Shown piece by piece: positions 1 through 64,000 of a stretch of 64,000 bases of DNA. Origin of the DNA: Hericium rajendrae. Its lineage: Eukaryota; Basidiomycota; Agaricomycetes; Russulales; Hericiaceae. Location of the stretch: positions 1,612,001 to 1,676,000 of the forward strand of contig CM065882.1 in assembly GCA_033439255.1 (NCBI GenBank), read 5' to 3'. The notes below the pieces were generated by a model that saw only the letters and a program-made list of their open reading frames with translations, did no database searches and had not been told where the DNA came from. A program made the position numbers and the translations under genes. The number at the start of each line of letters is the position of its first letter. Within the stretch, counting starts at the first letter, position 1.

Positions 1-470
1 CCTCCTTGTCCTTGTCCTCCTCCTCCTTGTCCTCGTCCTCCTCCTTGTCCTCCTCCTCCTCGTCCTCCTCCTTCTCCTCCTCGTCCTCCTCCTCGTCCTC
101 CTCCTCATCGACCAACTCCTCCTCTCCATCCTCATCACCACCCACCTTAGAGTAAATTTCCTCCTCCTCCTCGTCCACAGCTTTCTTCTGACTCTTCTCT
201 CCCTCCTCTTCCTCCAGCTCATCCTCCTCATCCTCCTCACCTTTCTTCTCACTCTCTTTCTCCTCACTCTCCTCAACTTCATCCTCATCCTCATCCTTCT
301 TTCCACCCTGCTTTCTCTTCTCTTCCTCATCCTCCATATCCTCTTCCACATCCTTTTGCCCTGCCTCCTTCTCTAGCCCTGCTACAGCTTTATCAACATC
401 CATTTCCCTCTCCTCTGCATCTTCTCCGTCAACCATGTCCTTTCGCACAACTGTCTCTGTCTCCTCATCC
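1..470 (-). repeat. Acidic low-complexity coding tract (Glu/Asp-rich tail)
   Basis: Read on the minus strand this is an almost pure GAG/GAA/GAT run encoding a Glu/Asp tail with scattered Lys. On the plus strand it is a CCTCCT polypyrimidine tract. It is an imperfect trinucleotide microsatellite within an open frame, so length polymorphism is expected. It continues past the left edge. Confidence 0.75.
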
Positions 471-2991
471 AGAATTATATCCACATCCATCATAAAGAGT
501 GGTGGCTCAGCTTGCACTTGTCCCTCAGCTGCTTGTGCATCAGCTTGCACAGGAGCTGTTGGTTCTGCTTGCATCTCAGCATTCACTGAAGCTTCTGGCT
601 CTGCTTGAAGTTCAGATTATATGCAAACTGAGGCCTCAGCTTTTAGCTCACCTTGCATCTGCTCCTTCTGTCCATCCAAAACTATATCCACATCCATCAT
701 CCTACGTTCCTCCTCAATGTGCGCAGAAGGTGCTGGCTCAGCTTGCATTTCTACCTCAACTGCTTGTGCGTCAGCTTGGACAGCAGGTGTTGGTTCTGCT
801 TGCATCTCAGCATTCACTGAAGTTTCTGGCTCTACTTGCAGTTTAGATTATATGCAAGCTGAGGCCCCAGCTTTTAGCTCACCTTGCACCTCAGGTTCAG
901 GCTCATCTTGCATTTCATTTTCTGGTGCTTCAACCGGAATGTCATCGTCATTTTCTTTTTTGATCCCTGCATTTATTTTAGTTGACAATTTTCTAATTAT
1001 AATAAGTAATAGAAAAAACTTACGAGACTCATTGATGAAGTGCAGCAAAAGAGGTTCTACATCCTTCGATTCTATCCCTTTTGCAGCACAGAGGAAGGTC
1101 ACTTGATCTTCGTGTGGTAAATTCGTAAAATGTTCTATTAAATGATCAGGAGGTGACCAATCAACATCTGTCTCAAGTGCTAAGATGATGATAAGCATGA
1201 TAAGCATGATAAGCATGATAAGCAACCATTTTTTTCGCTTAGCATATAGAAACTCACAAGCTTTGCCTGGATGTGAGAACCACTGTGAAGTCAGAGGATT
1301 CTTCACATCTTCATGGTTGCTGAGCTCTTTCTGCCAATAGTTCAGAAGCTCCACAATCTGTTCCTCAGCAGATGCACCTTGAGAAATTGCAAAGATGCTG
1401 AACCAGATCTGCTTTTCAAATTGTAAGAGTATATCAGGTTTTCCTTTATTTCCTAAAGCATATAACAACTTTTAAATAGAGCATATAAGCAGTCTAAATC
1501 TATACAAATCAGAAAAATATAGCCACATACTTGCGAATAGGTTTCTCTTTTCAATACATGATTGGACAGTGTACGAGGAACAAGCAACGCCACAGGAGAC
1601 AGCCCAAGGGCAGTGATGATGGCATTGAGCCACTTTCGCTGTGTCATTTTAGATTCTGGCAAATTTTCCATCTCTGCATTTCTGTTTTAAAGTTATACAT
1701 TAGAACAACTGATAAATAAAGCTATAGCATACTTTTTGATGGTTTGCCAGTATTTGATGTTAGAGAAAAAGATATTTCCCTAGAGATAGATTCACATGCT
1801 TAGAATAAAATTACGATGCACAAACAATATAAAACTTACTTCAACTATGGACTGCAAACCCATGGCAGCATGCTCAAAGTTTTGGACCATTGCTTGCTGA
1901 TCCATAGTAGCTGTCCGCATTGACGTACGGCACCAGAGAGCACAAATAACTTTAGCAGAAGATTTAACAGACCAGTCACTATTTTTCCATTCCGTTCGCA
2001 GCTGGGCTTCAATTTCCTCCGATGAAATCAAGTCCTTAGCATCATGGTTTGCTCCTGGATGTCTGATCTCCAGTTCCATTCCAGTTGTTTCAGAAGTACT
2101 AGCATGGGCTTGTGTAGTCCTCGGTAATTTGGCTTTAGTCCATGCAGCCCATGACTTATCTAGGCACTGTGGCCAGTTTTCTATCAAGCGCACGATCTGA
2201 AGTGAATGGTAAAAGTATAAGACAATATAAATATTTATAAAAGCAAAAGCAGACTACTCACCGCAGCCAAATTAGTATCATCAGACACAATCTGCTTGTA
2301 TACTGCCAATCTAGGCAGACACAAGGCAGTGTCCTCTGCTTGCACATCACAAAGCTGTGCAATCACGTCTACAACGTGGTACTGAAGGACTACCTTGCTA
2401 GCTGCTGCCATCAATTCATTGTTCATGCGGCTCCACAGGCTGTGCACATTCAGCTGCTCTTCACCAGATTCCACGTATGCATACCAGAGTGGCAGCACCA
2501 GACTTCGAGGGTCTAGCTCATAAAAGCCTTTGGTGCCCCACTCATCCAAGGAGCTGAAGAAGTGCTGAGAAGAATCATATGAGCAAGATTGTGATGATGG
2601 ACAAATGAGTAACAGAATAGCACCTCAAACACAGCTCGGGTCTTTGATTGGGAAGGATCAATTATTGCCATGTCACTTTCATTGGACACACGATTATCAA
2701 AGGCATGAGAAAAAATTGATCTGATGCTGGGGGCAGTGAAGATAGTTGGATTGAACCAAGGGAGGACACGCAGAGCTGCTGCACATAGCCGAAAATCAGA
2801 TTTTTGAGCCTTGTGCTCTTTGATTTTTTCCACAAGGTGAGGATGAGTTTTCTTCAGTTGTTTTTCGGATATGGTACTAGTTGAATGAGCCAGTACATCA
2901 GAGAAGACAGACAATCTTTCTCAGAACAATAAGGAACACACTTTGTAGTCATTGTAGATTTTGCAGATTTTGCCTTCGAAGACGTTGCCAT
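1..2991 (-). CDS. Uncharacterised multi-exon protein with acidic C-terminal tail (partial, runs off left edge)
   Basis: I do not recognise the family. The start chosen is the ATG at 2991, giving a short Lys/Ser-rich first exon (MATSSKAKSAKS) that ends at a GTGTGT donor. Coding segments follow at about 2880-2620, 2560-2265, 2195-1850, 1680-1530, 1440-1240, 1180-1020 and 980-883, separated by short GT-AG introns. The mid-part is a soluble mixed sequence with no motif I can name. The last exons become Glu/Asp/Lys-rich with repeated QAEP motifs, and the frame stays open to position 1. The apparent TAA stops near 850 and 620 lie inside 51-nt introns (832-882 and 601-651, GTGAGC donors), so they do not end the gene. 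The promoter side holds the palindrome and E-box module at 3161-3220. Exon borders are my reading; function is unknown. Confidence 0.55.
470..905 (-). repeat. Tandem exon-intron duplication, period 231 bp
   Basis: Two adjacent copies carry the same coding block (SVNAEMQAEPT..VQADAQA) and the same 51-nt intron. The introns are 601-651 and 832-882, exactly 231 bp apart, and both begin GTGAGC on the minus strand. Exon phase is kept, so each copy adds in-frame sequence. The copies differ by scattered substitutions, so the duplication is not brand new. Confidence 0.7.
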
Positions 2992-3160
2992 GGCTCAGCA
3001 AAAGATTCTTTTGGGCTAATTAGTGCTTATCAGATGATAGATGGTATTCATAGCATAATAAGATTACCTTCAAGACACGGTAGACGTAAAGAAACTGGAA
3101 CGGCAGAGGAGAGACAGCATAGATGGAGAGTGTGATATGATCCTTGTCTCCGCGTTTTAG

Positions 3161-3220
3161 GTCACGTGACACGTTCAGACCTTGTTCGGCCGCACAAGGT
3201 CTCTTGCAAGTCATGTGATC
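3161..3220. promoter_or_regulatory. Palindrome (CGGCCG core) between two E-box-like sites
   Basis: A near-perfect 26-bp palindrome lies at 3177-3202, with arms GACCTTGT and ACAAGGTC around CGGCCG. A GTCACGTGAC palindrome is at 3161-3170 and GTCATGTGATC at 3210-3220. It sits about 170 bp upstream of the start at 2991. The same module recurs at 10.4, 12.2, 24.8, 38.0 and 38.8 kb. GTCACGTGAC fits a Cbf1-type bHLH site, and CGGCCG looks like the inverted CGG half-sites of Zn2Cys6 factors. Binding is inferred. It could instead be the end of a small transposon. Confidence 0.45.
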
Positions 3221-3300
3221 AACCGTACCTCTCAACGCCTGCCAATTGCAAAACACAAGACATGACGCAGCTGGCGCTCCGCTGGTCTTGTTAAAGATTG

Positions 3301-3344
3301 ACAAGAAACGGGGCTCGGCTTCGCCTCGCCCGGTTTCTTTTTGT
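3301..3344 (-). other. Putative Helitron 3'-terminal hairpin
   Basis: ACAAGAAAC and GTTTCTTTTTGT arms enclose an imperfect GC-rich inner stem (GGGC..GCCC) with a GGCGAAGCC tip. A GC-rich hairpin close to the 3' end is the hallmark of Helitrons. On the minus strand it lies downstream of the helicase fragment at 6126-6524, from which it is separated only by the LTR-flanked element. No clear CTRR terminus follows, so this is an inference from position and structure. Confidence 0.4.
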
Positions 3345-3359
3345 GACAGTAGGTCACGG

Positions 3360-3524
3360 TGGAGTAGCCCAAGAGGTCACACCGCAAGACCTGGGATCGT
3401 GGTAGGATGGGAGATATGCTACTACATGCTGGCAGCCATCTACTCAACTGCTGACTAAGCCTCAGTCTCTAGCGGTGATATCATGTGATCTCTCCCTCTA
3501 AGACCCCCTGCTCTCCCTACTCCA
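3360..3524 (-). repeat. 3' LTR (165 bp) of the compact LTR element
   Basis: Identical to 5910-6074, with TG...CA ends. It contains TCATGTGATC, the E-box-like site that recurs beside palindromes elsewhere in the window, so the site may help drive transcription of the element. The adjacent polypurine run marks this copy as the 3' LTR. Confidence 0.75.
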
Positions 3525-3575
3525 TCATCCCCCCCTCAAACATAGGCGACGCCCTCGTCGCCCTCAGAAAAGACC

Positions 3576-5696
3576 TCAACACGAAGACCCACGGACCCAG
3601 CCAAGACTCTGCAAAACCCTACTCAACTCGACCAAACGTGGATCACCATCCCAACTCAAAGGTGAAGGCGGCACAGCAAAAGCAGAAGTCGGACTTGAAG
3701 CATGCATGGTAGATGGCCGATCTGCACGTAGTCCAGCAGGATGACGATGGGTAATCACCGGCACTGACGAAAAAGTGGAACGTGGTGGATGCAAATCAGA
3801 ACGATGAGAACGACGAGCACGTCGCTGCAATGAAGCGAATGGTGACCTTGAGGATGAACGCAGAACGGAGAAGTCGCGGGGAGCTGGTAGTGGAGGCACA
3901 GAATGGATCGGGAGGGAATCTGCTTCATCAGCCCAGGACAAAAATGCAGGAGGTGCACTGTTGGCAGATGAGGAGCAGGTCTGCGTGTGAGCATCCACCT
4001 GTGAGACGGTCAACAGCACCGTAGTCTCTGTCTGTGCATCAGCATATTCAGGCCTCCGATCCTGTGACCTACGAGATTCCTCCTCGCAGCCTTTCGCATA
4101 TCCCGCTGACCGTGCTTGGTTCATAGCAGACTCAAGCTCCCGATCCGACACCGTAAGACCATCTGCAAAACCCGAATTATAGGCGACATAACGAATCTCA
4201 CGCAAGAGCTGCTCGTCAATAGCGTCGATGGACGAGACACGTGGTGTGGCAGTGGAAGACGAATGGGGAACGGGGGATACGGCGCGGGCGTCCTGGCTTG
4301 CTTCGAGTCGAATCCGCGCGAGACCTTCCTGCAGCCCTTGCTTGTGGCCCTCTGCCCTGCCCGTCCTCTTTCCGGCCTCGAGACCCTCACGGAAGCCCGC
4401 GTTCCGGCCCTCCTTCAAGCCCGCCGCGTGGCCATCGCGCAGCGCTGTCGCCACGATCTCCTTGAGGTGCGCGGGGTCGAGCAGCTCACCGTCGGGCTCT
4501 TCAAAGAACAGCGCGGCGGCCGCATGGGGCCTTCCCGGTTCGAATCCGGGCGCCGGCATTTTCGAATCGTTGAGCGCGGACGCGGGGACGTCGGGTGCGG
4601 TCGCGGCGAGTGTGCGGGATGTGGGTAAGGCGGTGGAAGCTGCGGGGTGTGTGTTCGTGCCGCGTGTGCCATGCGCGTCGCCTGGCCGAGCTCCAGCCAG
4701 TGCCGCGAGCTCGTTCACCGCGGCGTATGGGCGTGTGGGGCTCCGGGACTGCGTAGGCGCATCGCGCGAGGTCGTGGTGCACGTGTTCGCGCTGCTCGCG
4801 TTGCGCGTGTCATGCTTGTCATCTCCGCGGGCTTCACGGCGGCCGTCGGGCTCGTTAGTCGTGGCGCGGCGATGTGCGGCGCTGGTCGGTGATGCAGGCA
4901 GGTCGTGCGGGTGGTGCGTGGTCGTGTGGGACACAGGAGACGAGGTGGTCGGTGCGGGGCATGCGGCTGGCTCGCGTTCACTCGCGAACGGCGTCTTGGG
5001 GTCGTCGCGGGGTATGGGTATGTCGTGCACTGTCGCGACACGCGTGCCCGACGCAGGAGGGGTGGGGGTGCGTACCGGGTGTGGGTGTCCACCGTGCGCG
5101 TTGCTCTCGGTGCGCACCTTATCCCCGCGTGGCCCTGAGCTCTCCTTCGATGCGGTCTCCGCGGCGCTGGGGCATAATGCATGGTCGGGCGGCGTACGCG
5201 AGTCGTGGGGGGTCGCTGCGTGCATGTGGGACGCGGGAAAGGTGGTGGGAGGCGCGGGCTGCGGGCGCTCGTTTCGCGTTTCGCGTGGTTCGCATATAGT
5301 GGGTATGGGGCGCCGGTCTGGCTCGCTTTCGGTCGCGAATGGCGGCGCGGGATGGCTGCGTGAGGCGGGGGTGTTGTTCGAGCTCGCGAATGCGGTATGC
5401 GGCGAGAGTGAGGAGGTGCGAGGTGCGGGACGCGCGTTCTGCGCGTGCACGTTGGGCGGCTGCGGCTTAGGCGCCGGCATGGGCTTCTTCGTATCGATTA
5501 AGGCGGGGACGTCGTGTGCTGTGACGAGGGCGACGAGCGAAGGCGCGGGGCTCGTAATGGGCGGGGGATGCATTGCTGCTGTTGCTGCTGCTCTCCAGGC
5601 AGCTTTGGCTGCACGCTTGTTCTTGCCCATATCGGGTAATCGCGGTGCGGGGTGTCGAGTTCGAATGTCGATGCGCGAACGGCGGCGCTGAGACAC
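3576..5696 (-). CDS. Single ORF of the LTR-flanked element: 706-aa Pro/Arg/Thr-rich protein with Gly-Glu helical repeats
   Basis: One uninterrupted frame fills the element between its LTRs. Residues ~1-380 are disordered, rich in Pro, Ala, Thr, Ser and Arg. Around residues 400-450 is a regular motif of the form GxxEGxxxGxxxG (AGLKEG, GFREGLEAG, GRAEGHKQG) that predicts a glycine-zipper-like helix. The C-terminal third is basic and Ser-rich. I see no capsid signature or CCHC knuckle, so calling it Gag would be by position only. GC content is far above the flanks. The long antisense frames across it are by-products of GC-rich codons. Confidence 0.6.
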   Translation of the reverse strand: MSQRRRSRIDIRTRHPAPRLPDMGKNKRAAKAAWRAAATAAMHPPPITSPAPSLVALVTAHDVPALIDTKKPMPAPKPQPPNVHAQNARPAPRTSSLSPHTAFASSNNTPASRSHPAPPFATESEPDRRPIPTICEPRETRNERPQPAPPTTFPASHMHAATPHDSRTPPDHALCPSAAETASKESSGPRGDKVRTESNAHGGHPHPVRTPTPPASGTRVATVHDIPIPRDDPKTPFASEREPAACPAPTTSSPVSHTTTHHPHDLPASPTSAAHRRATTNEPDGRREARGDDKHDTRNASSANTCTTTSRDAPTQSRSPTRPYAAVNELAALAGARPGDAHGTRGTNTHPAASTALPTSRTLAATAPDVPASALNDSKMPAPGFEPGRPHAAAALFFEEPDGELLDPAHLKEIVATALRDGHAAGLKEGRNAGFREGLEAGKRTGRAEGHKQGLQEGLARIRLEASQDARAVSPVPHSSSTATPRVSSIDAIDEQLLREIRYVAYNSGFADGLTVSDRELESAMNQARSAGYAKGCEEESRRSQDRRPEYADAQTETTVLLTVSQVDAHTQTCSSSANSAPPAFLSWADEADSLPIHSVPPLPAPRDFSVLRSSSRSPFASLQRRARRSHRSDLHPPRSTFSSVPVITHRHPAGLRADRPSTMHASSPTSAFAVPPSPLSWDGDPRLVELSRVLQSLGWVRGSSC

Positions 5697-5909
5697 GGAA
5701 AGGGAGCGCTAACACTGAGAAACACGAACACGAACACTGAGAGACGCAAAAGAGACACGGAGACACGGAAAGACGCAAAAGGAAACGCGAGACGCAGAAA
5801 CGAGGCACGACGAACGACGAACGACACGAGAGGAGGCACGAAAAGACCGAAATGATCCACAGAGACGCAATGCAACACTAGTGGGCCGAATCCGCTCTCA
5901 TCACCACGA

Positions 5910-6074
5910 TGGAGTAGCCCAAGAGGTCACACCGCAAGACCTGGGATCGTGGTAGGATGGGAGATATGCTACTACATGCTGGCAGCCATCTACTCAACTG
6001 CTGACTAAGCCTCAGTCTCTAGCGGTGATATCATGTGATCTCTCCCTCTAAGACCCCCTGCTCTCCCTACTCCA
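5910..6074 (-). repeat. 5' LTR (165 bp) of the compact LTR element
   Basis: The second identical copy. On the minus strand it is followed by TCGTGGTGATGAGAGCGG, where TGGTGATGAGAGCGG is a candidate tRNA primer-binding site. The matching tRNA was not identified. Confidence 0.7.
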
Positions 6075-6125
6075 ACGGGGCATGGAGAGTTTTAGATTTA
6101 CAAAGTACAGTAGAGTCATTTGCAT

Positions 6126-6524
6126 TTATAACAGTTCTGTATATACCACATTGTCCATCGTCGTCTGCCCTGGCGCAACTCGTACAATACAATCTCGACC
6201 GAAGGGAACCCTAGAGAATGCCGTATAGAGCTGTCCATGGCTGAAGACCGGGTGCGTGACATCGACAGCCAGCTTTTGTAAAGTCATCCCCTGCGCGCTA
6301 TTTATCGTCGTCGCATAGGCTAGTCGAAGAGGAAATTGACGGCGCTTGATAGTCCAACCCTTGTCAGGGAAATAGTGGGTGAAGTCGATGCGAGGTAAGA
6401 CGATACTGTCGATCTGTTGTAGGTGCGTGCCTCGAATTAGTTGAACGACAATGACTCGCTGACCAAGCTCGTTGATGACGACCTTCGTGTTCTTGGTGAG
6501 GTTGCCCAGGGAGAGACATGCCAT
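6126..6524 (-). pseudogene. Helitron PIF1-like helicase, C-terminal fragment
   Basis: The 132-residue frame carries the end of a PIF1-family SF1 helicase: a KRRQFPLRLAYATTINSAQGM block (helicase motif VI-like, Ser-Ala-Gln-Gly core) followed by SHGQLYTAFSRV, which is diagnostic of Helitron helicases. The Walker A and B half and the Rep domain are absent, so this is a relic. It is unlike the Helitron at 42.8-50.8 kb in base composition, so it belongs to another Helitron lineage. Confidence 0.75.
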
Positions 6525-7389
6525 GTTGAAATCGAGACTGTCCGACAGATACTATTAAAAATAAGCAATTGTCATTGGGGGTGCACTACTCCGCGTCAAG
6601 AATGTGCGTGATCGCACTCTATCTCGATCAGAAGCGCAAAGATAAACAGAATACGGTGAGACATACGTGATTTAATCCTCCGTGGCGAAACCCACTGTCT
6701 CGGAGTCGGCGCTCGCATTCGAAAATCTTCACCTTCAGCTTCGCGGAGAACGCGAGTGCATCCGCGACGCCACGCAGCGCGAAGGGCAGCATGAGGCTGC
6801 GACTGCGACAACATCTCCTTCTCTAAATTTAAACAAACATAAGAAACTGAACATTTATAGATACAGATGCCAACGCACCATCCGTGTCCATGTCAATGGG
6901 ATGTGACCTTGCTGGTTTCGTCTCCGGGTCTGGATCAATTTCGCCCGATCACAGTCTGTACACATCGTCTGCAGCAGGCCTCGCCTTCAAAGCACCCGCA
7001 AGACCCAGCTACTCATTCTCTTTCTGCTCCGCCTTGTCGAGCAGCTTCTGATACCTCTCCACATCTGAAAAAATGGAATTTTATATAGCTGCAGGTTAAG
7101 TTATGGATGCTATCATTGAGTTATCATAGCTATGTAGTTTGCTTATCAACTATGTAGAGCTATGAGAGCTTCCATAGCTTCCATAGCTATTAGTGTCAGT
7201 TATATAGTATTATCATAGCTTCCATAGCCAGCAGTCTGAAATATATAGCACTATCATACTTAGTAAGGTGAGCTATGAGTACTATGAGTACTCTTAGTAC
7301 TATGTCAAGTCAAATATTCAAAGTCAAAATTACTTATATTCAATAAAATTACTACTACAGAACAGAATGAGTACACTACAAGTAGGAAT

Positions 7390-8470
7390 ACCGCAGGGAT
7401 GCACGGCATGCACAGGTAGGGCCGCGCACAGGCACAAGCGCACTGGTGGGGTGCGACAAAGCATCTCTGCGCACGAGGCGCGGCGCGGTGCGGCAGTCGT
7501 GCACGACGCGGCAGTCGTGCACGACGCGGCAGTCGTGCGCGAAGAGCGGCGGGCCCATGCGAGAGGCGCACGGGGGGAAGAGCAAGGGGCGGCAAGAAGT
7601 CGGTGGGCAGCTAGAGGCGCCACACTCGGGGCAGCGGGGCGCGCACGAGGCATGGAGGCCAGGCGCTGGGCATCGAAGGTGGCGCGAGACGGGCACCGGC
7701 AGCGGGCCCGTGTGCGAGGCGCAAGAGGTGGGCGTGCGGGGCATGCGCGACGTGGCAGTGCCTGTGCGCGACGTGGCAGGCCCGCGCGCCGGAGGTGAGG
7801 TGCTGGGGACGTGCGATGCGCGGCGGGCATGTGCGAGACGTCGGCAGGCCGCGCGAGGCCCCCCGAGACTCGCGGGGCGGCGCAAGGCACGCGGTGGGCG
7901 CACGAGGACGTGGGGTGTCCGCGAAGCGTCGGGCTGTGGCGGGCTCCATGCGCGAGGCTCCTGCCAGCGCGCTCGCAGTCCGTTAGTGGCTGCGGTCGTG
8001 CGTGCGTGGACCTGACCGTACACAGGGGTGCGAGCGTGGTCGCGGGGCCGTGTCCGTCCGTCCGTGCGCTGGCGCGAACGTGCGGAGCTGCCCGTGCACC
8101 TGTGGGGCCGTGCGCGGGCAAATTGGTGCAGCTGCGGGTGCACTGGCAGCCGTATGCGGCGTTGCGGCGACGCACGGCGCCGGTGACGTGTCGGGGGCGG
8201 CGGGGGCGCGAGGATGGCGACGGGATGCGGTGGGGTGTGGAAATGACGGCGGCGGGGAGACGGCGACGGCGACGGGGTGAGCAGGACGGTGGGCGCGGGC
8301 TGTTGGAGCCACGCGGCGATGCGCAGGAAGGCGGAGCGAGGCGCGCTGAACGAGTCTCGTTGCCGTGGCAACGAGACCCGACGACGTCGTCGTCCGCGTT
8401 GTCGAGGGAATGGCGCAGACGTGGTGTGGTGAGCGTCGGCGCGGGATATCGTACCATGTCGTGCGGGAAT
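7390..8470. repeat. Hypervariable GC-rich core of E1
   Basis: Very GC-rich, with short tandem motifs such as GTCGTGCACGACGCGGCA around 7495-7545. Long frames occur on both strands (about 375-380 residues on minus), all Arg/Pro/Ala/His-rich. They are composition artefacts: E2 and E3 do not keep the same reading frames, although parts near 7985-8400 (from TGCGGTCGTGCGTGCG) are shared with E2. Confidence 0.65.
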
Positions 8471-8504
8471 GGAGGTGATTGGCCCTAAGGCAGAGAAATA
8501 AAAG

Positions 8505-8547
8505 AAAACGAGTATCACTCGTGCAGAGCACGAGCGATACTCGTTTT
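8505..8547. other. Conserved long hairpin in E1
   Basis: A ~20-bp stem (AAAACGAGTATC and CTCGTGC arms, one mismatch) closes on an AGA loop. E2 has the same hairpin at 26332-26374. E3 has a different-sequence but equally perfect hairpin at the corresponding place (33930-33958). Structure kept while sequence changes suggests selection on the fold (terminator, RNA end or protein site). Confidence 0.7.
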
Positions 8548-8968
8548 ATTAGCACGGTACAGCGATAAGAGAGACCGTGCTTACTTACCTGAAGGCCCTC
8601 AGCCCGGCTCCTAACCCTCCTGACTGCAAGGCGATGCGAACCGTTGAGTGTGGAGAGGGAGTACGGGGTTGGAGACGAGAGATGAGGGAGTGATGAGGTG
8701 GAAAGCGCAAGTCGCGACTCAGCCAGGACTGCGGTTAAGTTCTTTCGAGCACAACAAATCGAATAAATCGAATTTAAATCAGAAAAAAAGATTGATATTA
8801 TAGAATGTACATAAAACAATATCGCATGAGAAACGATCGTAGATAATGTACCGTAGGCCACTGGCCAGCGAAGACAACTTACTCGGATCTGGCACTTAGC
8901 CTCTGTTGCGGAGCCCGGCAACCTTCGGCCCGGGCGCTCGGCAGCCACGTTTCGGGCCCCGCCAACGC

Positions 8969-9110
8969 CTATATAAGGCATGCGCGACGCGCGTCTCTCT
9001 CTCTCTTTAACCCCCACCATCTCCCGCTTTTATGACCTTTGCTTACTGCTTGCTCTTGTCTTCTTAGCCTCTAAGGTAAAGTCTCTTATGTTTCTTATGT
9101 TTCTACTACT
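8969..9110 (+). promoter_or_regulatory. TATA-like core promoter block of E1
   Basis: CCTATATAAGGC is followed by a GCGCGACGCGCG inverted repeat, a TCTC run, CTTTAACC and ACCATCTC, then CTCTAAGGTAAAGTCTC, which looks like an exon end with a GTAAAG donor. The same order is present in E2 (26805 on) and E3 (34402 on). This suggests a transcript starting near 9000 on the plus strand. No long frame follows, so a non-coding RNA is as likely as a 5' leader. The TATA box is itself palindromic, so direction is inferred. Confidence 0.45.
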
Positions 9111-9943
9111 CATGTTCTTATGTTTTTAGTTAATTTCGCTTTTTTGTAGTCATAGTAGGACTTTTAGGTAAGTTTTCTTATCTTTGTTATATTTCTTAGC
9201 CTGATGTTTTTATATGTGTAGTTTATTTTCGCTTTTTGTTATCTTGGTATGTTTTTTTGTTGTCTTATCTTTTTTATCTTATCTTTTATTATTATCTTAT
9301 CTTATCTTATCTTTCCTTATCTTATCTTAATTTAAAATCTTGCTGTACTCTATCTAGATTATAAATTTATATATAATTGCTTGTATAGTTTGATTAGTTA
9401 GTTTATATATTTTGTATTATTGTTATATAATGTGTAATAAAATTTATATTGATTTGCTCTTTTTTGCTGGTTTGATTGTGTTGTAATATCAAGTTTAACA
9501 ATTGGTCAAATTTTGAAATAATTCAGATAAATAAAATATAGTGTAGAAAGTTGATATAGTCTTAATAATCTGAGATAAGATGACTAGTATTCATATAGCT
9601 TATAGTATGAATAGTACACATATAATATATAGTTAGTATAGTTCTTATAGCTACTTTATACTATGATAGCTATGATAGCTCTCTATAGCTGTCCTATCTG
9701 GCTCTATAGCTCTATATAGATGACACTCAAGCTATATAGAGGTATGAAGAAAAGGAGACAGCTATGGAGCTATGAGAACTATGTAGTCAATATAGTCATA
9801 TATAGCTCTGACAATTTTCTCAGATGCAGACATTGCGTAGCCGTACGACCGACGATCGGTGCTATAGTACGCCATTAGGTTGGCATGAGCTTGGTGAGAG
9901 TCACAAGCTTCTCATCCTCTTCCTGCAAAAACCTTTAGATTTA

Positions 9944-10132
<189 letters not shown>

Positions 10133-10370
10133 TTACCGTACTTTGCAATAGCAGCTTTCAACACCTCGTCTTCGGTGTTCTATGGGATTGATGAGCCTAT
10201 ATAATGGTACAGGATGTCACTGTCAAAGGATGCGAGATGTGACTAATCGATACGCACAGAAATGTTTCTTCAACCTTGCGCCCGAATGGGGCGTACGAGT
10301 CGCGAGGCACAACGAATGCATCCATCATCCAGATATTGTTGCGGCCAGCAGAGGAGGTAGATCATACTGA

Positions 10371-10566
10371 AGGATCTTGTGTGGTCACACAAGGTCTTCA
10401 GCTGCACGTGATACACAAATACATGTACACAAGACCTTGTGCGGCCGCACAAGGTCTTCAACTGCACGTGATACACAAATACATGTACACAAGACCTTGT
10501 GCGGCCGCACAAGGTCTTCAACTGCACGTGATACACAAATACATGTACACAAGACCTTGTGTGGGG
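10371..10566. repeat. 60-bp tandem array of the CGGCCG palindrome plus CACGTGA
   Basis: Three units of exactly 60 bp plus a partial. Each has the palindrome (arms GACCTTGT/ACAAGGTC), then GCACGTGATACAC and ACATGTAC. Units two and three are identical. The first has TGGTCA in place of CGGCCG, still symmetric. The apparent ORFs in all frames here merely reflect the 60-bp period. It lies between the CDC5 relic and the coiled-coil gene at 11097. Confidence 0.8.
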
Positions 10567-11096
10567 ATGGGCATAGCGGATAGCACGTCAAACGTCAGAA
10601 TTTCCCTTCCGAAGGCGATTCCAGTTCTCTCCGTTGACGCGGCTTGCTCGTTGTGTCCGCGCTGGAGTCCCCTCGCGAAATTTCTATCTCCTCACTCAAT
10701 AGCTAGTATTTCGAAAATCGAAGTAGGCAATTGTATTCTAGACATATGTAGCTACATTTTGGTGGGTCAAAATCAACAGATGTTGGAAAATGACAAAGAA
10801 ATGCGGAAATTTCGAGAGAAATAAGGACATCTCTACGAGAAAAAAAGATTGCTTCAAATGGACCCATCAATCTGTAGCCCGGGATCGAATCTATAGAGTT
10901 CATTAGTGGAGTTTGTTGAAGGACAGTGTGCTTGGTGAGGAGAAAGATGAACAAGGCAAGGGATGAGGTGAAAGCGGCAAACCCGCGAGATAAATCGTGT
11001 CGGACGTGTCAGACGTGTCGTGTGCACATCATCATCAAGATCCTCCTACGACGTTAGCACTTGTGTGCTGCTCGAGACGACTAGGAACTCACCATT
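10567..11096. other. Intergenic stretch upstream of the coiled-coil gene
   Basis: No convincing gene. A pyrimidine-poor leader and AGACGTGTCGTGTGCACATC lie just before the ATG at 11097. This region probably holds its promoter. Confidence 0.4.
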
Positions 11097-12300
11097 ATGC
11101 CTCCTTCTAGCCGCTCCTCGCTCCAGGTCAGCCAAACTCGGAGGCTCAACGCGCTCAAAGCAGAGAACAAAGAGAACTCACCTCCAGCCGGAGTCTCGGT
11201 TCCCAAATCTCGCTCTCGAAATACTCGTCGCACTGATGCCTTAATTGCTGCAGAACAGCATATCGAGAGTCTTGAGGCTGAACTCCTGATGCTCCGGACT
11301 TCTCTCGAGAAGGCCACCTCGTGTTCTCGCGAAGCGACCGTGGTTATCGGAGATCTGCAGGCAGCTCTCGATGTCAGTGAAGGGAAACTGAAGGACTCAC
11401 TGGGTCTAGGAGATGCAACAATGCATCGCATCAAGCAAGCTCAGAAGCGCATCGAGACTCAGCGCAAGTGTCTCCTTCGAGCAAGAAAACGAGAAGCCCT
11501 GCTACTTTCTCACAAGGCTACTCTTCGGGATGATTTCCGTCACGCCCAGAACACAATACTTGTCATGCGTGCTGACATTGATTCTGCTCACGCTAATGTC
11601 ACTCGCACTCGGGCTGATGCTTTCCTGGCCTTCGAAAGGGCTGCTCTTGCTGAGGCTCAGCTTCTTGCGGCAACAGAACTGACTAAGACGACATCAGCAT
11701 CGATGCTTGTGCTATCCGAGAGGACTGAAGTGCTCACCAAGGCTCTGAATACTACTCGAAGGCAGGCCGCTATCTCGGAGAAGACTCTGGAGGGCTGTCG
11801 AAAGAAGCTGAGAGCAAGTCAGATGTGTTGTCTTCGTGCAAAGCATGCTCGCGACAAGGCTAATGAGCGTGCACGCGCTGCTCTTGCGCATCGAAGACAG
11901 ATGGCAACATGGAGACTCACCCGTGGACGTACATATTCTCCTGAGGCAAGAAATGCTGCGCGCTTGTTACAGCGAGCCGGATGTTCGCAAGCAGCTGTGG
12001 GACCAACCATCAAAGCACTCGCGGGAATCTTCGGAGTATCTGTCAATCGAACGATGAGTCGTCGTACTGCTCAGAGAGCATCTATCGAGGGTGGAATTGC
12101 TGCAAAGATGCAACTTGGATATGAGATCTCGAAATCTCAAGGTATGGTTCAAATATCTCATTGAAAAACTATCACTCACCTCACGTAGGATTCACGGCAA
12201 GCGGGGATGGTACGTCGCATCGCAAGATTACATACGCAAGGCTTGTGCGACCGCACAAGGTCTTGATGGGCTCATGGTATGGCCAAGCAGCTGCCTGCTA
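11097..12300 (+). pseudogene. Coiled-coil protein of an expanded Agaricomycete family, truncated at a palindrome
   Basis: Exon 1 (11097-12141) encodes a basic Ser/Arg-rich start (MPPSSRSSLQVSQTRR), a long coiled coil at residues ~45-270 with Leu/Ala heptads, and a conserved tail with LLQRAGCSQAAVGPTIKALA and MSRRTAQRASIEGG. A 47-nt GT-AG intron (12142-12188) joins exon 2, which begins GFTASGDGTSHRKITY. I recall this ASGDGT(S/T)HR block from many mushroom proteins of unknown function; that is memory, not a search. Right after KITY the frame runs into the palindrome at 12238-12264 and stops near 12300, so most of the C-terminal domain is missing. A short protein may still be made. Confidence 0.65.
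12238..12264. repeat. CGGCCG-type palindrome at a gene breakpoint
   Basis: An AAGGCTTGTGCGACCGCACAAGGTCTT-type inverted repeat (core 12242-12259 perfect except the central CGACCG) sits exactly where the preceding gene loses similarity to its family. No E-box is adjacent here, unlike the other copies. Confidence 0.5.
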
Positions 12301-12429
12301 CCCAACTCAGATATAAGATGACCAGGATACATATTCATGTCATGACACCGACGTAGCTGTTTATACATCTATGCTGCTGTCCGAGTGCGAGGAGGAGTAG
12401 TCGTCGGCGGGCCCAGCGACTATGCTGCG

Positions 12430-14552
12430 TCAAACAGACAAGCGCGAGGGCAAGTCATCCTCGCTATCCGTGATTCTGATCACACTTTGAGACTGCGACT
12501 CATCGTCGCTGTCCGTGTTATTATCTGGGAAGTCGGAAGGGCCCTGTGTCTCTTCAATCGGGAAGTCCGTAGGCTTTTCAGCCCAGCTTCGGTGTTGAAG
12601 GGTCTCGTGATCTTGGATCAATGCTTCCATGAACAGAAGGCGCATGCCGTTAAGATCGCGAGGATCTCCAAAGGTCAACAGGAACTCAGGCGGGACGAGC
12701 TTTGAATTCAGCCCACCGTGAAGGAAGTGATATATGAAGACAAGAACAAATACCCCGCAATCTGTTGAGTTGGATTGAAAGGGGCACTAAACAAAACACG
12801 TTAACCATCAGTGGAACTTCAACTGCCGAGCACTGACTAGCACATGAGGCTGGAGCTCCCAGACGCTCCAGTCCAGAAGTAAAGGAAGGTTGAACTGCTC
12901 CTTCAGCTCTCTAAAGCAGCGTTCAACGAACCATTTCAGGCGCTGAAGGGAGCACATAAACATTATCAACTTGAATTGCAAGCAACCTCATTATCACGCA
13001 CCTGTATGATATTCCAGTGTTTAGACTGGTCCGGGTCCTTGCTGACATTGCGCTCGAAAGTCTTTTTCAGACTGTCGTAAACTGCAATACGCTGGTCGAC
13101 AAAGTCGACAACAGCTAACACCCAGTGGATTTCGGATGGAAGATGGACTGGAATAAGTATTTGCTTCCAAGGGAGACCATGGCCACACTCGAACATGTTC
13201 TGTCAAGGACATCTGAGTCCAGACGTCAGAGATGCCAGAGGGAATAAACGTACTTGCAGACCAGGATACGAGAAAACGTCTTTGAAACTTGAGGGTGGCG
13301 GCGCGGAGGGTAGACGAGTATTCATGAAACTTGTGCGCAGAATGAGGGAATTGGGAACTGGGTGCTCCACTTGATTGCGAAGTACGTTATCAACGTACCG
13401 CTCAACATCTGACCTGGGCGCAGACGATCCAAGTCAGACTGCTCGCACGATCCAATCTTGATATTTCGTTTGACCTTCTTCTTGAGGAGCTGGAACACGT
13501 ATCAGAAATGACAGTTGTCAAAGGAAGAAGCTCAATCACCTCTTTTAGAGTCGACTTGACGGATACATAGCCCTTATCCCTCCATGATAGGATTTCTGAA
13601 CGAATGCCTTGCACAGTGGCCAGAATTCCGAAAACAAGAGCCTGAACACGAGAAAGCACGTATCCCGGTTCACCCTGCAGCTCCGGAGACCACGGATTTC
13701 TATTCCATATCATTGTCGCTCGTTCAAGCAGATATCGACCACCAGCAAGTGCTTGCTCAAACTCCCTACGCCGCTTGACGACACTGTTGTATCCCACATC
13801 AGCCTTACTCCTGACCAGCTGATCTTTTATCGTGGGCAGTAATTGACGCTGCAGAGTAAGAACAGCGCCGTCCATGTCCACTGCGTCCCAGACCCAGAGA
13901 AGTTGAGATTGCGTCAGCCAGCTTTCGACTTGACCGAGCCAAAGCGTGAATGGTAATGCAAAAGCGGAGGGAACCGAGAGAGCAGCGAACTTGAGGAGAC
14001 GATGCGTGACGATTTGTGTGGGCAGTGAGATGTGCGGTGGCAGATCTTCTGCAAGTGGTGACGGGACATGCTGCTCGACGTGCTGCGGGACGAGGGACAC
14101 GAGTGGTGTCGAGACATGCTGCGCAGGGGGAAGGGGGACAGGGTGTAGGACGTGCTGCGCGAGTGGCGGCGGGACGTGTTGCACAAGTGGCAGGACCAAA
14201 CATGAGGGAATGTATCGCGCCGCCTTGCGAGATGCTGCAGACGCAACATGCTGAGCATCCTGTTCAGCTCTCTGGCGCAAATCGCCTGCAGTCAACTGAA
14301 CGATCACAAACTTCGTGGATCGTTCAGTTAACTGCTTCTTGCGGTAATAATGCCTAAAGAAAGACTTCGTTAGTGAAACATAAAGCACAAGATAACCACG
14401 TACCTCTTCTCTAACTCGCTCTTCTTATCGAGTTTTGCCCTGTCCTCCTGGGTACGTTTTTTGCCCTGCTTGTCGTGCGTTGTCGCCTTACGACCTGTTT
14501 ATAGTTAACAGCAAGTCACCAGCAACGAAAAAGAAATCTTTAAGCTTACCCA
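12430..14552 (-). CDS. Ulp1-like SUMO/ubiquitin-like peptidase (C48 family)
   Basis: C48 peptidases cut SUMO-type modifiers from proteins by a His-Asp-Cys triad. The His box is SEIHWVLAVVDF..IAVYDSL (about 13050-13130). The Cys box, QSNSTDCGVFVL with oxyanion-hole Gln and catalytic Cys, is near 12745-12780. Exon 1 is a tiny MG.. exon at 14552 with GTAAGC donor. Exon 2 encodes RKATTHDKQGKKRTQEDRAK, a basic helix. A large exon (13402-14388) has a Pro/Val/Gln-rich linker with QHV repeats and a helical domain. Acidic Ser/Asp residues end the protein. Ulp1-type peptidases are often linked to transposons in basidiomycetes, but no transposase adjoins this one. The frame looks intact; exon borders are approximate. 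Confidence 0.7.
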
Positions 14553-15246
14553 TTGTTATGCCGTTGCAGGATGCAAGACAAGGTGTGTGACTTCACCGTT
14601 GTGCAGCGCTTCAGAGTTCCGGCCCGGTCTGACGTCCGGGACCGGTGCAGAACCTTTACTTCCAAATATGGTAATTAAAATTCTGCCCTCCAGAAAACGA
14701 CTACCGTTTATGGATGTTCGTGTTCTGCCATCACGGATGACACACATGAGACTAGTAAGTAGCGTTTAATCCTGACGACTGGTTGAGTGCTGCTCCGTCT
14801 TTGAGCTTCATCACTTGCTCAATCGACCAAATTCAACACACAACCGTAAGTCAATACGACATATGTCAGTGACTGAAGTACTGATCACTAACTTACAGTA
14901 AAATTGTTCAACTTAGCCGCTGGGCGAGTACGCGGATGGCTTGAACAGGGTTGAAATACTCGAGTACCGGCAACCCCATATAGTGAGAGGAGCAGGCGGC
15001 AATCGACAGCTACAGCGTGGAGAACCAAAGGTGCGTGTGTTATAATCTTCTATATCTATGCGGTTAAGCTTACTTCCCGTCCAGAAAACCCTTTTCCTCA
15101 TTGTTGAGCACGGCTAGTCACCAATTCACGACAGCGACCACGCCTTTCCTAAATTTGCACGTGCAGTGGACCACGGAGCATCTCAGCAAGCGACCGACCC
15201 TGGTTGCCTTCTGCACAAACGTGGTCCTTTATCTTTCTCTCTCACC
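14553..15246. other. Divergent promoter region between the Ulp1-like and F-box genes
   Basis: Separates two genes transcribed away from each other. The half next to 15247 is pyrimidine-rich (CTTTCTCTCTCACC), as in fungal leaders. Small ORFs in this stretch have no recognisable content. Confidence 0.4.
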
Positions 15247-16928
15247 ATGGACACCCTTAGCTCTCAAATTCGCCATCTTCATACAGCTGAATTCGAGCCA
15301 TCCACCGTCACCCCGATGAACATGCTTCCGGTCGAGGTCCTCATCGACATCTTCTTATATTGTGCGCACAGCGCCGCGATTACCCCGCTCACCCTTGCCC
15401 AGGTCTGTAAGCAGTGGAAGGTTATCACAGAGAACGACATGCGTATGTTCCAGCTCATCGTGCTCGACGACTCGAAGCTGTCGCTGGTAAGCTCGAACAA
15501 GGCATCGCACACATTCCTGCAACGCTCCAAAGACCTGGAGTTTGACGTCGACGTTCAACTCTCCTCCCGTGACTCCCTTCTTCCCATCCTATCCCCTTTC
15601 TTGTCGTCGCTACATCGATGGCGCTCGTTCACACTGCAAGGCATCTGGCACGAGCACATCTGCTTTCACCGCTTCTGGTGTTCCGACGCCGCTAAGCCAA
15701 ATCTCGAGCAGCTCGAAATCAGTGTCCTCGAGCAGGTCCACACCCAGACAGACATGGATGACTCGTTATCCGGTGCACATGCAGGTACTTTCCGACCATA
15801 TACCATTTCGTTGACCTCCAACCTCCTCTGCATGGATGTCGTGCTTACGAAACTGCCTTCGCCGGCTGTCCTCGTTCCTCTGCATTTTGTTTCACTATTC
15901 ATCACGGAAGGCTCTCACTCACTCAACATACATCCCTCTGACCTGCTTCATTTCCTTACTGCCTGTCCGATGCTCGAATATTTTTCCTTTAACGGGATTA
16001 TGATGGAACCAACGTTGACTGAAGCAGATCTTCAAGTTCCGCCTCCAGTCGCTCGTCTCCCATATCTCCGCTCGCTCGTCCTTCACAGTACACTTTGCAC
16101 ACGTGTGATCCTTTCCCATCTCGACACCCCCGCCCTTAAAGAGCTCTACCTCGAGCACCTCAATGTCGATTTCGCTTTTCTCGTCCATAACCCATATCTC
16201 ACTCATCACTCGCATCCCACTACGCCCATCTCCGTCTCTGCATCGTCACACGCCTCCATTCTGCCTCCTGCATGCTCGAACACACCCATGACACTCGTCC
16301 CACTCCCAGAGTCGCCTCCACGTCCCTCGCCCCCAGCTTCCCATCCATGTTTCTTCCGTCCGGGCCCTCGGAGCGCACATACGAACTCGAAGACGGTGAC
16401 TCGGACGATGAATGGCCCGATTTCTCCCAGTCACCGTTCAGTGACCACGCGACAGGCATGGGCGTCCGTAGTCTCCTGCTACGCTCGAACCCGCCACTGC
16501 GCGTGCTCGAAATGGACCACGCCGACATGCGCACGAAGGACTTTGCCTGGCTCTTCGCGCACGCACGTTACCTGGAGGACTTCCGCATCGTTGCTTCGGA
16601 CATGACGGACCACGTCATCACGATGCTTGCACCATGCCTCATGCCTATGGAGCCCGACACACGTGAGCCCGACAGCACTCGCCTCGTGCACCACGTGTCA
16701 TTACCACGCCTCAAAAGTGTCCAGCTGTTCAACTGTCATCGGTTCAGCGGTGTGGCAATCGTGCAGGCCCTCGCGCAGCGCGTGGTCGTGATGGACAGGC
16801 TGGCACGGCATGGCATTGTGGAGTTTGCATCATTGGAGGATGTGGCAATCGTGCAGTGTTCGCGCTTCACGGCCGAGCATGGCGCAGAGCTGGGTGTGAC
16901 ACTGGGCGAGCGGCTACGCTTTCATTGA
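15247..16928 (+). CDS. F-box protein, probable SCF ubiquitin-ligase adaptor
   Basis: The start chosen is the ATG at 15247 (CACCATGGAC, strong context). Residues ~24-70 fit an F-box: NMLPVEVLIDIFLYCA followed by PLTLAQVCKQWKVIT, the Skp1-binding fold. After it come irregular leucine-rich segments (LPYLRSLVLHSTL, ALKELYLEHLNV, PLRVLEMDHADM, LKSVQLFNCHRFSG), as in the large mushroom F-box/LRR family that picks substrates. The reading frame changes between about 16240 and 16310. A 65-nt intron (16245-16309, GT...CAG) would restore frame, though the donor is weak; a frameshift is the alternative. An acidic linker (YELEDGDSDDEW) lies just after. Confidence 0.7.
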
Positions 16929-17380
16929 GATAAAATTGGACGATCGGTGTTCACACTGAGTATAGTTCTTGCTGCCCCTGTTGTTTCCGCCTTCCCTTGA
17001 CTGACCTACTTCTTGCTCTAGGTCTCTGGTCTGCTACGGACTCTTTCGCATCGCAATATCTACTCTTAATATCCCAGTCGCTACGTCTCTTTCCCTGTCT
17101 CTGAACCTTTCGCTCTGACTTGCATGGATTGTCTGTATCTATATTTTATCCCAATCGTGCAGCTTGTACATACACGTGTACACGGTGGCTTTCACCTGTT
17201 GGACATATCCCAATATTGATGTATAATACACCTCATGGTGCTGTGGATCAATGACACGGTGCTGGAAATTTATGTCCTTGATGAGTGTATGAGAGGACTT
17301 TGTTGACCGCCTTTGCGAGTCCTGTTCTGGCCAACACTGTCATCTGATCACTTCGTTTTCAGACGTTCACGCATTTCTAG
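16929..17380. other. 3' flank of the F-box gene, no gene seen
   Basis: Pyrimidine-rich sequence and a GTACATACACGTGTACAC inverted repeat near 17166. I see no coding potential. Probably the 3' UTR and the spacer to the convergent glycogen synthase relic. Confidence 0.4.
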
Positions 17381-19370
17381 AGAACCTCAAGGCCCGGATA
17401 TGCCCGGCGCAGGGCCAGCTGGCGCGCCTTCGAGTACTCGATTCCGAGATTTTCCAGTCCAGCAACGGAGACAGCCTTTCGACGCGGTTTCGCTGATCGA
17501 TACGTTGCCTCCGGGTCTTCGAACAGAGTGAGAACATATCATCGGCGAGCTGGTTGACAGATTCCTCCGGAGACTTCATCCGACGATCGATAACGTAGCA
17601 GCCTTCGTCTTCCGGGCGGTCGATCATATCTTGCATGAAGCAGCCAAAGCTGGACAAATTGGTCGTTATTGATTGGATACCCATCTAGCATAGGTGTCAC
17701 GGACAAGCAGATGGTTATAAATCAGAAGACTTACGATAGTGCACTCTGCTGGAGCGTAGCCCCATGGTTCGTAATAACTGGGGAAGACACCAAGGTGACA
17801 TCCTCTCACAAACTCCTCGTAATCAAGACCAAGTACCGGATTGTTGGCGTTCAGGAAGTCGGGATGAAAGACAACCTTCACTCTATCATGAGACGTGTTG
17901 AAGAGTTTCGCGCGTCGTATCTGAGTGAGGATCGGATCACTCGCGTCATCGGACATGTTATGCGTAATCACTGGGGGTAGGCTGTTGCGCTTCAGTGCGA
18001 AGATCCGACGCTTTAGAATAACTTGGTCTTCATCTGACAAAAGTTCATCTGCCGGCGGTAGCTTGGAGAAATCACTGACCAAACCGTTAGCCAAAGGGAC
18101 AGACAAGAGCGAACGAATGCGTACCCGCCCGATTTCGCGGCCATGTCAAAGAGTCGGGCTACCACACGATTCTGGATTTCGGTGACGGTGTCGTACAGCT
18201 GTTTTGTTACTGCTTGTCCCTTCAAAGATTCGATGGTGTAGGAATGAGTAGCAGCTGGCATAATCAAGAAAGCCACGACGGTCATCTTCGATCCGAAAGA
18301 CTGAAGATGGTAGTTGACACGCGCCAGTGCCTCGAAGAACATATCGACGCCCTTATTGCGGTACTCATAGCGTCCGGCGGTCAACAGATATAACGTGTTG
18401 TCCAGATCGAAATCCATGTGTCCATAGAAGTGACCCCTAACAAACTCGTTGATCTTGTTCTTCAACGTCGAGTAAATTCTGTAATTCGTGCATGGCCTGG
18501 AACTTCACGACATTCAGACCGTTGGGTAGGACACCGTCTGGCTTCCGTTTCAGCAGGTGCTCGGCCTCGTACACGGTGATGTGCGAGACGGTCGTAAAGA
18601 CGTCGGCGCAGTGGGCTGCGGAATGTTCGATGCAGTAGCGGTGGTAAATGCCATGCTTCCCAGCCTTGTGATCGACATCGAAGTACTGCAGGTTGTTATA
18701 GAAGTCGACACTGCCAGCGCAGAGTTAGCGCGGGAGGAGAGTTGTGTGGGTGTGAAGACTGTCGTCACATCAATACATTTGCGGCAGAGAGGTATGGTGA
18801 TTCCTGCCTGCCATTCGTGGAAGTGTGTGACAGTCGTTGTGTGGAATTGTTGAGCCACATACTATGCAAAAAGAGGAGACACGTCACTATCTGGTCCAAA
18901 ATATTAGACAGAAAATACGTACTTCTCCCAAGAACCACGCGACGAGGTAGCCAAAGACGATGGTTTCGTTGGTTTCGTGATCACTGGGCGGGGTAGGGAT
19001 ACCTGAGAGATTTCAGAGGTCGCTCTTCCACTCGTCGAGGCGGTGGTACTGGCTACCGGTGTCAAAGAGAAGAATGCGTGGAGCACCTTCTATCAGCCGA
19101 CGTCCATATAGGGACTTGACACCCTTCGCACGCATGGTCTCGAGGGCACTGACGATGTGCGGATCAGTTGGTTCCTCGGCTTCGACCTCCATTGGAGCAG
19201 TCTTGTAGGAGAGAGGACCTATGAGAGTGTATCTGTCTGTCGCCGAACTCCGAGATGGTGACGGGGACTTTGGTCTTGATCAGGGCGTAGATACCCCCGA
19301 CCTCGTTGGCGACCTCACAAGCAACCTCGAACAGGATAGGGTTGTGCACATGGTGCTTGTAGTCGGCCAT
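17381..19370 (-). pseudogene. GSY1: Glycogen synthase (GT3) pseudogene
   Basis: Similarity begins at ATG 19370 ([28 protein letters not shown], the N-terminal UDP-glucose-binding KVGG motif region). It continues through [99 protein letters not shown] and [18 protein letters not shown]. Introns are kept (for example GTAAGT..CTAG near 17690). The copy is dead: frame changes near 19240, 18725, 18465 and 17435, and a TGA at 19013-19015 where the family has Trp. The C-terminal regulatory tail is missing. High residual similarity means it decayed recently. Confidence 0.8.
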
Positions 19371-20372
19371 GATGGTGAGGGTGGAATGAGGGGAAAAAGG
19401 AGTGGCAGACAAGAAGAGAGGATGGCGCGGTGCTACTTGCAGAAATCAACTGCCACGTCCAGTCCAGCACCTCGTAGGAGATATACGGCAGCAAGCCCAC
19501 GACGTACGTGCTGTCGTAGATGTCGTTGCGTAGATGGCCATGTTCCCCGAGTTCGGTAGGATCGACTTGTGCGTGTAGTGCCTGTACAGATGTGAGAGGG
19601 ACCAATGGCACAAGAAAGGGGGCACGCACTGCTGGTATAGATAGGCCGACATGTGCACGGTGAAGATGCTGAAGGTGAGGATCCCCAGCCCGCAAAGACG
19701 GGCACGTGCCGGCAGAAGTGGTACTGGTCAGGACATCAATGTTGACAGAGCTGATGATTGGTGACACGAAATATAGAAGGTTGTTAAGCGAACGCGTGCG
19801 GACGTTGAACAGCATCGCGTTTAGTCTTCGAAACATGTGATAGGGCATATGACGGCCGTGGAAGGGTTCGAGGCGGTGATGAGGACAGGAGACAAACAGT
19901 AGGAGAGAGAACGGCGAGGTCTAGTAATTGATACATGAGTAGAATATTATGGTGTTATGACATGGTTTACGCACCTGATATGATTGCCCACGTGTGGTAT
20001 ATTTGAGCATGTTGAAGAGACCTTGAAAGGGGTGACGACCACATAGAGACGTCGGGCGGGGGCACCTCAACTGCAACCCGCTGCGGATGGAGGATGGGCG
20101 TGCCCCTTGAACCTTGCAGCCAGTGCAAGTGAGTTAGTGCACGAATGACCTTATTGTCCTTGCATTCGTGCTCAATCTAACTTGCTCTGGATGCAAAGTT
20201 CTGAAGAAGAGAGCCAGCCACAAGCGCGACTTTTCAACAAGTCGGTCATGTGATCGTGTAGCACTGCCACAGATGGTCCGATCAGATAGCATTTGTCTGT
20301 CCTTGGTCTTTCACTTTCTTACAACAACCTCTGCTACACATTCTAGTATCCCAGTCTCATTTTCAACTGATC
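19371..20372. other. Region upstream of the glycogen synthase relic and TET gene
   Basis: 19430-19850 has minus-strand frames (YLYQQCVPPFL; SYEVLDWTW) that could be one more decayed exon set, but I cannot name it. 20240-20252 holds GGTCATGTGATC, the E-box-like site seen beside the palindromes, about 125 bp before the TET gene start, which makes it a candidate promoter element. Confidence 0.35.
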
Positions 20373-23300
20373 ATGGCAACTCTTCTGCATGTCAGATGGA
20401 AGATCCAAACCCATCCTCACACTGAAAAGTGGTTAAAGTCCAGAATCATTGCTGACTGCATACGAAACATACCGTTTGTTGTAGAGCCTGACCGTCGCTG
20501 GCATGGGCTCCCTGAAACCATTGTAGCCCTGATTATTGAGGATCCTAGCTGGGTGAGTGGTTGAATTCAATGCATGGTGATTTGCAGTATACTGACTTAT
20601 TTTCTAATTTATATAGATTGCACAGGCATTCCAGTACATTACCTTTACTACTGCTTGCTCTGTGAGCAATCAAGCACAAGCACTCGCTATCTTTTTCAGC
20701 TCATTGCATACCATCAAGAAGTATGGTGAGGAGAAAAATCACAAATACCTGCAAAGATGGCAAAGATTTCTGGAAAGTAGTGGAGTAAGTTTATTTGACA
20801 AAAGTGAATGTGACAAGCATCTAATGATTACTGCACAGGCCCCAAAAATGCAAAAACTCAGCATGACAGCTCCTGAGCTTGATGGACCTAGCTACTGCTC
20901 TGCTGAAGATCAGATAGCTTTTGGAAGGGGAGAGTTTTACAATTTAGACTCTGAGGATGAGAGTGATGGTAGGTTCATATATGCATTCTAAAAAATTACA
21001 CACTAACTGTCAACTGTTGTCATAGATGGAGATTATGTTCCTGAAGAGATGTATAGTGAGAGTGATGAGAATAGTGATATGGACATAAGCAGTGATAGTG
21101 GTAGTGATATGGTGGTCGACAGCATACATGACGATAATCAGAACCCTAGTGGTATGTATTTTTACACATCTTGCATGTTTGATACTGAATAAATTTGTTG
21201 ATGTATCCAAAGGTACTGAATTCAATCTGGACAACTTCAAAATTACTAGCAGAAATCATTCAGCTTTGTCTACATATGTGATAACATCATCTGAAAATAA
21301 GTTAAAAATCTGTACACGCTGGAAAGAGAGCTTGTATAAGTTGTTTCATGTAGATGTAAGTTTACAGAGATTTCAATTTACTCTTACTTACAATCATTTT
21401 CAGGGGGATGATGATGAAAAGATGGTGAAATTAGCACAAGTAGAAGCTGTAGAAGCATTGAGGCAGATGCGAGCCATCAAAAAGGCCATTAGAGAGGAAG
21501 AAACTTGGAGAAAGGCAGTCAAGGTGTGTGCATTTATATTAGATTGGTTTATTATCAATGTCATATTTTTTATGTCAGCATTCTGGCCTTCACGATGTCT
21601 TCAAGGAAATTACAAATCCAGCCTTCTTTCCTACAATTGAAAGGATAAGTTTACAAAATAGCTACAGAAGGTACTGTTGGACACAAGCATTGTCTGTGAT
21701 CGAACATCTGTGGACACCTGCCACAGTCTTTAGTAGCCTGCCGGATTCAGATGCAAGAGTAAGTTAGTCCAGTTGAATTATGAAAAACATAACATGTAAG
21801 ACTTTTATTTAGATAGAACCAACAACTGAAAGGGGAAGAATATTCCTTGATAATACCAAGAACATGTTCTTGAATGCTTTTCAAAATCATCCTCAGCTGA
21901 TTCCTCAACCTGCTTATCCAAGCACAGTTTTCTTTCTTGTCTCTCTCAAGAATTTTATGTTGGCATGGGATCAATGGTTGCAAGATGGACTTGAAAAAAT
22001 TGCTGGAATATCAAATGTATGTCTTTATTTGTGACATAATAGTTATTGTGATTTGTGAGTTAACACTAATTTTGCAGACTTCAACATGGAACCTAGCAAA
22101 TCTTTATTCAGATGTTATGAGAGGCACCGTACAAGATGTGGCAACACGTATCACCGATGAAAGGTTTCTGTGCATATTTGAATGTACAAAGGAATTGAAG
22201 GACATATCTCACAGAGCAAAAGAACAAGGTTTCAACCGAGCAGAAGTCGGCAGAATTACAAGTCAACCAGGATCTAAAGTTGGTCTCCACCAAGACATAC
22301 CAAAACTTCCAGGAGAAAAGAAGGGATGTTATACATGTGGACACCTGGCTGCTAGTGAGGCATGCATCCTAAAGTTGGTTGTTGAAGAAAAAGATGTGGA
22401 GGCATTGAAGGGGTTTGTGATTACTTCTGCTCCTGCCAATGATCGATTGGTCCCAAAGGCATGGCTCTTTTTGTGTCTTGCATATATTTTGAGCTAACTT
22501 TATTCAAAGAGCATTCCAAAGAGTTTGCAATCGGACATACAGTATCGAACACCTGAAGAGTTAAATCTGCAAAGGATTGAACATCGACCTGTAGTGTTCA
22601 ATAGATGTGGAAGAGATGCAGTACAGGTGCTAACACCTGATCAGGAGATAGTGAGCTTCAATGTTACCTCCATTTGATTTATGTATTGTGTGCTAACATG
22701 TGGCATCAGGTTGGTGGCATCAAGTTCAATGCAATAAGAGGGGACCTATTGGACATGTGTGTGGAGCATCACAATCAACTATTTGAATCAAATCGATCCA
22801 AGTTGAAGAGAGGCTCAGACTTCCAGCAATGGGCATATGGTGATATGATTCCAATAGGAGCAAGACAAGCTATGGGTGGTATGGCTGGAGACATTTATAG
22901 GGAATATCCAGGAGCAGAGACCAACACTATTGAGAATATTCAGATCTTATTCAACCATGCCAAAGTAAGAGCATTGTTTAATACTGCTAGTATTTGAACT
23001 AAGGATGATTTAGGATGCTGAGATCCTAACCCAATCTCTTGGAGCAGAAGGAAACATTGCAAGAGCAGATTTGCGAAGCGACAAGGACAATGCTGAGCTT
23101 AAAAGGCTCGGTGCAACTGGCATCAATCTTTTTTACTGTGATGATTACATGGCACCTCAACATGGTGACAACGACGAAGGATGGTCAGCCTGTAGTCAGC
23201 TCACAAAATCTGAAGACCTGAGGGATACAAGTTTCGACTTTGCCTATACAGCATACGGTGTGTATTTTCACACCCAGCCTGGATGTGTATGGTAAGCAAA

Positions 23301-23565
23301 TTTGTTATGACATAAATATGTTTTATTGAAAAAATCTAGGTGGTGGAATGCAAAGAAGACGCATGGTACTATTATGCCAGGTAAAAGTGAAATGAGAAGC
23401 ACTGCAGGAGGAGGAGGAGGGGAAGAAGGGGGAGGAGGTCCAGCTGCAAAAAGCAAAGGTCAATGTGCAACTACTCCAAAGAGAGCAGTAAATGCAGCAA
23501 GACAGCAAGCAAGAGCCAGACGAGGTAGAGAGCTAAGAAATGCATACTGGGACAATGAGGTATAA
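20373..23565 (+). CDS. TET/JBP-like 2-oxoglutarate/Fe(II) dioxygenase (candidate 5-methylcytosine oxidase)
   Basis: About twelve exons with 45-60 nt introns keep an open frame from ATG 20373 (MATLLHVRWK) to the stop at 23565. The C-terminal part fits the fungal Tet-like fold: an HxD iron pair in APQHGDNDEGWS (His codon 23161), the distal His in VWWWNAKKTHGTIMP (His codon 23362), and Arg 11 residues on as a candidate 2-oxoglutarate ligand. Upstream are an acidic Ser/Asp stretch (SDENSDMDISSDSGSD), a helical EKMVKLAQVEAVEALRQMR segment and a Cys/His-containing GCYTCGHLAASEACILK. The tail is basic and Ala/Arg-rich, suiting DNA binding. Fungal TET/JBP genes form lineage-specific families linked to transposons. 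No transposase touches this one. Substrate is inferred. Confidence 0.7.
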
Positions 23566-23578
23566 CAGAGCAGAGTAG

Positions 23579-24632
23579 TTAGAAATATGGAGACCATAGC
23601 TTATACTTTTGAACCGGCCAAGTATTTGATCTAATCCAATTATGATCTGACCATTCCCACAAACTAAAGGTTCCTTCTCCTCTATGTGATGATTCTCTAT
23701 ATCCAAAACCAGAGCCATAATGCAGATAAACCTCTTTTAGATGAGGTAAACCTGCAACTGAGTTGAATACCACCGATGTTTCCAGGTTGTGCATCAGAAC
23801 ACCACATTTTTCAAAATATGCAGGATTTGGATTGTGTTCTGATTCATCATCAGCATCTGAGATGTCTTCATTGCCTGGAAAGTGTGCATCTTCTGGCCAA
23901 TCTGAGATAAGCCATGTGGTTGAAATGATAAGACGTGTGACATTTGAAAACTGCATCAATGATGAGATCCAGATTTGTCTTGATAGCCATGGATATGTGT
24001 AATGACCATATGGCTCCTACAGTAAATAAGACATGTCAGAACAACTGGAGAAGATAGACCCAAATTATATACATCAGTGTCCTCATCTGAATGATTGATG
24101 ATGGAAAGAGTGATGGATTGTTGGTTGAGACTTTTCATCCATTTTGATATGACTTGAAGATGATAAGATTGAATATTGTCCATGGATATAACAATAGAAG
24201 AGATGGTGGTGAGACGTGAAAAGAGAGTGTCTGCCTGATTGAGAACATAGGCATCTAAGATTTGAAGAATTTTGACAAGTCTTTGTGGAAGGTTGATTGA
24301 ATAAATCCGAGGAGAAAGGACTCCCTCATGGAATACGATGGTGGTGACATTTATAAAGATGAATTCAGAACGAGAAGAGATAAGAGGATTTATAATAGCA
24401 AAGTGTTGACGAAGCTGCAAGGAGATGGTATTGATATATTGCAAGCTCAAAGAAAGATAGATAATCTTACTGTTTTCAGAAATCCGAAGAACTGTCTTGA
24501 TGTACGAAGATGAACTGTGGTAGGGCGATGTGCCACTGCTCTAAGTACAGCCTTGTTGATAAGACGCATATCTCCAGCTTTTAGCATAGGATCTGCACAA
24601 ATTCTAGTGTATATCTCTGTAGGAAGTTTCAT
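23579..24632 (-). CDS. F-box-like protein, convergent with the TET-like gene
   Basis: The start chosen is ATG 24632, because LPTEIYTRICADPMLKAGDMRLIN fits the first helices of a fungal F-box. Two introns restore one frame: 24415-24470 (GTAAGA...TTGCAG, 56 nt) and a GTATAT...TGTAG intron near 24018-24065. The body is hydrophobic and Leu/Ile-rich (TTISSIVISMDNIQ), LRR-like, with an acidic stretch (EDISDADDESEHN) toward the end. The stop lies only 13 bp from the stop of the TET-like gene, so the two 3' ends must overlap as transcripts. Its promoter contains the double palindrome at 24750-24872. Target unknown. Confidence 0.6.
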
Positions 24633-24749
24633 GATCGTGAAGAGCAGAGAGTGAATAATGGAAAGAAGATGGCCAGATGAAAGATAAAAGAAGTAGAGAT
24701 AGCATCGATTGCGTGGCATACATGTGATGTCACAAGACAAGGTCACAGC

Positions 24750-24872
24750 AGATCACATGACCTCAGCCACCAGACCTTGTCCGGCCGGACAAGGTCAGAG
24801 TGGGTCATGTGACCTTAGCACAGCCACCAGACCTTGTCCGGCCGGACAAGGTCAGAGTGGGTCATGTGATCT
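24750..24872. promoter_or_regulatory. Double palindrome with three E-box-like sites, upstream of the F-box gene
   Basis: Two perfect palindromes (24773-24796 and 24830-24853; arms GACCTTGT/ACAAGGTC, core CCGGCCGG) repeat with a 57-bp period. GATCACATGAC (24751), GTCATGTGACC (24804) and GTCATGTGATC (24861) alternate with them. The array is ~120 bp before the ATG at 24632 and 45 bp from the left end of E2. Confidence 0.55.
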
Positions 24873-26331
24873 CAGCACAGTCATCTGACACTTGTGCAGT
24901 TGCAAAATATGATTATCATCTGAAAAAATGGTTTTTTATATAGCTGCAGGTTATTTTATAGGTGCTATAGGTGTGCTATAGGAGCTATGTATTTTTCATA
25001 TCTAGCTATGTAGAACTATGAGGGCTATCATAGCCTCCATAGCTAATAGTGCCAGCTATATAGTGTTATCATAGCCTTCATAGTCTGTAGTTTGAGATAT
25101 ATAGCACTATCATACTTGAAGAGGTAGCCTATGGCTACTATGGTTACTATTGTCATTATGCTAAGTCAGCCACTAGTATCAAAGATCCCAAGTCAAAATT
25201 CTTTATTCATAATCGGAGACTACTACAAACAAGTTTACTACAATGTACTACTATAGATAATTAGACCCGAAGAATATTTCTGCCTATGCTGCAGATGATG
25301 CAGCATGGACACGCGCACGAGGTGCGCGGTGCGTGTGCAACACGGCGCGCACGCGCACGAGCGTGCGCAATGCAGCGGGCACGCGCATGAGGCGCGCAGC
25401 AGCCTTACGCGATAAAAGAGCATGCACACAAGGCGCGGATGCCGTACGCGGCACGGCAGACCCGCGTGCGAGGTGCGGATCCGCACCTGCCGCGTGCGGG
25501 AGCGAGGCGCGAGGTTCGCGGGCCGTGTGCGAGGCGTCGGGCTGCGGCGGGGCCTGCATACGAGTGCGGGGGTGTGCGTTGACATGTGCCAGCTTGCGTG
25601 CGCTACCATGCGTGAGTGCGGCCATATCTCCGCCCGCGCGGCCGTGCGCAGGGCAGCACAGCCAGGCGCAATGTAGGCGGGGCGGACCGCGAGGCCACGC
25701 GCGGAACGGCGGGCCCGTGCGCACAAGCAGCGGCCATGCGTGGCCGCCTCCGCACGTTGCGGAGCAGTGCGTCGCCCCCGGCATGCGGTCAGCGTGCTGG
25801 TGAGCCCTGCCAGTGCGCTCGCAGTCCGTGCGTGGCTGCGGTCGTGCGTGCGCTGACCTGACCGTACGCAGGGGCGCTGGCGTCGTCGCGGGGCCGCGTT
25901 CGTCCGTCCGGGCGCTGGCACGGGCCTGTGAGGCTGCCCGTGCACCCATGGGCCGTGCGCGGGCAAACCAGTGCGGGTGCGGGTGCACTGGCAGCCCTAT
26001 GCGGGTGTTGCGGCGACGCACGGCGCTGGTGACGTGTCGGGGGCGGCGGGGGCGCGAGGATGGCGATGGGATACGGTGGGGTGTGGAAATGGCGGCAGCG
26101 GGGACGGGGTGGGCAGAACGTGGGCGCGGGCTGTTGGAGCTACGTGGCAATGCGCAGGAGGCGGAGCGAGGCGCGCTGAACGAGTCTCGTTGCCGTTGCA
26201 ACGAGACTCGACGTTGTCGTCGTCCGCGTCGTCGAGGGGATGGGGCAGGTGGAGTGTGGTGAGTGATGGCGCGGGGTACCGTAGCGTGTTGTGCGGGGGA
26301 GGTGATTGGCCCGAAGGCAGAGAAACAAAAG

Positions 26332-26374
26332 AAAACGAGTATCACTCGTGCAGAGCACGAGCGATACTCGTTTT
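26332..26374. other. Conserved long hairpin in E2
   Basis: Same sequence and place as the E1 hairpin (8505-8547), between the GC core and the AT-rich spacer. Confidence 0.7.
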
Positions 26375-27106
26375 ATTAGCATGGTACAACGATGAGAGAC
26401 CGTGCTTACTTACCTGAAGGCCCTCAGCCCGGCTCCTAACCCTCCTGACTGCGAGGCGATGCGAACCGTCGAGTGTGTGGAGAGGAAGTACGAGGTTGGA
26501 GACGAGAGACGAGAGAGTGATGAGGTGGAAAGCGCGCGTCGTGCTTCAGCGAGGACTCGACTTGCGCGGTTAAGTTCTTTCGAGCACAACAAATCGAATA
26601 AATCGATTTTAAATCAGAAAAAAAGACTGATATTATAGAACGTACATAAAACGATATCTCATGAGAAACGATCGTAGGTATTGTACCATAGGCCACTGGC
26701 CAGCGAAGACAACTTACTCGGATCTGGCACTTAGCCTCTGTTGCGGGGCCCGGCAACCTTCGGCCCGGCGCTCGGCAGCCACGTTTCGGGCCCCGCTCGC
26801 AACGCCTATATAAGGCATGCGCGACGCGCGTCCTCTCTCTCTCTTTAACCTCCACCATCTCCCGCTTTCATGACCTTTGCTTACTGCTTGCTCTTATCTT
26901 CTTAGCCTCTAAGGTAAAGTCTCTTATGTTTCTTATGTTTCTACTACTCATGTTCTTATGTTTTTAGTTAATTTCGCTTTTTTGTAGTCATAGTAGGACT
27001 TTTAGGTAAGTTTTCTTATCTTTGTTATATTTTTTTAGCCTGATGTTTCTATATGTGTAGTTGATTTTCGCTTTTTGTTGTCTTGGTATGTTTTTTTTTT
27101 GTTGTC

Positions 27107-27220
27107 TTATCTTTTATTATCTTATCTTTTATTGTCTTATCTTTTATTATCTTATCTTTTATTATCTTATCTTTTATTATCTTATCTTTTATTATCTTAT
27201 CTTTTATTATCTTATCTTAA
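27107..27220 (+). repeat. TTATC microsatellite in E2
   Basis: Alternating TTATCTTTTA and TTATCTTATC units, i.e. dense GATAA motifs on the minus strand. Present but shorter in E1 (~9265-9320) and E3 (~34795-34850). It may be simple slippage, or a cluster of GATA-factor sites downstream of the TATA-like block. Confidence 0.6.
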
Positions 27221-27716
27221 TCTAAAATCTTGCTGTACTCTATTTAGATTATGAATTTATATATGATTGCTTGTATAGTTTGATTAGTCAGTTTATATAT
27301 TTTGTATTATTGTTATATAATGTGTAATAAAATTTATATTGATTTGCTTTTTTGCTAGTTTGATTGTGTTGTAATATCAAGTCTAACAATTGGTCAAATT
27401 TTGAAATAATTCAGATAAATAAAATATAGTGTAGAAAGTTGATATAGTCTTAATAGTCTGAGATAAGATGACTAGTATTCATATAGCTTATAGTATGAAT
27501 AGTACACATATAATATATAGTTAGCATAGTTCTTATAGCTACTTTATACTATGATAGCTATGATAGCTCTCTATAGCTGTCCTATCTGGCTCTATAGCTC
27601 TATATAGATGACACTCAAGCTATATAGAGGTATGAAGAAAAGGAGACAGCTATGGAGCTATTAGAACTATGTAGTCAATATAGTCATATATAGCTCTGAC
27701 AATTTTCTCAGATGAT

Positions 27717-27988
27717 ATCTTCTGAATGTACTAGCTGAAATCAGGACAGTAATAAACTAGATGTACAAGGAATAATGCAGAAAGGATGTACAGTAAGAGG
27801 CAACAAGGGCTTATCTGTATCTGAGACGTGGCACCCCCAATTTAGCAAAAGACTGACGATGTCACAGCAAGTTTTTACATGGCATGGACTGTCATCCTTT
27901 CTGCAAAAGCTGTAAGCATCCCCCCTACAACACCAACAGGATATGCGTTCAAAACTGAGAGAGATTATATAAAGCAAAGACTAAGTTA
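27717..27988. other. 3' flank of the uncharacterised gene at 28-29 kb
   Basis: No coding signal beyond a short minus-strand ORF without recognisable content. It lies between E2 and the gene stop. Confidence 0.35.
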
Positions 27989-29253
27989 AGTAGCAGAAGG
28001 TGCTGTGTCTTGCATAAAAGTGTCTTCTAATCCTTCTACACGATCTACCCCTTGGACGCTGCTGCTCTTCACCTTCTTCGCCTCCTTCTTCACTGAATAT
28101 CCAATGCGTCTCTTCATAGTCTTGGAAGGGGAAACAGTTTTAGTAAACTGTGCGGTATATACTTGCATGTCGTAAGCCTAATAGTGATGTGTGAGCAAGG
28201 TTGACGAGTAAAGATCAAAAGAAATAAGTTGCCTCTTGAAGCTGACGATCCAAAATAGCAATAGATCTGAGCTTGCACACCATTTGATACATGCCTTTCT
28301 TTGCCCAGAGCGGTACAGTACCAAAGGATACCTGCAGCTGAACTATTTGACCTGAGCGTATGACTGCTGGATCAATAGCAGTGTAGTCGTAGTTAGATGC
28401 TCTAAAAAAATATTCATCAGATTAAAGCGACATTGAACTGATGAAAACAAGAGATCGTACAAGGTATCAGATTGTCTCTCGTAATACTCCACTTTGTTGT
28501 CTTCGAGGTGAGCACCTACATTAGACGTAGCTTGCAGCAAGATACCTTGGGGATCTATGACGTCTCCAAATGGAACAGGACTATGACCCTGAGATTGAGA
28601 GAGGGGAGTGACATAGCGATTGGAAAAGGCGAAAGACGGATGATCTTCCGTCTGATCAGGGACCCAGGGTCTGAGACTGTTTACCGAATAGACACTATCG
28701 ATGAGATGGTGGATGGCAGCAATGCCCGTTATAGCCTGCTCAAAGATTGGTGAGCTGAAGCCTAGCAAATGCACGCTCTGCTTGGCCCAGATAGGCTTTC
28801 CAGGTAGGCTAAAATGATATCATTCAAGTTATTACAGACAAAAGAGAGATAAAGTTGACACGTACCGGTTACGATGCAAGACAGGAGGTAAATCATAGTC
28901 AAGCAAGACACCCTGCATCTCCCAGACAGCCTCTTCCAGTTCCGCCTCAGGATCACTGTTCCGTAAGACAACCTTTGCAGTACCATCGGGGGCCTTATGT
29001 GAAACATAGTTTGCACGCAAAAATTTGATCTGAGAAAGACAACGTTCAGAAAGAGGTCATAAGCAAGAATATAGCTAGACGCACATCTGACATATGTTTG
29101 AGCTGAAGGTGACGTGGCAATTGCTGAGCAGCATCCTCACAGATTTTGAGAGCATGAGTTTCTACAAATTGCGGTTAGCTAGGAGGAAGTGCAAAAGGAC
29201 ATAGACTTACGACAATCTGACTTGTCCAGAAATTGGATCAGAGAGTGAGACAT
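27989..29253 (-). CDS. Uncharacterised Agaricomycete family protein, multi-exon
   Basis: The start chosen is ATG 29253 (MSHSLIQFLDKSDC, then GTAAGT). Later exons give LKHMSD, IKFLRANYVSHKAPDGTAKV, LLDYDLPPVLHRNR, PTWKAYLGQAERAFARLQ, DVIDPQGILLQA, GAHLEDNKVEYYER, SGQIVQLQVSFGTVPLW, MYQMVCKLRSIAILDRQ and a basic tail with KKEAKKVKSS. The DPxGxL, HLEDNxVxYY and GxIVxxQ pattern is one I associate with abundant mushroom proteins of unknown function; this is recollection. Between about 28700 and 28790 two frames compete, so either an unusual small intron or a frameshift lies there. Confidence 0.5.
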
Positions 29254-29698
29254 TGTACGGTAAGAGAAGTTGGAGATGAAGAGACGCGTGTATATGAAAA
29301 TAGATGGAGACAAAATGAGGAAGAAGAGGAGTGATGCAAGAAAATTTGGGCGGTTTGACCTGGACAAAAAATGAGATGAGGTGATTTCACATATTTGTTT
29401 GATTGGTAGACGGTCAGAAAAATATCATGTGGATAGACAGGTGAAGAGCGTTACCAGGATAGTCATAGACTTTGCAATTCTATGTGAGTAAAGCGAAGGT
29501 GTCCAGACCATCTGAGAAATGGATCTGGGTTATGTCAATGGGCACTGCCAATCAGCTTAGGCCATGCTGCAAAAATTGGACGGAGCAACAGTGTTAGTGG
29601 AGAAGCAAAGATTGTTAAAAGTTTTAGAGATCTGTAGATTCTGTCAACTGGATCAACGTCCCAATTCAGCTGTTTGCCAACTCCGTTAAACAGCACTA
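29254..29698. other. Non-coding flank with a possible orphan element end
   Basis: Contains CATCTGAGAAATGG at 29509, similar to the left ends of the E elements, but no matching right end was found. Otherwise nothing recognised. Confidence 0.3.
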
Positions 29699-29750
29699 CA
29701 GAACTTGGGGGAAGAGGGCCAATGCTGTGCATGGCAAAACGATTCCTTTT
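29699..29750 (-). other. Helitron-like 3' terminal hairpin block, relic
   Basis: On the minus strand this block matches 50806-50860 at about 86% by eye, starting AAAAGGAATCGT. It contains a hairpin with GCCATGC and GCATTGGC arms, where the other copy has GCCGTGC and GCATCGGC: paired changes that keep the stem. The 50.8 kb copy follows the Helitron coding region directly, so this is likely the end of a second, decayed or non-autonomous Helitron extending to the right. Confidence 0.4.
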
Positions 29751-30321
29751 ATTATTATTAATGAAGGTATATAAATTACCTCACACATAGATCAGACACA
29801 CCATGCCCTGCCTCTGATGTCTTATGCATGGGCTCAGATGCTACACATGCTAGCATATGTATGGCTAATAAATGGTCATAGCTATGCACAAGCACATCAG
29901 TTAGCACACCTATGTAGGCATGTCATGTACCTGTACCTCATGCCTTATACTTGGCATGTAGCATTGTGCTAGGGCCAGTACCTCGTGCATGCCTGCTACA
30001 CCTCATGCCAGCCCACTGTGCCTCATGTTCACTGGCCACACCCTATGCTGGTTCACCACATCTCGATGTACCTTGTGGATGGGCCAGTGACAGCTCAGAG
30101 ATGGCTACAGCTGAATATGAGCATGTCAGTCAGCACAACTATATACACACATTGTGTGTTGCCATGTGCAGGTATGTCACTTGCCTGTACCTTTGTTGAG
30201 ATCGGGGCAAATGCTCATTACCAAAGCACACTAAGTGTGATTTTCATCTTATCTCGTTCCTTACCTTTAGATTAGATGTTTCAGGCCTGGAGCCCAGATC
30301 GATTATGTACACTACTGTACA
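29751..30321. other. No gene; possibly interior of a non-autonomous Helitron
   Basis: Rich in CATG-containing simple motifs (ACATGCTAGCATATGTATGG). Small ORFs lack known content. It is bounded left by the hairpin block and right by MITE1. Confidence 0.3.
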
Positions 30322-30742
30322 CATCAGGAAGCCCCTAAACTTTCTGATTTGACCTGTGGAAATCTGCGGGACCTGCAGAACATCGTGCGAGTCAAGTCAG
30401 ACACATCAGATGATGTCAAAGAGCTATTAGTTAGGTTAAGATAGCATCAGATAAAATCAGACAGTCTCAGACAACATCAGATTATTTGACTACCAGATTC
30501 AGTCAGAAATGATCTCAGACAACAAAAGATTTTTGTAAATTTTAGATTAAGGAAATTGTATTATATTTAATAATTAAAGATAGATAACTACTATATCTAA
30601 CAAGAGGTCTCTACTGTTTAAGCTAAATATTTAATGAGATATTAACATATGAAAATTTGCAACAGGTGTATCAGACTCTGCAGTAGCTGCAGTTATTGTA
30701 AAAGTGACAGACTGTCTCAGAAAGTTTAGGGGCTTCCTGATG
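30322..30742. mobile_element. MITE1 (421 bp), Plavaka-type ends
   Basis: Starts CATCAGGAAGCCCC and ends GGGGCTTCCTGATG. The inverted repeat extends through AAACTTTCTGA. 2-bp duplication CA at 30320-30321 and 30743-30744. The interior is AT-rich with TAACTACTATATCTAACA, shared with MITE3 and MITE4. Confidence 0.8.
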
Positions 30743-30769
30743 CAGTTGCTTTCAGCCCCTTGTGCTGTT

Positions 30770-30983
30770 GATGTAGGCACAAGTTTGCAGGATGTTTACC
30801 TCAGTGAATTCTTCTATCACTGAGGTATGTGATCTATGCTTCTTTCATTGATTATTAATGTACTTACTTCATGGGCAGTCCTGACTGCTCGGTATCATTC
30901 TAGGTACATAATCAATGCAGTGAATTCTTCTATCACTAAGTCCTGACTGCTCAGTATCATTTTAGATACCTCTCATACCCTAG
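30770..30983 (+). repeat. Probable 5' LTR of the copia relic
   Basis: Begins TGTTGATGTAGGCAC and ends at the primer-binding site. It contains an internal duplication (AGTGAATTCTTCTATCACT, twice). No second copy in the window, so its limits are not confirmed. Confidence 0.4.
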
Positions 30984-30998
30984 TTCTTCTAAGAGGTT

Positions 30999-32061
30999 AT
31001 GGGCCCTGGTTCTGAATCAATGTTGCTCAACAACTCATTCAACCTTTACACTGTCCCAAAGCTCACAGCCAAAGGCTCGAACTGGGTGATGTACAAAACC
31101 TGCATCGTGACCATGATCGGAGTGAAAGGTTTGATGCACCATCTGAGAGGCACCGCCAAGGAACCAAAGGAACCATTGACATCACTCAATAAAGACAAAA
31201 AGGATGTCAATCTGATGACCAAGCAACTGGATGATTACAAAGAAAAGTGGGACAAGTGGCTCCAACAGGAATATACCATCAAACAACAGATCTTCTTGAC
31301 GATCACCAAATCACTCCTTTTATGCATGCAAGATCTCGATCGTGCACACAAAGTATGGTCTACCATACTTGTAATGAATACAAGGGCAAGACCAAAATGA
31401 TCCAAATTGATCTCCGGTGATGGCTCCAGGAGACAGGTTGTCAAACCAGCGGCGACGTCCATAAGCACTTCAATTTGTTGCTTTGCATAAAGGAAGAATT
31501 AGCAGGCATGGGGGCTAAACTAATTGACACCAATTTCACTGCCATAATTTTATCTTTACTCCCCACTGACTACAATCCTGTCCTCTCAGCAATGCTCTCA
31601 GCTGCTTGTATCACTGGAAAGACCATCCTGCCAATGACCATCATTTCTCACGTCGATGAGGAATTTGATCACCATGCGATCAAGGCCCAGCTCAACAAGG
31701 TTGATACAGTGCTCATCGTGGGATCTGATCCAAAGAAGCATGGCACTAGCCAAGACATGTGTGGCAACAGCAATGGCAGCAGCTCTGGCACGAAGAACAA
31801 TGTCAAGTGCTCGAACTGCAGACACCATTTTCACAGCACCGCTAATTGCTGGCAGAAAGAAGACAGAAAGGAGGGGCAGGAATCCGATAGGAAGGGCAAG
31901 AGCAGCAGGAAAGACAAGGACAGCAATGGGAAAGGTACAGCAAATGTGGCTGCCACCCTCGAGACCCATTTTGCTTTCTCAGCACTAGCTGCCATGGTTC
32001 CCGACTCAGCGCTGATGCAATGCATCGACATCAGCACCAGTCACCATTACTCCTCTTTCTG
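30999..32061 (+). pseudogene. Copia Gag region
   Basis: Recognised by GSNWVMYKTCIVTMIG near the start, KQQIFLTITKSLL in the middle, AGMGAKLIDTNFTAIILSLLP later and a CSNCRHHFHSTANCW knuckle, the usual order of copia-type Gag. It is part of a broken element. Confidence 0.7.
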
Positions 32062-32990
32062 ATCAGAATTCTTGAACTTCCATCAGATTGCACCTAAACC
32101 GATCATCACTGCTGACAAGCATGTTTTCTTCGTGACAGGCTGCGGTGATGTAATTATTACCTTCTCAAATGGTGACACAGTCACCAGGATCACCCTGAAG
32201 GATGTACTGTACCATTTTGATCATAGGCTCATGGGGGTTGAGCTGTGACTGAGAACTTAGTAGGCTCATTTGGTCTCTTAGGCTCACAACGGGCTGTGAC
32301 CCATGACCAAAATAAAATAGGCTCACTCATCCCTTATGTTTTCAGGGATTTGCAGGCTCATATGCTTGGAGACATCTCATATTATCTTGTTGCATCTGAA
32401 AAATGTGAAATCTACATAGACTGGTGTTAGATTATGCAGTCTATCATATGGCTATGTGGTCTACATAGTTCCCTTCTCATATATATATAGAGCTATAATA
32501 GCCATTATAGTTTCCATAGCAGTAGGTACAAGAGATATAGCACTATGTAAACATGAGGGATGGCTATGATTGCTATATAACCTCCTAAGCATGCTATGGG
32601 AGCTATGTGCCCTATGACTAGACAGATAGACACCCAAGACATCAAGCTAAATTTTATTATATAGCAGACCAGAGCACAAGCTGAGTTGTCAAGGTGAATT
32701 TATTGACAATCCCAATGTAGCTACAGTAGTCACTAGCTACGATGATTATAACATCGGCAAGACAATGCATGCGGAGAGGGCTGGGGCCATCTATGAAGGC
32801 GCAGGCCATGTGCGAGGAGCGCGGGACATGCGCTTAGGGCGCCGAGATGTGCGCGAGAGGGTGGGACGTGCCAAAATGGCAAGGATGTGCGCGAAATGGC
32901 GGGGATGTGCACAAAACGGCGGGGACGTGCGCGAAATGGCGGGGACGTGTGCGAAACGGCGGTGCCGTGCGCGAGGCATCCAAGACGTGC

Positions 32991-33090
32991 GCGAGGCGAC
33001 CGAGAGAGCAGCGAGGCGACCGAGAGAGCAGCGAGGCGACCGAGAGAGCAGCGAGGCGACCGAGAGAGCAGCGAGGCGACCGAGAGAGCA
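32991..33090 (+). repeat. Five exact 20-bp tandem repeats in the E3 core
   Basis: Unit GCGAGGCGACCGAGAGAGCA five times with no mismatch, so recently expanded. Around it are looser repeats of the type GCGAAATGGCGGGGACGTGC (32880-32970). Confidence 0.9.
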
Positions 33091-33929
33091 GCGATGGGCA
33101 CGAAGGGGCGGAGGCATGCACGAGGGGGCGGAGGCATGCGCCAAAGGGCGGCGACGTGCGCCAGAGGGCGACGACGTGCGCGAGAGGGCGACGACACCGA
33201 GGCGTGGGCGAGGCATGCAAGACATGCGCGATGCGAGGGCGGCGTGCACGAGAAGGCGGCAACGTGCACGAGAGGGCAACGACAGGTGCGAAACAGGCGC
33301 GAGGGGTGCGAGACAGGCGCGAGACGTGCGTGAGGAGAGTGGGTCGCACGCGGTCTACTTGGCTCGTGCGCGAGCTGCGGCCGTGCGTGGTCCGTTGGGT
33401 GCATGCAGGGCGGAGTGGACTCTGCGCAACGTGCGCGTCGTGTCCGCGCGCTGGCGCTGCCATGCGAGGATGCGTGTGGGGGCTTGAGCGATGTTGACGG
33501 GGTCCGTGCGCACGGGTTCGTGTGCTGGCGCAGGCATGCGCAGCCGTGTGCTGGTGCTGTCGTGGGGGACCGTGCTCATGGGCAGACGGGCGTGTGGCTG
33601 GCGACGCAGTATGAGGCGGACGACGCGTTGTCGAGTCTTGTTGCCGTGGCAACGAGACTGCTTTGCTGGGTGAGCAGGCTCTTGAGGCCGTGTCCGTGGG
33701 TGCTGGGAGTGCCTGCGTGTGGTTGGTACCATGTGCGAGCCGGTGGAAGTCCCCGCGTGTTGTCGCAGCTGTGTGCGCGGGATGGGGGTGGCGTGTGTCA
33801 GCGGTGGCACGGGCGTGGGTTGTCGACGAGGCAGGGAGTGGGAAAACAGGCGCAGAGTGCGTGAGAGACGAGGCGGGGTGTCGAAGGGCATGGAAGGTGG
33901 CGTAGAGTGGTCGAAGAACAAGTGAAAAT

Positions 33930-33958
33930 GAGTCTCGCTCGATAATCGAGCGAGACTC
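33930..33958. other. Perfect hairpin in E3
   Basis: A 14-bp perfect stem GAGTCTCGCTCGAT with a one-base loop, placed exactly where E1 and E2 have their 43-nt hairpin but with a different stem sequence. Confidence 0.7.
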
Positions 33959-35639
33959 GAGATGAGTAGATACAATGAAAATAAAAGCTTTTTATACGTA
34001 TCTTGGGCCCCTCTGACTCCCATAATACCCTTCCGGCTTCGAAAACAGAGCAGACGAGGATGTTGAAATGGAAAGGATGTAAGGAGCCATGAGGAGATAC
34101 GAAGGGGAGGATGACGAGTGAAAGCAACAAGTCGAGCGATGCGCCTTCGGTGCTTCAGCCACCGAACGAGCGAAGCTACGTTCCTCGAGCCACAACAAAT
34201 CAAGAAAATTCGCATTAATTTAGAAAAAAACAGTATAGCTACAAATTATACATATGATTCGAACTAATGAGCATACGAGGTATCTACTATGCATGAAGCT
34301 CACAGGGAGCCAAGTCCATTTAGTGAAGTCTGGCGCCCAGTCTTGATGCGACGCTCGGCAAGCGCTCCGGCAACCACGAATCCCGGATCCGCCCGGGATT
34401 TGTATATAAGGCTCGCGCGATGCGCGTTGCCTCTTGCTCTTTAACCCCAACTATCTCTTGCCACGTCGACGCTTTTGTCGACGTCCTTTGCTCGCTCGTC
34501 ATTATCTCTTGCTCGCTCGTCATTATCTCTTGCTCGCTCGTCATTATCTCTTGCTCGGTTGTCATCATTTCTTGCTCGTTTGTCACCATTTCTTGCTCGT
34601 TTGTCACCATTCTTATTTATTTATTTGCTCGTTGTTGCTATATATAAGGTAACCATTAATTGTTGTTGGTCTCTTATTGCTCATACTAATACTAATGTCT
34701 TCAAGTTAATTTTTTTTAGATTTCACTTTTTGTTACTTTGGTAAGTTTGTATGTGTTATCTTTATCTTTTCTTATGTTTTCTTATATTCTCTTACTTATC
34801 TTATCTTATCTCTTATAAATTTATCTTATCTTATCTTATCTAATTTATATTTTCTTACTTATATTGTTACTTTTATTTTATTTTAGTTAGTAGTAGTTTT
34901 ATAATATCAATATAATGTTGATGCATTGAAAGAGTTTATATTTGTGTGATTATATGTTATTGATTTTGATATGACTGTAGACAAGATTTATAGTTTTAAC
35001 AGTTTTTATTGCTTCAATATATATCAGGCCTACATATTGAATATAAAATATATGAGACTTAAACTGAGTATAGAATATGTGAGACACATATTGAATATAG
35101 AATATATAAAACACATATTGGGTATAAGATATACAAGACTCATAAGCCTTACAGCTTTGATGAACACTTATAGCTTTCATAGCTAGTCATACTATCATAG
35201 CTGCATAGTCAACTCTCATAGCTATGATAGCACTCCATAACATCACCCTTAAGCTCCATAGCACTATATAGCACTCCCCTTTAGCTATGTGGGCTACAGA
35301 GAAAAGGGCAGTGCTATGGAACTATTAAATCTATGTAGACTTCATAGAGCTATGTACCACTTGTAAGTTTTTCAGATGTGTGAATGCTCAGACAGCTTGA
35401 ACATGTAATGAGATGATTTTAGCCCTCCACAAAGGTCTTGCATTACACCAAGAAAATTTTGATTTTAATTTAATTATAATCAAAATTTGGTCACAGATAT
35501 CAATGAGGCTCATCAGACTTTGTGACCAGTAACAAAGTGGTGATTAGGCATAGCTCAAGGGTTCCTGTGACCTGTGACATGAGCTTACGATCGAAATGGT
35601 ACAGTACTGTACATGCTGAGCATAGCGTTTACCCTGATT

Positions 35640-36600
35640 TCAATTAGCCGCATTAACGCATTGGGCTTTTCGACAATGTTCTGCAATAGACATTGCCAGA
35701 TTTGCAGTCCCGCTGGACAAACCATCACATGCATCCTGCGTGACAACAACCTCTACAAATTTATTAGTTCTGCAGATGCACTCACACATGTGCTAGCTTC
35801 CATTGCAGCCGTCGATGACCATAGTGCCAATCTCATGCTGTTCGCTGCTGACCTTCATCGCCAGCTAGGCCATATGTCAATTGATGCTGCAAAGTCTCTA
35901 ATCAAGCGTGGCACGATCACTGGCATTAATCTCGATGATCTGATCCAGGAGATGAAACTCTGCCGAGCTTGTGTCCAAGCAAAAATCCAGCATGTGTCAT
36001 TTCCAAAAGAATGCACATGGCCTCGATTGACAATCTATGGCAAACTTGTATCGTCTGATCTATTTGGCCCTGCTCACATTGTATCCCTTGTTGGACATTG
36101 GTATGCTATGACATTATTGGACAATGCAACCTATGAGGTCCTCATCTCATTCCTCCAGCACAAGAGTGAAGCTTTCGACAAATATGTGAACTACGAGAAA
36201 TTTGTCCAAGTTCATTGGGGGGTCTCTGTAATACAGACTTTCTGTTCTGACTGAGGTGGCAAGTACACCAGTCTCGCATTTGAAGATCATCTCATGAAGC
36301 AAGGCACACATCATGAAAAGACGGTCCATGACTCGTCTTCACAGAATGGTGCTGCAGAACTTTTTTTTCTGCATGAGTGTCACATGCATGCTCACAATGC
36401 TATTGGCCGTGGGACTCCCTAAATTCCTCTGGGCCACTGTGATGCAACATGCCATGTGGCTTTGGAACTGCACGAGGGGAAAGATCACTGGCAACCAAAC
36501 CTGATATGAATGGGCATTCAGCGAGAAACCAGACCTGTTGGACCTGCATGAATGGGAATGCCCCATCTGGGTCTGCATTGAGAACTGATGGAAGCTTGAC
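35640..36600 (+). pseudogene. Copia GAG-pre-integrase and integrase region
   Basis: LHRQLGHMSIDAAKSLIKRG with the following CRACVQAK gives the zinc-binding domain. SSDLFGPAHIVSLVGHWYA starts the integrase core. Part of a broken element. Confidence 0.65.
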
Positions 36601-37130
36601 AAATGTGCTAACAAAGGGAAGTTCGTCAGCTACAGCAGCAAGAGCAAAGGAATATTAGTATATTGGCCTGCAAGCACTTGATCACTGTCGAGTGCAATGT
36701 CATTTGGGATGATGCTGCACTGCTACCAATGACTGACATGCCTGCAGATGATTGGCTAATTGAACTTTTTGATGGTCATGCTCCAGAGGAGTGGGTCGCC
36801 ATTGATGGGGACGATGCTGTACTGAGAGATACCCCCACGACAGACCGTACTGTCCCTGAGGCCGACCAACTGCCTCCAGACCACATGTCACCAACTGCCG
36901 CAGAGCAAGCCCTGCACGACGTGCCAGCTGACACTCTGCCTGACGTGATGAATGTGCCTGCAACTTGCCAGAGTGAGCCCCTGCTCATAATAGGACATGC
37001 CGCCGCACTACAGATCCCATTGCCAGTGTGTACACACAGTGAACCACCAACTGTGCTGGATGCATCTCGAGCACAGTGCATATTGTACCTTCCTGCTACG
37101 TCTGTCTACTTCAAGCTAGTACTATGATAG

Positions 37131-38011
37131 GACATATAGATCAACACTGGACTATGTGAAATTCGAAATTTTCAGATGATATACACTACACCAACTCATA
37201 TATGCACTCTTGGCTCACATTTTTTGACTTATGTATACCTTTGTTGATCTACTTACACATGTATCAACCCATAGGCATCATAGCAAACTGATGTATGCTT
37301 CTACTACCTCATACATTTTCTGTTAGCCTGTGCACCTTCTATTGATTTGTATGCATTGCTGCTAGCACCAAAGGCAGAATTTAATTTCTATATTTGGATT
37401 TTTTTTTCTGACTTTTATAAAAAATAACATAACTCATACTAGTTTTTTTAATAGAGCTTATATCTCTTCAATGTATAATCTAGTCAGTATTTGTCTATTT
37501 TACATGCATTAAATACTATTAAAATTGAATTCTCACTTTCAAATCATATTTTGTATACTGGCAGAAATTAGTGACCAAATATGGCAACTACTTTCTGATA
37601 AAATTGCCTATCGACTAGCATGAAGGTCCAGAGTAACAAAAAACTCATACAAATGCATGAGAGCATCAATTGTGCAAACATCACTTTAAGCATATAAAAA
37701 AAACACTATTTAATCTAATCTAATCATGAGTAGTTCAGCTCCTACCTCTAATAACTCTACATTTTCTACTATGTTATATATCTTAGCACCTTATTTTATA
37801 TATAATCTTGTGTATTATACAGTACACACTTGTCATATCTTATTCTACTCAGCCCGATATATGATATACACTATTATATATACTTATACTATAGATACTT
37901 GTAATATCCACAATTATAGTAGTAGTCTAGTTGTATGTTTAATCAAACAAGATTCAAGATTGAATATATGATCAATGTCAAACATTGTATTGTTGAACAA
38001 AGCTAATGGCC
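37131..38011. other. AT-rich stretch without gene
   Basis: A CAGATG end (37170-37175, preceded by GAAATTTT) resembles the right end of an E-type element without a visible partner. 37700-37970 is a run of TAT/ATA motifs. Nothing coding is convincing. Confidence 0.3.
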
Positions 38012-38831
38012 AATCACGTGATCAATAGCAGACCTTGTTCGGCCGCACAAGGTCTGGTGGCTGTGCTTAGCTTATGTCAGCAGTAGTTGATGTTGCGCTC
38101 TCTGCTTTCTCTTCTTTTCTTCAGATAGCTTTGAAGTCAGTGTGATACTACCAGTAGTGCACACTGACTACAAGGCTTGGACACGCCCAGTTTCCATCTG
38201 CAGCGAGTTGCGGCTGAGGTGTCCAATGATGGTGTAGGACCATCACCAATTTTCTGGATCTCTTCTGATGATGTGGCATAGAGATTGCACCATGGCCCTC
38301 TCAATACCACATGAATCAGAATGAGTGAAAGCTTGTTGGAATCAGATTTAGAATAGCTTTAGAATAGTGCCATAAACAGCAAGATAGCATGGCAAAATGC
38401 TGATCTATTGAACTATATGTCCGTGATGATGTGGCAGACTAATTGCTTTATAGCTCTGCTGATACTGCATCAATCATGATGTATGAGGGCTTATTGAAAT
38501 TGTATTTACAGTAGCTTTCTAACAGTATAGTTTACAACATGATAGCACTACTTGTTGTTGAGATAGGAGACAATACTGTTTTGCTGATGTGGCACATAAA
38601 TCGAGAAATATCTCTGCTTGGAGTGATCCGATTTTCATATTCTAAATTGGGTTGGAAAGATGTAATCAAAGGTATTTGAACAAAATTTACCGTTTGTCAA
38701 TTGATTGCTTCGTTGCAGAGCTATAAAGCAATCACTGTATACAGTGTATTGGCTCTTCAGGCGATTTATGCTTATGTAAGCGGGCGCTAAGACCTTGTTC
38801 GGCCGCACAAGGTCTTGTAGGATCACATGAC
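38012..38831. mobile_element. 820-bp unit bounded by inverted E-box + palindrome modules
   Basis: Left: ATCACGTGATC (38012-38022) then a perfect 28-bp palindrome (38029-38056). Right: a perfect palindrome (38789-38816) then GATCACATGAC (38821-38831). Both E-boxes are outside and the spacing to the palindrome is similar, so the edges are inverted copies of about 40 bp, as in a TIR element. The interior has no gene but carries diverged repeats around ATGATGTGGCA. Target duplication not resolved. Confidence 0.4.
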
Positions 38832-38985
38832 CGAGTCTCAGGACCCATTGCTACCGATAAATTGCATTGTTTTGCTCATTTTATCAATAAACAGTATGTA
38901 CATTTGTTTGCTGTGTATCATTTTAGTGGCTGTATCTTTCTGTGAGCAGTAAAATGTGTTGAAGACCGGCTTTCTGATATATTAG

Positions 38986-39485
38986 GATGCATTTGAGAAC
39001 AAGTGAATCGGCTGAGTACTGATTAAGTTAGCTGGAGTTCAAGCATTCTAGGGGGAAAATGCAGAAACAATTCGCATTCTGCGAGTTTTGCACCGATCCT
39101 GACACGTGAGGTACCGTCAGAAAGCTATCAATAAGTAGATTCTGATGCACTTTAGAACGAGTAAATCGGTTGAGAATTGACCTAGTTAGCTAGGGTTCAA
39201 GCATTTTAGAAGAGGAGAAAAAGAAACACTTTGCATTCTGCAAGTTCTTAACCGATTTGAAAGCTATAAGTGAGTAGATTTAGATGCATTTGAGAACGAG
39301 TAAATCGGTGGAGAATGGACTGAGTTAGCTCAAGTTCAAGTGTCATAGAGGGGAAATGTAGAAATTCATTGCACTCTGTGACTTCTGCACAGATCAGGAT
39401 GCAAAAAATACTATCAGAAAGCAATAAATGAGCAGATTCAGATGCATTTGAGAACAGGTGAATTGGTTGAGAACTGATCAAGTTA
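38986..39485. repeat. Imperfect ~140-158 bp tandem repeats (3+ units)
   Basis: Units begin at GATGCATTTGAGAAC-like sequence at 38986, 39144, 39283 and 39441. Shared landmarks are GTAAATCGG, GAATTGACCTAGTTAGCT, TTCAAGCATT and CATTCTGCAAGTT. Divergence is high (old array). No coding content seen. Confidence 0.7.
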
Positions 39486-39505
39486 CATTAAATCAACAAA
39501 GTTTG

Positions 39506-39582
39506 GCCAGAGCTGGAGTTGAACCTGCAAACTCGTTAGATTGAAGATATGTGATTATATAAGCCAACTGCCTAATGGGCAT
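39506..39582 (-). tRNA. tRNA-like sequence (pseudo-tRNA or SINE head), anticodon not assignable
   Basis: On the minus strand there is a good B box (GGTTCAACTCC) and an A-box-like TTAGGCAGTTGG at the right distance, but the acceptor and anticodon stems pair poorly. A working tRNA is unlikely. A tRNA-derived SINE or decayed gene fits better. Confidence 0.3.
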
Positions 39583-39860
39583 AGTCATCGTTTTGGTGTC
39601 GTTTTCACTATGAAAAGGCGGTATAGAGTAAACGATTCTAAGGAATCGTAACTTTCCATCAAGGTTCCTGGTTCTCGCTTAACCAAAGCAGAAGATCAGC
39701 GGTGCGGAAGACTCGATTCTAACTCTTCCGCTGAACTTCCAATTCTCGGTAAGTCTGTAGTTTCAGATTGGATACCAGATTCAAATCTTGTTTCATGGTA
39801 CGTGTCTTAGGTTTCTTCTTTGCATTCGCTTATTTCTTATCTGTCCAATCCACGTTTAGT
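39583..39860. other. Spacer with two inverted repeats
   Basis: ACGATTCTAAGGAATCGT (39627-39644) is a short hairpin, and AGCGG..GGAAGA / TCTTCCGCT (~39698-39732) a second. No gene. Confidence 0.35.
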
Positions 39861-40320
39861 ATGTCAGATTCTCTCTTCGCTTCACCAACACCTAACAACC
39901 CGTCTCCTTCTTTTCCTCAGACAAATGTCAAGTTAGATGCAACTGCGCTGCATTTCAAAAATGTCAGGACCAACCTTGAGGCTTGAGTGGTCTAGAGCTA
40001 TAGGTCAGTTCCATTCGGTCACATTCCTTGACTACCAGGTGTTCATATCCGTCTGCCCCAAAGATCTGTTCACCGATGAGGGTCAGTAGCTCGTAAATTC
40101 AGCATGTGGTTGTTACTGATTGGTCAGAATATTTGCAATTCTGTCTTGCAGCCAAGGTGATCATGGCAAAATTCCCTCGTCCTTTGTCGAGTGCAGAGGT
40201 CAATTCTTCAAGTCTATCTTTGGCCGGCCCTAAATCACAAGCATGCAGACCATATAATCTTGAGCGACAGCATCGACTGCCCTTCAGCATCTTGCTGCCC
40301 CCTTGTCCCCTCATTCATCT
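39861..40320 (+). pseudogene. Small gene remnant with N-terminal MSDSLFASP motif
   Basis: A frame from 39861 (MSDSLFASPTPNNPSPS, then VKLDATALHFKNVRTNLEA) stops at a TGA near 39984, and similar-looking sequence follows in another frame (FHSVTFLDYQVFISV). It looks like the decayed start of an unknown gene. Confidence is low. Confidence 0.3.
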
Positions 40321-40350
40321 ACTGCATTGTTCTGTCTTGCTATTAGCTGT

Positions 40351-42532
40351 CATGTCTGGTCGCTCTCTTCGTTCTAAGACCAAAAAGGTCTCTGCTTCTA
40401 CTGTTTCCAAGGCTCTAAGCCGCACCGACACCATGCCAGTGACACCAGTCAATCGAGACAAGGAGCGCATTCAACCATCTGCTCCAAAGGGCCTGGCTCG
40501 TAACTCTTCCAGCGCAAGCATGCTAGGATCTCGGTAAGTTGAGAGATTTTCGTACGTGCTAAGTGCCAGTCTAAAACATGTGTTTTTCTTCAGAAAGCGG
40601 GCCCTTGCAGGGGACGAGTCTGACGATGAGTCAGATGTACCCTTCACGAAGCGGCTATTCCAGTCAAAGGACGTTGAGTAAGTGAACATTGCTACAATGT
40701 AGGTAGAGTCTTCTCATGACATGATTTGTAGAGTGGTCATAAGCCCCTTCAAAGGCACCAAAGTTCGTCCTGACAAGAAGAGAGCCAACAAGTACGTCTT
40801 GTCATAATTTTAACTTTTTGCTCAGATTTATTGAGTTGGATACGATCACAGAGAGGCTGTTAGTTTAGATTCAGAAGATGAGTAAGTCATGTTCTTTTGT
40901 CAGTATTTTTGTTTTGGTCCATGTCAGCTCAGTCGTATCTTGTTGCACAGCCCATTCAGTATGGAAAAGAAGCCACAGCAGACGCGGTGAGTTTCATTGA
41001 TCTTTATCAATATTTGTCTGATTTCTAATGTTTCATCTGCAGCAAAAAGCCCAAAGTCGTACTCATGGACTCCAGCGACGAAGAATCCAACACCTTACCC
41101 GTCGAGAACAAGGTAGAGGAGATGGCAGCTGAGGAGCAGGAGATTGACGTAAAAGGAGATAAAGAGGAGGAGATAGAAGAGGAAGAGACACACTACACGG
41201 TCGAGGATCCATTGGAGGACGAAGATAAATTGTATGTTCATTTTTTTGACGTCCTTGAATTGACTCACATCTAGTATTGTATTAGCGTTCCAGAGGATTG
41301 TGCGGTCACAGATGTCAATCTGATGGACAGGCTTCTCAAGACTTCCTACAAAAGCCTGCCCAGCTTGGAGTACGTCTCAACTTGCTTAACTGCAGATTCC
41401 TCATGTACTCATTTGAACTCTTAGCCATTCTGTTTCTCTGACTGGAGGCAGCATCAATGTTCAGACGTTGGGAGCCAGTCTTCTGACGGAGGTTGAGTAT
41501 GGAAATCTCAATTTAGAGTAAGTCATTCTTATTATTGCGTTATTAGATGCAACCTAACATAATGATTGTATAGCTATCTTGTTCAAATTATGACGTTCAG
41601 TCAGAATGTGTCCTTGGATCTGATAAACCCAGCTCGGGTGGACCCCAATCTTTTTGAGGCGAATACGGCAACCCATAGAGGCATCATCTTCAAAGAGAAT
41701 GGGCAGGTGGCTCTTTTTGTCACGATTGGCTTTGTGGTGAAGTCTGATTTGATGGAGGGCCGTATGATGAATACTGGAAAAGGTATGTTCTTGGTTGTGT
41801 TGTTCAGTTGTTTCTGTCTAATTGTAATCATTTAGGGAAGCGGTACATAAGAGAGCTCTACGTATCTCCTCTTAGCATGGAGTGGGAGAGGGGATTGGCA
41901 TTTTATGGGTCAGTGTTTGGCAAGAGGAAGCTGAGCATCTTTTGCATGGAGGGCGGTGTTCCATTTGGCACTATGGTAGGAGAGCGTGAATCCACTGCCT
42001 CATCGAGCAAAGCAGAGACGCCTAAATCTACAAGTAAGCCCCTTTTATCTGAATTACATGTAATTATCACTAATACCATCTTTAGAATCTACTGCGTCTT
42101 CTGCTTCCTCTTCCTTGTCGAAGGGAGGAAGATACTCGTTCCCCACTCCGACGTCTGGTGACAACCAGACTGATGCCAGTTCTGGTACCGGAATCAAAGA
42201 CATGACCAAGCGTCCCTTGGGACTTTTGGATACTAGTACGTCTTTTATGTCTTAGCTCAAAAGATGTTGCTGACCATGAGACTTGATTATATAGTTCCTG
42301 TCTGGAATTGTACCAGGTTCTACAAGCGTCTTGGTGAAGGTGGTACAACGATCAAAGGTGATCCCCGTTTTTTGTTCACGAAGGCTCACAAGCTTGCAAA
42401 GCATACCAAAGGTGACTTGGAGTTGGGGGATTTAGTGGTGGTAATTCACACCGTGACTGAGTTTGTAAAGAGCGGCTACAGCAACTTGAACTTGAATGTT
42501 CAAGGCATTTATCTTCTTGCTAGAAAGCAGTG
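40351..42532 (+). CDS. Uncharacterised multi-exon protein of a mushroom-specific type
   Basis: Start ATG 40351 (MSGRSLRSKTKKVSAS), followed by many mini-exons with canonical introns (GTAAGT/GTGAGT...CAG/TAG) and acidic linkers (SDDESD, EEIEEEETHY). The C-terminal half gives LGASLLTEVEYGNLNL, YLVQIMTFSQNVSLDL, KRYIRELYVSPLSMEWERG and a last exon with VPVWNCTRFYKRLGEG and LELGDLVVVIHTVTEF, ending NVQGIYLLARKQ. The basic start and acidic linkers suggest a nuclear protein. I cannot name the family. It abuts the Helitron, so capture by it is possible. Confidence 0.55.
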
Positions 42533-42767
42533 ATAGATTAGACAGTTCATTATTGACTGAGTTGCTTAATTTTGTTACGCTCTTCAACTAGACTTTACTT
42601 TTACGCTCTTCAAATAGACTTTGCTTTTTCTGACTTTGTTTTGAAAGCGTGGTGTGAACTAAAAATAAATTTTGTTTAAAAATAAACTCTGTTGCTGTTA
42701 AGTACCAGAGTTCGATGGATGAGGTAGAGATCTCCCTTTTTCTAGTAGTCATCAACGCCGCCACTGC

Positions 42768-45700
42768 ATGCATATCACAAAGCATTGTGTTGAAGGTTTG
42801 TGGTCTCATTTGTGGCAAATCTTGATCAAAGGGTCAGTGTTAAAGAACACATGCAGAATGGCTCAGGAGCTCGTGTTAAAGAACACATATAATATGGCTA
42901 AAGAGCTTATGGTTAAAGAGACCATACGTCTTTGGATAATTATGCTAATCTCAACAATAGTGTTATGTTTGTGGATAGTGATACATACCATGCTTTTACA
43001 CAAGATAAGTTCAGTTTTAAAACATGTTCAATGGCGATTGAAGGTTTTAGTACATAAGACAACTGATATAATCTGTAACAACTCCTTATCAAGTTATAAT
43101 AACCAACGAGGTGGTGCTAGACAGGACCCTGCAAATTGGTCATATAATGAAATTGTTGATTTTATATTAGATCCTATGCATTTTGAAGAAAATACAATGT
43201 GGAGTTTTGTTTCTCATAGCATAGATTATACATCAATGACAGATAATAGTGTTCAAACTACTGTCCCAGTTTCAAAGCTGATAAAATTGAACAAAGCTAT
43301 GCTTGTGACTTTATGTCTGCAGCATAAGATAAATGCAAATGGTAGAAATAGTCTCAATGAATTGCAAAGTAAATTGAAAAGACATTGTTGCAAGAGTGAT
43401 AGATGTGAAAAATACATTACAGTATTTCAAGTGTGTGAAAAGGGTAATAATGCAAAATGCAAAAGATATAGAGCTAATAAAAAGCAAGACAAAAATTTAA
43501 ATAGTAATATCAATAAATCATTTCCTCCAATTCCTCCTTCAAAAAAACTTATTGAAGACATTGTTTCTGCTTATTGTAAAGATATTCAACCAAATATGAT
43601 ATTAGAGGGCTCATGTGCTGTTTGTGATTTACTTACTCCGATTAAAAATCTTTCTAATCTTTCTCAACATGATCTTGATTTTTCTATTCTTGAAAGCAAC
43701 AATACATTTGTTGCAAGGCAAGAAAGATATACCTCATCTGATCCTATACAGCCTTGTGAAGGGCCAATTATGAATACGTACTCAGAAGATATCTGTGATA
43801 CTTGTCTGAAAGATTTGAAAAAGAAAAAGACACCAAAAGGAGCTTTGATAAATGGCAATTGGATAGGTGAGATTCCAAAACAGCTACAGGACCTTAGTTG
43901 GACTGAAAAAATGCTTATTTCTAGGGTGTGTCACAACAGATGCATTGTACGTGTAAACAAATCTGGCTTGCATAAAATGTCTGCAAATGCTGTTTTCTTT
44001 TCTACTCCTATGCCTAAAGTATATGCAAAGCTTCCACCTAGTCTTGATGAGCTAGATGAAGTGATGGCTTTTATTTACATAGGACAGACTCAGCCTACCA
44101 AAAAAGATTTCAAGCGGACTCCTCTCTTAGTTCGAAGAAATAAAGTGGCTCATGCCTTGGAATGGTTGAAGCTTAATCATATTGATTATGCTGACTTGGA
44201 TATATCTTATGAAAATTTAAATACATATCCAGAAGATGTTCCTGCAGTAGTTGTAGAATGCAAAATTGCAGACAATGCCACTGAGCCTGGAATGATGTCT
44301 GTATCTGATGAACCTATTGAAGGTGTAGAGTCAGGTATTTGTCCTTTCATTGTACATGGACTAACAGGAGGAGATCTGGAAAAAAAGACCACTCAACAAC
44401 TTAGAGCTATTGCTTTACAGCATATGAGAGGCAAAGACAATAGAGCTTTAGGCATAGGGCAAGCTGCAAATCCTGAGTCAATATATAACAATCCTCAGCT
44501 ATATCCTCAGATATTTCCATGGTTGTTTCCATATGGACTAGGTGGCATTGGTAACAAAAATGGCAGTGTTAAGATATCAGATCAAGCAAGAAAAGGAAAT
44601 CTATTGATGTATTATGATAAAAGATTTCAGTATGAGGCTATGTTTCCCCTGGTATGTATTAATCATAATCAGATTAAAGACAGTACCACTGGTGGCTATC
44701 TCTTAGCCAAAAAAGCTAATTTTTCTAATATAGCAGACAGACTCATGTCTGTAAATCCAGAGGTTCTAAGTCAACTTATAGATAGATTGGCTGAGGGAGA
44801 AAGAGTACAGCCAGAAACAGAAGAAGAAAAACTCTGCTATCAAATCATCAATGACTTAGATCATGTTGCTCATCATGTGCAAGGTTCAAAGACTGGTCGA
44901 AAATACATGAGAAATGAGATCTGGTCGCTTATATCATATTTGGGTGCTCCCTCTTGGTTTATAACATTTGCACCAGCTGATCTTAAACATCCAATCTGTC
45001 TTTATTTTGCTGACAAGGACTTGAAATTATATCCAAAGCTTTATGAAAAAGATGAGCAGTTCCGTCTCATTGCTAGCAATCCAGTAGCACATCAGGAAGG
45101 TTGACAACTTTCTGATTGACCTGACAATTTCTAACCCTACTGACAGCTTCTGATTGACCTGATCCACCTGAAAGCAATCTTTACAGGCAAATATCTGATC
45201 AAACTTTTACATTTAAGTCAAGACATTTATTGTCAGATAGATAAGTTTGTAATCTCTAACTAATAGATATAACAAAATCTCTGATATCTGAAATTTTCTA
45301 AATCTGAGAGTGTCTGATCTGATAATTTTTTCAAATCTGGAGGTCAAATATCTGAAAATTATCTGCAACTGTCTGAGAGCATCTGATGGTGTCTGACACT
45401 GTCTGATCCATCTGACTGATATTTGACCTCCAGATTTGAAATCAGACACTCTCAGATTTTCAAAAATTTCAGATATCAAAGATTTTGATATATCTATTAG
45501 TTAGAGATTAAAAACTTATATATCTGACAATAAATGTTTTTTCTTGAATGTAAAAGTCTGATCAGATATTTGCCTGTTAAGATTGCTTTCAGGTAGATCA
45601 GGTCAATCAGAAGCTGTCAGTAGGGTTAGAAATTGTCAGGTCAATCAGAAAGTTGTCAACCTTCCTGATGCAGGAGCTAGATTTTTTAAACTCATGGTGG

Positions 45701-48018
45701 ACTTGTTTATCAAGCATGTGCTAAGATTCAATGACAAAGAAAGAGGTTTATATGGCAAGACTGCTGGATACTATGGTACTGTAGAACAACAAGGCCGTCT
45801 TAGCCTTCATCTTCATACTATAATCTGGATTCAAAATTCTCTGTCCCCTCAGGAAATACGTGATAGAATTTTGGATCCTACATCTGAGTTTCAAAAAGAG
45901 ATGATCAGATATTTAGAAAGTTGTCATCAAGGTGAGTTTATTGATAGCACTATGGCCAAAGTGGAAAATGATATGATAAAACAAATGGAAAAGAATTCTG
46001 ATTATGTTGAATCAACTCAAGTGTTGCCAGAAGCACCACCACAGCCATGCAAAACACATGTGATAAATGATCAAACACCTCTAGTTCCAAATTCAGATGA
46101 TGAACATGTAAATGATAAATTTGTAAATGATTGTAGCAATTGTCAAAAAACATGCTCTTGGTGGGCACATTTCAAAAAAAGAGTCAATGAACTATTATAT
46201 TTATCAAATATTCACGACTGTGGCAGAGGAGGTTGTAAGAATAAAAAATATGACAGTTGCAAAGCTCGATTTCCAAGAGAGACTTATCCAGCTTCTTTAA
46301 TAGATCAAGATAGTGGCAGTATTATCATGAAAAAAGGAGAGGCCATGCTCAATACATTCTCAACACCTTTGACATATCTTTTGGGTTGTAACACAGATGT
46401 AACTAGTATGCTTTCTGGAACAAGTATTAAATCTATTATTGCATATATCACTGACTACATTACCAAGTCACCTTTGAACACTCATGTCATGTTTCAGGCT
46501 ATCCGCAGTGTATTTGATAAAAATACTACTTATATTGGTGGTGATAATTCTAGACAAGAAAAGGCAAGAAAGTTAATAGTTCAGATAGTAAATTCTTTAA
46601 CTGTAAAATTAGAAATGGGATCTCCCATGGCATGCATGTATCTCTTGTCTCATCCAGATCACTATACAAGTCACTTGTTTAAGGTTTTCTTTTGGAGTAC
46701 ATATATTAAACAAGTTAGCCAAGACTGGAATCAAATTGATGAGTTTCATGAGGATGTTCCTGATAAAGTGATAGTAAATCAAATTCAAGGAAAGTTAGTA
46801 GCTTTGTCTCCAATTCTTGATTACATGTATAGACCAAAAGAACTCAGTGATGTGACTTTGTATGATTGGGTACGTTTGTATGAAAAAAGACCTTTGAGTG
46901 GATTAAAAAAATCTAAGTCACAGTCTTCGAATGACAAATTAGAATCAAATCAAACATCAAATATGTCAAAAGATAGCAAGGATATAAATATGGATAATAG
47001 TAAAAAAAGTGATTTGAAAGAAGATAAAATGGATATTGATGAAGATGTTACACTTCAAATGCAAGAGGAGGAAGAAGTAGAAGAAGATATGAAATACGAT
47101 GATAATGATGATGATGAATATATATATCCAAATAATGCAGAGGAGGAGACAGAGGAGGAGGAGGATCCAGATGATGAAGATCATAATTATAAAAATAGTA
47201 AACATAGTACAAAAAAAAGAATTCTTTCTAAAATGTTGTTTATTGAGCCACATCCTCAATCACACAGTCATTATATTTATAAATTTGATGAGAGCAAAAG
47301 CAAAGTTCCAAACTTTACTGGAGGTGCATTGCCTAGAAGAGACAAAGGAAATAGAGAAGAATATTGCCAAACTATGCTCACATTATTTAAACCATGGAGA
47401 TCTGGTCTTGACCTTAAGAACAAAGAACAATCATGGGATGATGCATTTGAGAAAAATAAATTTACTTTTAGGCAAAAGCAAGTTATGAACTTTTTTCAAA
47501 TCAAATATGAATGCAATGATGCTAGAGATGACTTTTCTGCACAAAGAAAACAACATGATATGATAAATAGTTTTGGTGATAAGATTCTGGGCACATTTCA
47601 GCATGAGCTTGATGGTCAACATGATGAAGATGAAGCAACTGCCAACTGGGGTGTAGATAGTCTGACAGAAAAGCTTCAAGAAGAATGGGATGATATAGGT
47701 AAAAAGCAACAGAAAAGACTGGCAGATATGTATGAGATGCATAAGCTTATTCAAGGTACTGGATGGTCAAATCCAAGCAAAATAGAACAGACAGAAAATG
47801 CTGTTGATGAGAATGTTATGTTATCCAAGTCTCAAAAGGAATGGAAAGCAACTCTAGCACGAGAAAAAGATATCATCTTGGCCAAAAGAGATCTTGAAGC
47901 TAGCAATGCAGAAAAGAATAATGATACTTCGTATGGAGATCCTTATAATATAGATAGTCAAGTTGGTGAGCAGAGCATATTTAGATTACAATTATCGTCC
48001 AAAAAACCCACAGGATAG
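42768..48018 (+). pseudogene. Helitron Rep (HUH endonuclease) domain, split by MITE2
   Basis: The N-terminal half (42768-45089) ends in the Helitron-like N domain: FPWLFPYGLGGIGNKNG, RFQYEAMFPLVCINHNQ, SYLGAPSWFITFAPADLKHP. After MITE2 come RFFKLMVDLFIKHVL, the HUH motif SLHLHTIIWI (about 45797-45830) and the two-tyrosine motif AYITDYITKSP (about 46438-46470) that nick and join DNA. A long acidic insertion (about 46950-47200) lies before the helicase. An early hydrophobic stretch (WIIMLISTIVLCLWIVIHTM) is unusual for a Rep protein, so the true start may be downstream. Confidence 0.75.
45090..45670. mobile_element. MITE2 (581 bp), fold-back, Plavaka-type ends, inside the Helitron
   Basis: Ends CATCAGGAAGG / CCTTCCTGATG with 2-bp duplication CA (45088-45089, 45671-45672). 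The inverted repeat is not only terminal: the two halves match over most of their length (TTTATTGTCAGATA..., GACCTCCAGATTTGAA...), so a strand can fold into a ~270-bp arm. It interrupts the Rep gene between conserved residues. Confidence 0.85.
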
Positions 48019-49848
48019 ATTAAACATCGATGAAATAGCTAAGACATTCACACTAAATGTTGAGCAATCAAGAGCATTCAAGATTATTGCAAATCATGCT
48101 GTGACTCCACAGTCTGAGCAGCTTAAGATGTATTTAGGGGGTATGGCTGGCACTGGCAAGTCACAAGTCATCAAAGCTATGACCAAGTTTTTTGAGCAGA
48201 GACAAGAGTCTTACAAATTTTTGATTATGGCACCCACTGGAGCTGCAGCAGCTTTGATAGGAGGATCAACATACCATTCTATGTTGGCTATCAATAAATT
48301 TCAACCAGAAGGAGGCAAAGGTGTATCTACTCTAGCTGACATCCGTACCAGGCTCCAACATGTTCAGTACATCTTTCTAGATGAGGTGTCTATGGTAGAT
48401 TGCAATAGTTTGTACAATATAAGTGCCCAAATGAGCAGTGCACTCAAAGTAGAAGATCAGCCTTTTGGAGGTGTGAACATCATTCTTGCTGGTGACTTTG
48501 CACAACTGCCTCCTCCTGCTAATAGTGCCTTGTACAGCCAGGATGTAGATACTGTAATTCACACCACTCATTCTCATTTAAAACAAAAAGCTTGTTTAGG
48601 AAAAGCATTGTGGCATCAGTTTGTGACTGTAGTAATTCTGAGAGAAAATATGCGTCAGAAGACTCAGACACCTGATGATGCTAGGTTTAGAACAGCTTTA
48701 GAAAATATGAGATATAAATATTGTACAGAGGATGATATCAACCTTCTTAGATCTAGAATTACTGGTCCTGGAGTTAAAAGACCTAATATTGCAGATCCTC
48801 AGTTTAGAAATGTATCTATTATTACATCATTCAACATTCAAAGAGATGAAATTAATTTGATAGGAACAAATCGATGTGGGAGAGAGTCAGGCCAGAAGCT
48901 TGTACACTTTTACTCTATAGATAGATGGCACAAAGTTGATGAATCTTTATCAAGTCAAAAAAGAAAAACTTGTACAATGATCCTATAAGAGCAAACAATC
49001 AAATTCACATTAACTTGCAAAGAAAACTATGGGAGTTGATTCCTTCTATGACTAAACATTATGCAGGAAAGCTGTCTCTATGTATAGGTATGCCTGTCAT
49101 GCTTAAACACAATGAGGCAACTGAGATGTGTGTTACCAATGGAGCTGAAGGTGTGGTGGTAGGATGGAAGTGCCACACTGGCATTGATGACAAGCTTGTG
49201 TTAGATGTAGTCTTTGTAAGATTGACTTGTGCACCTAAGCTAGTGCAACTGACAGGACTGCCTCTGAATGTGGTTCCTATTTCTAGAGTAGAAGACAAAA
49301 TAAAATGCTTTATGCCAAATGACAAAGAAATATGGATTAGTAGATCACAGATCCCTATTCTACCTAACTTTTCAATGACAGACTATGCTTCTCAGGGAAG
49401 AACAAGAATATTCAATGTGGTTGATATTCAAAACTGTAGAGATCAAAGAGGAGTGTACACTGCTTTGTCTAGAAGTTCAAGTATTGCTGGAACAGCTATT
49501 CTTCAGCAATTTAATACTGACAAAATTAAAGGAAGACTTCCTGGATATTTAAGATCAGAATTCAGAGAGCTTGAGCTTCTAGATGAAATAACTCGTCTTC
49601 AATATTACAAAAAACTATCTACAATTATTGATGCTCCTACTAGAACAGCCCACATCCAGCAGTATCAGCTTTGGAAGGGAACTGACTATGTGCCATCAAA
49701 TGTACCTGCTCCACTTAAATGGACAAAATTAGATCCTTTTGAGACTAAAAAGAACACAGAAGATGCAGAATGGACCATTTTAGTCAAGCACAGAAAAGGA
49801 AATACAAAGATTGTAGATAAGCCCTATAACTCAAAAAAAGAAAGCTAG
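47963..49848 (+). pseudogene. Helitron PIF1-like SF1 helicase domain
   Basis: Walker A GMAGTGKSQVIKA (about 48142), APTGAAAALIGGSTYHS, Walker B FLDEVSMVD (about 48372), LAGDFAQLPPP, ENMRQKTQTPDD and the C-terminal TDYASQGRTRIF with YTALSRSSS. It is complete in motifs and unwinds DNA during rolling-circle transposition. A one-base slip lies near 48960. Confidence 0.8.
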
Positions 49849-49849
49849 C

Positions 49850-50786
49850 AACATTTGAAGACAATCCAAAAAGCTTTGAAACTGCAAGTGGAACACAAGC
49901 ATTAAATGAGATTAGTAAAGAAGGTGCTGATAAGAGAAAGGTAAAAAAACACAAAACAAATGAAGCTTCAAAGGTGAAATTTTCTTCTCCCATTGGATTG
50001 AAATGGTGTGGTCGAACTTGGAGCTGTGCATATGATACATTATTTACCATCCTTTATCATATTTTTAGAACAAAAAGAGATCTTTGGGAAGATCACTTAG
50101 CAAATTTGAACAATTACTGTATGGCATTAAATAATGGCTGGATTGATTCAGCAGATCCTGACTTGGAGTTAATAAGAAAAGACGTTAGAGCTCTACTAAC
50201 ATATGTTGATTGTAACAAATTTCCAAATCAGCAAGGAGTGGGAACTGACATTAGAGAGTTGGCCTCTATTATGCTTGGATGTCAAACAGATGTAGGATAT
50301 GTAGAAGACAATTGTACATCTTGTGAGTATTCTGTGACTGAAAATGTTCATAATCTTGTATGGCATATTCCTAGCTTGTCTGCAGACTCAAATACTGCTA
50401 GTGAATTAGGAAAAATTATGAATGGAATTAGTATGAAAAAATGCCCTCAGTGCAATAGTGCACTTCATACCACTACTATTTTTACCAATAACAGTCCACC
50501 ATTGATAGCAGTAGAACTTGACTATCACAACATTAAAATAAATCACACATTTACTATGAAACATCACACAGACAATGAAAAGACAACATTTAAACTTGTA
50601 GCTATAGTGTATTTTGGAGATGTTCATTTTACTGCAAGAATTATTGATAAAGGAAAAAGAATCTGGTACTATGATGGAGCAACAACTGGCAGACAATGTG
50701 AGTTTGAAGGTATACTATCAGGTTTTGGCAATTTGCATTATGCAAAAGAGAAGGAAGCAAGTTTACTTATTTATGCACCTTCATAA
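49850..50786 (+). pseudogene. C19-like (ubiquitin-specific peptidase) C-terminal domain of the Helitron protein
   Basis: The Cys-box-like segment is LKWCGRTWSCAYDTLFTILY and the His-box-like segment VHFTARIIDKGKRIWYYDG, with two CxxC pairs between them (NCTSCEY, KCPQCNSA), as in the zinc ribbon of USP fingers. Such a peptidase tail is found on fungal Helitron proteins, by my recollection. It joins the helicase through one frame slip near 49835. Confidence 0.6.
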
Positions 50787-50860
50787 AATATACTAGCTAA
50801 CAATGAAAAAGGAATCGTCTTGCCGTGCGAAGCATCGGCCCTCTTCCACCAAGTTTCTGA

Positions 50861-51245
50861 GGTCAGATTAGTCAGATTGATCTCAGATCAGAAATTTTAG
50901 TCAGATCAGAAATTTCAGTCAGATTAGAAACCTCAATCAGATCAGAAACCTCAGTCAGATCAGAAATCTCAGTCAGATCAGAAACCCTAGTCAGATCAGA
51001 GTTTTAAGTCAGATCAGAATTTAGAGTCAGATCAGAAATTTTACTCAGATCAGACACCTTGTTCAGATCAGAATTCAAAGTCAGATCAGAATTTAGAGTC
51101 AGATCAGAAATCTTGCTCAGATCAGAATTCAGAGTCAGATCAGAATTTAGGGTCAGATCAGAATTTAAGGTCAGATCAGAATTTAGGGTTAGATCAGAAA
51201 TCTTGCTCAGATCAGAATTCAGACTTAGATCAGAATCACACCAAA
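50861..51245. repeat. Subterminal array of TCAGATCAGAA repeats (putative left side of the Plavaka unit)
   Basis: About 20 imperfect copies of TCAGATCAGAA with 8-15 bp spacers. The right side of the Plavaka element (59450-60690) has the complementary TCTGATT type, so the two arrays are in inverted orientation, as subterminal repeats of CACTA-like elements are. No CATCAGG end is present to the left, where the Helitron 3' end begins instead. Confidence 0.6.
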
Positions 51246-52524
51246 ATTACAAAATGCAGCTTTGTATAATGTAGTGAATGATATAAATCAATCAGATAGG
51301 CATACTCAGATGAAAAGCATGAAAGCAAAGTTAGAAAGGCAAGGTCAGAAAGCATTAAAGAATTCTAGAAGTAAAGAAGAAAGAGATACTTGAGAAGATA
51401 TTAAAATGATCTAGAAGAAAAATCAGAACTGAGTGGAGGTTAAAATCAGACCAAAAGAGATCTAAAAGAAAAAGAAAAACTGAGTGGAGATCAAGATCAG
51501 GAGTACAATGAGAAGATATCCAAGCATCAAGTTACCAACCACCAATCAATGTAGCAAACCAACTCTAATTGTTGGCCAAAGCCTTGAGACCATGACGACG
51601 AGCAGATATGGCTGACTTGCCAGGAGCATTAGTCACCTTTCGTCTTGGCTGAAGCAATCCCTCAACTGCCTTCACAATGACATCCCACTTGTCATCAGTG
51701 AAGTTAGCAATAACTTCTGCGTAGTCATCAGTAACGTCACCCCAGATGCTGTAAGAGAATCGGCTCTTGATCCTTGCCTCCAATTGAGGATCAGGCACAT
51801 TGGGGTCAGGATGCAACCATCGGGTCCAAGCACGCTCAACCTAACACACAACTCAGATAAGTAAAACAAAAAGAAGAAGAGATATACCGCAGTAGTAGCT
51901 AGTGCTAATGCACCAACTGACCATTCAAGCCGCTGAGAGTTCTCTGGCATCTCCGACACACTCTGCAAGTGTGCAACAGTGAGGGTCTGCAAGATGACCT
52001 GAGACATGAAGGCATCTCGATATACCTATCAAGAATATCTTAGTATGTAAAATATGACATGCAAAAGTCTTACCGTATGTTCATCAGCATTCTTGTATGA
52101 TGTACGAAAGATAAATGGGAGGGTTGCACCATCACCAGCATCTTGAATCCCAAGCATGTTCGCAGCATAGTCTTCCTTTGCGTCAAGGTCAAGGTCATTG
52201 TCGACACCTGACCCTACACTCCAGAAGTGATCAGTGATAGCATCAATGGCTGCGTAAGCAAAGCCACGGCGCCATTCGTAAAGCCGCTGCATCAACTAAA
52301 GCCAGAAACATGTGAGTCAGTTAGTGCATATACAGTGCAGAAGTACTCACCAAAAGATAGACCATGTCGTCCTTGTCCTTGAACTCACGAGGGACAGTGG
52401 GAAAAACCATATCCCAGAGGTTCTGGATAGGCTCAAGAAGCCCCTGGGTGTCCCATGGGTCTGCGCGCGTACCTATGAAGTCCCGGAACATAGGTACAAA
52501 TACATCTTGCCACTGTCGTAGCAT

Positions 52525-52925
52525 CATCAGGAACCTTCAAAACTTTCTGTTTGACCTGCGAGGCATCTGACAGTGTCTGCATGATCTGCAGCAGTTGCAT
52601 CAGACACATCAGACACTCTCAGACAGCATCAGCTACTCTCAGCTAGCTGCAGAATATTTGACCTCAAGATTCAAAAAAGTATCAATGCAGAATGCTTGCA
52701 GACTGATCAGAACTGATCAGATTCATATAAATTTTAGATATTGAAAACTTTGTTGCATCTAATGATTAGAGTTGGATGACTACTATATCTGCCAATAGTT
52801 ATTAACTTCAAAATATAAAATCTCTGATCAGAAATTGTCCTCTAATTAGAGCCTGCAGCTGAATCAGGTCTTGCAGTTGATCAGACTCTGCAGGATCCAT
52901 CAGAAAGTTTTGAAGGTTCCTGATG
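52525..52925. mobile_element. MITE3 (401 bp), Plavaka-type ends
   Basis: Ends CATCAGGAACCTTC / GAAGGTTCCTGATG, TIR running through AAAACTTTCTG. 2-bp duplication AT (52523-52524, 52926-52927). Interior shares ACTACTATATCTGCCAATAG with MITE1 and MITE4. Confidence 0.85.
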
Positions 52926-53319
52926 ATGTTCGGAGGCAAATCAGCATTGCTTGGCTTCTTGGTCTTGCTACGTTGCGGGCCTAGCATCTCAGTATCAGTG
53001 TCATCCTCATCCTCGCCATTGCGACGAGGACGAGGTGTGTGGGGATTCTAACAGAAGATATGAATATTATTATTCACAAAAAAATAAAGATCTAAACATA
53101 CCTGTTGCGATGAAGATGTTCGAGAGAGTGGTGCAGGTGTCACTGGCTGCAGATACAAACATAGAGTTAGCATTGGCACATAAGTAGATATAAGACTACA
53201 TACCACTGTACGGACTTTGTTTGAAGCTGAAACTGAACGCTGGCCAGCCCCCAAATTGTGCGCAGGTGTTGTCTGGGGAGCTGAGACTGTGCGCCGGGAT
53301 CCTTGTTGCTGCGAAGAGC

Positions 53320-54510
53320 GAGAAGCACGAGAACGAGCCTGTTGAGGCTCGTTGTCATCCAAACGGGGCTGCACGCGGGATTGCTGGCGTGAGGAGGAAG
53401 ATGGCACACGAGAACGAGCATCTTGTAGCTTGTTCTCGGTGTGGTGGATCCGGCCGTATGTGCGTGAGAGTGGAGCACGAGAACGAGCCCCAGTGGGCTC
53501 GTTCTCATCGGGACGAAGCTGCAGACAAGTAAATCAGTAGATACAAGCATAAGAAATGGCGAGAACGAACCTGAGGTTCGTTCTCGTCGACATGACTCTG
53601 TGTTCGGGCACGCTGGCGAGAGGAGGCAGACGGCGCACGAGAACGAGCATTTGCTGGCTCATTCTCGGCGTTGTTGGCCTGAGTCCGGCCACGTGCACGT
53701 GAAGTAGAAAGTGGAGCACGAGAACGAGCCCCGGTGGGCTCGTTCTCATCGAAATGGGGCTGCAAATTGATTAGCTAGGATAGAGACATAAGAAATGATG
53801 AGAACGAACCTGAGGTCCGTTCTCGTCGACGCCGCTCTGCGTTCGAGTGTGCTGGCACGAGGAAGCAGGCGGCGCACGAGAACGAGCATTTGCTGGCTCA
53901 TTCTCGGTGTTGTTGGCCTGAGTCCGGCCACGTGCGCGTGAGGTAGAAAGTGGAGCACGAGAACGAGCCCCGGTGGGCTCGTTCTCATCGAAAGGAGGCT
54001 GCAGACATAGTGAGTTAGTGGATAAGAGCGTATGAAATGACGAGAATGAACCTGAGGTCCGTTCTCGTCAACGCTGCTCTGCGTTCGAGTGTGCTGGCGC
54101 GAGGAAGCAAGCGGCGCACGAGAACGAGCATCTTGAAGCTCGTTCTTGGCCCCATGGCTCCGGCTGTGTGTATGTGAGGGCAGAGCACGAGAACGAGTCC
54201 CGATGGACTCGTTCTCGTCGAAACGAGGCTGCAAACAGAGTTAGCCAAGAAAGAAAGAAAGGAAAAAAAGTGCAGCAACGTACCCGAGCTTCATTCTCGT
54301 TGGTACGGGGCGCACTACGTGGTTTCTGATGCATAGAGGAAGATAGAGCACGAGAACGAGCCGCGCCGGGCTCGTTCTCGTTGCTGGGCTGGGGCTGGGG
54401 CTGGTGATGGGAAGATAAACGATGGACACGAGAACGAGCCTCTTGCGGCTCGTTCTCGTTGTTTGTGGCCTTATACCGGGGCTGACCACGAGAACGAGTG
54501 CACTGGGACT
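53320..54510 (-). repeat. Hairpin-coding repeats with tandem exon-intron units (~235-240 bp)
   Basis: About sixteen short palindromes (GAGAACGAG ... CTCGTTCTC, 6-15 bp loop) recur every ~80 bp inside coding DNA, so each unit encodes an (E)NEP..ARSRA peptide. Larger units of about 240 bp (53520, 53760 and 54000 on) each contain one ~50-nt intron. On the minus strand the 5' splice site falls inside a palindrome (GAGAACGAACCTCAG then GTTCGTTCTC). Confidence 0.75.
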
Positions 54511-56481
54511 CGTTCTCATTCCCGCCGAGCTGGAAAACGGTTCGAATATCATACAAAACGACTCGAAGATACGGACACCTGGCTCGGGTCCTCCAATTCG
54601 TCCCCATCCTCGACTAACAAGCCTTTTTCAATCTCCCAGGCTCGTTCCAGTTGTTGCTGCAAGTCGTCGTCTTCGGGAAGTGCGAGGTCGAGCAGATGAG
54701 TCGAATCATGGGGGCTGGGTGAACGGTCGAGGTAGTCGTCGTCCGCGCGTGCTTTGTCGTATGCAGAGGGACGGGTGTCGAACGTGATCTTCACCTACAG
54801 ATCACCGATCTTAGCATGTTGACTCAAGTAGAATTATATACCACACACCTGATCTGAGCGATGAAACTTCGCTCTTTGGTCCTCAAACTCCCAGCTCTCG
54901 AGTACCTCGTCATCATCGTCACTCTCCTCCGGTTGTGGTCGATCGCGAGGAGGAGCCGAAGACTTGCTGTTTTTGGAACCGCGCCCGTTCGTATCTTGTG
55001 AGTGCATGGTCTCGCGCCAATTGGGTCGTAATCCAGCTCTGCAGGTAGGATAGTGTGTGCGAGGAAGGCGGATAAGCATGGGTGTAGTCAGTGAGTTGTC
55101 CGAGTTGGGAAATAGAGCGTCTACTGTACTTACTGATGAGAAAATTTCCGATTCGAGTTGAGCATGCCTTGACCTTGAGGCTGCTCAAAGCAAACTTTCT
55201 TTCCCTTACCCTTCATGCGAGACTCTCGCTCGTCTTCCTCGACATCTCCCATATCGACGTCGCTATCTTCGTCTTGGCTGAACTCGTCTTCATCCGGCTC
55301 AGACGGCTCGCGGACGTTCGGATCTCCGAACTGGCTGATATCTGTGCAGATCAAAGTAAGTAACACTTGACTTGAACAGACTTGGAGCACTGACCATCTC
55401 CCGAGTCTTCATCATACTTGCCTTGTCCCCCACCATACTCACCATACTCCCCATCCATTTCCAGGAACTTGTCACTAATTTCGCGCCCAAGGCTCTCCAG
55501 CCTTGCAATCCCCTTATCTATCGCGATGATATCTGCATCGTATTCAGGACGATAACCATCTGCTTCGTCGTCGCCAGTCTGCGACGATTCCTCTTCCTCC
55601 TCTCGTACAGCCTGACGGACGACTGGCGCGGGCTCGGTGCCATCATCAGTCTCGGTCTCACTACCACCTCGAGTCTTTCTCAATTTCTCTTCTAGGTTTT
55701 CAGGTAAGTCGCAGTCCCTCAAATCAAGCTGAGCTTACTCACGACTCTCTATTTCCACTTCCCGATCATCCGTGGCCTCCTCGCGTGGCTCCTCCCCACC
55801 ATATTCTCCGTCCTTCTGTCCATTGGCACCTCGTGGGACATTGCGACGCTGTGCACGTTGGGCGCCTTGTCCACCACGTTGTGCACGTCGCGTGCCTTGT
55901 TTACGATGTGTGGTGATGACGACTTGGGGCCTTGTCGCGGCTGTCCCGCTCCGTGTCCGCATGCCCGTGCCCTGACGTCTTGACTCGCGGACATTACCAT
56001 TGCGTACGGCATCCTCTGCGAGCAGCTCGAGCTCGGATCGGCGCCGCTTACGTGGCATCTTGTCCGGATCTTCGCCATCTGAGGCAGTAGGAACAATAAC
56101 AGGGAACTGGTGAGGGTCCCGATTTCGCTTTCGAGACCGTGGAGGCATGCTAACTGGAAGAGGAGATATAGGTTGTTGTGAGCTGGCAGTAGTGCAAAGA
56201 GAGAGTGCTTGCCGAGAGTGACCTTGCCGTGACCGACAGGACTCTAGACTCTAGACTCTGCCGACAGGCTCACGACTTGCGCGAGATTTCCTCATTTGTT
56301 ATCCATTGCACGGAGCAGCTATAAGTCCCTCACAATAAAAGCCTTGCCTTTTGCATAATTCTCTTGGCTGTTCAGATCCAGATTTTATTCATAGGCACAC
56401 TTCTGTGCTATTGTGCTTGACTCTGTCTTGTGCATTCTTCTTGTCTTTGGCCTGGTGTCTCTCCGAGTTGGCTCTGTTGCT

Positions 56482-59407
56482 ATGGCTCGAAGTGTTCACC
56501 GTCCACGGACAATCGCATGTCCAATGCCAACTTCTAATGCTTGTCGCCGAGGGTTCAGGACACCTTGGGGTCTCCGACAACATATAGATGCTATTCATCC
56601 CTTTGCCTCTCACTCTCGAGCACCATCACCACCTCCAACATTTCCGTCTCTCTTTGATGCACAACATGATGACTCTGACTCTGATATTGATATGGCTGAA
56701 AATAATCATGATGATGATCAATTGCGCACTGAGACGCATCCCATTCTTGATGGCAGACCTTGTGATGAAAATGGAAATTATATTGCTTCAGATGCAGAGC
56801 CATGTGGTCTTCCTTTGCCCAAAGATAAAAATGATTGGTCTCCATTTCGAAATCGAGTTGAGTTTCAAGTTGCTGATTTGCTATTCCGCCGAGTTCAGAT
56901 TTCTGAGGATAATCATAATGATCTCATGGACTTGTGGGCTGCTACACATGATGGAGAGCCTCCTTTTGCAAATCAGAAAGATTTACATGGTGTTCTTGAT
57001 TCTATTACTTTGGGAGATGCACCATGGTATCGTTTTACAGTAAACTATACGGGAAAGATTCCCAAGAAAAAGCCTCCTAAATGGATGTTGGCTACATATG
57101 AAGTGTGGTATCGAGATCCATGTACAATAATAAAGAATCAACTGAGCAACCCTGACTTTAAGGGTGAAATTGACTATGCTCCAAAACGCCAGTTTAAAAA
57201 TAACAAGAGATGCTGGACTGACTTTATGTCAGGAAACTGGGCATGGCGTCAGGCTGATAAAATTGCTGAAGATCCCAAAACTCATGGTGCCATGTTTGTT
57301 CCCCTTGTTATGGGAAGTGATAAGACTACAGTTTCAGTTGGCACAGGCAACAATGAATATTATCCACTTTATGCATCAATAGGCAATGTGCATAATAATG
57401 TTCGACGTGCTCATCGTGATGCTTTGACTGTGATGGGCTTTCTTTCTGTTGCAAGAGCAGATCGCAATAGTAAACGAAGTGTTATATTTCGCAGATTTAA
57501 AAAACACCTTTTGCATGAATCTTTGAAAGCAATTTTAGGATATTTGCGACCTGGGATAACTACACCACAAGTTCTTCGCTGTTCTGATGGGCACTTGCAT
57601 CGTGTTATTTATGGCCTTGGTCCTTATATTGGAGATTATCTTGAGCAAGTTGATTTGTCTGCTATTGTTAAAAACTGGTGTTTCACATGCAAATGCAGAC
57701 CAAAGCGACTTGATGATGATCCTGATCGTGGTCCAAGAAGTCATGAGGATACATGTGAATTAATGAGGTCCAAGACTAATCAACAACTATGGTATGAGTA
57801 TGGCATACGTCCAGGTATAATGGTTAGTACTTGCAATTATATCTTATCAAACTTTTATCTAATGTTTTGTTTAGCCATTTACAGCATCTTTTACTTGTGC
57901 TGATATTCATGAACTTCTTTCTCCTGATCTTTTGCATCAAATTATTAAAGGCACATTTCATGATCATATTGTGCTTTGGATTGAAGAATATCTGATAAAA
58001 GTTCATGGCAAAGCAGCTGGATCTGAAATTCTTGCTGAAATTGATCGTAGAATTGCTGCTGTACCTGCATTTCCAGAGCTACGCCGTTTTCCAGATGGAC
58101 GTGGATTTTCACAATGGACTGGTGATGACTCTAAGGCATTGATGAAAGTGTTCTTGCCTGCAATTGATGGTCTTGTTCCTCGAAGAATGGTTCATTGTGT
58201 TCGTGCACTTTTGGACTTCTGTTATCTTGTACGAAGACCTGAAATTGATGAAAATACTCTGGATGAAATAGAGGCTGCCTTAGAGATATTTTGGAAAGAA
58301 AGAGAGATATTTGTAGAAGCTGGAATATATCCAGATGGTATTTCTTTACCTCGCCAGCACTCTTTGAAACATTATCGTCATTGGATTGAAGAGTTTGCAG
58401 TGCCCAATGGACTGTGTTCATCTATCACAGAATCAAAGCATATTAGAGCTGTAAAAGAACCATGGCGTCGCTCTAGTCGATTCAATGCTCTTGGACAAAT
58501 GCTCATAACAAATCAAAGGCTTGATAAATTAGCAGCATGCTGGGATGATTTTGTTGATCATGGAATGCTAAACAAACCATTAGCTGCAGAGGTAGATTCT
58601 GATGATGATTTAGCTACAGTGGAAGATGATGAAATTAAAATTTCTCAATTGCCTTTTAATGCAGGAGATTATAGATTTCTGCGAGATGGTGGACCTGTAG
58701 AAGGCTCTAAGATTATGGCAAATGTTAGAATGGCAAGATCAAGAGAGAAGGGTTATCCCAGAAAGCTCTATAAGCTTTCAAAACATATTGAACAGCCAGA
58801 TCTTCCTGAATTAATTCATTGATTTTTATATGATCAACTTGAAGCAACACCTGACAAAACATCATCACATGTGGAACTATCTGAATGTCCAAAAGCACCA
58901 CACAAAATTGATATCTTTCATTTAGCCATTGCTACATACTATGCACCTAGTGATTTATCTGGAAGAACAGGATTTCATCAGCATCGTATTCGATCAAATC
59001 CTGAATGGCACAATGGCCTTGCACGTCGTGATTGTGTTTTTGTAGAAAGTAATCCTGATCTGCCAGGGATGCAAGGGCTTTTTGTTGGTCAAGTCTTGCT
59101 ATTTTTTTCTTTTATACACAAACAAAAAACTTATCCATGTGCACTTATTTCATGGTTTACTACTATTGATGATAAGCCAGATGAAGACACTGGAATGTGG
59201 ATTGTTGAAAGAGAAGTGGATGAAGATGGTGAAAGAGTGTGCTCTGTTGTTCACTTGGATACTATACTTCGAAGTGCTCATCTGATTGGAGTATATGGTA
59301 ATGAACATCTTCCTTCTGACTTTCATTATACTTATACTCTTGATGCATTTCACTCTTACTATGTAAACAAATTTTCTGATCATCATGCAAATGAAATAGC
59401 CTTTTAA
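56482..59407 (+). pseudogene. Plavaka transposase, one in-frame stop
   Basis: Plavaka transposases cut and paste TIR elements. The start chosen is ATG 56482 (MARSVHRPRT), before a C2H2-like finger (C..C, then GLRQHIDAIH). Further on: NDWSPFRNRVEFQVADLLF, APWYRFTVNYTG, WMLATYEVWYRDPCTIIKNQ, PLYASIGNVHNNVRRAH, the core FTCADIHELLSPDLLHQIIK, FHDHIVLWIEEYL, RRFPDGRGFSQWTGDDSKAL, and HSLKHYRHWIEEFAVPNGLC. A 52-nt intron (57823-57874) is clear. A TGA after ELIH at about 58820 interrupts the frame just before FLYDQ; a C-terminal domain (HQHRIRSNPEWHN..RRDCVFV) follows to 59407. It is otherwise complete, so only recently silenced or rescued by read-through. Confidence 0.75.
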
Positions 59408-59449
59408 TAGCATATCTTTCAGCTTTTGTACTTATATATTATCAGTCGT

Positions 59450-60690
59450 AATAACTGACAATCTGAGATTTTGACTATTAGTTCATAGTGTGAAGATTAG
59501 AATGTAAAGTACAATCTAAAAGTCTGATCTGAATCTATATTTCAGCCTTCTTACTAAATCTGATATTGTCTGAGATAAAGATATAGTTCTGAGAACAATC
59601 TGACTTAAGTCTGACTCTAGTCTGGAAAGCAAGTGTAAATCTGACTTAAGTCTGACTCTAGTCTGAACAATAAGTATAAATCTGACTTGAGTCTGACTCT
59701 AAGAAAAGTAAATATAAATCTGACTTGAGTCTGACTCTAGTCTGAAAGTAAGTATATATCTGACTTGAGTCTGACCCTAATCTGAACAGTAAATATAAAT
59801 CTGACTTGAGTCTGACCCTAGTCTGAAAAGTAAATATAAATCTGATAATTTCTGAGCTAAGTTTGAGAACAGTCTGAGTATAAAGATACTATCTGATTGT
59901 TTTTGATTTTTATCTAATTTCTGTTTAGAATCTGATTGATGTCTGATTTAACTCTGATAGATAAAGATAAATCTGATTGAGTCTGATATAGTTCTGAAAC
60001 AAGTGTGTAGGTCTGAAGTAAATCTGAATATTATCTGATTGAAATCTGTCTTGTACAGTAAAAATCTGATTATATCTGCAGTGCAAAAAAAATCTGATTA
60101 TTGTCTGATTTATCTCTGACAGCAAAGCTCATATCTGATTAGTATCTGACTCAAGTCTGTTGATAGATCTCAAATCTGATAGTTTCTGATTCTGTCTGAC
60201 AATCATATTAACATCTGATTGCTCTCTGAAGTATATCTGATAATATGTCTTATTTCTAATTATATCTGACTATAGTCTGAATTGAATCTGATCATTTATA
60301 TTATTTCTGACTAATATCTGAATTACATCTGAAAAAGTCAAATATTTCTGAAGCAATCTGATGTTAGTCTGAAACTGTTCAATATTTCTGATTTGATCTG
60401 ATATTAGTCTAAGATTGTACTCAACATCTGTAATAATCTGATATCAATCTGATGTTACTCTGAGATTATACTTTAAATCTGATACAAATCTGTAAGTATA
60501 TGAAGAAGATCTGATTGATATCTGATCAATTTTAAAAATTCTGAATGTGTCTGATGTATATCTGACAGATCTGATATATATCTGAGAAAATTTTATCAGA
60601 AATACAAAAATTTTCAGATGTATCAGATAATCAGATAGTTTCAGATATTTTTCAGACAGTTTCAGATGCATCAGAAAGTTGTAAGGGTTC
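59450..60690. repeat. Right subterminal array of the Plavaka element (TCTGATT/TCTGACTT repeats)
   Basis: Dozens of TCTGA motifs. The left part is ordered as ~55-bp units AAATCTGACTTGAGTCTGACTCTAG... (59630-59850). The density rises toward the end at 60696. Such arrays bind transposase in CACTA-like elements. Orientation is opposite to the array at 50861-51245. Confidence 0.7.
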
Positions 60691-60891
60691 CTGATGTTGG
60701 AGATGTAAGCAACAGGGTGCCATTGCTCGTCCTCCCCGTGCTGGGATAGGATACCTCCTGTGGCATAGTCTGAGGCATCGACCTCAACCAGGTAGGGTTT
60801 GGATAGGTCAGGCATGATAAGGACTGGGGATGAGGTGAACGTAGCTTTAAGAGCCTCAAAGGCATGTTGACATTCAACAGACCAGGCCCAA

Positions 60892-61272
60892 CATCAAGAA
60901 CCTTGACAACTTTCTGATTGACCTGCGGCCATCTGATAGCATCTGTCAGAACTCATGCGAGTGAAATCAGATGAATCAGATGGTATAAGCCAGCATCAGA
61001 CACTATCAGACACTATCAGTTTGTTGGACCTCAAGCTGAGCTGAGAAATTTCTCAGAATGCTCTCAGTTTTATGTAAATTTTGGATATCAGAAATTATGC
61101 TATAGTGGATAGTTAGAGATGGATAACTACTATAGCTAACAATAGATGTTAACTCTTAAATATATAAGCTGAATCAGATATTGTCATTTGAAAAGTAATC
61201 TCAGACAGATTAGATCCTACAGTAGGGTTAGAAACTGTCAGACTCATCAGAAAATTGTCAACCTTCCTGATG
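60892..61272. mobile_element. MITE4 (381 bp), Plavaka-type ends
   Basis: Ends CATCAAGAACCTTGACAAC / GTCAACCTTCCTGATG, with 2-bp duplication AA (60890-60891, 61273-61274). Interior has GGATAACTACTATAGCTAAC, shared with MITE1 and MITE3. Inserted in the gypsy relic. Confidence 0.8.
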
Positions 61273-61447
61273 AAGGATGGTCTTTCTTGGTAAGGTTGAA
61301 CATGGGGTGGGCAACTTTGGAGAAGTCCTGGATAAAATGCCGATAGAAATTGCCAAAGCCAACAAAGGACTGGATGTCCTTGACATTACGGGGAGCAGGC
61401 CATTCAGCGATGCCTGCAACCTTGATGGGGTCCATGGCGAGCGTGTT

Positions 61448-61637
61448 CATCAGCAAACCTTTCCACTTACTTGTTGATCTTGTTTGCCTTTTTTTCATCT
61501 GTTATATCTGGTTTGTATCTGGTTTGTCTGGTTTTTGTCTGAAATCTGCAAAACCAGACAAACCAGATGCAAACCAGATAAATCAGATTAAAAAAAGGCA
61601 AACAAGGTCAACAAGTAGATGGAAAGGTTTGCTGATG
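61448..61637. mobile_element. MITE5 (190 bp), CATCAGCAAACC ends
   Basis: Long TIR of about 40 bp (CATCAGCAAACCTTTCCA, then CTTGTTGA, CTTGTTTGCC) around a short TCTG-rich middle. 2-bp duplication TT (61446-61447, 61638-61639). A different terminal motif from MITE1-4 but the same CATC start and the same duplication length. Inserted in the gypsy relic. Confidence 0.85.
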
Positions 61638-63599
61638 TTATGGGAGACAATGAGACCGAGGAACTCAACTGAGGGCTGCTCAAATGAGCACTTCTCCGGC
61701 TTGAGGAAAAGGTCATTGTCCTGGAGGCATTGGAGGACCTTGCACACAAGGTCGCAATGTTCTTCGAGGGTTTCAGTGAAAATGAGGATATTGTCCATGT
61801 AAATGATGACTTTGCCCATGTCGATGAGATCCTTGAAAAGTTCATTCATCATTCCTTGGAACGTGGCAGGGGAGTTTGTAAGGCCAAAAAACATCACCAG
61901 AGGTTCAAAGAGACCATGGTTGGTCTTGAAGGCAGCTTTCCATTCATCACCCTCTTTGATGCAAACATTGTTGTAACCCCAGCAAACATCCATCTTGGAG
62001 AAGACCTTGGCACCCTTGAGCTTGTCAATGAGTTCAGAGATGAGGGGCAGGGGATATTCATTCTTGATGGTGCCTTTGTTGAGGGTATGATAGTCCTGGA
62101 CAGGGCGTAATTTTCCATCTTTTTTCTTGATAAAGAAGAAGGGACTCACCATAGGGGATTTAGAAGGATGGATGTAGCCTTTCTTGATCTGGTCATCAAG
62201 GAATGAATCAAGGTCCTTCTGCTCAGTGGGAGCCATGGGATAGACCTTGCAGGAGTGGGGTTCAAAACTATCTTTCAGATCAATGGCATGATCCCAAGGG
62301 CGACGTTCAGGGAGGCGATGGGAGGATTCCTCATTGAAGACAGGTTGGAAATCCTGGTACTGAGGGGGAACCATCTCAGCAAAGGACTTCTCTGCAACAT
62401 GAGTGGCCACATGCTCAGCCAGTTTCTGAGCATTGGTGAAAGAGCAATGGATACAGATGGTGTGTTGATAGTCTGAGTCATCGTCTGGTGGGGGTGGTGT
62501 GTCCCAGTCAGGGAGAACACCAGCTAGGCAAAGGCCCTCTTCAACCCAGTCATTATTGATGTTAGGTCGTGGGTCATCATCCTTGATGAACAGACGTGCA
62601 GGAACTTTGGACAGGTGGATGCGAAGAAGGCAGACCCCTTGGACTCGGCGAGCAGGGATCACATATTTGGGAAGTGGAGCAGCAACAAATGGCAGGGGCA
62701 GTGGGAGCAATGGAGGGGGGCAAGGTGGGGGGAGCAGTACAACAGCAGCACTGAGGACTGATGGACGAGGGGCTGACTGATGGCATTCAGTGCGAGTGGA
62801 CAGGTTCTTGACTGAGGGTTTATTCAGAGTGCAAGAGGGAGGGCAGTGAGTCATGTCAACATGACGAGAGACCCAATCAATTTCAGGGTTGTGCTCCTGT
62901 AACCAATCGGTCCCAAGGATGATGTCGTAGTTGCCAATGTCAATGAGATAGAACTCAGCTGTCTCCTCATGGAAGGACATCGAGTCCTTGGCATAAATGC
63001 AGATGTTCTGGTTGACTGAATAGCGAACCTAGCCCATGATGTTTTTGGAGTTGTCCACATTGCAAACGGGAAAGGGTTTAGGAAGTTTCTTGAGGGGGAA
63101 CTGGTGTTTCTTGGCAAACTCAGGGTGCATAGTGATGCCTTCTGCACCACTATCGAGAAGTGCCTCAGCATCGATTTGTTTCATGATTGGGGCAGTGATA
63201 ATCTTGGCCTGGAGCATAATGGATGGTGTCTGATGGTTGGGTGTGATAGCAGACATGTACAAAGATGATGGATACGATTGCTCACAGGGGTCGGATAGTA
63301 CAGAGAAGTGATTTGATGGATCAAAGAAATGTTTCTTGCTACTCACAGATGACGTGACCGGGGGGTGCTTTAAAAACCCTCAACCATGTCCTTTAATGCA
63401 GCCTTCGCCTCTTCCCTCTCTTTCTCACTCAAGTTCTTCAACTGCAACGATAAGTTGGCGATAGACCTGTTGATGGCGGGGATAGCAAGGGCGGCAGCTG
63501 TATCTTCTGGAGCTACTCCTGGGGCAGAGCCAGTTTCTAGTGCTCAGACATGAGGGATTGGGGCACGGGGGTTGGAGTCAGCATTGAGGGGGCAGTCAC

Positions 63600-64000
63600 C
63601 ATCTGGAAAAACTGTATGTACTATTGTGAACTACTGTTGGCTACAGTAGCTACAGTAGCCAGAGTAGTTGACATAGTGTTTGTAGGACTCTTCTTATTTT
63701 TCATACCTACAGTAGACAGATATTGTCTACTGTAGTTCACTATAGTACAGGTTTGCTACTGTAGACAAGTCAAGTTCTCAAAATGTACAATCTTCTACAA
63801 ATGCTATAATGTGCTACCACAACTACAGTAGTCCATACATGCTACAATAGATTTATTGCACATATACAGTCTGTTATATTTGCAGGTCTTGACCACTCAA
63901 TATAAAATCCAAGTCAATAAAAAAAAATTATGCAGTTCAGAAGGATTTAATCAAACAACAATCAAAATTTATTAACTAGCAAATACATGGTACTATACGA
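63600..64000. mobile_element. E4: left end of a further E-type TIR element (partial)
   Basis: CATCTGGAAAAACTG at 63600 matches the E-family left end. It is followed by a CTACAGTAG short-repeat arm, equivalent to the TAGCTAT arms of E1-E3, and an AT-rich stretch. The dinucleotide before it is AC. The element continues beyond the window, so its right end and duplication cannot be checked. Confidence 0.5.

Follow-up and report, generated by a model that had tools for sequence, protein, structure and literature searches.

Non-autonomous inverted-repeat elements with a conserved promoter-like block in Hericium rajendrae

The E elements and their ends

The window, a stretch of 64,000 nucleotides, contains three full-length inverted-repeat elements (E1, E2 and E3) and a remnant of a fourth. 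The full copies are scattered among gene and transposon sequences and form no array. A gene for a Plavaka transposase is also present in the window, as are four short elements of Plavaka type (CATCA ends, 2-bp duplications). The E elements and the arms of E1 are located as follows.

7062-9826, forward strand: E1, whole element (2765 bp, flanks CA/CA)
24917-27714, forward strand: E2, whole element (2798 bp, flanks AT/AT)
32393-35378, forward strand: E3, whole element, diverged (2986 bp, flanks TG/TG)
37123-37178, reverse strand: E4 remnant, only the left end of a fourth, diverged member, truncated, with its end at 37178
7062-7330, forward strand: left arm of E1, CATCTGAAAAA end and AGCTAT/ATAGCT repeats
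9641-9826, forward strand: right arm of E1, with AGCTAT/ATAGCT motifs as in the left arm, conserved with E3

The first-pass annotation had assigned CATCTG...CAGATG ends and 2-bp duplications (CA, AT and TG) to the three elements, and both were exact at these coordinates; inverted ends with a target duplication of constant length occur in 3/3 full copies. Using E1, E2 and E3 as queries, blastn of the window (E<1e-3) gave no matches beyond the three elements. The E4 remnant came from a looser search of the window and scored 35 against E1 and 34 against E3 (best of 500 shuffles 26 in each case) and 27 against E2 (best 23).

The subterminal motifs AGCTAT and ATAGCT are present in both arms of E1, E2 and E3 and total one occurrence in the three interiors together. 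In the left arm of E1 we counted four AGCTAT and five ATAGCT in 300 bp; outside the E elements, each occurs less than 0.1 times per 300 bp. The right arm of E1 aligned to E3 with a score of 70 (best of 300 shuffles 32).

E1 and E2 are mosaic and have diverged unevenly along their length. Their identity is 83% over the first 200 bp (166/200) and 99% over the last 200 bp (198/200; Fisher p 5e-9), and across 7262-7961 it is only 39-62% per 100-bp window. The difference between the left and right ends points to exchange between copies, and because of it we rejected purifying selection as a conclusion from the comparison of E1 with E2. The independent lineages available for comparison are only two, E1/E2 and E3.

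Block-wise conservation of the interior

The interior consists of the following parts, all on the forward strand.

7380-8490: GC-rich core of E1 (72% GC, CpG observed/expected 1.26, apparently non-coding)
8351-8380: palindrome of E1 with GTTGCCGTGGCAAC core
26181-26210: palindrome copy of E2, one centre base different from E1
33633-33659: palindrome copy of E3
8505-8547: hairpin of E1, 20-bp arms with one mismatch
26332-26374: hairpin of E2, identical to that of E1
33930-33958: hairpin of E3, perfect, with C-G in place of one A-T pair of E1
8741-8800: ACAACAAATC block of E1, motif at 8751 (E2 26586, E3 34192)
8961-9030: core promoter-like block of E1, TATATAAGGC at 8970 and CTTTAACC at 9005
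26807-26850: core promoter-like block of E2, TATATAAGGC at 26807 and CTTTAACC at 26843
34403-34446: core promoter-like block of E3, TATATAAGGC at 34403 and CTTTAACC at 34439
9076-9252: intron-like cassettes of E1 (putative introns 9076-9129 and 9168-9221, 54 bp each)
34649-34746: intron-like cassette of E3 (putative intron 34649-34719, 71 bp)
9255-9335: TTATC array of E1 (E2 27097-27218, E3 34756-34862)

That the three elements share one order of parts despite the divergence of E3 was borne out by a scan with unchosen 60-bp windows. Matches to E3 above all 60 shuffles were obtained with 16 of 68 windows of E1 and 14 of 69 windows of E2, and 14/16 and 14/14 of these were collinear. In the reverse-strand control, 10/68 (E1) and 6/69 (E2) windows also exceeded the shuffles, with the palindrome and inverted arms scoring highest (among windows that also passed on the plus strand). 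The scan repeats a per-segment test with 300 shuffles, for which the segments had been picked after the alignment was seen. In that test, the left end, the palindrome, the ACAACAAATC, TATA and TTATC blocks and the right arm scored above all 300 shuffles between E1 and E3; the intron-like cassette was also among the parts conserved between E1/E2 and E3. No similarity of E1 to E3 was found in the 5' leader (164/300 shuffles reached the score) or in AT spacers d and e (115/300 and 54/300). The stretch 8561-8740, classed as spacer, is nevertheless conserved between E1 and E3 (1/300). The slower evolution considered earlier for the hairpin and TATA blocks is thus seen against E3 for TATA and several other blocks relative to most spacers, whereas the hairpin is marginal by sequence.

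The GC-rich core described as common to all copies has kept its composition and hardly its sequence, which is at most marginally conserved outside the palindrome (the score between E1 and E3 was reached by 9/300 shuffles in the left part and 23/300 in the right). We take the palindrome with the GTTGCCGTGGCAAC core to be X-box-like. A special RNA fold of this GTTGCC palindrome was unsupported in E1 (z -1.66; 18/200 shuffles as good), weak in E3 (z -2.11; 7/200) and better in E2 (z -3.49; 0/200). The hairpin, reported as perfect in all copies, is perfect in E3 but carries one A-C mismatch in each of E1 and E2. We found 26 inverted repeats in the window (arms of at least 13, at most one mismatch, loop of at most 12), 18 of them outside the E elements, so such palindromes are common here. 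The hairpin ends 423 (E1), 433 (E2) and 445 bp (E3) before the TATA box and hence outside the putative transcript; because of this upstream position, an RNA hairpin as transcript product was rejected as first choice.

The distance from TATA to CTTTAACC is 35 (E1), 36 (E2) and 36 bp (E3), and the window contains no fourth site with this pair. One promoter pattern had no match in a virus contig collection and none in a prokaryote contig collection, which says little given the nature of these collections. The cassettes hold branch-site-, acceptor- and donor-like signals, and the putative introns of 54, 54 and 71 bp have GT...AG borders. In E1 the exons would be 38 and 25 nt, followed by GTATGT at 9247; in E3 a 21-nt exon would precede GTAAGT at 34741. 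The TTATC array of E1 comprises nine copies in 80 bp (window average ~0.3 TTATC or GATAA per 100 bp). AATAAA occurs downstream in E1 (9436 and 9530) and E2 (27326 and 27418); downstream of CTTTAACC in E3 we found no AATAAA, only ATTAAA at 35324 within the right arm. From CTTTAACC to the right end there are 822 (E1), 872 (E2) and 940 bp (E3). Judged from sequence alone, the fixed TATA-to-start spacing and the splice signals of a Pol II unit are present. The anatomy therefore supports the transcription unit suggested by the first-pass annotation as a putative one, but does not establish that this unit functions as cargo.

Coding content and origin of the interior

The view that no protein is conserved among E1, E2 and E3 stands, since no recognised coding sequence was found. 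We scanned 30 reading-frame pieces against Pfam, chosen from two lists (147 of at least 25 aa, and 37 of at least 30 aa downstream of the promoter). None came near a curated cut-off and none matched a transposase, as is to be expected of a non-autonomous TIR transposon; the two weak matches (E 0.027 and 0.33) were far below their cut-offs. In tblastn, none of the 147 pieces matched the Plavaka gene. Frames in the GC-rich core reach 389 aa, but the best match among the 20 core and upstream pieces scanned had an E of 0.33, and coding cargo in the core was rejected. Five of the six gaps between E1 and E2 in 7940-8530 are not multiples of three and break the frame. Similarities between cores in tblastn fell in several frames and also reached a GC-rich stretch at ~4.2-5.6 kb (68% GC), and we therefore read them as composition. 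Coding relics downstream of the promoter were likewise rejected, as the 10 of 37 pieces scanned gave a single weak match (DUF6057, E 0.027, 13.8 bits versus a cut-off of 29.8). No Rfam family reached its gathering threshold in the window.

Our results demonstrate inverted ends, duplications, block-wise conservation and the lack of a recognised coding sequence in the E elements. We tentatively propose that they are cut-and-paste transposons of a non-autonomous kind, that their ends are CMC/Plavaka-like and that their 'cargo' consists of a promoter and an intron-bearing leader, probably of a lost transposase gene, that remained constant in diverging autonomous relatives and was inherited by deletion derivatives (probability roughly 0.45). 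The placement with CMC/Plavaka is tentative, from the ends and the duplication length only. A transposase of this kind would act in trans, cut at CATCTG...CAGATG, duplicate 2 bp and probably bind the AGCTAT/ATAGCT repeats in both arms. The interior may derive from a Pol II gene and comprise its control region and leader, with upstream palindromes, a TATA box, a start ~35 bp downstream and a leader with putative short introns, followed by the TTATC arrays. Most likely, it would be left over from a transposase gene carried by larger autonomous relatives, in which selection would have preserved the promoter and splice blocks as these relatives diverged. In each of the two lineages, E1/E2 and E3, an internal deletion would have removed the coding part, presumably within the AT-rich DNA that separates the TTATC array from the right arm.

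The block conservation fits deletion derivatives as well as it fits a cargo function, because the same pattern would arise if autonomous elements diverged and gave rise to deletion derivatives independently, and the AT spacers, where the deletion joints would fall, are among the parts without similarity between E1 and E3. An autonomous E copy or transposase relic was not seen within the window. Deletion derivatives often retain some coding DNA, which counts against this origin, and it is somewhat unlikely that two independent deletions would each remove all coding sequence and leave CTTTAACC at a similar distance from the right end. The conserved stretch 8561-8740 and the differing Plavaka end were also counted against it.

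The main rival, in our estimate rather unlikely, is a long-lived non-autonomous lineage with its own spliced non-coding RNA gene. The RNA, or the act of transcribing it, would aid persistence, for instance through open chromatin at the ends or through interference with silencing, and the promoter, splice signals and upstream palindromes would be retained for this reason. Both lineages share the plan and lack recognised coding sequence, and the promoter block, splice-like cassette and TTATC array are conserved where the leader and AT spacers are not; an unconserved 5' leader, however, speaks against an RNA gene, as does the Rfam result. The intron-sized stretches with GT...AG borders and branch-like sites agree with it, and so does AATAAA downstream in E1 and E2, but not its absence from E3, and the comparison covers only two independent lineages. 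It is unlikely that an inverted-repeat transposon family discarded its proteins and carries a conserved promoter-driven spliced ncRNA gene as selected cargo, kept where much else has become unalignable. We consider deletion derivatives likelier than an ncRNA gene, which is less likely and more interesting.

Selection for mobility could also have maintained the blocks as sites that act in cis on transposition or chromatin (protein-binding palindromes, GATA-type arrays), the promoter look being incidental or serving accessibility only. The arms of the palindromes stay symmetrical, including one double change in the hairpin, the hairpin lies outside the putative transcript and TTATC is dense. Without transcription, however, neither the TATA-to-start spacing nor the splice-like cassette is easily explained, and we regard this possibility as quite improbable. 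Less probable still is that a transposon captured and then spread the promoter and leader of a host gene: the block has an ordinary Pol II promoter layout, yet within the window its TATA-CTTTAACC pair is confined to the three E copies. For the replication or centromere-like function raised by the first-pass annotation we found no evidence; only the AT-rich arm and the A-rich ACAACAAATC block would suit an origin or centromere module, and three copies dispersed among gene and transposon sequences rather than arrayed make it extremely improbable.

Non-autonomous DNA transposons are usually viewed as ends plus filler. In E, blocks resembling a promoter and splice sites have persisted longer than most of the filler. 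If independent deletion is the explanation, E is a record of the control region of an autonomous family and leads directly to its transposase. If it is not, E would be DNA transposons living by an RNA, and the annotation of protein-less elements would change.

Comparison with known transposons

A literature search found no description of such an element among the titles and abstract openings listed, which is not proof of its absence from print. MITEs are non-autonomous, with inverted ends and no coding sequence. The E elements resemble them in being non-autonomous, in their inverted ends and in the lack of recognised coding sequence, but differ by their size of 2.8-3.0 kb and by a conserved internal promoter-like block with splice-like signals.

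According to passages of Kojima 2025 (PMC12730594), PlavakaB of Agaricomycotina has CATCA..TGATG ends and 2-3 bp duplications, and the CMCT clade has CA..TG ends and 2-5 bp duplications. E shares with PlavakaB, as described there, the outermost bases CATC..GATG and a duplication within this range (2 bp, 3/3), but its termini are CATCTG..CAGATG instead of CATCA..TGATG. The Plavaka end in the window (CATCAGGAA) differs from the E end (CATCTGAAA), and the Plavaka gene is accompanied by TCTGA repeats, whereas the E arms have AGCTAT/ATAGCT. In the E elements no transposase was recognised.

CNEST of Cryptococcus neoformans (CMC supergroup) is, like E, a basidiomycete element with 2-bp duplications. 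In contrast to E, it is ~7.2 kb long, has CACGG ends and TA duplications and encodes a transposase; passages of the same study report that clearly non-autonomous copies were not seen to be mobilised in the isolates it used (PMC12810828). In En/Spm (CACTA), short inverted ends and repeated subterminal motifs determine transposition in cis and are bound by a protein that the element encodes, according to excerpts of PMC2613891. E resembles En/Spm and its defective derivatives, as portrayed there, in combining short inverted ends with repeated subterminal motifs, while En/Spm has CACTA ends and 3-bp duplications (PMC2613891). Unlike En/Spm, E has its promoter-like block 1.9 kb in from the end, with a GC-rich core preceding it.

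Ends, copies and the E1/E2 pair

We compared the termini of the three E elements with the first-pass annotation, and the coordinates, ends and 2-bp duplications (CA, AT, TG) that it had claimed were exact in 3/3 copies.

E1, 7062-9826: starts CATCTGAAAAA, ends CAGATG; CA duplicated directly outside
E2, 24917-27714: starts CATCTGAAAAA, ends CAGATG; AT duplicated directly outside
E3 (diverged copy), 32393-35378: starts CATCTGAAAAA, ends CAGATG; TG duplicated directly outside
37123-37178, minus strand: fourth E-family left-end remnant, 56 bp

With the three elements as queries, blastn (E<1e-3) gave no matches in the window outside E1-E3. The remnant was obtained by a looser end-sequence search, with scores of 35, 27 and 34 against E1, E2 and E3 (best of 500 shuffles: 26, 23 and 26). 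Ranked among 161 CATC[T/A]G sites, it falls behind the left ends of all three elements, the E1 and E2 right ends and one site whose stretch extends into E2; it outranked all others, including the right end of E3 (27). No second end of the remnant was identified. A reading frame matching GAG-pre-integrase (35613-36254) lies ~0.9 kb from it.

The GC-rich core of E has 68-72% GC and a CpG observed/expected ratio of 1.23-1.26, compared with 0.76 in the window. Tandem 20-bp units make up much of its left part in E3. The recognised arrays are short in E1 (53 and 45 bp) and E2 (68 bp), so the label 'minisatellite' holds for E3 and would extend to E1 and E2 by inference. Over 7262-7961, identity between E1 and E2 is 39-62% in 100-bp windows, which we took to be near the level of unrelated GC-rich DNA (an assumed baseline); this is a fast-changing CpG-rich stretch within an otherwise young pair with nearly identical right halves. 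Identity is 88 and 83% in the two windows after 7961; from 8162 onwards it stays at 91-100% as far as the end, apart from one window of 81% at 8362. The left 200 bp differ at 34/200 sites versus 2/200 in the right 200 bp (Fisher p 5e-9). This mosaic suggests exchange between copies.

Conservation, palindromes and the promoter-like block

We graded 18 chosen segments against E3 with 300 shuffles per segment. At the two extremities, the left end and the right arm scored above every shuffle, as did four internal segments: the GTTGCCGTGGCAAC palindrome, the ACAACAAATC block, the TATA-CTTTAACC block and the TTATC array. The splice-like cassette and spacer b (8561-8740) were each matched by 1/300 shuffles, the proximal promoter by 3/300, the hairpin and the left portion of the GC core by 9/300 each, the inner left arm by 12/300 and the right portion of that core by 23/300. 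Higher counts were obtained for spacer a (39/300), AT spacers e (54/300) and d (115/300), the 5' leader (164/300) and spacer c (217/300). By these grades the TATA block has changed more slowly than most spacers; the hairpin is only marginally conserved in sequence, and one spacer, b, is conserved.

A scan of unchosen 60-bp windows (60 shuffles) agreed in outline: 16/68 E1 windows and 14/69 E2 windows scored above all shuffles, and 14/16 and 14/14 of these, respectively, were collinear. The reverse-strand control gave 10/68 (E1) and 6/69 (E2), part of which is to be expected given the palindromes and the inverted arms.

The hairpin, described earlier as perfect, is so in E3, where C-G replaces one A-T pair; its 20-bp arms contain one A-C mismatch in both E1 and E2. 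As RNA, its fold is far better than that of shuffled sequences (z -9.1 in E1, -5.1 in E3), and the fold of the GTTGCC palindrome is less clear (z -1.7, -3.5 and -2.1 in E1, E2 and E3). Since the hairpin ends 423-445 bp upstream of the TATA box, it is more likely to be a protein-binding DNA palindrome. Inverted repeats of this kind are not confined to E: 18/26 in the window lie outside the elements. Palindromes of 26-28 bp with the form AGACCTTGT-N-CGGCCG-N-ACAAGGTCT are dispersed outside E at 3177, 10431, 10491, 24771, 24828, 38029 and 38789, some in tandem 57-60 bp units, and 53477-54459 contains repeated ACGAGAACGAG...CTCGTTCTCGT palindromes, part of them in a 239-bp tandem array. On the opposite strand TTATC reads as a putative GATA-type site; GTTGCCGTGGCAAC presumably resembles an RFX X-box.

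The distance from TATATAAGGC to CTTTAACC is 35, 36 and 36 bp in E1, E2 and E3, close to the usual TATA-to-start distance. Downstream, all three elements have a cassette in which a branch-like CTNAT site and a T-rich stretch closed by AG are followed, 21-38 nt later, by GTAAGT or GTATGT (two cassettes each in E1 and E2, one in E3). The putative introns with GT...AG borders (54 and 54 bp in E1, 71 bp in E3) are of normal fungal size. AATAAA follows in E1 (9436, 9530) and E2 (27326, 27418); downstream in E3 there is none, only ATTAAA at 35324. From this arrangement we infer that the unit is transcribed and spliced. The first ATG past CTTTAACC opens 11, 11 and 4 codons in E1, E2 and E3, the longest downstream ATG frames have 38, 45 and 71 aa, and the scanned pieces downstream of the promoter block gave no confident Pfam match.

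Origin of the elements

Deletion derivatives are the most economical account of E. Selection for transposase expression would hold promoter and leader in autonomous relatives, and for that reason two deletion derivatives from diverged relatives would have control blocks in common and differ in their spacers. The AT spacers, in which no resemblance to E3 was found, are where the deletion joints would fall. The scanned pieces of both lineages (E1/E2 and E3) contain no recognisable coding sequence, which is a weakness of the deletion account. If coding sequence was already missing in the common ancestor, the promoter must have been conserved in the service of the non-autonomous element, and E would carry a spliced non-coding RNA gene. 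No published description of such an element was found in the titles and abstract openings searched.

Relation to Plavaka transposons

The window contains a Plavaka transposase match (E 3e-100) and further matches to Helitron, PIF1-like helicase, F-box and glycogen synthase. TCTGA-rich repeats extend for ~1.3 kb beyond the Plavaka gene and lead to a right end of the CATCAGGAA type (56413-60696 in all); no separate left end of this element was identified. Using as query the end at 60696, which lies past the gene, and allowing <=6 mismatches/25, we found four short elements of Plavaka type whose ends have the form CATCARGAA.

30322-30742: CA duplication
45090-45670: CA duplication
52525-52925: AT duplication
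60892-61272: AA duplication

The element at 45090 sits between two reading frames carrying two parts of one Helitron domain.

According to Kojima 2025 (PMC12730594), Plavaka occurs in Agaricomycotina, PlavakaB has CATCA..TGATG ends and 2-3 bp duplications, and the CMCT clade has mostly CA..TG ends and 2-5 bp duplications. The Plavaka match in the window thus points to a basidiomycete host. By their ends and duplications, the four short elements fit PlavakaB. E resembles PlavakaB in CATC-N-G and the 2-bp duplication but lacks the A at position 5 of the end; judged by ends and duplication alone, E therefore has the end features of the CMCT clade and departs from the PlavakaB end as written.
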